A stretch of 64,000 bases of DNA from Pohlia nutans. Its lineage: Eukaryota; Streptophyta; Bryopsida; Bryales; Mniaceae. This document shows positions 1-64,000 of the stretch, in pieces. How positions within the stretch are numbered: position 1 is the first letter of the stretch; every line of letters starts with the position of its first letter. Made by a program: the position numbers and the translations under genes. The stretch is from the NCBI GenBank assembly GCA_022496805.1, contig CM040089.1:39168372-39232371 (forward strand). Direction: 5' to 3'. The notes under the pieces are model-generated. The model was not told where the DNA came from, made no database searches, and saw only the letters and a list, made by a program, of their open reading frames with translations.

Positions 1-8
1 TCAAGTCT

Positions 9-241
9 CCAAAAGGCTGTTAACTTAGCTAAACTGCCATGCAAAAATAACAATATATTAATATTAAAAAAAACAAAAAAAACAAAAAAAACATTTAATA
101 GATCCAGTCTGACGTGGCCGAAATGGTGCTACGTCACATTTTAATTTTTAGGTATTTTTGTTTATATATTGATTATTGTATTATTATATTATTATTATAT
201 TATTTTTGCATGGTAGTTTGGCTGAGTTAACAGCCTTTTGA
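9..241. mobile_element. MITE-like foldback element
   Basis: The ends are inverted copies of about 40 bp. The left end begins CCAAAAGGCTGTTAACTTAG and the right end is its near-complement, closing at GTTAACAGCCTTTTG. The inner arms both carry GCCATGCAAAAATAA or its variant. The middle is AT-rich with ATT/TTA runs. No coding capacity and no clear target duplication. It is a non-autonomous DNA element by structure; the superfamily is not determined. Confidence 0.7.
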
Positions 242-810
242 AGGCATGGATTTTTTTTGTAATGGGAATTTTTCATCATTCGGGCCCTTAGCATTTTTCA
301 TCTAGTTTTTGTGTGTATTGGACTTTGGGAGGGCATGAGTTCGGGAACTTTGAGCTTGTTTCCATGTAGAACCCACCTCAAAATCAACTACAGGTGAACA
401 TTGTAGAAAAAACCTACAAAACCAAAATAAGTGCAACCATGTCCACCCTACCCATACATAATTTCTTCAATTAGGAATATCAACTACAGCTTTCTACGAG
501 TGACATGTGTGTGCAAAACAAATATCATGCCACCAAGGCTTGCTTGGAAAGCACATTTAACTTAAACAACCTTTGCAACAATGCACAAATTTGGTTGAAA
601 ATCACCTTCAAAACACATGGCGCAATTTGGCTTCATTTCAGGTCAATGTCGGATCTTCTTCCAAGCCGTTTTTTATGTTTGAGAGTTGTTGTGAAGATCC
701 ATAATAGAACCAACATGGTTTATGGTGGGTTGAGTTTTACAAATTAGCATAGAAGCCACCCACCCTGTCAATCAATGTCGGGTTGGGTTCTACATGAAAA
801 CAACCGCTAA
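242..810. other. Unannotated AT-rich interval
   Basis: No gene, RNA or repeat boundary recognised. A short stretch near 265-302 is related, in inverse orientation, to one near 1105-1130 (sharing GATGAAAAATGCTAAGGGCC), so part of it may be an old element end. Small open frames here look random. Confidence 0.5.
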
Positions 811-1532
811 GGGTATGTTCCCACCTGGCCTTAGAGGTGGTCCTAGAAGGCGGTTTTACCTCCTTAATAAAGTGTGTGTTCCCACCTACATTCTTTAGTA
901 ATTACCAATCCTACATGGATGTCAACATGGCAAACTTTAAAGAATGGGTATTAGCTAACATTTAGGGGGACAAAAAAATACTTGAGTGATAGTAGGCAAT
1001 TGTTAAGGGAGCACCAAAATTGGAAATATTCCCAAGTTTTAAACACTTAAGAATGATCTTAGGGCATCCGCACCCATACTCGCCAAGGGTCTGACACACG
1101 CAATAAGTGGATGAAAAATGCTAAGGGCCCTTCAAAAATGCCTCTTGGCCCTCAACTTTGGCGTGTTAAGAAATGGCCCTCCAAATCTAAGTTTAGTTGA
1201 CTGAATCTGACATTCTACTTGTGATTGGTGCACTGACTATTTGACGTGCACTTTTGGTGCTTGAGGGGCGTTTAAGGGTGGGGGAGTGTGATTTCAAGGG
1301 CTCTTCAAATATAGATGAATAATTATAGCGAGTCACCTTTAGCGAGCATGGGTGGAGATGCCTTTAACTAATATGGCTCTTGGGAGGCCATTATGTAATC
1401 CGGCTACTATTGATGACACCTTTCCGAACCTCATTGATGACACCTTTCCTAAAAAAAAGATATTCCTCCCAAAATTGTGGAGGTGTTAAGTTTTTATTCA
1501 CATTCTTTGCAAAGGCCAGGTGGGAACGGACC
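811..1532. mobile_element. TIR element containing a nested Harbinger-like MITE
   Basis: Left end GGGTATGTTCCCACCTGGCC and right end, read on the other strand, GGTCCGTTCCCACCTGGCCT form about 22-bp terminal inverted repeats. Inner parts, such as the CATTCTTT segments near 892 and 1501, also pair. It is non-coding, and flanking bases do not give a clean target duplication. A second element sits inside it at 1062-1363. Confidence 0.6.
1062..1363. mobile_element. Harbinger/Tourist-like MITE, TTA target duplication
   Basis: The ends GGGCATCCGCACCCATACTC and, inverted, AGGCATCTCCACCCATGCTC are imperfect terminal inverted repeats. TTA precedes the left end (1059-1061) and follows the right end (1364-1366), matching the 3-bp duplications of PIF/Harbinger elements. 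It is 302 bp and non-coding. The superfamily is inferred from the duplication. Confidence 0.55.
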
Positions 1533-3527
1533 TTAAGAGCATGGCCACCGTTCTTCAAAACAAATGAGAACTACATGTTTTGGATGAAAAACAAGCAAAT
1601 AATGCAATTAAAATAAATTAAAAGCATGCAATTAATGCATAATGGAATCAAAGGATGGAAAGTACCATCCACTTTGTTACAGTTCAAATCATAGGATTCC
1701 TCCTAATTGTGACTATCAAATGATTTGTTGGTCCAAATATACAATGTGACTGGGACACGGCACTGTCATCTACAGACACATTCCCAAGGAACCCTCAATA
1801 AATTTCCAATAATTTAAGCGTCGTGAATAGGGACTTTGAAAACCTTGGCTTATCATTAATGGTCAAAGTGAGAATGTGAAGAGTGGAACTTTTCCGTGAG
1901 ATTCTATTTCAGACATACCCAACACTATGGTCAGATTCGTTAAAAGGTAAATCAATAAATAATTAAAAATGACAGGTACTGAAATTTTCAGAAATTATAA
2001 GTTGGTATTATTGAATAGTGTAGAAAACATTAATGAAAATAATCTTAATTCATAAAAATTCAAGATTTTTGCAAACAACCTACCCAAGTACAAATTACAA
2101 CACTTTTCATAAAAAAAATCATCACAAATTGCAAGAAGGAGAAAAATGAAATCAATGTTCGAGATTTTTAACAATGAAAAGTTTAATGAGGTGTAACAAA
2201 TAGAGCTTAGGATCAAAAGTCATGGGGAAACATTAGATTTCACAAGAAATGAAATTTGAAGAAAATATATTTTTCAATTGGGAATGAAAAACAACCCTTA
2301 AAATAATTCATTTTGTATGAGACCTCACAAACCTAACTTGAAGGTAGGTACATCAAGAACTTCAAGGCATGTGAGCATGGTGCTATGATGGTGCAATGAC
2401 GGTGCATTGATAATTTGGTGCCAACCTCCATACCAACTTAGTATGGATAAAATGACACTAAAATGACCTGTATGCAACCTTTGGTGTCAAAATGGCACCA
2501 AAATAGTATGGCCCAACTTTTCTGATGTACTCCATTGGATAGTGCTTGTTGAATACTTTAGAGTTGAGAGTTCAAAGTAGCAGTTGTTTGAGGCAAGGTA
2601 CAAGGAGAACCGACCTTTTAAACACCCATTTCGTTAAAAGTGCACATGCCCCTCTAAAATTGCACATTGTAAATTTTTTGATAGGGCAGTGAATGAATGA
2701 GAAAAGCATAAATATGCTATGGAAATACATGCCAAAAAATAATGTAATTCTTGAATTAAACCATTGGCAAAATTTGTGTCCAGAGAACACACAAGGGTTC
2801 ACTATACAAAAATTGACCTCCATGCAATTATTTAAGTTTTTTCAAATTATGTTTTTGGAGTTTTTAGAGTTTAGGTTTATGATTTTGGAGTGTTTTAGAT
2901 TTTATCTATTTTCATGTGGGTTTTGCAATAAGTTAATTGCAAAGACGCCACTAAATCCAATCAATCCATACTACTCATTCTACAACAACTCCTTCAAGAA
3001 TCCCATGACTTTGAATCCTATCTTAATTCTGAAAAAACCAAATACTCCAACATTTATACATGCCTATATTTTTTTAAACTACCTTTTTTTTTCAATTTAA
3101 ATTTCTTATTTTACAAGTAATAAAATTTAAAATATTTGCTAAAATGTTTTTATATTACCCTTTTTTTTTTGCACATGGTTTCAAATATTTTTGCATGGTG
3201 AACCTCCAAGGTAGAATACAAAAAAGTTGTGATTTTTCTTTACATAACTATTGCTTCTTCAATTAAATATATTAACAACTTTTGAACACTCATGAGTGTG
3301 AAAAACACTCTAAAATGAATCTAAACATCTCGCTACTTTACTATGCACATCACAATATTTGTATATTACAACCATGCAAGCTTGCTAAAATACACTGAGA
3401 TATGCATACCATGTATTAAACTAAAGGGAAAGATTGTTTTCCCACCGTACAACATATACCATAAAACATTGCAATTCTATTTTCCCTATGTTTGGGCTAC
3501 ATCGTTCTCCATACTAACTTGATGTTG
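1533..3527. other. AT-rich intergenic DNA, nothing recognised
   Basis: Long A/T-rich sequence with scattered short frames of low-complexity composition. No splice-supported exon, RNA gene or bounded repeat could be supported here. Confidence 0.5.
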
Positions 3528-3845
3528 CTAGTTTATCATCTCTAAATGGTTGTAGAGATGATTTTTTTCATCAGTAGGAATCTTTATATCTTTCTCTGTT
3601 CTATTGCCAGATATTGTTACCAGATTTTTAGTTCCCACTGTATTTTTCCACGCAATAAAGATTGATTGAATTGGAATACAATCATTTTGTTCACGAGAGG
3701 GTCCCCATCCTTGTTCTATGCAATTCCTATACCATTTGAAAAACTTCCCATTCTTGTCCCGCAGACCAAAATGCATTTTTGGTTGATACCACATAACAAT
3801 TGCAGTACCAAGTGAAAAGGTGTTAGATGTATGTTTAACCCATAT
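3528..3845 (-). CDS. Unrecognised open frame, possible gene fragment
   Basis: On the minus strand a frame of about 105 residues stays open from roughly 3845 down to the stop at 3528, with a methionine at 3794. Composition is balanced for coding DNA, rich in W, Y, K and N, with stretches such as MWYQPKMHFGLRDKNGK and GWGPSREQNDCIPIQ. I recognise no domain. There is no splice evidence, and the start is uncertain because the open frame extends past the first methionine into the palindrome array. It may be a relic of a transposon-borne or captured gene, or chance. Confidence 0.25.
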   Translation of the reverse strand: MWVKHTSNTFSLGTAIVMWYQPKMHFGLRDKNGKFFKWYRNCIEQGWGPSREQNDCIPIQSIFIAWKNTVGTKNLVTISGNRTEKDIKIPTDEKNHLYNHLEMIN

Positions 3846-3977
3846 CAGTTTTATTGGTTTTTAAAACTGCAAGTGATGGAGAATTAGGCATATGCCTAAC
3901 CGACCTCCCCCTACTATCACTTGCAATTATTACCTAAACTACCAAGTGATGGGGATTAGGCATATGTCTAACTCCTC

Positions 3978-4131
3978 CACTAGTACAATTTTTTTTTTCT
4001 GATGTGACATTCATTAATAACTAAATGTTTTTTTGTGACTTGTCTATAGTGACTCAAAATTGATTTTGAGTCACTGTAACGGATTTTTAGTTATAAGAGA
4101 CCTGTCACATTGGACAAGATTTTTACTAGGG
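3978..4131. mobile_element. CACTA-like MITE, copy 1, inserted in the palindrome array
   Basis: Begins CACTAGTACAA and ends near TTTTTACTAGGG. The whole 154-bp unit folds back: GATGTGACATTCATTAATAA pairs with TTATAAGAGACCTGTCACAT, and a central GTGACTCAAAATTG/TTTTGAGTCAC hairpin closes it. It resembles the copy at 5154-5314. Confidence 0.65.
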
Positions 4132-5153
4132 TCCATCACTTGCAATTATTATGTAAACTACTAAGTGATGGGATTAAAACTCCTATTACTTTAACTAATT
4201 TTTTAAATACCAAATAATGAGAGGATTTGCATATGTCTAACACTCCAACACTTGGATTTAAAAATAATAACTATAGTGATTTAAGGGGTTAGACGTATGC
4301 CTAACCCTCGAGCAGCTGCATCTAATAGCAAAACATTATATCAAAGGGGTATACATATGCTAACCTTGAAATACTTGGATTTTATAGGAAAACAAAATAT
4401 CTGAGGGTTAGGCATATGCCTAACCCCCCCAAACACTTACAATTTCCAACAAAATAAAATGTTTGAGGGTAAGGCATATGCCTAACCCCCAACACTTACA
4501 ATTTCTAAAATATTAGAATATTGAAGGGCTAGGCATAAGCCTAATCCCTGAATCTTTAAAAACTCCTACAAAATAAGATGTCAGAGGGTTAGGCATACGC
4601 CTAAGCCACCAACATTTCCATTATATAGCAAAATAAAATATGGGAGAGTTAAGCATATGCATAACCTCCTATCACTTGAATTAGTTGTTAAAATACTAAG
4701 TGATGGGGGTTAAGCAAACGCCTAACGCATATCACTTGAATCATTTGTTAAATATTGAGTGATGGAGGCTAGACGTGTGCCTAATCTCTATCACTTTAAC
4801 TAATTTTAAAAATTACAAGTCATAATAATTGAAAGTAACCCGCCATCACTTTCAATTATTAGGTAAAATAACAAGTGATGGGGGTAGACATATGCCTAAC
4901 CTCCCATCCCTTTCATTAAGTTTTAAAATACCCAGTGATGAGGGCTTATGCGTATGTCTAAATTCCCCCCACTAGCAATTTTTTTTTTAAATATCAAGTG
5001 CTATGAATTAGGTATAGGCTTAACTCCTATCACTTCAATTAATTATTAAAATCGCAAGTGATGAGGGGTTAAGCATATGCCTAGAACCCCCCATCACTTG
5101 CAATTATTATGTAAACTGCCAAATGATGGGGGTTAGGCATATGTTTAATCTCC

Positions 5154-5314
5154 CACTAATACAAATCTTGTTCGATGTGACGTTCTTCAATGACTAAATG
5201 TCCATCGTGACTTGTCTTTTGTGACTCAAAATTGAATTTGAGTCACTAAAGAAAAGTCATACCGGACATTTAGTTATTAAAAACATGTCACAATGAACAA
5301 GATTTCTACTAGTA
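5154..5314. mobile_element. CACTA-like MITE, copy 2, inserted in the palindrome array
   Basis: Starts CACTAATACAAATCTTGTTC and ends GAACAAGATTTCTACTAGTA, a foldback of about 161 bp. It has the same central GTGACTCAAAATTG hairpin and ACTAAATGTCC/GGACATTTAGT pair as copy 1, so the two are members of one family. Confidence 0.7.
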
Positions 5315-5812
5315 TCTGTATAATTTACAATCATTATGTAAACTACTAAGTGATGGGGTTAGACATATGCCCAACCCCTATCACTTTGATTAATTTTTAA
5401 AATACCAAGTAATAGGAGGTTATGCATATGTTTAACCCTCTAATAGTTGGAATTTAAAAAAATAATTATAGTGATAAGCGGTTAGGCATATACCTAACCC
5501 CCCAACAATTTCATTCTATAGAAAATTATAATATGGGAGGAATATACATATGTTAACCTCCAAACACTTGGATTTTATAGAAAAATAAAATATTAGAGGG
5601 TTAGGCATATACCAAACCCCCCAACAATTACAATTTCAAACAAAATAAAATACAAGAGGGTTAGGCATGTGCATGACCCACTAATACTTCATTATGTAAC
5701 AAAATAATACATAGGAGGGTTAGGTATATGCCTAACCCCTCAACTCTTACAATTTCTAAACAGAGTATAATATATAGGAGGCTTAGGCATATGTCCAACT
5801 CCTAACAATTGC

Positions 5813-7545
5813 AATTGACTTCAAATAAAAATTTAATTTGATTATAAATCCATAAATTTCACTCAAATGCTGCGAAATGACTTTAGTGCACCTCATGTTG
5901 TCGAGCATATCCGACAATGCTAAGAGAAACATTAGAAAACCATTTTTATTTTCATAATTAAATTTATGGTGACAAAACTTACTAAAACATTGATAACTTT
6001 TACATTGTATGTCTGAAAGCATCAAAACAATTTTGTTGGTCGGGTAGCCTAAATATCTTTGTGAAATCAAACAAGGTAATCCCTTATTGTAGTGAGAAAG
6101 CTGCATAAAAATACGTGGACAATTCAATCACGATTAACAGCTTGATGAGACTCGGCTTAGATTTGACTAATTAAACCTATAAAGAAGAGCCACATAACGT
6201 ATGAATCAAAGCAAAAGATGAACCACAAATTTTGTAATTTTTTCAAAAATAATAAAAAAACAAAAAGCAAAACTTATAGGAGATGAGGGAAGACAAGCGA
6301 TGAGCTGAGTAGCAATTGGATGAAAGCGCTAACTCTTCAAGCCTAATATTGTACACTTCTTCTTACCTATTAGGGTTTCCAAACACAACCCCACCATCGC
6401 TAATTCCTCGGAGGGGGAGATTACTCAGATTAGAGGCGGAGGCTAATCTGATTGAAGGCGGAGACCTGATTTGATTGGAGATAGAGATTGATTTGATTGA
6501 AGGTGGAGGCTGATTTGATTGAAGGCGGAGACTCATCTGATTGGAGGTAGAGATTAATTTGATTGAAGGTGGTAACTAATCAGGCGAAGGGTCCAGAGCG
6601 AGATTGAAGGTGCTAACTAATCAGGCGAAGGGTCCAGAGCGAGATTGAAGGTGGAGACTCAGTAGGCGGAGACTAATCAAGCAGAGCGTCAGAGAGATTC
6701 AAGACGGAGAGTCTAAGCTAAGATTAGAGGCGAAGAGTCCAAAGGGAGATTGCAACTCAGCTGATGATGTAATCATCTTTTTGGGATAGAGCACGCAATT
6801 GAAGTTATCACCTTGGGGTAGAGCAAGTAATACGGGGAGTTCTTGCATTGAAATTCATTTTGGTCGTTCTCATTCAAGTAAGTTTCGGCACTCACTTTCA
6901 GATCACAATTCAACTTCATTACTCTATGTTGTAGTTTGATCCGAAATAAAATAATTCATTTTTGTCAATAAGTGCCACAGATTGGTTTATAGTGACGTGG
7001 ACCTCTCAAAATTTGATATGGAGATTCAATTTCGACAACAATTTGTTAAGATCTCATCCCCATATACAGTTTAAAATTGTAAAAGGCAATGTAGGAACAT
7101 TCAAAATTATATCAAAATCTTTTGTAACCCTACTGGTTTTACATTCTTCTATCAAATTATTGTTTCACATTCTTCTATCAAATGTTTCACATTCTTTTAC
7201 TAGTAACATTAGGCCATGTTTGGTCAAGTGATTGGATTTCCATTGTTTGTGTAATGAGCTCCAGAAATCAATCAATTTATGTGGTAGATTTTATGCCCAT
7301 CAATTATATACAGTCTAAAATGAGGATGTTTTCTTGTGCTAACTAACTCATTCAAATTTTTCAATGCAATTAAGAGGCACATCTACAAAATTAGAGAAAG
7401 GTTTCATTCAACAAGGTATTGTAAGCAAAGTAATGTTCAATCACAAGCAAGTCACTTCACTCAAAGCTTTACTAATTTTACCTTTTAAAACGTGTTTTGA
7501 GCCTTTGCAAACAAGCATTTACATGTTCAACAAACACTAATAAGT
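5813..7545. other. AT-rich interval splitting the palindrome array
   Basis: The array stops near 5812 and resumes near 7546. The DNA between has no recognised gene and may be an insertion into the array or an old spacer, but I see no terminal repeats. It includes the GA-rich minisatellite at 6425-6740. Confidence 0.4.
6425..6740. repeat. GA-rich minisatellite with a 41-bp tandem duplication
   Basis: Degenerate units built on GATTTGATTGAAGGCGGAGA recur across about 315 bp. A cleaner tandem duplication carries ACTAATCAGGCGAAGGGTCC and AGAGCGAGATTGAAGGTG twice in succession (about 6570-6650). Non-coding by appearance. Confidence 0.65.
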
Positions 7546-7855
7546 GACCGAGGTAAGGTGAATGCCTAACCCCAATCATTTGGTATTTTAGAAAATAATT
7601 GCAAGATATTGGGGGTTAAGCATATGCCTAACCCCTATCATTTGCATTATTTGTTAAAACACCAAGTAATGAAAGGGTTAGGCGTATGTCTAACCCCTAT
7701 CATTTCAATTAATTTTTGAAATTGCAAGTGATAGAGAGTTAGGCATACGCTTAATCCCCCAATCACTTGCAATTATTTTCTAAAATACCAATTGATGGGA
7801 TTAGGCATATGCCTTACTCCCATCACTTTGATTGTTTTTTAAACTTCCTAGCGTT
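7546..7855. repeat. Palindrome array, second block (~5 units)
   Basis: Same repeat as 3850-5812: dyads near 7565, 7615, 7675, 7738 and 7800 with the GGGGTTAAGCATATGCCTAA theme, separated by AAGTGAT/ATCACTT-type arms. Confidence 0.8.
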
Positions 7856-7887
7856 GAGGGATGATAGTCGCTTGTGGAATCTCTCAC

Positions 7888-8580
7888 ATGATTCATACCC
7901 TGGCTAGAAAGAAAACACAAGTTATAATATTTGAATCAGATGAAAACATTGCACTTTGGTTGCGTCGATAGGAACGAGAAGCAGTGGATGGAATTAAACC
8001 TGGAGACGGAAAGGAGAAATTGTGGAAAGACGGAGAGGTTGATTCATCAGAAACGTCCAATGAAAGTAGTGATGATTCTACAGATGAAGTCGAGAGTCCA
8101 TCGTCAAAGAGAATGAAGGCAACAAATATTACAGGAAAAAAGAAGAAAGTTGTCACAAATCAAGTTGCTAGGAAGAGTTTGCTTCAAGATTTCGATGGCG
8201 AAGAGAATTTATCACAAGAAGTGGAGATAATTGCATCAACACCAAACCCAAAACGTGATGGTTTCAATGTAGATGGATATAAGTATTTCCCAAAGTTTGA
8301 TCTATGGTTTGATGGAAAAGGTTGGAATACACGTGAAGAAGTCCCAAACATTGATGTAGAAGGAAGAAAAACGTACAAATATGTTAAATCAATTTGACCA
8401 GGTGAAATATTTGGTGGCCCTTCAATAACTTCAAATGCAACAGGTCTCAACGATCAAGCTCACGTTGAAGTTATAGTTGGGTTAAATGTTGCTGAGGAGT
8501 TTATCAATAGATCATCTCTTATTTCATTTGGAAAAAATGCATTTAACTTAGGTTTGGGAAATACTGAATCCCAATCTTAA
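7888..8580 (+). pseudogene. Broken reading frame, lysine/acid-rich protein, two in-frame stops
   Basis: From ATG at 7888 to TAA at 8578 one frame of 231 codons is open except for TAG at 7969 and TGA at 8395. The residues look protein-like: a basic start (LARKKTQVIIFESDENIALW), an acidic/serine tract (SSETSNESSDDSTDEVES), a basic cluster (KRMKATNITGKKKK) that could be a nuclear signal, then DGYKYFPKFDLWFDGKGW. The frame continues sensibly after the second stop (GEIFGGPSITSNATGLNDQ). I do not recognise the family. It lies just downstream of the palindrome array. Either it is a pseudogene, perhaps a decayed transposon accessory gene, or the stops fall in unrecognised introns. Confidence 0.5.
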
Positions 8581-10095
8581 AAGACTACTTGGTGATAGAT
8601 TTTATGTAGTAGTGAAATGTTTTTAGATACTAAAATTATAGATATTATAGTATTTTCACTGCCAAGTTATTTTCTTTATATATATGTCGGTATTGTGTGT
8701 GTTGAATATAAATGAATTTTTGAGTATACAAGGTTGTGAAAAAAATAATATTTTATGAAAATAAAAGAATAGATTGCATGTATGTTGTGAAACATCGGAT
8801 TAGAGAAGTCCTGAATAACATTATGGATGTCAATTTTTTTTAATTCTAATGGTTAGGAACTATGATATTATATTCATTGATTTTTGTATTATATTAGAAT
8901 ACAAAAGATAATTATAGAAAATCTTATGAATAAGAGGTTTTAGACTTGAATGCAGTGAAGATGGAAATCAATGTGTGGAGTGCAGATCTAGATTACAAAT
9001 GTATGGATTTTAATATCAATGATTTCTAAATTCATTTTTATTTATTGATTTTTTTAATGTATAGTTTAGATATTTAAACTAGAAGTTCTAGTTACACCTG
9101 ATGAATTGGGCACTTGGGCATATGCTTAACCATCTTATTTTAATTATTTTGTAACGTTGCAAGTTATGGGAGATTATGCATATTCCTATCCTTCTCAAAA
9201 ATCTAATTGACAATTGCAAGTGATAAGGGTTAGGCTTATGCCTAATCTTTTTATTTTATTTTATTAACTAATTCATTCGATAGTCTCATTTGGAATAAGT
9301 ATTTGTTGTATTTGTCGTATTGGAAATGGTAGCATCAGTTCAATGTGAATAAAAACTTTGAAAAAAAATTGTGAATCATTTTTACTAGTATTTTTAGGTG
9401 TTTCAATTAACCAAAAACAAATTTTGACCAAAATTCAAAGTGCACATGCTATTGTGCACTTTAAACAAAATGGGTGTTTTTAGTTACATGTGAGCCGATA
9501 TTTTTCTAACAATTGTTTAAGTGGAATGAAAAATGGCAGATGCACTTCAGACTGAGAAATGATGGTTTGGAGAAATTGGTTGTCTTGGCGTCAAATCTCA
9601 TGGATATTTATCCAAAATTGTACTATCAAATAGAAAAATGGGCCAAACAAAGTTAGAAAAATAAGGGAAATTGACCGTTTAAGGTTTATTAGGGTGTGAA
9701 TAAATTCTGACCCTTCAAGGATTTGTGAGGCATGATAACTTGGAGCCACAACCTTGTACTGCTAGAATTAGACAAAGTGCAATGCGTGAGCAATGTCACT
9801 TGTGAAAGGGCATTCTTGGTGCAAAATTTGATAAAATTAGAGTTAGAAGTAAGCTTGAATAAAATAACTTTGAAGCTATGATCAAAATTTCTTTGGAGAA
9901 ACCTGATGAGGATTTTGATAACATAATACATGGTGCTATTCCGTTGTGGAAAAATGGCGCGAAGTTCAAATATCATCTCTACTCTATTCCGTAGAGATAT
10001 TTGACTTCAAGTTTGGATACTAATTGTAGAAATTTTTTTGGCAAAGCTTTAGGTAATGAAATTTGATTTACATTTGTGATTGTTGTAGTAACCAG
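8581..10095. other. AT-rich DNA with three isolated palindrome-array units
   Basis: No gene recognised. Three diverged units of the TTAGGCATATGCC family occur near 9115, 9172 and 9228, the last reading GGGTTAGGCTTATGCCTAAT. A small perfect hairpin of AAAGTGCACA/TGTGCACTTT type sits near 9438-9464. Confidence 0.5.
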
Positions 10096-10173
10096 CACTA
10101 GTAGAAAACATGGTAAAAAAGAACCGCAACCAATTTTGGCTGCGGTTCTTTTTCACCATGTTTTCTACTAGTG
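10096..10173. mobile_element. 78-bp near-perfect CACTA-type MITE hairpin
   Basis: CACTAGTAGAAAACATGGTA at the left pairs almost perfectly with ACCATGTTTTCTACTAGTG at the right; the inner arms AAAGAACCGCA and TGCGGTTCTTT also pair, leaving a short loop. Flanking CAG and CAA are a near-match for the 3-bp duplication of CACTA elements. The CACTA.TAGAAAA terminus resembles the larger CACTA element at 23393-26185. Confidence 0.75.
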
Positions 10174-11025
10174 CAACCTACAAAGAATGTGTGAACTCCA
10201 ATTGGGGATTCTAACATTTTTTTGAAGGCTACATGCTCGCCCCAAGATGGTAAGGTCTTGGCTTAGTTCAAATCCAACCAAGGATCTTTGAGCAACAAAA
10301 ACAACAATGAACTCCCTTAAAAGCACTACCTAAAAAAAAAAATGACGCAAAACACCAGAATTTAGATTTTTGCCAAATCAGCCGAGGAAAAACAAATTAA
10401 ATGTTTATGATTGACCAAAAAAAAACTAGGACACTTCCAATCCAAAAGAAATGAGGGTTTTTTCCTTCTTCTTTGAAAATTCAAAGCATATTCTACAAAA
10501 TCTCAAAATAAAACTTCTACTTTATCTGATAAGAACAAATTTAGTAAATATACTTATGTCCATTACTAAATTAGGGTTTTGAACCTTAGGCAAAATCACA
10601 TTACATCACAAAATTGTTCATGTTCTAAGCTTACAGGGTAAGCAAAGTATTAAAACAAAATCCAATATCACAAAATTGTTCATATTATGAGTTTACAGGG
10701 TAAGCAAAGAATTAAAACACAATCCAATATCATATAACAACACAAAACTATTCAGGTTCTAAGCTTACATGGTAAGCAAAGAAATAAAACAAAATCCAAT
10801 ACTTTAAACCAACCGATAGAGGCATCTCTGTAAATATTGCAATTCCTAAGTGCAAGTTGCTATATGGGATCCACTAATCAAAAAATATAATTTCCCCAAC
10901 ACATTGAAAAACAACAATTGCTTAAACACCAAATCGCTTGAAGAAGATCGACAATCCCCAAAGAAAGCTATAATAGCAAACTATAGTGAATTGCAGGGAA
11001 AGATCACAAGCAACAAACAAAGTTA
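10174..11025. other. AT-rich DNA with a three-copy tandem repeat
   Basis: No gene recognised. About 10605-10800 holds three diverged units of 65-75 bp with the shared text TTACAGGGTAAGCAAAG followed by AATTAAAACAAAATCCAATA. A tRNA-box-B-like AGTTCAAATCC occurs near 10266 but has no convincing box A. Confidence 0.55.
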
Positions 11026-11439
11026 ACATGCAATTCGCTATTTACGCACTTGGCCATATAATCATGCACTTGGCCCCCAAACAAATTAAAAATTTTGTTT
11101 AAAAAATTCTCTAAATAACAGCGATTTTTGTCTTTCTACAATCACTTTCATTATATACAAAAAATTATTTTAGTTATTTTTTATCCTTATTTTTATTTTT
11201 TCTTTCATTTTTTCTTTTATCTTTTCTTTTATCTTTTCTTTCATCTTTTCTTTCATTTTGTTTCTTTCTTGTCTTCTTTCTTGTCTTCTTCAAAATTTGA
11301 TGGACTTTACGGATAACTCCATTTCTTCTCATTTTTTTCTTCTTGTCACAACCTCAAACCTTACACCCGCACCGAAGAATAAATAAAAATAAAAAAAATA
11401 AAAAAAAATCCATCTTCTTTTATTTAGGGTTCATGAACC

Positions 11440-12034
11440 CTAGCAAATTAGGGTTGAGCCATTGATGGGTCGCAGAGTCGTACACAGACATACACGAATC
11501 TTGTTAGTTCCAAAACGAGCCCACGCAGATGAGGAAAACCTTGTACTAGGAAACTTTCCCTGGACCAATTTTATGTTGAGCCAGTAGAGATCGATGGGCG
11601 CCAGAGGCGGATTGGGCAGCACTTGCATGGCCTTGCCTACGAGATTAGGCACGATCAGCATCTGTGGGTGCGTGGCTTCGTCGATCGTGAAGGCTCCAAG
11701 CTGATCTTCCGTAAATGCGTTCACCGATGTGCACACCAAGCCGCCATCCATGGCCGACACATCATAATCGTAACCCTTGAGCGAAACGTCATTTATGATC
11801 TCGTTCTTGACGCTGAGCCACCTCCGGGAACTCGTGTTAAAGATGCTCCTGCAGGGGACGTCTTTGTTGCGACCTTTCTGTGGATATCACGCGCGGCTTC
11901 ACGACGAAACAGGCGGAGTGACAAGACGCGGCAGTACTCGAAACGTTGAGAGTGGCAAACTCCGGTGTGGAGATGAGTGCGTTCCATCTCTTTGCAGATG
12001 GTGCAAATTTTTGTCTTTCTACAGTTGACTCCAT
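11440..12034 (-). pseudogene. Captured F-box gene fragment, frameshifted
   Basis: Read on the minus strand, the upstream part (about 12034-11840) contains AKRWNALISTPEFATL, which looks like the C-terminal half of a plant F-box (usually CKRW..LI..P.F), followed by CHSACFVVKPRVIS. The reading frame then shifts near 11850 and continues with FNTSSRRWLSVKNEI and DYDVSAMDGGLVCTSVNAF. That layout (description of the product, then a GGL-C motif, then an LP.PP-like stretch) is typical of F-box proteins with a C-terminal beta-propeller region. F-box proteins are SCF ubiquitin-ligase substrate receptors. The fragment is GC-rich within AT-rich TIR arms, lacks both gene ends, and is interrupted, so it is probably non-functional. 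A possible captured splice donor, GTATGT, follows NKIR near 11488. Confidence 0.6.
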
Positions 12035-12103
12035 CTCTCACCGTCCAAGCTCTGTGTCGAGCTCTGCAGACAAAGAGCAACACCGCCGATCAAGAAAAGG
12101 CAG

Positions 12104-12123
12104 GGGTGCGCGGCCGCGCACCC
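12104..12123. repeat. Perfect 20-bp GC palindrome shared with the 8.25-kb element
   Basis: GGGTGCGCGGCCGCGCACCC is its own reverse complement. The identical 20-mer lies at 26232-26251 and a two-mismatch copy at 19023-19042, in each case where a TIR arm meets the cargo. Confidence 0.9.
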
Positions 12124-12528
12124 CATGAGCCCCAGACAAGACTTTTTTAATTTTAATTTATTTTAATTTAAATTCAAATTTTCTTCTCCCTTCCGCTGTT
12201 AGGGTTCAGCCGGCGGCTAACCCTAAATGGCAAAGGAAGAAGAAGAAAAAAAAATTCTAAAAAAATTCTTTGGTGCGGAAAATAAGAAGACAAAAAAGAA
12301 AAAAGAAAAAAGAAAAAAGATATAAGAAAAGATAAAAATACATAAAAGAAAAGATAAAGATAAGGATAAAAAAAAAAAAAAAAAAAATTTTGTTTCTTTA
12401 CAACATAAGCGATTGTAGAAAGACAAAATCGTTGCTTTTTTGAGAACTTTTTACACAAAAAATTTTAAGCAAAATTTGCTCATGAAATGAACGCACTTGG
12501 CCAAGTGCATAAATAGCGAATTGCGTGT

Positions 12529-14025
12529 TAGTTCTAGTTCCAAGTGTGTGAATTGGAAATTTGAGAAATTCTCAAGAGTTAGTATTCTTCACATAGATAG
12601 TCAATTTTAAGTTGTATATGAGGTGTTTACAACATACCACTATTTGTTTTCGTATATTCACAACTGAAGAGAAAAAATCAAAGGCAACAAATGCAAATTG
12701 GAAAGCAATATCTGAAGAGCACTGCATGTTGGACATGTTGTCCGCTACTTTGTGATTTGAGTGCTATCGCTTCAAAACTCCCAATCCACGTTCAACACAA
12801 TTGGAGCACCAACAACTCTTCACAAACATGCAATCATAAAAAGAGATTACTTGCGGGCTCAAGGTTTACTACAAGGATGTACACCATCTAGACAACAAAA
12901 ATTAGGATCGATCCGTGACAAAGATGAAAATTTTGAAAATTCATAATTTATTCATGTGGAGTTTGAATAATGTGTGCAAATTTGTGTTGGAATCTTTTTC
13001 AATTTGTCAATAGGATCCCATTCTGATAATCTGGTTTAATATGTAAATATGTTTAATTTCTATAAGGGGCGGTTTTGAGTGCAAATACCTTAATTTTGTT
13101 TCTTTATTATAGGATTCATTTGGTGCTCTAATGCTTTCATATTCTAATGAATGGAAGCCCCTCAATGAATCTTGAAAGGAGGAAGAAGTGTTTTCACTTC
13201 TTTCATGCTTCAACAACATTGTTGTTTCTACACATATGAATTATTATAGGTTTTCCACCAAATCCATAGATTCATACTATAATTCAATGGGAAACTTACA
13301 TTATATACCGGCAATAGGGTTATCTTTTAACTCACCTTAAGTTTGATTAAGATACCATGACTTTTTCTTTAATATACTCTTATTTTTTCACTCCAACTTG
13401 TTACAATGTATAGAAGAGCATGGTTGTTTATCTTTAGTAGGTGTGTAAGAACTTAGTGGTCTCTAAACTCAAGGAAAACTAATTTTGCCATCTTTCTTGA
13501 TGGCAAGACTAGTTTTCCATGAGTGTGATATTTGGTGCATATGAGTGTGAGAATGTGCATATTTGGTGCATAGTGTGACAAAAGTGGTTTTGTAATTAAT
13601 TATTTAGTTCAAAGCACACACATGACATGTGTCAATGTGTGGAGGCCCAATAATATTTTATTTCAGCCACGTATCAATGTGTGGAGGACCCAACAATGTG
13701 TCTATTTCAGATTTAGAACTATTAGAAACATAAGAAAAAACTAAATTCTTCATCCCATATATGATAGACAGGAAATAATTGCAATCTTGACCCTTGGAAT
13801 TAACATTTATTCAAAGCTTCTACATTTTTAGTATGCACAACTCACTATTAACAACATTGCGCTTCTCTACATGTGAGAAACAAACACTGCTATCAACCTT
13901 TACATTAACCCTGTGTCTTCACCAGTGAATTCATGTACAATTAGAATAAATACTTAATCTTGTAGCTACTTAAGGGTTAAAAAATATAAATATAAAAGAA
14001 TTGAAGTAGAAGAGACTACTATGCA
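12529..14025. other. AT-rich interval, nothing recognised
   Basis: No supported gene or bounded element. Around 13630-13715 a roughly 50-bp stretch with TCAATGTGTGGAGG and TATTTCAG occurs twice in tandem. Confidence 0.45.
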
Positions 14026-14846
14026 GGGCGTTTGTATGGTACGGTCCACTAGAATTATTGTCCCCGTGCACTCTTTTGAGGATTTTGAGGATTTGAAAAA
14101 TCAATTTCAGAGAAAAATATTTTTGTGAAATCTAAAGTGATAGAATGGACCATACTGATAACAGAGAATTTTTTTTTGATAGAAAATTAAAATTTCGGCA
14201 TTATATTTTAATGGGGGATGAAACAAAGGGTAAACTAGTGCATTGTCACAGTGCATAATATGCACTCTAAATTCTAAAAGAGAGGGAGAACAGAGGATTG
14301 TGGATGGACTTTCGAGCTATGAATTTTTCAGTGTTCAAATATGTGAAGAAAAGTATCTTCCAATTTTTTCAATTTTTAAATTTCATAAAGTTTCAAATTT
14401 TAAAATGTGTTAATTTTGGGAGGGATTAGTGGTTTCTCTGTTTTAAAAACTTTTTTGATGGATTTCTTTTTTTAATGTACTTCATAATGAAAATTTGCAA
14501 GTTGGCTTATTTTTGGATTTTTTTAATATGGAATAAGATGTGAGCTATATTTACATTCAAAGTTTGATCATAAATTGGTAAAATTGTAATAAAAATGGGA
14601 GTTTTGATACTGAAAATCTTCAACATAAAATCATTTTAACATTCTAAAATTTTATTTTTTTGGATAATATGTACATAAATCTAGAAGTTGGTTTACTCGT
14701 TTTTCATTGAATTGTTGCTACATAATTTTCAAATTGGATTGAAAGTTAACTTTTTATACAAAATGCTCGAAGTGCACAAAATAATGTGCACCAAAATGTA
14801 GTTAGTTCACCAAGAGGAGTTAGTGGACCGTACTATACAAACGCCC
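14026..14846. mobile_element. 821-bp TIR element, 26-bp terminal inverted repeats
   Basis: Left end GGGCGTTTGTATGGTACGGT, continuing CCACTA, is matched on the opposite strand by the right end with a single difference in 26 bases. The interior is AT-rich and non-coding. Flanking bases give no convincing target duplication. Superfamily undetermined. Confidence 0.7.
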
Positions 14847-17079
14847 TACACCAAATTATCATATGATCATATTCACTTGGATTCACCTATATACATTTAG
14901 ATTCATTTAGATTCACCTGGATTTATAGTTTTATATAGAAAGCCACCAAAGATGCACAACAATCAATTGCATGAAAATGTTAGAAAATATGAAAATGCTA
15001 TGAAGTTTAACATGGATATGTGTTTGTTCAAAACCCCATACAAATAGGGAAACTTGTTAAGAAGAGTTACTTAATGACAATCCGGCCCACTTAATAATTT
15101 TTAGAATCTATTTGTGTACCATATACAAAAATTAAAAATATCCACATTGAGAACCAAATTTAGAATATGAAGCATTAACTTATTCATTAGTGAAATAGTG
15201 AAGTGTTTCCTCGCTAGTGAAGTGTTTGGCCCAATTACTCACTAGTGAAACAAAGCAACAACGACAACTCCCAAGCAACAACAACTCCTAAACAACAACA
15301 TCCAAAGCAACAACAACTGAAATTGAGAATATGGAGATGGAGTTAGAGATAAAGGTGAGAGAGATAATCTCCACCATTCATCTCAGCCGCCAACCATCTC
15401 AATCCCCACCCTTCATCTAAGCCGCCTTTCATCCTCATTCATCCTTATTCTTCGTCATACTTCCACATTCATTCTCAATTGTCCTAGCTCTCTCGTGTCG
15501 TGACAAGTACTACTCCTTAACCATCATGTGAAGTCTCCTAGCACTAATTAATTAATGCCTAGCATGGAAAATTTAGTTTTAGTGCATAGTGATAAGAACA
15601 TATCGAGGGAAATTTCATCATATTAAAACTTCGTCACTAGTGGGGGCCAGGGTAGGGCACTTCAATACCCCACATGTGCAACTCGCTACATTAACTTCCA
15701 ATCAATCACTTGTCTCATACAGTGCAATAAAAAAAATCTTCACCATTTATTATTCAATTTAATAATTTAAAAAGAAAAAGTAGTGTTTTCTAGGGTTGCA
15801 CAACCACGGAAAAAATTGACTATTTGCTAGAGCAAAGAGAATATTTTGGCAGGTCCAAGTATCAAATGCTTGCATTTCATCTAAAAAATGCCACTATCAT
15901 CTATTTTGAAAGATGGGCTAGAGGATGGGTGGTGATGCTCTTACAAAGAGTTCATACTAGGGGTTGTCACGCTTTCTTTCCATTCTCAATTTCCAGAGAA
16001 TGGATAAGTGGTGTTTTCTCCTTGAATTGTGGAAGACCCATTTTTTGAAGATTGAGAAGCTTCATTTATTCTCCTCGGCAGGTAAATTCCCCTATTTGCT
16101 AATTTTGACATTCTTTACACGCATTCAAGGGGTGACACGACTTGGTTTGTGGAGAATGGTTAGGATTGGCTCCTAAATTCTCTCATGAGGTTCTTATGGC
16201 CCATTTACACTAGTCACCCAAAGCGAATGCAACATAGAATCTGCGTTTGTCAAGTAAGTATTGGTAGCTACAATGTACTCATGTAATTTTTTTTTTTTTA
16301 ACCTGACGCGTGCAAAAGTGCTCCAAAGCATTTTGGGTGCGGCAAGAAATTTGCGCTGCACCAACGGACATGCATTGGCCAAAAGCAGGAAGAGACAAGG
16401 CTCTGACACCGCAATAAAATTGTATATTATTTTCGAAATTTACTTTGCAGCATTCCAGGAACGCAACGCAAGTATTGGAGCTTCTTGGTGTGAATGGGCC
16501 ATCAATCTTTTAGAGAATCAACTTCTTGAAAGCATGGTGACAGCTAGAGCTAGAGCTAGAGCTCACGCAAACTTGCATAGGTCCCTCGAACGCATGGCAT
16601 GACCATGGCCCTGTGCCCCATCTCATTGTTACCATGACCTTGCCCCCGCCCTCACTTCCTACAGGATTAAGGACCTTTGTCTAACTTGGAGATGAATTGG
16701 GCGACTTGTGTTTTTAGAAATTTTGATTAGGTCTTATATAGGCTTCCTTTTTGTAAATTTTTATTTTAATTGTTATCAACACATGCAATGTTATTCATTA
16801 ATTCTAGTGATATAAAATTTGATCGTATCTAATTTATATTTTTTGTAATGTGATCAGTTGAATTTGTCATTTTAAAACCATGAATCTTTGGTCCTTTCAG
16901 GATTAAAAGTGGACACAAAAAAATTATAATTGCTTAATAATGGTATCATCTCTACTCCACATCTAAACACTAATGGTAACATCTCTATTCTTCTTTTAGT
17001 CCAATTTGTACCACCAAACCCAGCTCCAAAGATTAAAAAAATAACCCACTCAGATTCTCCATACACATTACATTAGACC
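14847..17079. other. Intergenic DNA without a recognised gene
   Basis: Mixed-composition sequence. Around 15330-15500 it is C/T-rich and could be leader-like, but no exon follows. Near 16197 a lone GGCCCATTTACACTAG resembles the Harbinger-like end at 33344. A short GCTAGA microsatellite lies at 16542-16562. Nothing else could be supported. Confidence 0.4.
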
Positions 17080-18519
17080 ACAAAACAAATTAAACAAAAG
17101 AAAAATACAAAATCACAAAAAAAATACAATACATAGCTATGTCAATGGACACTTCAAAAAACTATAACATATACCAAATGGATGCCACAACGAGAATTCT
17201 TCCTATTAAACGAACTTGCAATAATTGAACACTACATTACTCTACTTACATGATACTACAAAAAACACCAACATAGATACTATAAAAACATCATAAATCC
17301 ACATTTTACTCTTGAACAAACTAGAGATGAAAAATTCATCCCACCATCCACAATAATCCCATTCATGAACACATTTTCCTTAACAAAATTTGACCTAGAA
17401 AATGAACTAACCCACATATATAAAGACACAATTATACACCCCATCACCATTCCAACCACCAAACTAAACTGGTTACAACAACAAAGCACAATATAGCACA
17501 CACGGCCTAGTACCACCTACATAATCATTTGAAACTGAACTAGTATCGCTATATCAAAGATATAAATACAGAATCCCAATAATGACCCACTAAAAGTATC
17601 ACAATGCACTTTACCAATTAACATCTTGAATTCCCTTATAAGAACATTTAATATTTCCCATTCATATTTCTCCTAACTACTAATATGATCCACACAAACA
17701 ACAAAATTCTACTCTTCATTCACAAGAGATAATTTTTTTGGATCACTCGACGCCGCCTTTCAATAAAAATGGAAAAGAACTGGATATGCACAACCATGTA
17801 ACAAAAAACAGCCCAACAAGCAATACATTGGACAAGATTAGCAGCCAAAAATCACCCAACCACCATCACTACACTAGTCATACTAGACATAAATTGGTAC
17901 CAAATTTTTTTCCCATATGTAATTGGACCATTCCCTGACACATATGTTATTGCCCAAGGATCAACGACCCCTCCAAAACTAAACAAACCATAGTTAGAAC
18001 CACTTACAATACACATTCATTGCATCCACCATCAAAATCACAACATCAGCACATCCAACCAAATGAACACACTTAAATCAATAATAAAAAACTTTCAAAT
18101 ACCACAATACTACATACAAAATGCTACACCTACGTCCAACAATACAACGATAAAAATAAATACAAAATGGAATAAATTTATGTATCCACAAAACAACAAC
18201 ACGACAAATATGAATATACACCCATTTCCAAACTATGAGACACGTATTCAATTAAAATTCCGCCACAACATAACTACTATACCAATGGATCCTTCAAACA
18301 ACCCAAATAACGTTGAGATAGGTATTGGATACCTGAAAAAAATGGATATGAGATATATAACCCAACAAAAGATGAAACACAAATATCAAAAAGACTACCA
18401 ATCCTACAAACCATATTTACAGCATAATTAATGGCCATACAAAATACACTATGAATAATTACTGCCAAATACCCAAATGAACTAGAAAACATATTCATAG
18501 ACTGCCTCAACTGTCTATA
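17080..18519 (+). mobile_element. Left part of a decayed, G-poor retroelement
   Basis: Composition changes to A/C-rich and strikingly G-poor, and the same composition resumes at 26778, immediately beyond the 8.25-kb element. The last six bases, TCTATA (18514-18519), are repeated at 26772-26777, as expected if one sequence was split by the insertion. Frames such as 18063-18431 stay open largely because G-containing stops are rare. Retroelement identity rests on the right-hand part. Confidence 0.45.
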
Positions 18520-19022
18520 ACACAGAATTCGCTATTTACGCACTTGGCCATATAATCATGCACTTGGTTCCCAAGCGCATAAATTTTTTTGTCTAATTTT
18601 TTTTTTAAAAACCGACAATTATTGTCTTTCTTCAATCCCTTACATTGTAAACAAACAATTATATTAATTATTGTTTATTCTTATCTTTATCTTTTCTTTT
18701 TTACCTTGATTTCTTTCTTGTCTTCTTTCTTGTCTTCCTCTTGTCTTTCTTCTTGTCTTCCTTTTGGTCTTCTTTCTTGTTTTCTTTTTCTTCTACTTCT
18801 TCTTCAGTTGTGGCTGTTGAACCCTAAATAATGGGAGCAAAGCACCAAAAACAAAGGGTTTTATTCATTTTAAAATTTAAAATATATTTTTACTTTATTT
18901 GGCCGTGGGGTGCTACTGAACCCTAAATAGCAGCCACAAAAATATATATATATATTTGGATGTGGCGTGCTATTGAACCCTACGCTGCGGCCGCCCAAAA
19001 AAAAAATCTATTTTTGGCTGTT

Positions 19023-19042
19023 GGATGCGCGGTCGCGCACCC
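19023..19042. repeat. Near-palindrome at the inner edge of the left TIR arm
   Basis: GGATGCGCGGTCGCGCACCC differs at two positions from the perfect palindrome at 12104 and 26232. It is followed by AAAGACCC and then directly by the heptamer array. Confidence 0.85.
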
Positions 19043-19050
19043 AAAGACCC

Positions 19051-22000
19051 TCCCGTCTCCCGTCTCCCGTCTCCCGTCTCCCGTCTCCCGTCTCCCGTCT
19101 CCCGTCTCCCGTCTCCCGTCTCCCGTCTCCCGTCTCCCGTCTCCCGTCTCCCGTCTCCCGTCTCCCGTCTCCCGTCTCCCGTCTCCCGTCTCCCGTCTCC
19201 CGTCTCCCGTCTCCCGTCTCCCGTCTCCCGTCTCCCCTCTCCCGTCTCCCCTCTCCCGTCTCCCCTCTCCCGTCTCCCGTCTCCCCTCTCCCGTCTCCCC
19301 TCTCCCGTCTCCCCTCTCCCGTCTCCCCTCTCCCGTCTCCCCTCTCCCCTCTCCCGTCTCCCCTCTCCCCTCTCCCGTCTCCCGTCTCCCCTCTCCCCTC
19401 TCCCGTCTCCCGTCTCCCGTCTCCCGTCTCCCGTCTCCCGTCTCCCGTCTCCCGTCTCCCCTCTCCCGTCTCCCGTCTCCCGTCTCCCCTCTCCCGTCTC
19501 CCGTCTCCCGTCTCCCGTCTCCCGTCTCCCCTCTCCTGTCTCCCGTCTCCCGTCTCCCGTCTCCCGTCTCCCGTCTCCCGTCTCCCGTCTCCCGTCTCCC
19601 CTCTCCCCTCTCCCCTCTCCCGTCTCCCGTCTCCCGTCTCCCGTCTCCCCTCTCCCGTCTCCCGTCTCCCGTCTCCCGTCTCCCGTCTCCCGTCTCCCGT
19701 CTCCCCTCTCCCCTCTCCCCTCTCCCGTCTCCCGTCTCCCGTCTCCCCTCTCCCCTCTCCCGTCTCCCGTCTCCCGTCTCCCGTCTCCCGTCTCCCGTCT
19801 CCCGTCTCCCGTCTCCCGTCTCCCGTCTCCCGTCTCCCGTCTCCCGTCTCCCGTCTCCCGTCTCCCCTCTCCCGTCTCCCGTCTCCCGTCTCCCGTCTCC
19901 CGTCTCCCGTCTCCCCTCTCCCGTCTCCCCTCTCCCGTCTCCCGTCTCCCCTCTCCCGTCTCCCGTCTCCCGTCTCCCGTCTCCCGTCTCCCGTCTCCCC
20001 TCTCCCGTCTCCCGTCTCCCGTCTCCCGTCTCCCGTCTCCCGTCTCCCGTCTCCCGTCTCCCGTCTCCCGTCTCCCGTCTCCCGTCTCCCCTCTCCCCTC
20101 TCCCGTCTCCCGTCTCCCGTCTCCCGTCTCCCGTCTCCCGTCTCCCGTCTCCCGTCTCCCGTCTCCCGTCTCCCGTCTCCCGTCTCCCGTCTCCCGTCTC
20201 CCGTCTCCCGTCTCCCGTCTCCCGTCTCCCCGTCTCCCGTCTCCCGTCTCCCGTCTCCCGTCTCCCGTCTCCCGTCTCCCGTCTCCCGTCTCCCGTCTCC
20301 CGTCTCCCGTCTCCCGTCTCCCGTCTCCCGTCTCCCGTCTCCCGTCTCCCGTCTCCCGTCTCCCGTCTCCCGTCTCCCGTCTCCCGTCTCCCGTCTCCCG
20401 TCTCCCGTCTCCCGTCTCCCGTCTCCCGTCTCCCGTCTCCCGTCTCCCGTCTCCCCTCTCCCTCTCCCCTCTCCCGTCTCCCCTCTCCCGTCTCCCCTCT
20501 CCCGTCTCCCCTCTCCCGTCTCCCCTCTCCCGTCTCCCCTCTCCCGTCTCCCCTCTCCCGTCTCCCCTCTCCCGTCTCCCCTCTCCCGTCTCCCCTCTCC
20601 CGTCTCCCCTCTCCCGTCTCCCCTCTCCCGTCTCCCCTCTCCCGTCTCCCCTCTCCCGTCTCCCCTCTCCCGTCTCCCCTCTCCCGTCTCCCCTCTCCCG
20701 TCTCCCGTCTCCCGTCTCCCGTCTCCCGTCTCCCGTCTCCCGTCTCCCGTCTCCCGTCTCCCGTCTCCCGTCTCCCGTCTCCCCTCTCCCGTCTCCCCTC
20801 TCCCGTCTCCCGTCTCCCCTCTCCCGTCTCCCGTCTCCCGTCTCCCGTCTCCCGTCTCCCGTCTCCCGTCTCCCCTCTCCCGTCTCCCGTCTCCCGTCTC
20901 CCGTCTCCCGTCTCCCGTCTCCCGTCTCCCGTCTCCCGTCTCCCGTCTCCCCTCTCCCGTCTCCCGTCTCCCGTCTCCCCTCTCCCCTCTCCCGTCTCCC
21001 GTCTCCCGTCTCCCGTCTCCCGTCTCCCGTCTCCCGTCTCCCGTCTCCCGTCTCCCGTCTCCCGTCTCCCGTCTCCCGTCTCCCGTCTCCCGTCTCCCGT
21101 CTCCCGTCTCCCGTCTCCCCTCTCCCGTCTCCCGTCTCCCGTCTCCCGTCTCCCGTCTCCCGTCTCCCGTCTCCCGTCTCCCGTCTCCCGTCTCCCGTCT
21201 CCCGTCTCCCGTCTCCCGTCTCCCGTCTCCCGTCTCCCGTCTCCCGTCTCCCGTCTCCCGTCTCCCGTCTCCCGTCTCCCGTCTCCCCTCTCCCGTCTCC
21301 CGTCTCCCGTCTCCCCTCTCCCCTCTCCCGTCTCCCGTCTCCCGTCTCCCGTCTCCCGTCTCCCGTCTCCCGTCTCCCGTCTCCCGTCTCCCGTCTCCCG
21401 TCTCCCGTCTCCCGTCTCCCGTCTCCCGTCTCCCGTCTCCCGTCTCCCGTCTCCCGTCTCCCGTCTCCCGTCTCCCGTCTCCCGTCTCCCGTCTCCCGTC
21501 TCCCGTCTCCCGTCTCCCGTCTCCCGTCTCCCGTCTCCCGTCTCCCGTCTCCCGTCTCCCGTCTCCCGTCTCCCGTCTCCCGTCTCCCGTCTCCCGTCTC
21601 CCGTCTCCCGTCTCCCGTCTCCCGTCTCCCGTCTCCCGTCTCCCGTCTCCCGTCTCCCGTCTCCCGTCTCCCGTCTCCCGTCTCCCGTCTCCCGTCTCCC
21701 GTCTCCCGTCTCCCGTCTCCCGTCTCCCGTCTCCCGTCTCCCGTCTCCCGTCTCCCGTCTCCCGTCTCCCGTCTCCCGTCTCCCGTCTCCCGTCTCCCCT
21801 CTCCCCTCTCCCGTCTCCCGTCTCCCGTCTCCCCTCTCCCTCTCCCGTCTCCCGTCTCCCCTCTCCCGTCTCCCCTCTCCCGTCTCCCCTCTCCCGTCTC
21901 CCCTCTCCCGTCTCCCGTCTCCCGTCTCCCCTCTCTCGTCTCCCGTCTCCCGTCTCCCGTCTCCCCTCTCCCGTCTCCCGTCTCCCCTCTCCCGTCTCCC

Positions 22001-23301
22001 CTCTCCCATCTCCCCTCTCCCGTCTCCCCTCTCCCGTCTCCCGTCTCCCGTCTCCCCTCTCCCCTCTCCCCTCTCCCCTCTCCCGTCTCCCCTCTCCCGT
22101 CTCCCCTCTCCCGTCTCCCCTCTCCCGTCTCCCCTCTCCCGTCTCCCGTCTCCCGTCTCCCGTCTCCCGTCTCCCGTCTCCCGTCTCCCGTCTCCCCTCT
22201 CCCGTCTCCCGTCTCCCGTCTCCCCTCTCCCCTCTCCCCTCTCCCGTCTCCCCTCTCCCGTCTCCCCTCTCCCGTCTCCCCTCTCCCGTCTCCCCTCTCC
22301 CGTCTCCCCTCTCCCGTCTCCCCTCTCCCGTCTCCCGTCTCCCGTCTCCCGTCTCCCGTCTCCCGTCTCCCGTCTCCCCTCTCCCGTCTCCCGTCTCCCC
22401 TCTCCCCTCTCCCGTCTCCCCTCTCCCCTCTCCCGTCTCCCGTCTCCCCTCTCCCGTCTCCCCTCTCCCCTCTCCCGTCTCCCCTCTCCCGTCTCCCGTC
22501 TCCCGTCTCCCGTCTCCCGTCTCCCGTCTCCCGTCTCCCGTCTCCCCTCTCCCGTCTCCCCTCTCCCCTCTCCCCTCTCCCCTCTCCTCTCTCCCCTCTC
22601 CCCTCTCCCGTCTCCCCTCTCCCTCTCCCGTCTCCCGTCTCCCGTCTCCCGTCTCCCGTCTCCCGTCTCCCCTCTCCCCTCTCCCCTCTCCCCTCTCCCG
22701 TCTCCCGTCTCCCGTCTCCCGTCTCCCGTCTCCCGTCTCCCGTCTCCCGTCTCCCGTCTCCCGTCTCCCGTCTCCCGTCTCCCGTCTCCCGTCTCCCCTC
22801 TCCCCTCTCCCGTCTTTCGTCTCCCGTCTCCCGTCTCCCCTCTCCCGTCTCCCCTCTCCCGTCTCCCGTCTCCCCTCTCCCCTCTCCCCTCTCCCCTCTC
22901 CCGTCTCCCGTCTCCCCTCTCCCGTCTGCCCTCTCCCGTCTCCCCTCTCCCGTCTCCCCTCTCCCGTCTCCCCTCTCCCCTCTCCCCTCTCCCCTCTCCC
23001 CTCTCCCCTCTCCCCTCTCCCCTCTCCCCTCTCCCCTCTCCCCTCTCCCCTCTCCCCTCTCCCCTCTCCCCTCTCCCCCTCTCCCCTCTCCCCTCTCCCC
23101 TCTCCCGTCTCCCGTCTCCCCTCTCCCGTCTCCCGTCTCCCGTCTCCCGTCTCCCCTCTCCCCTCTCCCCTCTCCCCTCTCCCCTCTCCCCTCTCCCCTC
23201 TCCCCTCTCCCCTCTCCCCTCTCCCCTCTCCCCTCTCCCCTCTTCCCTCTCCCCTCTCCCCTCTCCCCTCTCCCCTCTCCCCTCTCCCCTCTCCCCTCTC
23301 C
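19051..23301. repeat. 4.25-kb heptanucleotide satellite, CCCGTCT / CCCCTCT
   Basis: About 600 tandem copies of a 7-bp unit. CCCGTCT dominates the left and centre. A block near 20460-20700 alternates CCCGTCT and CCCCTCT as a regular 14-bp dimer. CCCCTCT alone fills most of about 22970-23300. Phase is broken only a handful of times, by one extra or missing C/T (near 20226, 20460, 21840, 22620 and 23075). Because neither heptamer makes a stop in any frame, reading frames of over 1400 codons exist on both strands (Pro-Ser-Val/Leu-Ser repeats, or Gly-Arg-Glu repeats on the minus strand); these are not genes. Confidence 0.98.
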
Positions 23302-23392
23302 TCATATATATAGAAGAGAGGAGAGGTCTCTCCCATTCACTCTCCCACTCCCTCTCTCTCCCTCTCTCCTCTCCCCTATATATATGAGGAGA
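23302..23392. repeat. Inverted repeat closing the satellite
   Basis: CTCATATATATAG after the last heptamer pairs with CTATATATATGAG just before the CACTA element, with CT/GA-rich text between. It may be the original edge of the satellite or a small hairpin that blocked further expansion. Confidence 0.6.
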
Positions 23393-24506
23393 CACTACTA
23401 GAAAATCGTGACCAAATCAACAGAAAATCAATTGATTTCTGTTGTTTCGGGCACTGCAATGACCGATTTCACTAATTTTTAAACTTTTTGTAAAAATCAA
23501 CAAATTGTTACCTACTTTCTGTTGATTTGAATAGTGCGATGACCAAATCAACAAAATTTTAGTGAATCTAGAATCTTTTTGAATATTTTTGGAATCTTTT
23601 GAAATCTTGTGGAATATTTTGTAATCCATTGGAATATTTCAGGAATATTTGGAATCTTTTGCAATTTATGGACTCGACTTCGTATGTTTATAAGATTTTG
23701 GAATGTTATTATACCATAGCAGTAGGGCAAGGTTGGTATATTGATGCCAAATAATTAATTAACTCTCGAAACTATGAGTCATAATTTCAAACTATTTTCC
23801 ACTTTTGAGTAAGCCCTTTTTGATACAATATTTGTTGAATACAATTATTGTACAAGATGTGAATTTTTTAATAAACTTGAGTTTCACTATTAAGTTAATA
23901 GAGAAAACCGAATAGAAGAGAGGTTGCAACAAGAGTCAAACATGAGTTTTGGCACTAAAAATATGATCCACTGTCACATATTCTCAGTGAATAGTAACTT
24001 GGTCTCCAATTAAATAGCAAATGAGGGTTGGGGGAACGTGTTTGCAATTGAGGGTCCCGCAGCCAAGACATTGTCAGGTGCTTGTTTTAGAGTATTTAGA
24101 AACTCAACTTAGTCTCAGTTTTGCACATATTCTCTGCTCAACACGAGTTTTGAGTTGAGTTCCTCTTTGAGAGCTTCTTTTCGGTTAACTCTAATGCCTA
24201 GATTTTTTTTGATCAATTCAAGTTGCAATTAAAAAGTTATTTTTCAAAAGGTGATTTTTTTTTTACTTTTGGGTAATTTTGGGCACCCATCACTAATAGA
24301 TCCAATTGGTTTTAAATTCTTTATACAAACTCTAAACAAGATTGTCAACATAATCCCCAAAGTTGAAAAACATCAAAGCACAAAATTGTGACTCTCAAAA
24401 CACTCAAAACATTTAAAACACCCTCATTTGGGCAACATTTAAAACTCCATGGTTGAAGTTCTATGTACTTTGAAAGTTTTTTTAAACTTAATCATTCACA
24501 ATTTAA

Positions 24507-25080
24507 CCCCTAAAGGACCGGGGGGGTATTGAACTTAGCTCTTGTTTTCTTGACTAACTCTTGTAGCAAGCTCAATGCCTTATTAGTGTGGAGTAATTCT
24601 GACGATCAGCACCGTTGAAACTAAAGAAGACTTACATAGCTTTTTTATGAAAGAAATATCAACAAAATCCCACAATCTTTGAGAAATGCCACCGTTGAGA
24701 AGATTGATGGAACTTGTTTGGAGTATTTTGTACATATGCTGAAATCGGATTGTTCAAAAGTGCTCCAAAAATTCTGAAAGTTTTACTGTGAGTAGAAATC
24801 ATCATTTAAAACATGTGAAAAAAAATTCAAGGAATTTGGAGGTGTAAAGAGAAAGATATGACGGTTTGAAGTGACGCCTAGATACCCACCGTGCAACTCA
24901 AAAAAATCACCAAAAATTGCTCACTTGATGAATTTCTGATCAAAAAGTACCTACAAATTTGGCTCTCAAAAAGAGCCAGGGTCTCTTTGTTGCTCATCCT
25001 ACAATTCATAGCCCAAGAACCGGAATTTTCTTACTTTCTAGTTCTAAAAGCCGTATAGGGGCCTTACGATCCTTTAGGGG
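24507..25080. mobile_element. TTAA-family element (574 bp)
   Basis: Left CCCCTAAAGGACCG and inverted right CCCCTAAAGGATCG, each directly abutting TTAA (24503-24506, 25081-25084). Non-coding; nested in the CACTA element. Confidence 0.65.
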
Positions 25081-25461
25081 TTAAAAGAAAAACTCAGCAG
25101 ACTTTGGCGGCCATTTTGTCATAGTAGAATAATTTTTTTTAAATCCTTGAACTAAAAAAACATGGTAAATCAAATGAAGTTACATCTCCAAAAATCCGTT
25201 TGTGATTTTGAGCCTCCATTCAAAAGTTATAGACAAAATTCAGAGTGAGGTAGCAAGGAATATTTTCTTTGATATTTTCAAACACCCTCTCTGAATTTTG
25301 TCTATAACTTTTGTATGGAGGCTTAAAATCACAAACGGATATTTTGACATAAAACTTAACTTGATTTGCCAGCTTTTCTTAGTCCAAAGATTTTAAAAAA
25401 AAGTTATTCTACTATGTCAAAACGGCCGCCAAAGTCTGTTGAGTTTGAAAACACAGAATAG
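25069..25461. repeat. Large imperfect hairpin, arms ~160 bp
   Basis: Left arm with CAGACTTTGGCGGCCATTTT, AATCCGTTTGTGATTTTGAG and TAGACAAAATTCAGAG pairs with a right arm holding the complementary blocks (25280-25445). The loop is short, around 25262-25280. This is a foldback that, if transcribed, would give a long double-stranded RNA. Confidence 0.75.
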
Positions 25462-25464
25462 TAA

Positions 25465-25825
25465 GGGCCGCTTCACACTATGGCCATCCAAGTCGAGAGG
25501 CTGTGGGATTGAGAGTCCAAACTTTGTTGAGAGTCCAAAGAAATCTACTGAAAATAGCCAATAAATATAGTTTCATTTTTTATGAAAAGAAATCGATGGC
25601 CTCTCGACTATAGTGACGGGTCTTGCAAAATGTAGGACCCAAACTTCCTCTCGAGAGGCTGTCACCTTGGTCAAAAAGTGTTGCCATGTAAGCATTTGAA
25701 GGTCCACGGCCTTTGGACTTTGGCCTCTAGTGTGAAGGGTCGAGAGGCCGAAACCATGGTTTCTTGCAATTTGATTGGTGGAAACCGACGGCCTCTCGAC
25801 CTTTGGCCATAGTGTGAAGCGGCCC
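25465..25825. mobile_element. Harbinger/Tourist-like MITE, TAA duplication
   Basis: GGGCCGCTTCACACTATGGC at the left is perfectly matched by the inverted right end (TGGCCATAGTGTGAAGCGGC then CC). TAA flanks both sides (25462-25464 and 25826-25828), the PIF/Harbinger 3-bp target. 361 bp, non-coding, with several internal CTCTCGA repeats. Confidence 0.85.
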
Positions 25826-25865
25826 TAAATGTATATGTAAGAAATAAATCATGCATTGTTCATCA

Positions 25866-26060
25866 AGTTCTAGTGGTGGTGAATTGGTTAGTGAGTAGAG
25901 TCATAAGTATGAGGTCTCGAGTTCAAACCTGAGTGGCAACCGTGTGTATATAGCTTGGCTGCTCGGAAGTACCGGGCATCCAAATAAAAGGAATTTTTGC
26001 CCGAAAAATCCGGGTAGCGAATTTTTTAATTTTTTAATTTTTTAATTTTTTTAATTTTTT
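25866..26060 (+). mobile_element. tRNA-derived SINE
   Basis: A tRNA-like head has a box-A-like GTGGTGAATTGG (about 25874-25885) and, some 35 bp on, box B GAGTTCAAACC (25919-25929) within GGTCTCGAGTTCAAACCTGA. This is followed by an unrelated body (GCTCGGAAGTACCGGGCATC) and a tail of repeated TTTTTTAA. The spacing and box B match plant tRNA-type SINEs, which are transcribed by RNA polymerase III and mobilised by LINE enzymes. Exact ends are uncertain. Confidence 0.7.
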
Positions 26061-26231
26061 ATTTGACCAAATCAACAGAAAAAATCAACAGATTTCTGTT
26101 GATGGATGACTGGAACAACGCGACCGAATCAACAGAAACTATCAACTCTTATTTGTTGATTTGGACGCTGAATTTTCTAGTAGTGAAAGGGGAAGGAGAT
26201 GAAGAGAGAGAAGAGAGATGGGCGGGTCTTT

Positions 26232-26251
26232 GGGTGCGCGGCCGCGCACCC
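26232..26251. repeat. Perfect 20-bp GC palindrome at inner edge of right TIR arm
   Basis: GGGTGCGCGGCCGCGCACCC, identical to 12104-12123. It is preceded by GGCGGGTCTTT, the inverted counterpart of AAAGACCC at the left edge of the satellite. Confidence 0.9.
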
Positions 26252-26777
26252 TAGCAGCTAAAAATAGAAATTTTCAAAAAATATATAAAAAAAAGTTTTA
26301 TTATTATTTTTATTTTATTTTATTTTATTTTTATTTTTATTTTTTTTGGGGGGGGAGGTGGCTCGAGTATAGGGTTCAGATGCATGCCACGGCCAAATTA
26401 TTATTATTATTATTTTTTTCTTTGTGCGTTGCTCCCATTGTTTAGTATTTTGCAGCCACAGCTGAAGAGAAAAGTAGAAGAAAAAAAAAGACAAAAAGGA
26501 AGACAAAAAGGAAGACAAGAGGAAGATAAGAAAGAAGACAAGAAAGAAATCAAGATAAAAAAGAAAAGATAAAAGATAAAAGATAAAAGATAAGATAAGA
26601 TAAAGATAAGAATAAAAAATAATTAAAATAATTATTTGTTTACAATGTAAGTGATTGTAGAAAGACAACATTGATGTTTTTTAGAGAACTTTTTAACCAA
26701 TTTTTTTTAAAGCCAAATATGCTTGTGAAATAAGCGCACTTGGCCAAGTGCATAAATAGCGAATTGCGTGTTCTATA

Positions 26778-28360
26778 CGAATTAAAAACACAACTGAAAC
26801 ATCCAGCAGTACAAAACAACTACTTTGACATAACTATTGTAGTATCTATGGTAGAAATGCTCTAAAACCGAACGCAACCCACCACATTCTACAGTCAAAA
26901 CGCACACAAATATAGACACAAATCAACAAGCCAATAGACCCGCAAAAGCATGTTGTACAAGAGAATACTAATTTGCTACAAAACCATATGAATTTGCACA
27001 CTCTACTCCATACTACTACTAAAAATACTCATGGCTAGGACCAGCAACAAGACTTGATAAAGGTCATTTCCGATGCCTTGAAGAATACATTAAAAAATAT
27101 GATTGCAAAAACAACTTAGTAAATGTACAATGAACCTCGATATAGACAATGAACTATCCATTGACTTTTAGTCCAATCCCGCAATAACCGACTCACAAAA
27201 AACAAGCCTTTTAAAATTTTGTATTGGCCAATACACTAGAAATGCTAGAAAACAACTATTTTTTGGCAGAGCGATTCCCATCAATCACATGTCCCATATG
27301 CAATTCCTTAAATGTAGATTCATAGCTCTATGTACTTCTAAAATGTAACCAACACAACATTCATGCCATTAGAGTTAAAAGACATAACACAAGAAGTACG
27401 GGAATTAAGAAAACTTTAGAATTTTATCATCACAAAAATCAAGTTGCTATATTCTCAGGAATGCATGCACATTTAACAACCCACAAAAAAACAAAATACC
27501 CCCATGGCTTTTTCCTTGCATATGTGGATGACAAAGATGCCACTACAACACCAAATTTACACCCAATATACTATGCGTCAAAGGACTCCTATACCAAAAG
27601 ATCCACCACTAAATTTAAAAAACAACCTCACAATACAATTTATTGAATTTAAATACTATAACGACAGGTTCTTACAAGAAACAATAGATGTTAAATCCAA
27701 AATATCAACAATTGATTAATAGTATTATTAACGATGGTTGGAAAATAGACCCACTCATTTTCATCATTGCGGGCGCGAGGGGAACAACACACAGTCACTT
27801 CTTCAACAAAACACCTTGAAAAAAGTTCAAACTACCCGAAACCTCTATTGAACACACTTTTAAAGAAATAAACACCATTTCTATACACCATGCCATGTTG
27901 ATTATGCAATTACAATACATAAAATAAAAATAGAGAATAACCAACCACTATTAATAGATCAGATTTGAAAATACAAACAAAACAAGTGGTGAAGACCACT
28001 ACACCCTTAAGTTTATCTTCTTTAGTATGAGCCACACTAACTATTTACTCAAACTATTTAGCTATAACTTTTTATGCAAGGCAAATATTTTTACCAAAAT
28101 TGAAGATTTTGGTACTACTCATGTAGAAGAACATCCATACAGTAACACACTTGGTAAAATTATTCATCCTACGTATAAAAATATAGTTATTATTAAATAA
28201 TTAGTGCGTCTTGGAGTAAATAGGATAAGTGGTGTATTAATTCTTGTTAGCTCAATGAACAAAAGACGTAGCTGATTGGTTGATAACTTTTTTTGCCTAT
28301 GATAACTCACTAGCAACACCAAGTCATGTATATCATATTATTGTTTAAACGGAGCCAACG
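26778..28360 (+). mobile_element. Right part of the decayed retroelement (RT-like YVDD relic)
   Basis: Continues the G-poor sequence of 17080-18519. A frame around 27500-27545 reads GFFLAYVDDKDATTT, with the YVDD tetrad of reverse-transcriptase catalytic centres at 27521-27532. Near 28260-28345 a frame reads TKDVADWLITFFAYDNSLAT, resembling the ..AD.L/T.. end of retroelement polyproteins, then a stop. Many frameshifts and stops separate these, so it is long dead. Copia or LINE origin cannot be decided by eye. The YVDD match alone could be chance. Confidence 0.45.
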
Positions 28361-28379
28361 GTAATTGAACTCTTACCAC

Positions 28380-28528
28380 ATAATTATAATTAAAAGTTCT
28401 TCACACAAAAACCCGCTTCGGGTTAAAAGGAGAGAGAAAACAACAACGGGAAAACCCGCGAGATCCATGTGTCAAAGAAGGGCACAAGGCCCAAGAAGCG
28501 AAGCCAAAGAGGCCCGGCAAAAACAAAA

Positions 28529-28560
<32 letters not shown>

Positions 28561-28655
28561 CAAAAAGAACAAAAGGCCCAAAGGCCGTGAAGGAGCCTTG
28601 AAAGCCCGAAGGCCGAAGAGGCCCAAAGATCTTCACCAACCAACCACATAATCTA
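28380..28655. other. GC-rich purine segment with a 30-base G homopolymer
   Basis: Sequence jumps from AT-rich to GC-rich with AAGGCCC/GGGCCTT-type repeats (GGCCCAAGAAG, AGGCCCAAAGGCC) around an uninterrupted run of 30 G at 28527-28556. It borders the dead retroelement and may be its untranslated end or an unrelated insert. Small open frames on both strands here are low-complexity. Confidence 0.6.
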
Positions 28656-28797
28656 TGAATTGGCGATCATCACCAATACAAACCTTAAATTATATCCTAC
28701 AATTACCCAACTACTATATTATAGTTACTTTTTGCTATTCATTATTACTCACTAGCGTGTCTATTTTCGGAAGGGGAGAGTAGTCTTGCACCAATCA

Positions 28798-28891
28798 CTC
28801 TTTGTCTGGTAGACATTAACTCATTGTCAAAACAAACAGACACTTTATTCACGCTTGTTTCAAAAGAGGACCGGAGTTTCTATCTATCTGC
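28798..28891 (+). repeat. Retroelement 3'-end-like repeat, copy 1
   Basis: Contains CAGACACTTTATTCACGC, AAAGAGGAC.GGAGTT and a short TCTATCTATC tail, matching 54435-54532 along about 95 bp. A microsatellite tail is typical of LINE 3' ends. Differences between the copies are mainly CG to TG/CA, as from methylation decay. Confidence 0.6.
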
Positions 28892-28937
28892 AATTTGTAC
28901 CATTTTGAGCTATATTTAGAATGTCTTTCCTTTTTAA

Positions 28938-29515
28938 CCCCTAAATGTCACAGCGTCTAGTTTGTGGACGATCAACAGATTCAAACTCATCCTACATTCT
29001 CATCAATGTTTGGATGAAAGTCATTCAATTTTTTTGAGATACTTCACCAAGTTGTTGGCCTATCCAATGGTTGGATTTAGTTATACTTGAGTACAAATTT
29101 TTCTAAAATTACAAATGTAGAAGTATGTCAAGTTGTTAACCAAGCCAAAATTGCATTGACTGTAGTTCAAAAGTGGCCTTGCAAAAATGAGGTCATAGAT
29201 TTAAGGAACACAAAAACTTCAAAGAATCACTACGTTTAAGAGTATCTCATTTCCAATTCATTCCAAAAAAATTTACTCAATTATTTTATTTTATTTTTGT
29301 AATCAAATTTAGAAGAAGTTTTTAATTTTAACTTTCAAAATTTATAATTAAATATTGGTGATAGTATTGGTGAATTGAATCGTACGGATGGAATCTGAAA
29401 TTCAAAATCTAGAACTTTCATTTGTATATCAATTCCAAAATATTCTTCTAAATAGTACTTTATGATGATTTTTTTCAAATCGTCAATTCCAAGGATACCC
29501 TGGTACGTTTAAGGG
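28938..29515. mobile_element. TTAA-family element (578 bp)
   Basis: CCCCTAAATGTCAC left and, inverted, CCCTTAAACGTACC right, each next to TTAA (28934-28937, 29516-29519). Its right half (GGAATCTGAAATTCAAAAT region) is related to the elements at 39159 and 56349, which are of nearly equal length. Confidence 0.65.
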
Positions 29516-29841
29516 TTAACCAATCATCTCGTGTTAATCTTTCTACCCTACCTTCTTCTAGAAGGCCCTCGTTCCGCTGCAGACTTTCTACTACCTTTAC
29601 ATGTTTATGGCTTTATCTCTTTCACTACCATCACATCTCTTGTTGGCCTTAAATCCTTTCAACCATTTGTACATTGATACCTACAAACCAAAAAGAAATA
29701 AATAATCGAAACTGAGAATTTATTAAACAAATTTGAATTTTTTGATAAAGATTTATTATTATTTTATATATCATTTGAACAACAACTCAATGGAGCTAAA
29801 TTACAAAGTCTCATGAACAAAATTAACTATATGGGGTTTAA

Positions 29842-30387
29842 CCTTTTAACGTCCCATTCCGTTGTAGAACAGTCAAACTACATTTTTATACACAGTTCAG
29901 CTTTTAAGATTTGTTAAAATATATTTTTTAATATTTTTCATGCATGAAAATGTATGTTTCCTATTAGTCCTAAAATTTTCAGATTTTTCTGATACAAAAT
30001 GAACTTTTTACAAATTTTTAGGTCAAATACTTCAAGAAATTCATATTAACTACCAAAAATCTTCAAAAAATATAAAATTTCTAGAACATGTGCAAATGAC
30101 AATGGAGAATCACATGGTATATTTCTGTAGAATTTTTTTACTTTTAATTTTAAAATTCAAAAGGTGAACATCCTATGCAGTGTAATTCAAACCTTGAGCT
30201 ACATAGCTTGCAACAGAAATGAAATATTCAATACTTGAAATTTATAAGATCTGAAAAGTGAAGTGAAAATTAGACTCGATAAACTTCATTTTTTCAATTG
30301 AAAGCTATAGCAAACAATTCATCTTCAAAGTCAAAATTGGCTTTGACCAACAATTATCCACTATTTGGATGCGCGGTCCTTAAAGGG
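29842..30387. mobile_element. TTAA-family element (546 bp)
   Basis: CCTTTTAACGTCCC left and, inverted, CCCTTTAAGGACCG right, adjacent to TTAA at 29838-29841 and 30388-30391. Interior AT-rich, non-coding. Confidence 0.55.
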
Positions 30388-31133
30388 TTAAGAAAATATA
30401 CGCAATTTGTGAAGAAACTACGTAGCTTGCTGGGTTTTGATAGTTCATCATGCCTCTTTTTTTTTTCTGATCCCAGGTTGGTAGAAACTCGTAGATGCAA
30501 TGGCATTGTTACATTTTGAATCAAACTTTTGAACACGCAAAGCATAAACATAGGCCACTTTCTTCTCTTCAATTTTTTATTTTTTCATCTATTATACAAT
30601 ACTATGTATCCCATTCCAAAGTTTCACTAGAAAGTAAACAATTTGGGTCTTGCAACAAGAAGGGTTCTGAAAATAAAAGCTGCTGTATCTGGACACACGA
30701 AGAGACAATAATAATATCAATTTTACAAACTACCAATAGCATGATTTCAAACTAAGAAAACTCTGAATATCAAGAAACAATGTCCAATTCAAACGTTCGA
30801 AATAGAGTATTTTCAACATAACATTCATAACATACTAAAAATCATTGAAAGTAAATTAATCCATAGATTATAATTTAGATAATTAGAAACTTCTTGAGTC
30901 CATTATTAATTCCAAAGGGACCAAGGATTTGTAGTTTTAAAATGAAAAATTCAATCAATCATGTTACAAAAATAATAATTCAGATAGGGTCATATTTTAT
31001 ATCACTAGAATAAGTGAAGAACATTACATGTGTTGATAATTTTTTTAAAAAGAAGCCTACGTAAGACCTAATCAAAACTACTAAAAAAACACATGAGGCC
31101 CAATTCATCTCTGGACCAGACAAAGGTCCTTAA
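30388..31133. other. AT-rich DNA related to 42970-43180
   Basis: No gene. About 30910-31110 shares blocks (GTTTTAAAATGA, TTTTATATC, GTGAAGAACATT.CATGTGTT) with 42975-43160, so it is an additional, more decayed TTAA-family fragment whose left end is no longer clear. Confidence 0.45.
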
Positions 31134-31379
31134 ACCTTAAAGGACATATGCTTTTCTCATTCCATACCCAAAATCTCATTTAAACTCCATTTTAAGCATG
31201 ATTTCCTTTCTAATTTACTTCGATTCTATTTTTAAGAAGTATAGATCCATCAAAGGTGCTCAGTTTGACATTTAAAAAAACGCCATTTGATACAACGGAA
31301 TAGAAGTTATGAGCAAGATTCTCCAAAAATTCTCCCAAAATACTATTAAGTTTGTGGGACTTGCTAAGTCCTGTAAGGG
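31134..31379. mobile_element. TTAA-family element, subtype shared with 37086-37319
   Basis: ACCTTAAAGGACATATG left and GTAAGGG right, bounded by TTAA at 31130-31133 and 31380-31383. Nearly its whole 246 bp aligns, inverted, with 37086-37319; shared text includes CCATTTTAAGCATGAT, TTTCTAATTTACTT and CATTTGATACAAC. Independent copies with the same TTAA edges confirm the boundaries. Confidence 0.8.
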
Positions 31380-31383
31380 TTAA

Positions 31384-32109
31384 CCCTTAAACACGCCTAG
31401 TCCAAAAATTGGCTTATGAATGGAACTGACTATTCAATTCCAACTGCTACGTCAATGATTTCTATCTTATACTTTTTGTAAAGGATTTTGCTTGGTCATA
31501 CCACCCCTTTAAGTTAAATTCAGATCATTCAAGCTATTTTTAGATTTACATGGGTTCCCAACTACAAAAAGAGTTGTAAAAACGGTTCGCCGTATAATGT
31601 ATTTTGGATTTTTCTGCTTTTTCTACTTAAACTAAATTTAGGCCATGAAAATGAGTTCTATTGCATTTGAGCTTTACTCACAAAATGAAGTTTGCCAAAT
31701 CTAGTTTCTACTCTACTTTGAGTTTTTGATTGTTTAAAAAATTGAGTGTTTTATTGCAGTTACAAGTTGAGTAGGTATTACCATGGTGTAGCAAAAAAAT
31801 CTAAATTTAGATTAACAAATGATTTTCATTAACTAAACTTTTTTCCACTGTAATTTACACCTTTGGTAAACAAATCCGAATTTCTTTAGAACATTTGCAA
31901 TTGATATGAATTTTTTTTACAATCGCTTCAAAATATCATAGTAATTGCAAATTTTCACCAAAATTTATGAAAAAATCATAATTTGTAGTAGACACGTGGC
32001 TTCATCTACTAAAAAAATATAAAGTTGAATTTTTGTATTATTTATAGTGGCAAAATTGAGTGTAACAGATAAAATAGGATTCCATGGTCATAGGTCCGAC
32101 CTTTAGGGG
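31384..32109. mobile_element. TTAA-family element abutting the previous one
   Basis: CCCTTAAACACGCC left and, inverted, CCCCTAAAGGTCGG right; TTAA at 31380-31383, shared with the preceding element, and 32110-32113. 726 bp, non-coding. Confidence 0.55.
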
Positions 32110-32113
32110 TTAA

Positions 32114-33625
32114 TCCGACAGTGAGTGACGGCAAGGACCAAGGCCAGAGTAATACTGAGGGCCGATTTACATGATGGACGAAGGCCAATTCCAATTCACA
32201 TGAAAATAGTGGCTCCTGGCAAGAAGGGAGCTCTAAGACAACCCCAAGGAAAGTGAATTGGGTTTCCAATTTGCTCCAACTCAAATCTCTTCCTTGGAGC
32301 TGTATCAGGTTTTTTTCTTTAGTGCATAAGAATATAATTGCAGTTCATTAAAATAAGAATTTCAGGGAATGACCTTGACTCCATCATACAAAAGTTTTGA
32401 GGTTGATTTCGTGTAATAAGCCAATCACATACAAGTCACGCATGTCATAGCAAAAAAATTGGCCTTGACCCGTCATGTAAAGCCCATGGGGCCATAGGGA
32501 TAGGCCATTGCCATGCCATGCGGGGGTGGGACCCATGCAAATTTGCATGAGCTCCAGCCCTGGTGGGACACCCCTAATGAGTGAAGCTCACTATTTTCAA
32601 CCCCTGATGAGTTTCATCCAGAACCTTTCATCCAGCATCTTCCATCCTGACAAAGTCCCCAAAGAGAAGATCAATTTCTGTGGCCCACCGTGGATAACAT
32701 GTGAATTATCCAAAGCTGAGGTGGCGGAGTTTCAGAGGACGACTGGCCCGGGATTAGATCGTGGATCACCCGTCCCGAGCCTACGGCAGGAGATCGGGCT
32801 ACAAGGATGGACCCGGCCCGGCCCGGCCGGGGCTCCCAGTTCAAATAAGCGAACCCAGTCCACACTTTTCAGTGGCCAGGTCCACACTAATTCGAATATT
32901 CTCACCATGCCCATTTTAAATTTAGGCCACGAAGGACAAATCTAAACTGAAGCATCAGTGGCACCCTGAAAATTGGAATCTAAGCAAAATGATTAGGCTA
33001 CGAGCCTTCGTTTCTAAGTTTGGTGATCATGGGGATTTCCCTCCCACTCATTTGTGGTCAAATTTGTGCCGGATTTCCAGGTTTAGAAAATAACATAAAT
33101 CATACGGAGCAACATTCTTGACCCTACAGAATCCAATATTTCTAAAAATAATCTCCCAATGAGTTATAAAGATATAAAATGAAAGAAATACAGAAGGAAT
33201 TTTACACCATTTTTTTTTCTCTCTTTTGTTTTGTTCTTTGAATTCTTCGCCGTTACCTTTTTCTTTGAATCTTCTTTGTCCTTTTTGTTTCAAAACTTGA
33301 ACATCTTTCTTTAGGAAGTAACCAGTATGTAATACACTACTAAGGGCCGATTTACACTAGAAGACATTGGGTTGGAGCCCAAAGAAATGGAGAAATATGG
33401 TTGGCGAATAGATTTTTGGATTTACATCAAAGAAAACTTAAGCTGCAACCCATGTTTTTCTTCGTGGATAAAAAATCTAGCTGGAATCCTACATGGCAAA
33501 AATGGATAGTGATTTCCTAGGCTTAAGGAGAGTATTTTTGAAGAAGGTCATCGAGCTTCCTGTCCCCAAAGGCAAAGAGAGAATTCGGGAAGATCTTTTT
33601 CACCATATCGTTTAAATTAGTTTAT
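32114..33625. other. Intergenic DNA with a GC-rich patch
   Basis: 32460-32950 is GC-richer with a 145-codon open frame on the plus strand that shows no recognisable domain and contains a low-complexity GGCCCGGCCC stretch; not called as a gene. Two similar single ends, GGGCCGATTTACA at about 32160 and 33345 (the second after TAA), look like Harbinger-type termini without partners. Confidence 0.4.
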
Positions 33626-34460
33626 CCCCTAACTGTCCTGATGTTCATATTTTGAATGTTTTTTGGGTTGCTTTCACCTTTGAAGAGCTATAACTTTTGC
33701 ATACAATGTCTGATTTCAATGAAATTTTCCAAAACCCCCTTTCCCCTTATATTGTCTAGTTTTTGTGGTAAAAATTTCAAATCGATCTAAGATGTAATGA
33801 ATTTTTGGGAATCATTCTAGTACATGGGTCTTAATTTTGGACAATTTTGTGCATTTTGATGGCTGCAACTTCAGGAGTTTGTTCCTCCTTCGTCCAATGT
33901 CCGTTTTCAATAAACATTGTTGGGTTAGATTTTCCCTAAAGTCTAGTTATCATGGTAAAATTTTCATATCAATCCAAGTTTTTCTAAATTTTTGGGAGCC
34001 ATTTTAGTGCCCGGGTTTATTTTGAATACATTTTTGCTTTTTGGGTCAAATGGGTCACTTTTTGAGCTACTTTTGACATTACAAGGCCATTTTAGGGCAC
34101 ATCAATTTATTTCATGAGTACTTTTTGGTACCAATATGTTTATATGATGATTTTTAACCACTTTATCGAGCACTTTATAGTTTAAAGTTTTTCATTTGAG
34201 TAGGTTTAGAAATCAAATTTCACCTCTAATGTGTTGCTAGGAAATTTTCAGCATCCTATTTCAACACTAAAACATTTTGATCTTGCAACAATGTGGCCAA
34301 ATGAATCCAAATTTGATCCACATCCTTGGGTCCACATCATCTACAGCATGTATACTACAAGATTGTACGGTTGAAATTTCTAAACCTCACTTACATTTAG
34401 ACCTATAACACATCAAAAGCAATGATGTTTTTAAGCCCAAAAAACTAGGGATGCTTAGGG
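33626..34460. mobile_element. Probable TTAA-family element (weak left end)
   Basis: Right end GCTTAGGGG followed by TTAA (34461-34464). The best left partner is CCCCTAACTGTCC at 33626, preceded by TTTAT rather than TTAA. Interior non-coding. Confidence 0.35.
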
Positions 34461-34839
34461 GTTAATGCTCACTTCGACAAGTCTACTTACTGTAAAAAAT
34501 TGAGGCTAAGTGCATACTCGGCCATGACTCAATTCTTTCGGTTTACAACATAATTTTAAGGCCATCACTCACTTATAACTCTTTTGTTTCAAGGATGGTA
34601 CCACAATGACAATGCTCTCATCCAATAACAAGGTACCACTTGTGGCTTTGGGTTGGAACCCAAGTTTTTTTGGTATAAATAGGCCCTAAATATTATTGAT
34701 AGGCTCTAGAAAATGGTGTTTATAGTAGGGCAATAAATCTATGATTAATGGCTTAAAGTAAACAATAGAATTCTCAAAATAATGAAAAGATAGTTGTAAA
34801 AATGACCCTCAAACATAGAAAAAATTGCATGTTATTTAA

Positions 34840-35187
34840 CCCTTAAACGTCAAGAGGGCCTGGGCGAGGCAGCCCGGAATGCATCTAAATTTTCGGAGGG
34901 AAAAAAAAAAAAAAAAAAAAAAAAGGCTCTGCTGGGCACTGTTGGCCAGCACTGTAGCACTGCTGAACCTTAGCTGCCCCAACCTCAAAACCTGTTCAAT
35001 TTGATAACTTTGATTGCTTACCAACGATTTCACAATCTCTCAAATGAGGCGCAAATTTGGAATCTAGATCGTTTTTTCAATAGCTTTCCAACGCACCAAT
35101 CCTCGCTTGATTTGGTTGAAAAAAACTACTTTTTTCTCAAATATTCCTTTCTGAAAAGGCCCGTGGGGCTTTTTTGACGTTTAAGGG
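34840..35187. mobile_element. TTAA-family element, subtype A (348 bp)
   Basis: CCCTTAAACGTCAA begins both ends in inverted orientation, flanked by TTAA at 34836-34839 and 35188-35191. It matches the element at 50750-51025 in reverse orientation over its whole length at high identity, including AATTTTCGGAGGGAAAAAA and TTCCTTTCTGAAAAGGCCCG. This copy has roughly 70 extra internal bases. The close match implies recent movement. Confidence 0.9.
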
Positions 35188-35274
35188 TTAAAGGTTAACT
35201 ACACATCACTCCTTTTATTTTTTTGTAAAGCAGAATCAACCATTATTTTGGATTTTCAATTAGTAGAGCGACAC

Positions 35275-36008
35275 GAGTGTTTTCACAGTACGGGTGTCAT
35301 AGATTTGAACAAAAACAATTTGTAATGTTGTAAAGCAGTTGATTTAATGATGTAACATAATAAAAAGGGAAAATACAAAAAATATTTTAATATAGTAATA
35401 AATAATATTTTGGAATATTTTCAAACTATTTTATATTATTTTGGGATATTTTTATTATTTTTATAATATTTGGAATATTCCCAGTGATGTCATTTTATCT
35501 GTTTGCAAACCATGTCGAATGCATATTCCAACCACAGCACAGGCTCCGTTTTATTTAGCCAACTAAGCTCGCAAGGAAGTTTATGAAAACTTGCCATTTT
35601 ATAGGACGTTTAATGTAAAGGAACAAAAATTGCCGCCATAAACTTCTAATATCCACTTTGCTCACAAAATCGTTTTGGAATCATTTTTGAATACAATACC
35701 TTTGTATTGTAGGAATTGAGGAAAAATATTGCCATCTCTATATTTTCAATGAAACGTATCAATTAAGGCATTAGCATATTTATACTACAACATCATCTAA
35801 CGCAATGCATTATACTTTGGTCTAAATACTATTTTATATTATTTTGGAAATTTTTAATATACATACGGTCATAAAATACCTTTTCATTGTGCTTAGCTTT
35901 TTGCCAAAAAACCAATTTTAACAACCACTAGAAAATGTTTACCGCCAAATATTGCTTGTTATGCAATGTTACATTACACATTTTGGATGCCCTACTGTAA
36001 AAACACCC
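35275..36008. mobile_element. GGGTGTTTT-family TIR element, copy 1
   Basis: Left GAGTGTTTTCACAGTACGGG and, inverted, right GGGTGTTTTTACAGTAGGGC. Interior blocks (TATCAATTAAGGC, AAATACCTTTTC, AATGTTTACCGCCAAA) recur in 41823-42347. Non-coding. Confidence 0.65.
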
Positions 36009-36664
36009 ACACGCACCCTAGAATGTATCCACATAGAGAAAATTTTGATAGAATCATCCATATATACAAATATTTGGTGATAAAACAAAAGGTGTGATAC
36101 TTACAAGTATGATATAATCAAAAGTAGATTGTATTTGCAAATTTACATTACAATGTACACCAAATGGAAGTAAAAATTGAAATTACTACCTTGATTGATA
36201 AAGTTAGCAATTTCTTCATTGCTCCAAAGTAGGTCATCAAAAATGTTGTTGAGACCATTTTTGGTTTTTTCTCAATTTTTCGGATGACATGATGAACCTA
36301 AAATTAGAAATCAAAGAAACCAAGACAAATTAATATTCATTTTGATACACTTTGAAAAATAAAATAACATGATTTGACAAATCCTCGTAGAATTATGCAT
36401 GGTCGAACTTTAGTTAATCCTTCTTGATGTGTATATCTCTCATAGTATCAACTATTTAAAGAAATTAACAACTCTAATAGATGAAATGGGAAATTTTGAA
36501 GGGGGATTTTTTTAATAGTGTTTTGCTAAAAACATCATTTTGGAACCTACTAGCTTTGAGAGGGCGAATTTGTTCTTTAAAGGTTAATATAGAAACTTGC
36601 ACAGGTGGGATAATCAAGTGACATGTTTTCTAAATTAATGACTATACTAGTGATGACGTCTTAA
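36009..36664. other. AT-rich interval
   Basis: No gene recognised. A lone right end, CTTTAAAGG followed by TTAA, at 36586-36597 is a further TTAA-family relic. Confidence 0.4.
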
Positions 36665-36973
36665 CCCTTGAACGTCTGAGGTCTAGAAATTTCAACTTAG
36701 CATCTATGCAATAGAATCATACTACCATGCAATTTTTGGAAATCTTTGCATTGAATTGATATTCGTTTTAAAAAGTTCTTATATACTTTGATTCATTTCC
36801 ACTCATACAATTATCAAATGATCAACTTTGAATTCATGTTGTTACATAAGACATAGGACTTCAAACTTGTTCTAACAAGTCTTGGATGAAAATCATCCAT
36901 GCTTGAACGAGATCACATGAACCATTTATTTTCATTTGCTATCCATAATATAGACACAACAACGTTTGAAGGA
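36665..36973. mobile_element. TTAA-family element (309 bp)
   Basis: CCCTTGAACGTCTG left and, inverted, TCCTTCAAACGTTG right, TTAA at 36661-36664 and 36974-36977. Non-coding. Confidence 0.65.
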
Positions 36974-37085
36974 TTAATGTGATGAAATTAACCCGTACAA
37001 GTGGATGCTATAAAATATACTCCATATCTTTCCCTCAAAAAAGATACACACTTGATATGTCCTCCAAGATGGTCAAATTGCTTAA

Positions 37086-37319
37086 CCCTCAAATGACTTT
37101 GGAAGCCCGACGGGCTTGATAGTATTTTGGAAGAATCTTGCTCATAATTTCTACTATGTTGTATCAAATGAGGGTTTTTGAATGTCAAACCAAGCAGCTT
37201 TGAGGGATCTATATATTTTTAGAATAAAACCAAAGTAAATTAGAAAGAACATCATGCTTAAAATGGAATTTAAAAGTGATTTTGGGTGTGAAATCAAGAA
37301 AACATGTGTCCTTTAAGGG
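37086..37319. mobile_element. TTAA-family element, same subtype as 31134-31379
   Basis: CCCTCAAATGAC left and, inverted, CCCTTAAAGGACAC right, TTAA at 37082-37085 and 37320-37323. Aligns end to end, inverted, with 31134-31379. Confidence 0.8.
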
Positions 37320-37349
37320 TTAAATGGATGGTACTTCCACCTTACAACT

Positions 37350-37528
37350 CACATTTCGTTAGAACTAGACTACCGGACTGAAAAGTAATGGGGAGTGCTC
37401 ATTTTCTCAATAGACATAGGTCCCCAATTTTTCTGCAGTGCTCTTATTCGTGGAATAGAACTTATTTGAGAAAAGGAGCACTCCCCATCATTTTTTGGTC
37501 TAGTAGTCTAGTTTTAACGAAATGTGTG
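37350..37528. mobile_element. MITE-like hairpin, ~50-bp arms
   Basis: Left arm CACATTTCGTTAGAACTAGA through ATGGGGAGTGCTC pairs with the right arm GAGCACTCCCCAT through TCTAGTTTTAACGAAATGTG. The loop is about 70 bp. Non-coding. Confidence 0.75.
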
Positions 37529-38022
37529 TAATACTACAAACTACAAAATAAAATGAGCGATCCTCATCTTTGATTAACATGAAACAACTTTTTAGCTAAA
37601 AATAATAATTTTTTTGCAAATCTAAAGTGAGGCAGATAAGGGAGTGCCACGGCAATTGATGGAACCCCATCCCCATATCCAATATCTTTAACTCATTTTG
37701 GAGACCACTTCTGAGAGAAGAACATACGAGCTTATTCAATGCATGTATGTAGAAAAGACCTGCATCCGAACAAGGAGATTTCTCCAATAGGACACGCTCT
37801 CCATTATATAAATCCAACTTTCGGTACACTGGTAGAAAACAGCTCTAGTCAACAAATTTCAATGGAGCACACTCTCCATCCAAACCTCAAAGTATCCATC
37901 ACTCTATCCGCACTCCCCGTGGCACAATATTAAATCCGAACGCTAATTAATTAATTTTAACTTAAAAACATGTTTTGGAAACAGTGAGTTAGTGTTGTTC
38001 AATCAACAATCACCGATGGCCT
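37529..38022. other. AT-rich interval
   Basis: No gene recognised. GGGAGTGCCACGGC near 37641 and its near-complement CTCCCCGTGGCAC near 37913 hint at a further inverted pair, not clear enough to call. Confidence 0.35.
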
Positions 38023-38024
38023 AA

Positions 38025-38648
38025 GGTAACTATATTTTAAAAGGAGCATTTACTGTAAAGCGTTTGTATCTATTGCAATGTGTCATTTCAGCCATGAAAT
38101 GCCACATAGCAGTTAATACAAACGCTTTATGATAAATGCTCCCTTTAACTCTTAAACGTCCACGCTACATTTACTCGGTCAAACCTCATCAATTTCTCAC
38201 ATTTTAAAATGTATTATATTTTTTTGTTATTTTTCTCATATAATTGTTTTTTTAAACCAAATTTTCACCAATATTTTCATAATTATTTAAATGAAAATGA
38301 ATTTTATAATATTTTCAAAGTTTTTCTCTTGTAATAGCCATAGTAATTACAAAAATGTTTAAAATAGTATGAAAATTTTAGGAAAAATGATAATAATACG
38401 ATTGAAGAACATTTTGTGCAGTGTATATTGGAATTTTAAGGCTATGAGCTTTAAAGTGTTGTAAAAATTGCAATTTTAACAATTTTGAAGAACTTTAAAT
38501 TGGACTAGAAAATAGAAGATAGCTCCCACACTTTTTTAATTGAAATCGTTTTCATTAGAAATTAAGAACTAGGTGTAATGAACGTTTGATGATCTAACAT
38601 GGGCCCAATGGGTTCATTGCACGTTTAAGGATTAAGGTATAGTTACCT
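38025..38648. mobile_element. GGTAACTATA MITE split by a TTAA-family element
   Basis: Left GGTAACTATATTTTAAAAGG and, inverted, right GGTAACTATACC. Inside, the AGGAGCATTTA...AAGCGTTTGTAT arm pairs with ATACAAACGCTTTATGATAA and AATGCTCCCTTTAA. Removing 38149-38631 and one TTAA restores a continuous foldback whose right arm matches its left arm, and it also matches the related copy at 39005-39155. Confidence 0.8.
38149..38631. mobile_element. TTAA-family element with a reconstructable empty site
   Basis: CTCTTAAACGTCCA left and, inverted, TCCTTAAACGTGCA right, flanked by TTAA at 38145-38148 and 38632-38635. It lies inside a MITE whose arm is otherwise continuous (GCTCCCTTTAA then GGTATAGTTACC), so the pre-insertion sequence held a single TTAA. 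That directly shows a 4-bp TTAA target duplication. Confidence 0.85.
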
Positions 38649-39004
38649 TATCTAATTGATCAAAGTTGTTCACAATGTAGCCAAGTGTCTTTAATGCAGA
38701 GAGCAGACGCTAACGAAGAATTCACCATCACGTCTCTGCCCCAATGACTGGAAATGACTGACTGACTGATGGCTACTCAACACCTGCCACTTGGCTCACA
38801 ACCCGAGAAAATGATTCTTGGTGGTACTGGACACGTGTCCTCCGTTCACAGGAAAAAAAAACAGCCCGGCAAAGAATAGTTTCCAGACGTTAATTCATAA
38901 AGTAACCACAGACCTGCATTACATTATTGAAGCCCTAGACTTTCTACCCCTACAAAAGATTGCTTAAGAAGATTCTTTTCGATGCTCTTGGATACTGTTT
39001 TCTT

Positions 39005-39155
39005 AAACTATACCTTAAAGGGAGCATTTACCTTAAAGCGTGTGTATTTGTTGCATTGTGACATTTCTCGTGACAATTTATTGTAGTGAGCATTTATTTT
39101 AAAGGTTGAAATGTCACATTGCTGTAGATATGCACTCTTTAAGGTATAGTTACCT
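39005..39155. mobile_element. GGTAACTATA MITE, second copy
   Basis: ACTATACCTTAAAGGGAGCA left, TTTAAGGTATAGTTACC right, with the ACCTTAAAGCGTGTGTAT internal arm. About 150 bp. A TTAA-family element begins immediately after it. Confidence 0.6.
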
Positions 39156-39158
39156 TAA

Positions 39159-39729
39159 CCCCGAAACGCCAAAGCATTCATTTTCTCGATGATATACAAA
39201 ATCAAACTCCGTTTTCTCATTTGTCATGAACTTTTTGCAATGTGGATTTTTACTATAGATTTTATGGGAAGTTGGCTTCATGCATGTGTGATTCGATTAG
39301 GAAGGGGATGATTTGTGAAAATTTTATGTCTCATTTCATGTTGCAATGATTCACCAAAAAATTCTAAGATCTTAGTTTAATTTTAAGTGCTCTTGAAAAA
39401 ACCAACTCATAAAATTAAGCAACCAATTTTTTTTGAAAAATCATTGCACTTAGAGTATGACATTTCAACCCATCACAACAAATTTCATTCACAGATTGTC
39501 AATATCTTATTCGTGATCAAATTAAAAATGAATTTTGAATTTTAAGTTTCAAATTTTATACAAAATTATTGGTGATTGCAATCATAAATCTAACCATACG
39601 GGTAGAATCTAAAATTCATAATGTACAACTTTTAGTCTTACATCAAGTTCATAATATCCCTCTTAGTTGCATTTTATAATGCATCGTTGCAATTCTTCAA
39701 ATATGGAGAGGGTTGAGAACAATTAGGGA
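39159..39729. mobile_element. TTAA-family element, 571-bp subtype
   Basis: CCCCGAAACGCCAAAG left and, inverted, TCCCTAATTGTTCTC right, TTAA at 39155-39158 and 39730-39733. Same length and shared interior (TCACCAAAAAATT, TTCAAATTTTA.ACAAAAT, GTTGCATTTTATA.TGCATC) as 56349-56919. Confidence 0.7.
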
Positions 39730-39955
39730 TTAAGTAAGTTTTCTTTGTTTGATTCTTACCAAATTCCCTCATACAATGCCAAATGTCTTCTCTCACCAGA
39801 GTTCCAAGAAAAATTATTGTATCTGAAAATTCAATCCAAGTAGTAGGGAGTTTGGAACTCCATTGTAATATAATGTTATGTGGCTTGGGACGGCTTCGCA
39901 CTTTTTTTACCTCTGCAATTGAATAGTGTTCAATTTGTGTAAAAAATAAAGTTAA

Positions 39956-40492
39956 CCCTTTGAGGCGCCTGCGTTCACATAGTGGACGTAGAACAGATTC
40001 AAACTGTTCGAATTTCATCCAAATTGGACAAGTTTCATCCACCAAAATTTCTCGTGATTCTTGTGCAACTTGACTATTCTTTGTACAATTTGGATCTTCA
40101 AAATAGATTATTATGATTTTTGGAAAAACAATACAAGTGGTTTATGTCAAATTTCATTCGTGTTCAAAAAGTGAGACCTTAAAGATGATTTTCCAAAATA
40201 AGTAGAATCAAATAATGGAAACCATACCATCTCGTAGTAAATGTTACTCCAATTTCATTACAATTTTTTTTTTAAATTCCGTTAATTCATGATTTTTAAT
40301 TGATTTTCAAGAGAAAACCTTTCAAAATTAATTAAAAATTATTAAAGAAATATATGATAAATCCAACTGTACAGATGTGATCTTCACATTGACATTTACA
40401 ACTTTTCTTTGTACATCAACTCTATTTTTGGTTTTCATCAAAAAAATTATAACAAATCTTTGAAAACAATGTTGAACTGGGACGTTAAAGGG
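39956..40492. mobile_element. TTAA-family element, ~540-bp subtype
   Basis: CCCTTTGAGGCGCCTGCGTT left and, inverted, CCCTTTAACGTCCC right, TTAA at 39952-39955 and 40493-40496. Matches 52937-53476 in reverse orientation over its length. Small open frames here are not coding. Confidence 0.8.
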
Positions 40493-40496
40493 TTAA

Positions 40497-41822
40497 GTAA
40501 CCAGAGGCTGAAAAGGATAAAGTAACATATTTTGTATACTGCCACCAGTGACAAAAAGTTTGAAGATTATGCCACTGTTGTGATTGTCACGATCTAAGGT
40601 AGATGTACCCCAAACCGAAAACTTTAAGGGTATGTGTGAAGGCAGTAAAATAAAAGACAAAAATTTCTATGGTAAGAAAATAAGGATCACGAAGATTAGT
40701 GGAATTTTTGAATTTTTTTCCCTAAAATGAATTATTTGTGATTTTCTTAAGCCAAAAGTAGTTTTTGACCCAAGACTATTACATAGATTGCATGTAAATT
40801 AGTGACATGAAAATCATCAAATCTGTTGGTGAATAACCATTGGTGAGTAGTCATGTAGCATTGTTGAAGCACATACAATGATTTGGTTTGTGACGGTAAT
40901 TCGGGAAGCCTACATGACAGTTCTAGGTCCATTCTCAGTTTTGGATACATCTACCCTTATGATTCTCTTTGAAGAGGACCTGATCAAGAGTGAGGGCAGA
41001 CTTGCAGGGCCGGTGGATACAACTACAAGACAGAAAAATGAGGTCTCAACTTCCATTCATGCTTGGTGAGCGTTGAAAGTGAACTTTGCATTTCACCCAC
41101 TCTCACTCCCATCGGTGGGCTACGTGATTGGTTGTTTTGTGAAAAGATATCTAATTATATCTATTGGATTGTTCCACCGAGGTGTGCATGGAGGTGCTAT
41201 GCGCTTTTTTTTATCGGTAGAGAGTAAGATTCTAGAACCAACCCAACTCTGCATGGAAGGAGGCACTGAATCCTATGCTAAGAGCAGCTCCATCGGTCAA
41301 TCCCTGAATATGAACTCCTAGTAGAATTATGTTCAGAGTTTTTTCGAGCTATGAATCCATGCCTTATTTCCAATGTAAAATGAAGAATCTCAAGGACTTT
41401 TCTTGAGTATTAGATGAAATTATTCACAGATCATCTATAGTTTAGGGCCACTGAGCACCGTTGGAGAAGCTCTAAGGTAGAGAGATCTAATTGTGACCTT
41501 GAAAATTGATGTAAGAAATATGAAATTTTTAGCCCGTCTAAAAAATTAGAAATGATTGGTTTTCATATAAATTATAATTTAAAAAAAATATGTACTTTTA
41601 AAAATATACATTAAATACATCAAATTTGAATCGATATTTATTAATGATTTTTTGAACCGAGAGTTGGGTAGTGCATTTGGATTTGGAGTTGGAAAGAGAT
41701 TTTAAAGGGATGGTTTGAAAAAACAAAATTAGTCGGGAACACAATATCTTCCATGTACCTTAACAGAAGGCCCAACTAGTCATATAGACAAAGCGCTAGC
41801 CCAACTAGTGTTTGCAAGTGAA
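40497..41822. other. Intergenic DNA, no gene supported
   Basis: 41073-41321 (82 codons) and 40878-41069 are open on the plus strand but show no recognisable domain and no splice context. Left unannotated. Confidence 0.4.
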
Positions 41823-42347
41823 GGTGTTTTTGCAATAGGGATGTCTTATTCATGAACAAAAAATCTTCCACTATTTAACAATTGATTTAAAGACATAGTA
41901 CAGTAAATAGGAAAAATATCCAAATATTTAAAACAATAGAAATGGAATATTTGTAGAACCTTTCAACTCATTTTATGTTATTTTGGAATATTTTGGAATA
42001 TACTTAGATTTTTTTGAGTACTATATCTTTATATAATAGGAATTGATAGGGAAAAATTGTCATTACCATATCTTCAATGAAACATATCAATTAAGGCGTT
42101 AACGTACTTATTGTGCAGTGTGACGGGAGGCAATACGTCACATTTTGATCCAATTACAATTTTATATGATTTTCAAAAAAAATTATATACATAAAATCCT
42201 AAAATACCTTTTCACTGTTGTTAACATTTTTACCGAAAAATCAAGTTTAGTGACCAATACAAAATGTTTACCGCCAAAATGTCATTGTTGTGCAATGTGT
42301 CACTACACATTTTACACATTTTAGTACGCCCTGCCATGAAAACACCC
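41823..42347. mobile_element. GGGTGTTTT-family TIR element, copy 2
   Basis: Left GGTGTTTTTGCAATAGGG and, inverted, right GGGTGTTTTCATGGCAGGGC; interior related to 35275-36008. Confidence 0.65.
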
Positions 42348-43200
42348 GTGACCTAGGTTGTTCTAGAATGTTTACCTGTGTTTCTTTAGCAAGTAATGGA
42401 TCATTTCCCATAAAATAAAACATTCTTTACCTAAAAACATAAATACAAATTTATGTTTGGATTCCAGATTCCATGTTACAATTATAGATAATCATTGGTC
42501 TAATGTCAAAATTTATGAGCAATTTGTCCAAAAGACATTGGTACCTTACAACTTGGATGTCAGTAGTGGAAAGAATGAATCTACTCGAAAATCAAAAAAT
42601 GGTTTGAATCACTGATTTTTGGTCGTTACACAAATATGAGGTTTTTTATTTTCATAGATGAAAGAAGAGTTTCCTTTTATTTGTGTACTCCTTGTTCCTT
42701 TTTTTAATTTTAATTTTCACAAGTGATCTTTTTATTAATCACTGCAAAATGGGTACAACGACCATGCGCAAAGCCGGTTTCTTCTCTGGCAATTGTTTTG
42801 AATTCATTGAATAGAAGCTATCCTAATACTCCTCTATCCTATAATAAGTTTCCTCAACCCTCAAAATAGAAGAATTAACTAGTCCAATGGTGTGGACCTT
42901 GAGCACAACAATGCGGACCCTGAGTGAGTTGGAATAGTACTTTTGAGCAAACATGAAACTTATAACTATTAACCTTTAAAGGACTAAGGACTCATGATTT
43001 TAAAATGACAAATTTAAACAATCATATTATGAAAAATATAATGCAAATGGGACCAAGTTTTATATCTCCGGAATCAGTGAAGAACATTGCATGTGTTGAT
43101 CAAAAAAACAAACAAATTTGAACAAAAGAAATTCTACATAAGATCTACTCAAAACTACTAAAAAATACAAGAGGCCGTCAGGAGGCCTTTTAGGGGCCTT
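42348..43200. other. AT-rich DNA with one-ended TTAA-family relic
   Basis: CCTTTAAAGGACTAAGG follows TTAA at 42969-42972 and the next 200 bp match 30910-31110, but no right terminus is clear. ACTCCTCTATCCTATAATAAG near 42830 resembles a decayed mariner-type MITE end. Confidence 0.45.
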
Positions 43201-44251
43201 ATTGGGGTGTTGGGACAATTAGTTTGAGCAATCAGAAAGCAGAATGGGACAGCAGGGAGTAAGCCCACAGGTGACCGGGTATTTACTCAAATGAGCTTTC
43301 ATCTTTCTTGACCATCTTTTAGAAGTGAATTGAAGCACATTATTTCCTGTCCGCTCAATCCTTCACCGTTTTCTAGCCAGGGTTCTCAATCTCTCGTTTT
43401 CTTTCGTTTCGTGTGGGATTGAGGAGTCTGGGGCTTTCGAGAATCAGGATTTTGAGTTGATTGTTCGATCGTTGTAGCGCAGAAGATTGTGAGTTTTGAG
43501 TTGCGAGTGGTGGACCTCAGAGAATTGCTTTGAATTGCAAGTTTCGTGTCTGCACTGCAAGATCGATACGCACGAGGTAGGATCGGAGAAAGCTCTCATG
43601 TACGATTTGAAATTGTTTTTTTGATCGATCAGTACATATATTTAGGTTTTACAGTATTAATTATTTGTTCGAAACAGGGACGTGAACTTGAAGCGTGGTG
43701 ATGGATATATTCGCATTTTATGAAGCCAAAGCCTCCGATCAGATGTTGTATAAGGTATTCTTTTGCAATCTTGGAGAGGGGGCATCGCACATGGACATGA
43801 GCAAGCTTGCATTGAATGATTTAAAATGTAGGCTCAACAGGTGATTAGTTTAGCGGTGAAGTCTTGTCACGAACATAATCTGCGCGTGATTAAGAATTCA
43901 TCATTTCAGAGAACATTCAGACTGTACATATTGTTAGTTCATTTTGTTCTTGCCATCAGTTACACGAAAGTTGTTAATTAAATTGACGTGATCCAGAATT
44001 GTGACATTGAAGTCAGTGCGTAAAGCTCTAGAAATTAGAACACTTGTAGATTGAACATTCCATACGGGCATCTGGAAAAGTGCCAATTTTGTGAACTTAC
44101 GTCGATTTAACTAAAACCAGTATACTAAGCAAGCTCTCTAATCACATACGGAGTAATTGGGAACTACTAACAACTTGGTTGGCTGTACTAGAATCCGGCA
44201 TGACAGTTCTAACAGCGAAACCATCTTTGCGTGCGTGTATGGACTGTATTA
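43201..44251 (+). other. Possible promoter/first-exon remnant
   Basis: 43330-43690 has the balanced, C/T- and G-rich look of a plant leader. After a short intron-like stretch (GT...CAG around 43600-43678) comes ATG at 43701 opening MDIFAFYEAKASDQMLYK before a GTATTC donor candidate, or running on to a stop after 47 codons. No downstream exons are recognised and the protein is not identified. It could be a gene fragment, a captured first exon or chance. Confidence 0.25.
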
Positions 44252-44662
44252 CTCCCTCCGTCCCATAATAAGTGATGTATTTGAGGAAAAAAACATTGTC
44301 CCAAACTTTTTGATGCAAATCATTTGTTCAATTTGAAGTTGTTTTACAAATTCTAACAAAGAAAAACCACAAGACAAGTGCACATGGAGTGTATTTTGTC
44401 TTCAAAGCTTGTCTTTGCTCATATGTGGATCGCAAACAACATATGAGCTTGTTAAAATTAATGCTTGCATCAGAAAACTCATTGCAACGAACGTCACCAT
44501 GTTCCCACATGCCACACATACTATCGAAACAATATGATACTGCTTCGATAGACAACTACTCCAAAATAGAAACTTAAATTAAATTGTATGTTACAGAGAT
44601 GAAATCTTTCTGGTTTGCTTAATTTTTTTTCAAAAGCATCATCTATTATGGGACGGAGGGAG
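44252..44662. mobile_element. Stowaway/mariner-type MITE
   Basis: CTCCCTCCGTCCCATAATA left and the exact inverted TATTATGGGACGGAGGGAG right; this CTCCCTCCGTCCC terminus is the one known for plant Tc1/mariner Stowaway elements. TA precedes the left end; the right flank (ACTA) no longer shows an intact TA. 411 bp, non-coding. Confidence 0.85.
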
Positions 44663-45910
44663 ACTAAGAGTTGCGTTTCAGACTAACATGCATTTCACTA
44701 TGAAAGCTTTCAATAAGCACTGAATAGAGCTGTGGCCACATGGCAGTTTGGATGTGGACAAGAAAACATTCAATATTAAACTAGGGTTTCATCTCCCCAC
44801 TTGAATAATGAAACCGTATCGTAGTGAGCGTTGACTAATCCTCTCGTTAATCACCACTTGGGGTCGTCGAAGTTTCTCGATTGACTGTTACTATTTACCT
44901 CTGCAATGAAATTATCGTATATATGTTTTCATAAAACAACATTCTCCATCGGTGAATGTAGTGATTGGCCACTCCATCTGTTCACTGGCGATCGAGGGAC
45001 CCGCGGCCTCAGTAACTTGAAAGTCTGAGAGAATAATAATGAATGAATGCGGTGTTTGAAAGCAAGAGCTAGCGGAGAGAGACGGACCCAGAGGGACGGA
45101 AGCGTGACAATAATACGAAGACGGTGTACTAAAATGATTGCATGGCGGACAACTCAACTCCGTCACGGCTGGACTACCGAGGTAGCTTATTGTTAGTATT
45201 ATTATTACAGCTATTATTATTTCACGGCGGGGCTTGATCACCGCCCTGGCTGACTGACTGACAGACAATGAGCCTGCCTGCAGGCACACCGACTGGCCAC
45301 GAGATTCTGCATCGACGGTCGATACATGTCCGGTCCGGCCCGGTCCGGTTCTCAGGTGGTCCCGCCTCATCTGCACAGTTTGCGGTTCCCGCTCCACCAA
45401 CATCGTGCAGGCTTAGAGCCTCTCCCCATGGGCCGCCCGTCCCCGCTCTTGGAGATAATAGACAACCGGTTCACTGTTCAACCTTCTCTGATTCTTCTCT
45501 AATAAAAGTGAGAGCGGGTCTCTAAAAGACAGCGGCCTTGGTTTGAGGAAGTGCCAAGCCCGTCCTATCGCTCTAGCACCCGTCCTCTAATCCAAAGCAG
45601 GAGCTAAAATTGGTTTATTCTCTCTGCAGAGAGTGGGCACGGGTGGCCCATGGGGACTCGCCCTTACGCAGGGTGTAGCTAGCTCGCATGTATTGTATCA
45701 TCATCTGCGTCGCATGCAGGCCCCGTCAGTGGTCGCTACTGTAGCTTAGCTAGCTAGTTCGAACGTGGCCAGTGCCGGAGTGCCAGGGCGCGACGTCTGA
45801 TCCGCATCGGAGGGTGTGGGGCGAGTGTTGACGGATTCAGACTAAGTAACCGTATCCGGAAGTGGCGAGTGCGTGAAAGTGTGTCAAGACTAACTTAAAA
45901 GTTAAGTTAA
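44663..45910. other. Moderately GC-rich intergenic DNA
   Basis: A 163-codon frame is open on the minus strand (44912-45403) but is serine/isoleucine-biased without a recognisable domain, and a plus-strand frame overlaps it. No gene called. GCTAGCTAGCT-type short repeats occur near 45745. Confidence 0.4.
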
Positions 45911-46264
45911 GGTAAGGACACCCATTCCCGTGACTGCACCCATTCCCGTCTGCATACAGGGCACCTCAATCCGAGAAACTCTGATCTTGGGTGGTTGAAG
46001 AAATTTGCTATTGTAAGGAACTTTTCATGGCAGAAGTTGCTTCTCCAAGTCACGGAATCAAGTGCATTCAAACACAATCAAAATGTGCAAATCATTTTTT
46101 GGCTTTGACTATCGAGAACGTACACAATTTCTACAATAACATGATTTTGTCGATGCAATCTAGATTAATATCTAATTGCCTTTCCCTTGATATAATTACC
46201 TTACAAACTGCTCATTCAGAAGTATAATAATCTGCTTAAAGTCACGGGAATGGGTGTCCCTACC
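45911..46264. mobile_element. 354-bp TIR element with ~9-bp duplication
   Basis: Left GGTAAGGACACCCATTCCCG and, inverted, right GGTAGGGACACCCATTCCCG, extended by TGACT on both sides. Flanks TTAAGTTAA (45902-45910) and TTAAGTTAG (46265-46273) agree at 8 of 9 positions, the length typical of Mutator-like elements. An 78-codon frame inside is not recognised. Confidence 0.7.
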
Positions 46265-49059
46265 TTAAGTTAGATGAGGAGGAGTTTATCTTACATGTGA
46301 GTGGGCGGGAGGGTTGACGGAGCGTGAAAGTAGCGGAGGAAAAGCGGAGGAAGCGAAGTAAGTTAGAGAGAGACGGATCGAGGGTGGCGAGAAAGTCGAC
46401 CAAGGCAGCGCTGAAAGTCGGCGAGAAAGTCTGAAAGTAACTGCCAGTCTAAGTTAAGTCTGTCGCTCAGTCACTCGCTCCTTCCCTTTTCTAAGTCAAG
46501 GCCCGCAGCCTCATTCCTCGATGTTGTCTTCCGTCATGCCCGGCCCACACTGGGAACCCATGAAACGGATGTGAAGTAAAACTCACTTAAGCTTACTATG
46601 TGTTTTTGTCAACAATGGCGACACCAGTAAATGAGCTTAAGCATGCCCAACAGTTGCTCATTGTGCACCAAGTTCACATGCAAGATGGTATGTGAAAAAT
46701 CGGAAAACTTCCCCATCAACAACTATCAAGCGTAACTTGGAATAAAGTGCATCAACCATAGCTACATTCCAAGTGTAGCTTGGAATGTAGTGACAAAAGT
46801 AGTACATACTACTACTTTTGTCACTACATGGGACAATCATAATGGTGGAGGATAAATTTACTAAACTTCGTAAAAGTGTGAGCATGGTCTTGTTAGAGAA
46901 TAGGAGAAAATGCTTGATGTGAGAATCAGCCCTCTCTATATTGACAATATTTGGTGTGCAAATATCAAACTCCACTCTATGAGAGATGCTTTATCATCCA
47001 GAAATAGGTTTGGTGAGTGGAAAACAGTTGTTGTTGGGCCTGCTCTTACATAGTTACATGTAGTTAGTGTTAATATATTAGGGCATGCTTACATGTAATC
47101 CTGGTCTGGTGGTTGCTACAGTTCGAAGGAATAAAACAAAACAGAAGACATTGATTCATCGATCAGCGAAGAATCAGGATTCAGAACTTCACCGACATCG
47201 ATAGGTAAATCCATTGGTTGCGATTCACAAGTCTTGAAGGTATCCAATACGTGTTAAGTTCTCATTGATTCCCAAACCACCCACAGAGTCCACATAAAAG
47301 TGGAATTGCTCTATAGCACCGTTTGTGTATTTGCCCATCCACCCAACATGTACGAGAGGACCTTAAGGAGTGGTTTGCAAAGTGGGCTTCCCGGGAAGTG
47401 AGAGCCCACTGAGGCCAGGCGGGCGAAGCCTGACGCAACGTCCAAAGGAACTCACTTCCTGGGAGGCGGGCTTCTCTCTACGTAAAGTCTATAGAAAATT
47501 ACCTCATCTCATCACAAAACAAAGTGGGGATTGATAGTTATGGCATCTAGTTAGGGCCATTGTATTGCAACCATGAGGTTCGTAGATCAATCTCCGTCGT
47601 CGACATAGTGTACTGCAAGCTCATAATATTTTACAAAGACTGATTGTGAGTGAGTGATTGTCAGGGTGGTTTAGAGTCATAACCTACTATACCTTATTTT
47701 GAACATATGTATCACAATAATGATGATAGGCTATTTACTTATAGGTTGGAATTCATAATGCAAGTTGTTGTTTTGGACCACTATATGAACCAAAAGACTA
47801 AAATTGGACAATCTTAATATAAAAAAGGCACAATATGTTAGGTCCCATAACTAGTTGGAAACACCGGTTATGTAGTCCATAACTCTCTCCTCCACTCTTT
47901 GTTTAAAAGAGCTGTAAATCTCTACAATTTAAGGAAGAGTCTTGATCTAGTTTGGAGAAGGGGGTTACATACAAAAATCGGTTTGCCGCTCCGTGGCTTG
48001 ACTTGTTCTCTAAGCCATAACTTTCCACCAATCATGGAATGGCATTTGTAGATGTTGATTTATCAACACCAAAAACCTCTAATTTGAGATGGAACTGAAG
48101 TTTAATTCTAAAAATCTAGCATTACTATTCATTTAACAAAAAAGTAGTCATTTTTTTACATGCACTTTGAATGTTGTTTATGGCCTATGTGGCAGGCCTA
48201 GCCTTCATTGTTGCTATCTTTTTCAGTGACCCTCTTGGTCTTAGTAGCCAAGTTGGTAACACTTCCCCCAATAGACTCTTCATTCACACTGGCCCTTTGG
48301 GCCAGAGTTCATGTCTCTCTTGTCAGTGATGTTTACCACATCCTTTTAGTTTCACGCACTGTGCAAGAGAAATTGAATCAAACCAACCAATATTTGAAGT
48401 TCCCTATTAGTATTACTATTATTATTTGGTTATACCTAGTACTTTTAATTGAAATAGTAAATTGTCTAAAATATAGATCAACAATTTGTCTAAAACTTTC
48501 ATTTGGAATTAGCTATTTGGAAAAATTAACTAGCTTCCAATTTCCCCTGCATTTGAATCCAAGTTCGAATGCATTTTTTTATAAATTATTTCATTTTCAT
48601 CAAAAAAAAAATGCTATAATCATAATTTTATTTTAAGGAATTTTGAGTATATTAGCAAGCCGCATTGGTGAATGATTTTATCTCTACTTGGTGTGTGAAC
48701 CATATTTTCTGCGCTGGTAGCATCTACCTTGCTAGATGGAAATCACCTCCCACTCTTGCTAGTTCGCCTCCCCTCCATGGGACCCGGATTGATTGTTTCT
48801 CTCTTTTCAACTACTAATGCACATGGTTCCGTCTTTCAAGTTTTTTTTTAAAAAAAATTTAAAAAAAAACAATGCCCATTTTTTGGTAGCTTAATCCCTA
48901 AATGTGTTAAGAGGGGATAAGGGACAAACCTAAATGTGTTATAACATGTTACTTCTACAACTTTGATGAATTTTGGTCCAAAAGAGAAGATGAAAAGCAT
49001 GATGTTTAATAATTATTTGTACTATCAAACTTTCAAAAATGTTTTAAATACTCGTTTAA
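46265..49059. other. Intergenic DNA, small palindromes only
   Basis: Two adjoining palindromes lie at 46762-46828 (CTACATTCC...GGAATGTAG, then TGTAGTGACAAAAGTAGT with its complement). A further inverted pair, GTGGGCTTCCCGGGAAGTGA with its partner near 47450, spans 47387-47472. A 142-codon frame at 48208-48636 is hydrophobic and low-complexity; not called. Confidence 0.4.
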
Positions 49060-49731
49060 CCCCTAAATGCCCATAGGTTTTCTTAAGATGCTAGATGTGT
49101 TATAATGTCCATCTTACTCAACTTTTATGAGCTACAATTTTTAAATACATGTCAAGCACAACAATAAGACAACATCCGTATGGTTAAATTTTGAAAAATG
49201 CTATGAAATTTTTAATAATCAATTTATAAGAATTATCTTTGAGAATTCATTAAAAATACATATTTAGTCATTTTCACTTGGAATGAAGTATGATAGGTCA
49301 AAAACATTGATTTTATATGGTGGTTAACTTGTTCAAGTTAGAGCTAATATTATTTGATTAAAAACCTAAAGATTCCATTCCAGGTAGATTTTCAAAATTG
49401 TGACAATTTGAGATGCTCTCACTTCGAGGGCTTTAGAGGAAAATCAATAAAAAATTTCAAATTTCCTTTTCTAGAAAAGTTGTTCAAGAGATAATATTGT
49501 TAGTTTCTCTAAATAGCAAATTCATAACACTAAAACAATATTGAGGTCTTTGCCTTTGAAAAATTCTCCTCGGTGGAGTTTAACTCGGATTAACATGATT
49601 CAAATCGGGTTGGAAAGTAGACTTGAATTTCCTATTTGAAAATAAAAAATAAAAAATAAAAAATAAAATCATCATGGGCAGCCCATAAAAAAGGGCAGCG
49701 ATCATAAAATGGTCATTCGGTCACTTAGGGA
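49060..49731. mobile_element. TTAA-family element (672 bp)
   Basis: CCCCTAAATGCCC left and, inverted, TCCCTAAGTGACC right, TTAA at 49056-49059 and 49732-49735. A related end, TCCCTAAATGTG, follows TTAA at 48891. Interior AT-rich with a small AAAAT microsatellite near 49645. Confidence 0.6.
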
Positions 49732-49735
49732 TTAA

Positions 49736-50749
49736 ACTATGCACCCAAATTTTAGGTGCTTGAAACCTCCTTGAAAGCACCTATAATTTTCAAGCTAACC
49801 CTCATTTTTTGGTAGCGGAAACTAAGTCATGCTTTCTTTGTGTGACCAGCCATCCTAATCGCGCACCCTGGCAACAAATTATGCATGAATATGGGTAATC
49901 AAATTGGTTTTTGGAGATGGAGCAATATTCAGTCACCATCAGAGTACTGACAGGGAAGGTTAGACTTGTGCACATAAATAAATATGGACATGTACAAGTA
50001 ACCACTTACACAAGTGCATTCACACTTGTTTGCACAAATTTATTGGAGACCTGCCTTTGCTCCATTTATACCTACTTGCTCATGTGCCCTTAGTGACAAA
50101 CTAGCATCTCAGGGATTCTTTTCCTACAGGGTTCAGAGTCCCAGAAAAACAGAAATTGGAGCACATAACTTGGTCCCGATCCGATGGTCTGATGCTTAAA
50201 TTCCTCACAAAAGCGAACTTCATATTATTCAGTATCCTTCATGCTCTCTGCCTTTCCTTCATGCACTCTGCTCATCACCTTGGGACTTCACCCTGCCCAA
50301 TTAGCTATTGATGGAGTCAAGTTGGCTGGGGTGTGGAATATGTTGCACCATCTACTGTGGGACCAGGCAGAGACACTCCGTGCTACCAGTGTTATGTTTC
50401 ATAGAATAAATCAAGCGAAGCTTTTCATAACATTCTTAACACCTTGCTGGACCACACCTTTTACATTGTAGCAACACTTGTAAAGAAACTACTAATAAAA
50501 TAATTCAACTCTCCAACCCTCTTGCTTGGACCAACTGAAGTTAGAGAAAATTCTATGTGATTCCATTGATCCTCTGACAGATGATTGAGATTCCGAGGTG
50601 AACAATAGAGAGGCTCAAGAACCTTTTGTTGTGTTCATCTCAAAACTTATAAAACAAACAAGATAAGATTTGGATAAAGTCAATATGTCTAAGAATGGTG
50701 TGCAACATGTTACTTGTTCACAAGCGTCCATCTGGGAATTATCCATTAA
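49736..50749. other. Intergenic DNA, no gene supported
   Basis: Composition is more even than the surroundings and several 60-76 codon frames overlap, but none has a recognisable domain. Confidence 0.4.
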
Positions 50750-51025
50750 CCCTTAAACGTCAAAAAAGCCCCACGGGCCTTTTCAGAAAGGAATATTCGA
50801 GAAAAAAGTAGTTTCTCTCAACCAAATCAAGGGAGGATTAGTGCATTGGAAAGCTACTGAAAAAGCGATCTAGATTCCAAATTTGAGGTTGGAACAGCTG
50901 AGGTTCAGCAGTGCTACAGTGCCCAGCAGAGCCGTTTTTGCATTTTTTTCGTTTTTTTTTTTTTCCCTCCGAAAATTTAGATGCCTTCTGGGTTGCCCCG
51001 CCCAGGCCCTCTTGACGTTTAAGGG
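50750..51025. mobile_element. TTAA-family element, subtype A (276 bp)
   Basis: CCCTTAAACGTCAA at both ends in inverted orientation, TTAA at 50746-50749 and 51026-51029. Reverse-complement match of 34840-35187 with one internal length difference of about 70 bp. Confidence 0.9.
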
Positions 51026-51818
51026 TTAAAGAGCAATTTGAGTGATTTATGTGAGGGACTTCTTTCATCAAAACTCTTGAACTCAAGATGTCAAAGAATG
51101 TTATATCAAAGAACGATGTCAAAATCTTGGATATGTTGATTCTTCCTGAATTAAGAAATGGGTTCAAGGTGCAGGTTATCTTTCAAAAATGCTATGCTAA
51201 CTTAACTCTTTGATTCCCTAACATCCATTTTATGGATATTGGATGATTTTTGAGGCATCTCTTCACAAAATACAAAAATATAAAGATTTTTTCATTCATT
51301 CGAAGTTTTCTTGGTTCTTGTGCTAGTTGACTACTATTTGTATGTATCTTCTAAATAAGATATTGTGATTTTAATTTTTTTTAAATACAAAATTTGGTTC
51401 AAAAAGTGAGATCTTAAAAATGATTTTCCAAATTAAGTAGAATCAAAGAATGGAAATTATATCATCTCAAAATGCATATTATTCCAAATTCAATACAACA
51501 ATTTTTAACAAGCAATCTCTGCGTCAACTAGAGAAAAATGACTGATTTTGATGGTTCCAACAAACCTGGTTGAATTCGGAAATTGAAAATCCAAAGTAGA
51601 TATCTATGTGCATAATTGGATTATATACATGATTAGAAAGTGCAAGCAGTTTGGAATAAAATGAAAGTTCCATTTTATTCATCAATATAGCCCTCGAAAG
51701 TTAAGCACATTATAAAGTCGGTCATGCCTCAAAAGCTGAGTTTAGGCCCAATCATGTCAGGCCAATGACTCAATTCAATGCAAATTGGAACCTCATTTCA
51801 TCTTTGCATCACATTTAA
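51026..51818. other. AT-rich DNA with a partial TTAA-family copy
   Basis: About 51204-51510 resembles, inverted, one half of the element at 52937-53476 (GGTTCAAAAAGTGAGATCTT, AAGTAGAATCAAA.AATGGAAA). It starts after TTAA and looks truncated. No gene. Confidence 0.45.
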
Positions 51819-52424
51819 CCCTTTCAAGACCAAAACGAAACAACTCCAATACTCATTATTTTTCAAAAATTCATAGAAAATTCAAAAAGTCTTTGAAAAT
51901 TTTGAAAATTTCAGGGAAGATGAATAATATGATGAAGAATCACCGAATAAAATCATTAGGAAATTATTATTTTTGTAGATTGTATGGCTTGCTGAATGTT
52001 GGGTCTAGTTGAGGAATAGACGGAGCGATTGTGAAAGGGGTGTTTTCATGGTAGGATGAAGATTTTGCACGAAAGGCAAACGTACGTTATGTAAAACACT
52101 TGCCATTATTGTGTCATTATTTATATTCAATAATTATGGAAAATGTTTAAATATATTTAAAATGGAATCTTTTTCATAGTATTTGGATTATTCCTATAAT
52201 ATTCTAGAATTTTTTTGAACCTCTTTACACATCTAAGGCGTAACAACGCATCTTTTGTACCATGTTTCTATCAAAAGTTTTCCATATTCCTATAATTTAT
52301 ATTTCAAGAATTGTTTTTATTTGCATTTTTATGACCACCATAATTTACAGACTGAAAATAAAAACGACAACCCAACCTATAACTACATAATTTGGTCGTC
52401 CTATCGCGAAAACACCCTTTAGGG
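51819..52424. mobile_element. Possible TTAA-family element
   Basis: CCCTTTCAAGACC after TTAA (51815-51818) and CCCTTTAGGG before TTAA (52425-52428). It contains the better-defined GGGTGTTTT element at 52038-52417, whose end lies only 7 bp from the right TTAA, so this pairing could be fortuitous. Confidence 0.35.
52038..52417. mobile_element. GGGTGTTTT-family TIR element, copy 3
   Basis: Left GGGTGTTTTCATGGTAGGA and, inverted, right GGGTGTTTTCGCGATAGGA. 380 bp, non-coding, related ends to 35275 and 41823. Confidence 0.7.
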
Positions 52425-52428
52425 TTAA

Positions 52429-52932
52429 TCCTTAAACTCCCATGTGCACCAAAGTGTCTATTTCCATATCTCATTAATTCTCAAAGGCATGATTACTGCG
52501 GTAAATTCTAGGTCCTATGGGCCTGACCTAATGAACTCTCACCAAAAATATCTCATGATCAACTGATCAAATTAGGGTTCTGTAAGTTGCTACGAGTTCC
52601 ACGGATGCTTGGCAATGCCAAGCAACAGTTTTGTTCAAGTTCATTTGGATTCAATATGTCAAAAGCCACCCATCAAGCCTAGGCATAAAGCTCTCTCTGG
52701 TTGGCTCAAAGATTGCTTGTTAATTAAAAAATGTTAATTTTTTATTTTTAATTGAATTTCAAAAGAAAACCTTGATAAATTAATTACAAAATATGATAAA
52801 TCCAACCCCTATAAATGTGATCTCCTCATTGATATTTATAACTTTTATTTGTATATCAACTCCAATTTTGTGATTCATCAAACATTTTATTACACATCTT
52901 TGAAATTGGTGCATCATTTGGACCTCAAAGGT
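52429..52932. mobile_element. Probable TTAA-family element in a chain
   Basis: TCCTTAAACTCCCATG left and, inverted, ACCTTTGAGGTCC right; TTAA at 52425-52428 and 52933-52936, both shared with neighbours. Its right half resembles part of 39956-40492. Confidence 0.5.
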
Positions 52933-52936
52933 TTAA

Positions 52937-53476
52937 CCCTTTAACGTCCCGATTCATCACTGATTTCAAAGATCCGTTATAAAATGTTTGATGAATACCA
53001 AAAATGGAGTTGATGTACAAAGCAAAGTTGTAAATGTCAATGTTTAGATCACATCTGTATGGTTGGATTTATCATATTTTTTAGTAATTTTTTAAAATTA
53101 ATTTTTCAAGGTTTTCTTTTGAAATTCAATTAAAAATCCCAAAGTAACACAAAAAAATTAAAAATTGTTGTAATGAATTTGAAATAACATGCACTACGAG
53201 ATGGTATGCTTTCCGTTATTTGATTCTACTTATTTTGGAAAATCATGCTGAAGGTCTCACTTTTTGAACTAAGAATGAAACTTGACATCAACCACTATTG
53301 TTATTTTTCAAAAAATCACAATATCTTATTTTGAAGATCCATACCGTACAAATGGTAGTCAACTAGCACAAGAACCAAAGAAAATTTGGATGGATGAAAA
53401 ATTGTACAGGATGTAGTAAAGAGAAGGATTTCAATCTGTTTGTCGTCCATTATATGGACGCAGGCGCGTTAAAGGG
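52937..53476. mobile_element. TTAA-family element, ~540-bp subtype
   Basis: CCCTTTAACGTCCC left and, inverted, CCCTTTAACGCGCCTGCG right, TTAA at 52933-52936 and 53477-53480. Inverted full-length match to 39956-40492. Confidence 0.8.
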
Positions 53477-53480
53477 TTAA

Positions 53481-54434
53481 AAATTTCTTTTTTAGAGTGA
53501 CGGTGATAAGTTGAGAGCAAGAAAAAAAACACAACTAGTTCAACTCTCTGGGACAGGTAGTTGTGGTCAAATGAGCATGAATCATATTTCAAAACTCCTA
53601 GAGCAAAATAATGTCAATCATCAAAGATGGTGACCGCATATCCTAGTTGTGATATATGTAAAATCAAAGTAAAGAATTAAAATTATTATTATCTTAGTTT
53701 ACACATAGTAGGAAAATCTTGGGGAAGTCACTATCAAAAATTTAGATAACAATGAGAGGAAAAATATAGGGTGTCATTTATTCATTTGAGATAAAATTTA
53801 TAAATTTTTAGAAGTAATATAGGGTGTTTCAAAACCAATTTGAAAATATTCTTAGAATATATCATGAATATACCCTAAATATACTATAAATATTATATAT
53901 TCCATTATTTCATAGCCCCTCATTAAATACCTTGTGTTCGCTCCTGTGTCCCAAAATTCACACTAAGAGACTTCCCCAAGAGGAAATTTTAAAACTAACA
54001 TAATGGAATGAGCGAATAATACAACCAGTAATACAATAAAGGAACACTTCTTACATTTTTAGATGTTTTACTTGGTAAAGAAATTATTGATAAAATCCAT
54101 GTTTTTGTAATTAGTAGTAAAAATAATAATTCAAATTAATTCAATTATTCGTTCTCTTTGTGAACTCCATAAATCAAGCACAAAATTATCTTTATTTCAT
54201 GCTTAATTTCATACTTTAACTCGTAACGTTGATACAACCCAACCAAAAATTGTATGAAAATTTTGCATAATGCAATTTTATTTCCAATACATCATTAGTT
54301 GTGAGAAAAATACACAAATCTTCTGCTTAAAATATAAATTTGTCAATTGACCAATATTAATAATCTCATAAACTACATACAAGTATTTATTTGGCTTTCT
54401 AGTAATTTGATTCTTAAAATTATTATCAATGGAC
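53481..54434. other. AT-rich interval, nothing recognised
   Basis: No gene, RNA or bounded repeat seen. Confidence 0.5.
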
Positions 54435-54532
54435 CTCTGTCCGGTGGGCACTGGCTCATTGTCAAGACGAACAGACACTTTATTCACGCCGGCCTCGAAA
54501 GAGGACTGGAGTTCATATCTATCTATCTATCT
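54435..54532 (+). repeat. Retroelement 3'-end-like repeat, copy 2
   Basis: CTCATTGTCAAGACGAACAG, CACTTTATTCACGCCGGCCT and GAAAGAGGACTGGAGTT then a TATCTATCTATCTATC tail; matches 28798-28891. The better-kept CpG sites suggest it is the younger copy. Confidence 0.6.
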
Positions 54533-55938
54533 TCTTAAAATTACCTACTTTGAATTCTACAATTTATGCCAGTATAAAAGCAAGAAAATAAAAATAAAAA
54601 TCGTATTGAATTCTGTGGCAAGGAATAATAAAAATGTTGTTAATGTTTCCTTCATAGATATTCAACATATTATTATCATTTTTTCATGATTAAATCTACT
54701 AGAATCTTTCGGCCGGTGAAAAAAATCTAATTTTATTCACAATATAAAATCATACAATATTGAAATTCTCAAAACTATTTGTAATGCAAAAGGATTCATA
54801 ACTTTCAAAATTCATTTAAGCTATTTATAGTCTAAAAAGATATAAAAATATTCATGATGCAAAAAGATGAAAATATAATGCATATAAATTTTATACTAAA
54901 CTTGTCAAAATTTTTTTTTGTAACAATAGAATACACGGATGTAATTTGGTTAATTTTTTATTAAGAAATAATTGGATTAAGTCAGGGCCTATTATCCTCC
55001 ACAAACAATTAGCACCTGTGGCACAAATGAACACTAGTAAATTAGAAATAAAGTGATATGCCATATTAGCAAGATAACTTTGACATAAAATAGTACTTTA
55101 ATTTTGAGGTGTCATGTGTGACAATCCAATTGGTTAAGATCAAATGATCTATTACAAAAGTTAGTCATAATTTTGGAATTGAACTTACAATTCGTTCACA
55201 TAATTTTCATTAATTTAAAATTATTTAATTTAATAAAGATTTTCAAACTCCAATTCTATGAATGTTTAACATTCAAAGGGATCACGCCGGTAGTGTTTTT
55301 TAAGTAACTTCAATTCAAAGAATTTATAGTGCAAAAGTGTTTCAAATAAATGTAAAATCTCTATTATCAACTCTTTGTATTGAAACCTCAAATAGTAATT
55401 TATTGTTTCTCATACAAATTGGATTAGAATATCAATAACTTATTATTTATATTAAAGTTTACATAGACTCTACATATTTGACATTTGGATTTTGAAAGAT
55501 ACATAATTCATTGATTCAAAGAATCTCTATCCATAAAATTTGTTACATTGTGAAGCCCTAGACGTTGTACGCCTACTAAAGTTTCCAAGACTCTCTCCAG
55601 TGCTCATGAATACTCTTTGTTTTCACATTTTAAGTTTGTTACATTTTTCACTTGTTTGACTCCTACTAAATTCCCTCATATAATGGCAAGTGTCATCTTT
55701 CACTCTAATTCCAAGGAAAATTACTGTATGAGTTAAAATCAAACCAAGCAGTCAAGGGTGCAGAACCCTACTATTATAGAATGTAATGCTAAAGCATCTA
55801 TGTAAATGAAACTAAATTCATATTATTACTAAAGCGCTGTAAACTTTGATATCATAAATCCCACGGTTTAGTAGCAATAGGGCTCAATGAACATAATATA
55901 ACACATAAACCCTCCACAATATCAACTTGAGGATACTA
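54533..55938. other. AT-rich interval, nothing recognised
   Basis: Very AT-rich; no gene or element boundary could be supported. Confidence 0.5.
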
Positions 55939-56097
55939 CACTGAAATCACCATATACATTGATCCATTTGCGCAAATTCTCATACGTTTGAATTTTTTTT
56001 CAGGTTTGCATGAATTTTACCACAATATTTTACAAAAATAATTATTCAGAAAGCCTCTCGTAAATATCGTGGGCCACAATATATGGTGATTTCAGTG
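55939..56097. mobile_element. 159-bp TIR MITE
   Basis: CACTGAAATCACCATATA left and its exact inverted copy TATATGGTGATTTCAGTG right. Non-coding. The CACTG terminus suggests a CACTA relative, but the 3-bp flanks do not match. Confidence 0.65.
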
Positions 56098-56348
56098 TGG
56101 TCCTTTAGCCCTTGCAACGGTTCACCTTTTTGCTCCCACTACATGAAAGAAAAAAGATTCAAAACATGTGATTCTTGATACAAGGCTGTAGTGGACTTCC
56201 AACTCTCCACTATCATTCTTTAGGTAAAGAATTACGTGGCATGTCCAATTTTCCAAAATCCACGACAACAATTCTCGTACAATGATTCTTATTCCTAGGT
56301 ACATCTTACAAGGGCTAAAGAACCTTATGCAACCCATTCACACCTTAA

Positions 56349-56919
56349 CCTCTAATTGCCCAACCGACCATTTTTTAAACGATGTATAGATTTCATCCAT
56401 GTTTTTTTCATCCGTCATGCACATGTTGCAAGCAAAAAAAAAATACTACAAAAAGCTATGGCAAGATAGCTTCATGCATCTCTGATCTGATTAAAATGGG
56501 TATGATCTGTGACAATTATATGCCTCATTTCAGATTGCAGTGATTCACCGAAAATTTCAAAGATTTTAGTCTAAACGTGCTCTTGAAAAATTAAACTCAT
56601 AAATTAAGCAACCAAAAAATTTCCAAAAATCACTACACTGAGAGTATTACATTTCAGTTCATCACAACAAAATTCATCTACTTATTATCAATATCTTATT
56701 CGTAATCAAATTACAAAAGCATTTTGAATTTCAAGTTTCAAATTTTACACAAAATATTGATGATAGCAATCACATATCTAATCGTATGGATGGAATCTAA
56801 AATTCAGAATGTATGACTTTTATTCATTCATTGAGTTCAAAATATTCCTTCGAGTTGCATTTTATAGTGCATCTTTGCAAAAACTGCCGAATTTGGAGAG
56901 GAGTGAGGACGTTTACCGG
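56349..56919. mobile_element. TTAA-family element, 571-bp subtype
   Basis: CCTCTAATTGCCC left and ACGTTTACCGG right, TTAA at 56345-56348 and 56920-56923. Related along its length to 39159-39729. It is the last repeat before the GC-rich gene region. Confidence 0.65.
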
Positions 56920-56923
56920 TTAA

Positions 56924-59519
56924 ATTATTGCAATTTCACACCGGTAAACTTGAAAGTTACGCGGCAGGATCCATTTACCGGGGCCGCTCCCACCATCGCG
57001 GGAGGCCTGGAACCGGGTAAATCCCAAACGAAAAGCACATGGTAGGTGGTTGTATGGTGGGAATGCTCCGGTCAGCAGCTCGTGGTACCGATCGGGAGCC
57101 CGGTCAGCGCGGGCAGACGCCCACCGGCTGTCGCCCGTCATAGCGCATCGGAAGATGCCGGGTATACCCGGGTATGCCCAGGTATGGATCAATCATGGCT
57201 GCCGGCCGGGGCCAGCGGGCAGCGGGGCGACCGGGTCGCGCGGTGGCCCTGGAAGGGACTACTGAGAGGTTGGTTTCCTCGCTCTGACACGGTTTCTGGT
57301 TCGCTCGTCTCGCTCGTGAAGAGAGTTGGGGGAAAGGAGCGAGAGACACAGAGAGGGAGAGGGAGAGACCAAGCTCCGATTGCGTGCTCCGCCAATTCGT
57401 TCACTCGCGAGAGACTCATTACGCGCGCGGACTCCACCATCAATTCTCGCCGCCTCCAGCTTGCGATCGGCGTATTGCGGTCCCGGTTTGGCTGCCGTAT
57501 AGCGCGACCTCTGTAACGCGTCGTCAAGGTCCGGAATTGCCTTAACTTCCTCAGCGCTCCCTCCGTGGAATTTCCTTCTTTTGCTGTCGTCGGGCTCGTC
57601 GGGGGTTACTTTGCTTAGGGATCCGTGGTGCGCGGTGCAAGTGGCCTCTCCAGTTGCTCCCAAGGAGTTTGTATTGCGTTCATGAGCCTCGCTGAAAACA
57701 GACACTTGGAACCCGTGGTGGTGAGAAGTGGTTTGACTCGGTTGCAACACAAGTGGTCTCGTCGTGCGCCTCAAGGTTTATGGTTCCGTCGTCGTTTCAT
57801 GCGCAAGCGTTCTTGGCACTCCCTTCTTTAATTGATTTCCAAGAGGCTTTCGCCGAGTGATTGTGCGAGCGAGCACTAGACAGAGCAAAGGTTGCGCTCG
57901 GGCTTCATCTCGTTCTCGGCTTGCTTCGGTATTGGTTTTCTCCAGACATTGCACGACCCGTACTTTTGTGCAGGCCTGTGAGTTGCTTCGGTCGCGCGCG
58001 TTTCCCGTTTCCGATCACGTGGCTGTGCTTTGCTTAAAGCTGTCGCAAGTATTTTGTTGCTACTCTTGAGTGGTCAGATCTGTTGGTTGCTTCGTGTTGT
58101 TTTGGTTTTGAGTGGAGCAATTGGAATGCAGTTTACAGTTTCTGGTACATCCGAGGCAATTGGCCTGGCTTGGGACCAAACCTTCGGTCTTCTCGCTTTC
58201 TTGTAAACTTAGGCCTAGTGGCTATGCACCAGGGACTGTGTGGCCATGCTACAAGGCAGCGATCAGGGCGGGCGTCTCCTATACGATTGTGAGTGAGATG
58301 CTCGGTCTCGTTTCGGACTGGGAGGAAAGTTTCGCATCGTCGGCCTACGCTGGACGTTTGAGATCTCCGCGAGTCCTCCGCACTGTTATAGTTGGATGCC
58401 GTGTCGAGAGCAGCGTGTGAGATTCGATGATGGTCGGGTTTTCGTGACCTTGGCGCGTCAAAAACGGTTTGGCGAAAGTCTTGCGTCTCGGATGCGTTAC
58501 TCGGGCGTGAGCACGATCGCGAACGCCACACGGGCATCTGGTGTTGCGAAGCCGAGGATCGCCTCGCTCGGTTGGCAAAAGTCTCGTCTCGGTGGAGACG
58601 GTTGCCGAAGAGGATGGCGGAGGTTTCAGAGAGGTTTTAACGGAGGTTTGAGAGATGTGTTGGGGGAGGGTTTCATAGAGGAGCAGGGGTTTTGTTTGTG
58701 GTTAGTGCGCAACGTCTCTGCCGATCTGTGGTCTCCGCTGTGTTAGAGCCTTGGAAAGACGTTTGGAAGGCGCTCGTCCGCGGTCCAGCGCAGTGGGAAG
58801 AATGAGTACTCGGTACTCGGAATGATAGTGAGTTACGCCTTGAGGTTAGTTCGTGTAGAGGGTTTAGTCGGAGGTTTTCCTCATCGGAGGCACGAGACAG
58901 AGTTTGGTTAGTGACCTTTCGGGAAATGCTTTAGATCAGCACTTTCACTCGCGTTCTCTCGACACGATCGGAGAGTTAGAGGCACGGATTAGTCTAGGCG
59001 ATGGTTGTGCACTCGTGACTCCACGGCGTTCTCGGGCGCTTGAGCATTGTTACTGTACCAGTACCTGCGCCTGATTATCGTGAAGCGGTCGTGACGAGAG
59101 GTGTAGGAGTGGTGCATATATGTTTAGCTTGCACCAGTCTGTGAATAAACAGTTTTCGATTCACACGGAACATCCTCGTGGCTGCTGGTGTGCAAAAACG
59201 GTGCGTGGTTGTGGTGTGATGGTGTCTGCTTCTTGGGGAAGGTTTAACGGATGTTCGGGGGTCGGATCACGTGATGGGAAGTTGTAAGCTCGATGTGTAA
59301 GCTTGTGAATTATTGTCGCAGGCGGTTTCCATGAGCCGTGCTGTTTTGAAATAAAAGATCGGCGGATTTGCTGACGCAGTGGCTTCATCTGAATGTGCAG
59401 GATTGTGAACATTTCATGTTCGGAAATATTGTTGGGGACGACATCGAATCATCCCGTGGTGCGGTAAAGGAGCGGTTTGTGCTGTGAATGGCTTGGGTGT
59501 AAGGATATCGTGAGCGAGG
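56924..59519 (+). promoter_or_regulatory. GC/CpG-rich upstream region and leader of the telomere-binding-protein gene
   Basis: From about 56924 the sequence becomes abruptly GC- and CpG-rich. It holds a proline/arginine-coding-like but unrecognised stretch, a GA-rich tract (GAGAGACACAGAGAGGGAGA near 57337), and many short overlapping frames on both strands, none with a domain I can name. The most economical reading is promoter plus a long, possibly intron-containing 5' untranslated region for the gene starting at 59520. No TATA box or start site can be fixed by eye, and a separate small gene cannot be excluded. Confidence 0.4.
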
Positions 59520-62500
59520 ATGGAGGCTCGAATTCGAAGAGTTGGTGGTGTGTTTCCGGGATACGATGGACCTGCGCTCCCGCGGGCGATGCGGTCCCAG
59601 CGGGTATGATGTGTGGTCCGATATGAATGGAATGAATGCAAATGTGTGTTGCTGGTCATTACAAGAGGACAGCTTGGCATGTGGTTGGATGTCCTTACTT
59701 TTGTATCCCACTAGCAGCTGTCCAATTCTGACGGGACGGAGGTTGATTGAATATCAGGGACGAGGAGGCGATCCTGCGAAGCGGCGGGCCAATAGCCTGG
59801 CTCGCAACGGAGTGTTCGACCTGCTTGCCACTGTGGCGGGTCAAATACTGCAAGACGCGGGAAGCGAAGATCCAAATAAGAGGAAACAGAGCGAAGAGGA
59901 AGGTTGCAAGGACAAGGCACAGTCCGATTTAGATTCCCAAATAACGAGCGTTGAGAGTGTGAAGGACTTGACATCTGTAGATAAACCTGCAGCGGGTAGA
60001 AACGCTCCGGTGAAGGTGGATGGCGTGAGGGATGCGTGTCCAATGAATGGTGTCTCCGAAGAAGCCGGCAACGATCTGGAAAGCGTGGGGTGTGCGGTGC
60101 GGACTCCATCACAAGAAGAGGAGCGGAAGGGTTTTGTAAAGGATGTTTTAGTGGAGGAAGGCAATGGCGCAGCTGTACATATGAACACCTCGCTGCTGGA
60201 TGACCTGGTATGCATCCTGACTAAATTGGACTTGTTGTTTGGTGGTTGGCTTCCTGGTTCTTGTTGTAGGTTTGGAGGTCCAGGTGCGTTTAATACAGGT
60301 GAGTTTTGTTGTGAATTAGAATCTACCTGGAGCATCCTAGTAACACAGCGAGCATGTGCCACAATGGTTTTGTCCAGGTCGGTTGACCATGATTGAGATG
60401 TATATATTTGCACATGGAGTATGTCGTGATGAGATGCGGCAGAGCATCATGAAACTGGAATAGCTACACCGTGCATTAAAAGTGAAGAGAATTGGATCTG
60501 TATGTTGAAGTTGCTGAATTGACACAGGTTACCTGATATCTCATTGACTATTATATGCAGGATATGCTGCCTCTGTGTGATAGCGACATGTCAAGTACAC
60601 GCGCTGGACTAAGTCCAGGCTCTCCCTCTTCTGAGGTGAAGGAGATGGTGGTTGTTTCGGAATCGTGCGGGGGAAGTACAAAGGTGGAGCAATACCCCGG
60701 AGACAAGGGCTATGGAGGTCTGGTGGCGGAAGAGTCGGCGTCGGAGATGACGCAGGAATTGGGCAAGCAAGCAGTGTTGGAGATGGTGGAAGAAACAGCT
60801 TGTGATAAGCTGGTGGTGGATGCAGTAGTGAGTGCAGATGAGCCGTCATCAGACTCCGACAAGGCATTGTGTAAGCAGGTCGAGAAATGCATGAATACGA
60901 TCCAGTGCTCGAAGTTGGGCGATGAGGCAGAGGCGGGATCTGGTGTGGTGCAGGGGAGTCCATATGAAGCGTCCAAGAAGTGCTCGAACTCTAGCCCGGA
61001 GATTCACATGCAGTGCAAGATGTCGGAAAGCGGAGAATATGGTGAATCAGGTGAGCTGATAGAGGGAGTGGAGGCGATGGGAGATGAAACGGGTAGCATG
61101 GATGTAGAAGACAAGAGTGTGGTGGGGTTGGCGAAGAAGCAAGCCGCGGCTGCTTCTTCTGCGAATTTCCGTGCGGCAAGTGTGGGGCTGGCGGAGGGGC
61201 GAAGCACTCGGCCGATGGTGAAAAGGGTGATGAGTAGAATGGACGGGAAGTTCTACAAGAGGGAACATGTGTATCGTTCATCTCAACGCCTTCATCCCGA
61301 GACAATGACGAAGAAGATAGAGTCATACAGCAAGAGCTTGAAGGTTCGAAGGGCCGTGAAGGTTGCGAAGCGGAATCACGTGGCCGGGAAGACGAGGACG
61401 AAGCGGCAGCACGCGGAAATGGAGTCGACGGACTCCGGTTGTAGCGAAGGTAGTAACAGCATGTCATATTTTATTTTGTGGTGTTTGGTGTCGTGAGGAT
61501 TCCGATATAGCACGGGTGCCGGTTGAGCAAAGATGAGTGCATTGGGTGGAGGGGGAATTTTGTCATAGCAGTTGTATTGCGTGGAGGATGATGAGGGGGA
61601 GTATGCATGTGATGGCGGTAGTGTTGTGAAGGAAGTTCTGGAGCTTACGGTGAGCTTGGCCTGTGATATGGGAAAGCAATTTGTTGAGGCCTGCTAACTG
61701 TTGGTACCGGACTTCTATGAGGCTTGCGTTCAGCAAGCTAAGGAGCTCTGTATTCAGCTATGTTGTGGAATGTTATGGCAGACTCGAGGTATGGGGAGCG
61801 AATGTTTTTCAGCGGCATGGGTGCATTTACTCGACAGAGGACAACACGAGTATTGCAGAACAAGAGGAGCAAGAGCGTGGACGGGAGCTCGAAAACTGCT
61901 CCGGATTTGCATGTGGACACGAGTGATCTGATGGAGCTGGAATACGAGTGTGTAGAGGGTGAGCCTCCTGCGGCTGCAGCCAAGCTACGCAGTGGTATGT
62001 TTGCGTGGTCGGAGGATGGGTGGCGTGTATGTTTGGTGTGATGAGCGGGAGGATGGAGATGAGTGTTTTTGCGGTTTAGGGTAGAATGATTGTGAAATGG
62101 ACGAGGTTGAGTTGTATGGGTTGTGATTGACGCTACTCCCGAGGTTGTATGGTGGCGTAGGTTGTTGGGTTGTCATGGTGTTGTGAGCTGGTAACTGTTG
62201 TGTTACATTGTGGTCTATATCTAGTTACAGAGTGAGTGGTGTGATGATCTGCGAGCATGTGAGGCCTTATGAAAGCGTGGTTATTTGTCAGTGGTGGGGG
62301 CGAGAAGAAGACGGAACTCATGTGGTGTGGTTGTCGGTGCAGCTAAAGCAGCCAGTGTGGCCTCTTCTCCAACTGCCAGGGCGGCGGCCAGGCTTGCTTC
62401 GAAGAAGGCACTGGAACCACATGGTATGGCGAGAGACTTGTATTGAGTGGCCATGATGTTGAGGATGTTTCTGGGCACGGGTAGCCGAGGTTAGGTGAAT

Positions 62501-63828
62501 GAGAGTAGAGCTGATTCACGTATGTACTGTGGGTGGTGCAGTGAAGCTGAGCATCAAGTCATTTACGGTGCCGGAACTGTTTGTGGATCTTCCGGAGTCA
62601 GCGAGTGTGGCAAGTCTCAAGGTAGTGCTTTGGAGCCTGGGGTCTGGAACTGTGTGGGACAACCTGTGCTTGGGAATGCAGCGATGGTGTTGGTGGGATG
62701 GGAGTTGTTTAGGAAATTGGTTTGAGGCAGGCTGTTTGATTGTGTATGGTGTAGTAGCCTGTGGTTGACTGGTGTGGTGTTATGGTGTTCAGAGAGCAGT
62801 AATGGATGCAGCGATGAACTTGCTGGGAGGTGGGCTTCGAGTGCGGGTTTTGATGCAAGGCAAGAAGGTTCCGGACGAGGCGGCCACTCTGTCACAGATT
62901 GGTATTTGTCGGAATGCAAAGGCAGAGTCTGTGGGGTTCATGCTAGAGCCGAGTCCGGTGCTGACGTCGGCCTCTGCCACAGCGGAAGATCCTCTGCTGG
63001 TTCTATCGTGTGCTGCCAATCAGCCAGCAGCTAGGTATGGACAGTTGTAGGTTTGAGGGCAAGTGCAAGAAGTTGTGTGCTTTGGGGGAGCAGAAGCGGT
63101 TCCCAAGGGTAGGGCGAGAAGCATTGGGTCGGGAAGAATAGCTGTTGTCAGGCGAGTTTGGGGAGTGGCTGTTGGTGAGGATTGGGGTGTGGTGGCAGTG
63201 ATTATGCTGATGGTGATGAAAATAATTTTGTGGGTCGGTGCAGGTATCCCGTGTATGGAGTCCCTGGGCTGTCTGGGGTGGGCGATGGAGGAGTTCGGTG
63301 CCCCATGAAAGGACGGTCGAACAAGTCGAGTGGGGCAGTGGTTGACCTTGATCCATCTTACGTGCCACCGTCTATCTCGAACGAGGAGGAGCATGCAGAT
63401 GGGAAACGGAGCGGGGTGGCATTGTCGGGAAGTCCGGAGGAATCCGTGAAGGGATGCAACGTGACGAAGAGCAATAAGCACATGGGTGAGCGCATGGCGA
63501 TCTCTCCTCATCCGACCCGTGTGGCGGCAGCGGGGGCGCTGGCAGCGATACGCGCACAGGCTGACGCGAGCAGGCGTGCAAGAAACGAGGTGGATTCAGG
63601 GTGTAGTGCGCCATCATCTTCCCACGATTCTGTGGTGGCGGGATCGGGGGCCATCATCTTGCATCCAGGTCTGGGTGGCGGAGATAGCGTCCCTGGGATG
63701 GCTCTGGTCCCAATGCGGAGCAAGATATGTCGCGCTCTGGACAACGGCAAACGTAGGGTGCGGCGTCCATTCAGCGTGTCGGAGGTAGAGGCTCTAGTTC
63801 ACGCGGTGGAGAAGCTGGGCACCGGCAG
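59520..63828 (+). CDS. Telomere-repeat-binding protein (TRP1/RTBP1/TRFL-type), 3' end beyond window
   Basis: Plant nuclear protein family that binds double-stranded telomeric TTTAGGG repeats through a C-terminal telobox MYB domain. Proposed exons: 59520-59603, 59758-60207, 60561-61449, 61758-61994, 62343-62423, 62542-62621, 62793-63034 and 63244-63828; all introns are GT..AG and phases agree. Exon 1 (MEARIRRVGGVFPGYDGPAL, then PRAMRSQR) and exon 2 (FDLLATVAGQIL) match the conserved family N-terminus. Exon 3 is acidic then basic. Exons 6-7 encode the ubiquitin-like domain (VKLSIKSFTVPELFVDLPES, LLGGGLRVRVLMQGKKV), about residues 580-660. Exon 8 ends in RRPFSVSEVEALVHAVEKLG-TGR, the first MYB helix; the recognition helix lies past the window edge. 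About 880 residues are visible, longer than the roughly 600-700 usual in flowering plants. The exon 4 start (acceptor ATTCAG at 61757) is the least certain junction. Confidence 0.85.
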
Positions 63829-64000
63829 GTACATGATCACCGAGGTTTTTGGAGTTTTGTTAGTTTATGGAGTAGTGTCTCATGACGTGCAGTGAGGTGG
63901 CTGGGCGTGGGGTTTGTGGGATGGTGGAGTGTTTCGTTCCCATCTTACACCTGGAGTGACTCTTGAAGTCAGTGCCCAGTGTGCCACATGATCCGGAGGT

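Follow-up and report, generated by a model that had tools for sequence, protein, structure and literature searches.

The DNA analysed here (64,000 nucleotides from Pohlia nutans, the whole stretch being called the window) contains many short elements that begin with CCC and abut TTAA, which raises the question of what kind of transposon they represent. Fifteen such elements of 234–726 bp were counted between 24507 and 56919, so the window contains at least 15, and they occupy 23% of this ~32 kb span. The original prediction had been at least 12 TTAA-bounded elements in the same length range, and the count bears it out. TTAA directly abuts both the left and the right end in 15/15 elements, which had been picked for their TTAA flanks. 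The DNA was rightly said to come from a plant, as seen from a gene at 59.5–64 kb in which eight segments match a Ceratodon purpureus protein, and the host is a moss with kinship to Ceratodon. From the ends and target sites described below, we infer that the CCC elements are most probably long-inactive, non-autonomous (MITE-like) cut-and-paste transposons of the piggyBac superfamily, residing in a moss.

The four pairs of copies that had been proposed all align end to end, with 79–94% identity (identities are those of aligned columns). The 348-bp element at 34840..35187 (plus strand) and the 276-bp element at 50750..51025 (minus strand) are 94% identical, and in each the terminal inverted repeats (TIRs) agree at 13/13 positions. 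The pair at 39956..40492 (537 bp, plus strand, TIR 9/13) and 52937..53476 (540 bp, minus strand, TIR 11/13) is 86% identical, and the pair at 31134..31379 (246 bp, plus strand, TIR 10/13, left end ACCTTAAAGGACA) and 37086..37319 (234 bp, minus strand, TIR 10/13) is 83% identical. The fourth pair (79%) lies at 39159..39729 and 56349..56919, both on the plus strand; refinement of the boundaries placed the stops at 39729 and 56919, giving 571 bp each, and the second copy is bounded by TTAA at 56345-56348 and 56920-56923. Three of the four pairs are thus in opposite orientation. A 578-bp element at 28938..29515 (plus strand, TIR 9/13) is 74–76% identical to the 571-bp pair.

The other elements have no assigned strand. 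They lie at 24507..25080 (574 bp, TIR 12/13, TTAA at 24503-24506 and 25081-25084), 49060..49731 (672 bp, TIR 10/13) and 29842..30387 (546 bp, TIR 10/13), the last being a distant relative of the CCC-type element at 38149..38631 (483 bp, TIR 10/13, ends CTCTTAAACGTCC and TCCTTAAACGTGC), which adjoins a GGTA-type palindromic element. The ends of the longest element, 31384..32109 (726 bp), agree at only 7/13 positions, and each fits the end profile described below; those of the 606-bp element 51819..52424 (CCCTTTCAAGACCA and CCCTAAAGGGTGTT) agree at only 5/13. Several diverged subfamilies are represented among the CCC elements. The 6–21% divergence of the four closest pairs, together with the decayed ends, suggests that activity ceased long ago, and the fifteen elements are old and apparently gene-less mini-transposons.

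The consensus of the 30 ends is CCCTTAAACGTCC, an inverted sequence of ~13 bp. C occupies positions 1, 2 and 3 in 26, 29 and 27 of the 30 ends (the one exception at position 2 is T), position 4 is C in 9/30, and position 10 is G in 29/30. When the first 13 bases of the left and right ends were compared, at least 9 positions were alike in 11/15 elements; agreement was poor in 31384 (7), 39159 (6), 51819 (5) and 56349 (8). In a leave-one-out profile, 28/30 ends scored above 8, the low values being the right ends of 51819 (5.0) and 39159 (5.7). The inverted CCC ends of the original prediction are confirmed, with four elements agreeing at just 5–8/13.

The ends were also compared with chance expectation. 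A flank-blind scan of the window for at least 10/12 agreement with CCCYTWAASGWC, a motif derived after the ends had been seen, gave 61 matches, 30 of them directly behind TTAA. Ten random sequences with the dinucleotide frequencies of the window gave 22–41 matches, with 0–3 behind TTAA; in this control a match also had to have C as its first or second base, unlike one of the real matches. Under the 13-base profile, scores above 6 were reached by 38 ends adjoining TTAA, comprising the 30 ends from which the profile was built and 8 others; in 40 random sequences such ends averaged 0.9, with no more than 4 in any one. A motif-free test for inverted-end pairs agreeing at 11/13 or better ranked TTAA highest of any tetramer with 12 pairs, followed by ATAT with 8 and AATT with 7. 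Four of the 12 TTAA pairs were CCC elements, and the rest were satellite, GGTA-type, CAAGC-type or other sequences.

The direct repeat around the elements does not extend past TTAA: outside it, no more than 2 bases match in any of the 15 elements, which rules out a longer duplication of the kind made by hAT or Mutator transposons. Wherever a flank-blind motif match follows TAA, that TAA has T before it (30/30), making TTAA; this speaks against duplications of TA or TAA. Nested and abutting elements occur at common TTAA sites. The TTAA at 31380-31383 is common to the abutting elements 31134..31379 and 31384..32109. A TTAA-flanked element with CAAGC-type rather than CCC ends (CAAGCAATCTCTG, 51509..52719, no assigned strand) contains the nested CCC element 51819..52424 and itself sits within a relic of the 39956/52937 subtype; the left part of the relic (51286..51508, plus strand) aligns to 40033-40271 and 53158-53401, and its right part (52724..52932, plus strand) has TTAA 52933-52936 in common with the 52937 element.

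Two paralogous unfilled sites, in which the flanks meet at one TTAA, support insertion at TTAA, and neither isolates a single CCC element. The segment 55543..55788 (plus strand) has a single TTAA (55630-55633) at the junction and is the counterpart of the 39003-39733 insertion, in which a GGTA-type palindromic element (39007..39154, no assigned strand, between TTAA 39003-39006 and 39155-39158) and the CCC element 39159 stand together; the alignment at this 39-kb site is gapped around TTAA and involves the two abutting elements. At the second site, where the CAAGC-ended element 51509..52719 splits the relic, the copies at 40 and 53 kb run on without a break.

The piggyBac superfamily is recognized by a TTAA duplication and by TIRs of 12–19 bp with terminal CC[C/T]T (PMC10175614; PMC2872659), and CCCTT is the most conserved motif of animal piggyBacs. 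The consensus CCCTTAAACGTCC conforms to this rule for TIRs, and single ends read strictly CC[C/T]T in 17/30 cases; the 4-bp TTAA duplication is likewise present, with flanks at 15/15 elements and T before TAA at 30/30 of the matches behind TAA. The nearest described systems include AmiPB2 from the coral Acropora millepora, a piggyBac-like transposon of 2352 bp with a 543-aa transposase (PMC2872659). Its ends are CCCTTTAACGCCC and CCCTTTATGGACC, and the same paper gives TTAA duplication as a superfamily rule, as seen here (PMC2872659). In a comparison confined to the 13-bp TIRs, CCCTTTAACGCCC was matched at 12/13 by three ends in the window and CCCTTTATGGACC at 12/13 by one, the right end of 29842..30387, whose left end matches the left end of AmiPB2 at 11/13. 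Among 14 published coral TIRs (from one paper), 2 reached 12/13 with the ends here and 10 reached just 8–10/13. In 5000 shuffles with the first three bases kept, any TIR reached 12 in 32 and two or more did so in 1. AmiPB2 differs from the moss elements in its length of 2352 bp, its encoded transposase and its coral host.

The CCC elements also resemble the CMITEs, piggyBac-derived MITEs of Acropora that are short, TTAA-flanked and CCC-ended, and that may adjoin and nest at TTAA (PMC2872659). CMITEs are ~100 bp long with a conserved core and form arrays of similar copies (PMC2872659), whereas the moss elements measure 234–726 bp, belong to several subfamilies and differ from one another where they abut. 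The features of MITEs (short, non-coding, with inverted ends and in multiple copies) are seen in the lengths of 234–726 bp, the four end-to-end pairs, and 69 ORFs without a transposase family.

Pfam scans found no transposase in 72 of the 134 window ORFs of at least 70 aa outside the heptamer array, nor was a piggyBac transposase found between CCC ends among these 72/134 ORFs. The 62 other ORFs of this size lie beyond 56.9 kb in the gene region (52) or in repeat-rich stretches at 11–12, 18 and 26 kb (10). With a piggyBac-like protein as query, 7 of the best 120 of 3711 matches name an organism, in every case an animal, which is uninformative on mosses. The predicted piggyBac membership is favoured by TTAA, the CC[C/T]T consensus and the 12/13 matches to AmiPB2, and weakened by the 17/30 strict ends and the lack of a transposase in the 72/134 ORFs. 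By the piggyBac reading, another part of the genome would encode, or would once have encoded, a transposase that binds CCCTTAAACGTCC-type ends and cuts the element out at TTAA; the excised element would then be joined to a new TTAA, and the 4 bp would thereby be duplicated.

Other sources of these elements were considered. It is unlikely that they are non-autonomous members of Kolobok or Sola3, superfamilies that also target TTAA. The GGTA-type palindromic elements nearby do carry ends of the RR type close to TTAA, and the region may therefore hold a second TTAA system. Kolobok also produces TTAA duplications, but it is disfavoured for the CCC elements because its termini are described as 5'-RR...YY-3' (PMC9587614), and a start of two purines is found in 0/30 CCC ends. 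It is quite improbable that the elements belong to a TTAA-targeting plant lineage with a transposase of no described superfamily and convergent CCC ends. The scanned window ORFs (72/134) did hold no transposase linked to CCC ends, as such a lineage would allow, but AmiPB2, whose transposase is known, is matched at both ends at 12/13, and no feature demands a new enzyme. We give similarly little credence to the fuller form of this proposal, that an undescribed land-plant transposase outside piggyBac, Kolobok and Sola moved the CCC elements, with the GGTA- and CAAGC-ended TTAA elements in the same system.

Tourist (PIF/Harbinger, TAA/TTA) and Stowaway (Tc1/mariner, TA) are well-known groups of plant MITEs, likewise short and with inverted ends (PMC10004981), and TA, TTA and TAA are all contained in TTAA. 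That the target of such elements merely happened to read TTAA is very improbable: the 3-bp duplication of Tourist and the 2-bp duplication of Stowaway (PMC10004981) are disfavoured because the duplication here is TTAA, present on both sides of 15/15 elements (picked for TTAA) and, flank-blind, with T before TAA in 30/30. A TTA or TAA duplication, moreover, cannot stand symmetrically around CCC...GGG. Chance coincidence of TTAA and CCC in AT-rich DNA might be read into the low leave-one-out scores of some weak ends (those on the right of 51819 and 39159), but it is refuted to near certainty by the 8 extra profile ends against a random mean of 0.9, the end-to-end copies with the same boundaries, and the unfilled paralogs.

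Assignment to piggyBac bears on the occurrence of this superfamily in plants. The original prediction considered it rare or undocumented in land plants, and the literature sustains this in part. Most descriptions of piggyBac come from animals, fungi and protists. A 2025 paper calls it occasional in plants, with red algae as the plant example (PMC12732532). Against this, other papers list it for plants in general, a review includes PiggyBac among angiosperm MITE superfamilies (PMC10004981), and the PiggyBac entry in a repeat table of a fern gives 1230 copies. Among the matches listed, titles and abstract openings on moss or plant piggyBac describe no moss piggyBac elements. If the assignment is true, the dense, old, multi-subfamily population would mean that mosses once hosted substantial piggyBac activity, and would raise the questions of when it entered mosses and whether a transposase survives in working or domesticated form.

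Some further sequences were excluded from the count of CCC elements. At 45911-46264 the inverted ends seem to run on beyond TTAA, and the 35478-35683 insertion (relative to 41824-42347) is without TTAA. The relics at ~16663-16902 and ~42973-43192 have one profile-matching end apiece, and that at ~30904-31129 has zero. A possible 836-bp element lies at 33626-34461, where TTAT replaces TTAA on the left.

An inverted-end scan beside TTAA, together with direct reading of the flanks, gave 15 elements with CCC-type inverted ends and TTAA on both sides, in agreement with the original prediction. Their summed length was 7508 bp, representing 23% of positions 24503-56923. Outside the TTAA, at most two bases matched between the flanks of any element, so no longer duplication is concealed there. 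Left and right ends agreed at no fewer than 9 of 13 positions in 11 of the 15 elements, and at fewer in those beginning at 31384 (7/13), 39159 (6/13), 51819 (5/13) and 56349 (8/13). The consensus of the 30 ends was CCCTTAAACGTCC, and 17 of the single ends had a strict CC[C/T]T start. The four proposed end-to-end copy pairs (34840/50750, 39956/52937, 31134/37086 and 39159/56349) were confirmed by whole-length alignments, whose aligned columns were 94, 86, 83 and 79% identical, respectively, with opposite orientation in three of them. Twelve further pairs, drawn from the best 16 of 105 element pairs, showed 72-78% identity in aligned columns with many gaps, or 0.56-0.64 when counted over the alignment length. 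Since the shuffle control reached a maximum of 0.56 in a single orientation, whereas the real comparison took the better of two, the weakest of the twelve relationships are marginal.

When the flank was ignored, CCCYTWAASGWC was matched at 10 or more of 12 positions at 61 places, 30 of them after TTAA. Each of ten random sequences that kept the dinucleotide frequencies had 22-41 such places, of which 0-3 followed TTAA. A preceding TAA was part of TTAA in all 30 of the flank-blind matches that had one, a pattern not expected from duplication of TA or TAA. A 13-position profile scored 38 TTAA-adjacent ends above 6. Thirty of these are the members used to build it, and the other eight, at 34461, 36665, 42973, 16902, 52429, 52932, 48895 and 36583, lack a clear partner; in 40 random sequences the mean number above 6 was 0.9 and the maximum 4. 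With each member left out in turn, 28 of the 30 ends scored above 8 and the remaining two 5.0 and 5.7. In a motif-free test for inverted pairs at 11/13, TTAA had 12, more than any other tetramer; this is weaker support for the CCC family, whose elements make up only 4 of those 12 pairs.

A single TTAA was common to abutting elements at 31379/31384 and 52932/52937, and palindromes of the GGTA type abutted the CCC elements at 38149 and 39159 at one common TTAA each. Two paralogous unfilled sites were present in the window. In the first, 55543-55788 aligned to the flanks of 39003-39733, converging on one TTAA around which the alignment was gapped. The insertion consisted of a GGTA-type palindrome abutting a 571-bp CCC element, and because these are two abutting elements the site does not isolate the CCC element. 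At the second site, a 1211-bp CAAGC-ended element at 51509-52719 (inverted ends CAAGCAATCTCTG, TTAA on both sides) splits a relic of the 39956/52937 subtype; joined at TTAA, the relic aligned straight through to its uninterrupted paralog at 53 kb. Insertion into TTAA is demonstrated here for an element of a different end type, and the case does not show it for the CCC elements; the CAAGC element is a second end type using TTAA.

According to the cited papers, piggyBac elements duplicate TTAA and carry TIRs of 12-19 bp with CC[C/T]T (PMC10175614; PMC2872659), animal piggyBacs conserve CCCTT more than any other TIR motif (PMC10813416), and piggyBac-derived MITEs in coral form arrays and nest at TTAA (PMC2872659). 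The published TIRs closest to the ends observed here, among 14 coral TIRs compared, were both ends of AmiPB2, an Acropora millepora piggyBac with a 543-aa transposase (PMC2872659). Three window ends matched its left end at 12/13. The element at 29842-30387 has a right end that agrees with the AmiPB2 right end at 12/13 and a left end that agrees with the AmiPB2 left end at 11/13. Over all 14 TIRs, two were matched at 12, two at 11 and ten at 8-10. Among 5000 shuffles with the first three bases kept, any TIR was matched at 12 in 32 and two or more in 1; in a seven-TIR version, any reached 12 in 0.45%.

Sola3 also uses TTAA. So does Kolobok, with published termini 5'-RR and YY-3' (PMC9587614), and RR-type ends are found on the two palindromes with GGTAACTATA-type ends, at ~38026-38144 and 39007-39154, each of which abuts a CCC element at TTAA. 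The former has CTAA as its left outer flank and the latter lacks GGTA at its left end. That an undescribed plant TTAA transposase moved the CCC elements is an explanation with little for it. Taken together, the published TIR and TTAA rules, the Kolobok termini, the AmiPB2 matches and the MITE arrays and nesting make the piggyBac superfamily the best reading of these elements, and a probable one. The superfamily originally proposed fits in its ends and TTAA. A transposase was not seen: the 72 of 134 ORFs of at least 70 aa that were scanned gave only weak Pfam matches (best E 0.0087). The best 120 of 3711 matches to a piggyBac-like protein query say nothing on mosses.

The DNA of the window is plant nuclear, as had been claimed. 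A multi-exon gene at 59520-63832 encodes a Myb-type, putatively TRFL-like protein. In the database its best relative was a protein of the dicranid moss Ceratodon purpureus, with 68% identity across 66% of the query; next came another Ceratodon protein, then proteins of Physcomitrium, Sphagnum and Marchantia. By tblastn, eight segments of the closest Ceratodon protein were placed in the window at 65-96% identity. The host is therefore a moss and, judged by this single gene, probably one other than Ceratodon. The supposed rarity of piggyBac in land plants held in part. One paper describes it as occasional in plants, with red algae as the example (PMC12732532), but others name plants as hosts without detail (PMC10813416; PMC10140906; PMC10794571), include PiggyBac among angiosperm MITE superfamilies (PMC10004981) or tabulate 1230 PiggyBac copies in fern repeats (PMC6890710). 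No paper on moss piggyBac elements was among the matches listed, which is no proof of absence since most subscription literature lay outside the search. The CCC elements would be a known kind of transposon in a host where it is little documented.

Other repeats were also observed. A 4.25-kb tandem array at 19050-23301 (7-bp unit CTCCCGT, ~608 copies, 95% matches) produces long open frames on both strands. Tandem repeats of ~60 bp lie at 3800-5832, 7500-7900 and 9100-9280, many units having a palindromic GGTTAGGCATATGCCTAACC-like core, and a four-copy family with pyrimidine- or purine-rich tracts lies at 11024-11435, 12124-12530, 18513-18855 and 26398-26778. A 357-bp palindrome, imperfect at 82%, lies at 25090-25446, a few bases past the TTAA of the 24507-25080 element. 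Comparison of 35478-35683 with 41824-42347 showed a ~200-bp insertion in one repeat copy, with edges lacking TTAA. A 354-bp element at 45911-46264, with a doubtful target duplication, has inverted ends GGTARGGACACCCATTCCCGTGACT, and its inverted repeat seems to run past the TTAA.
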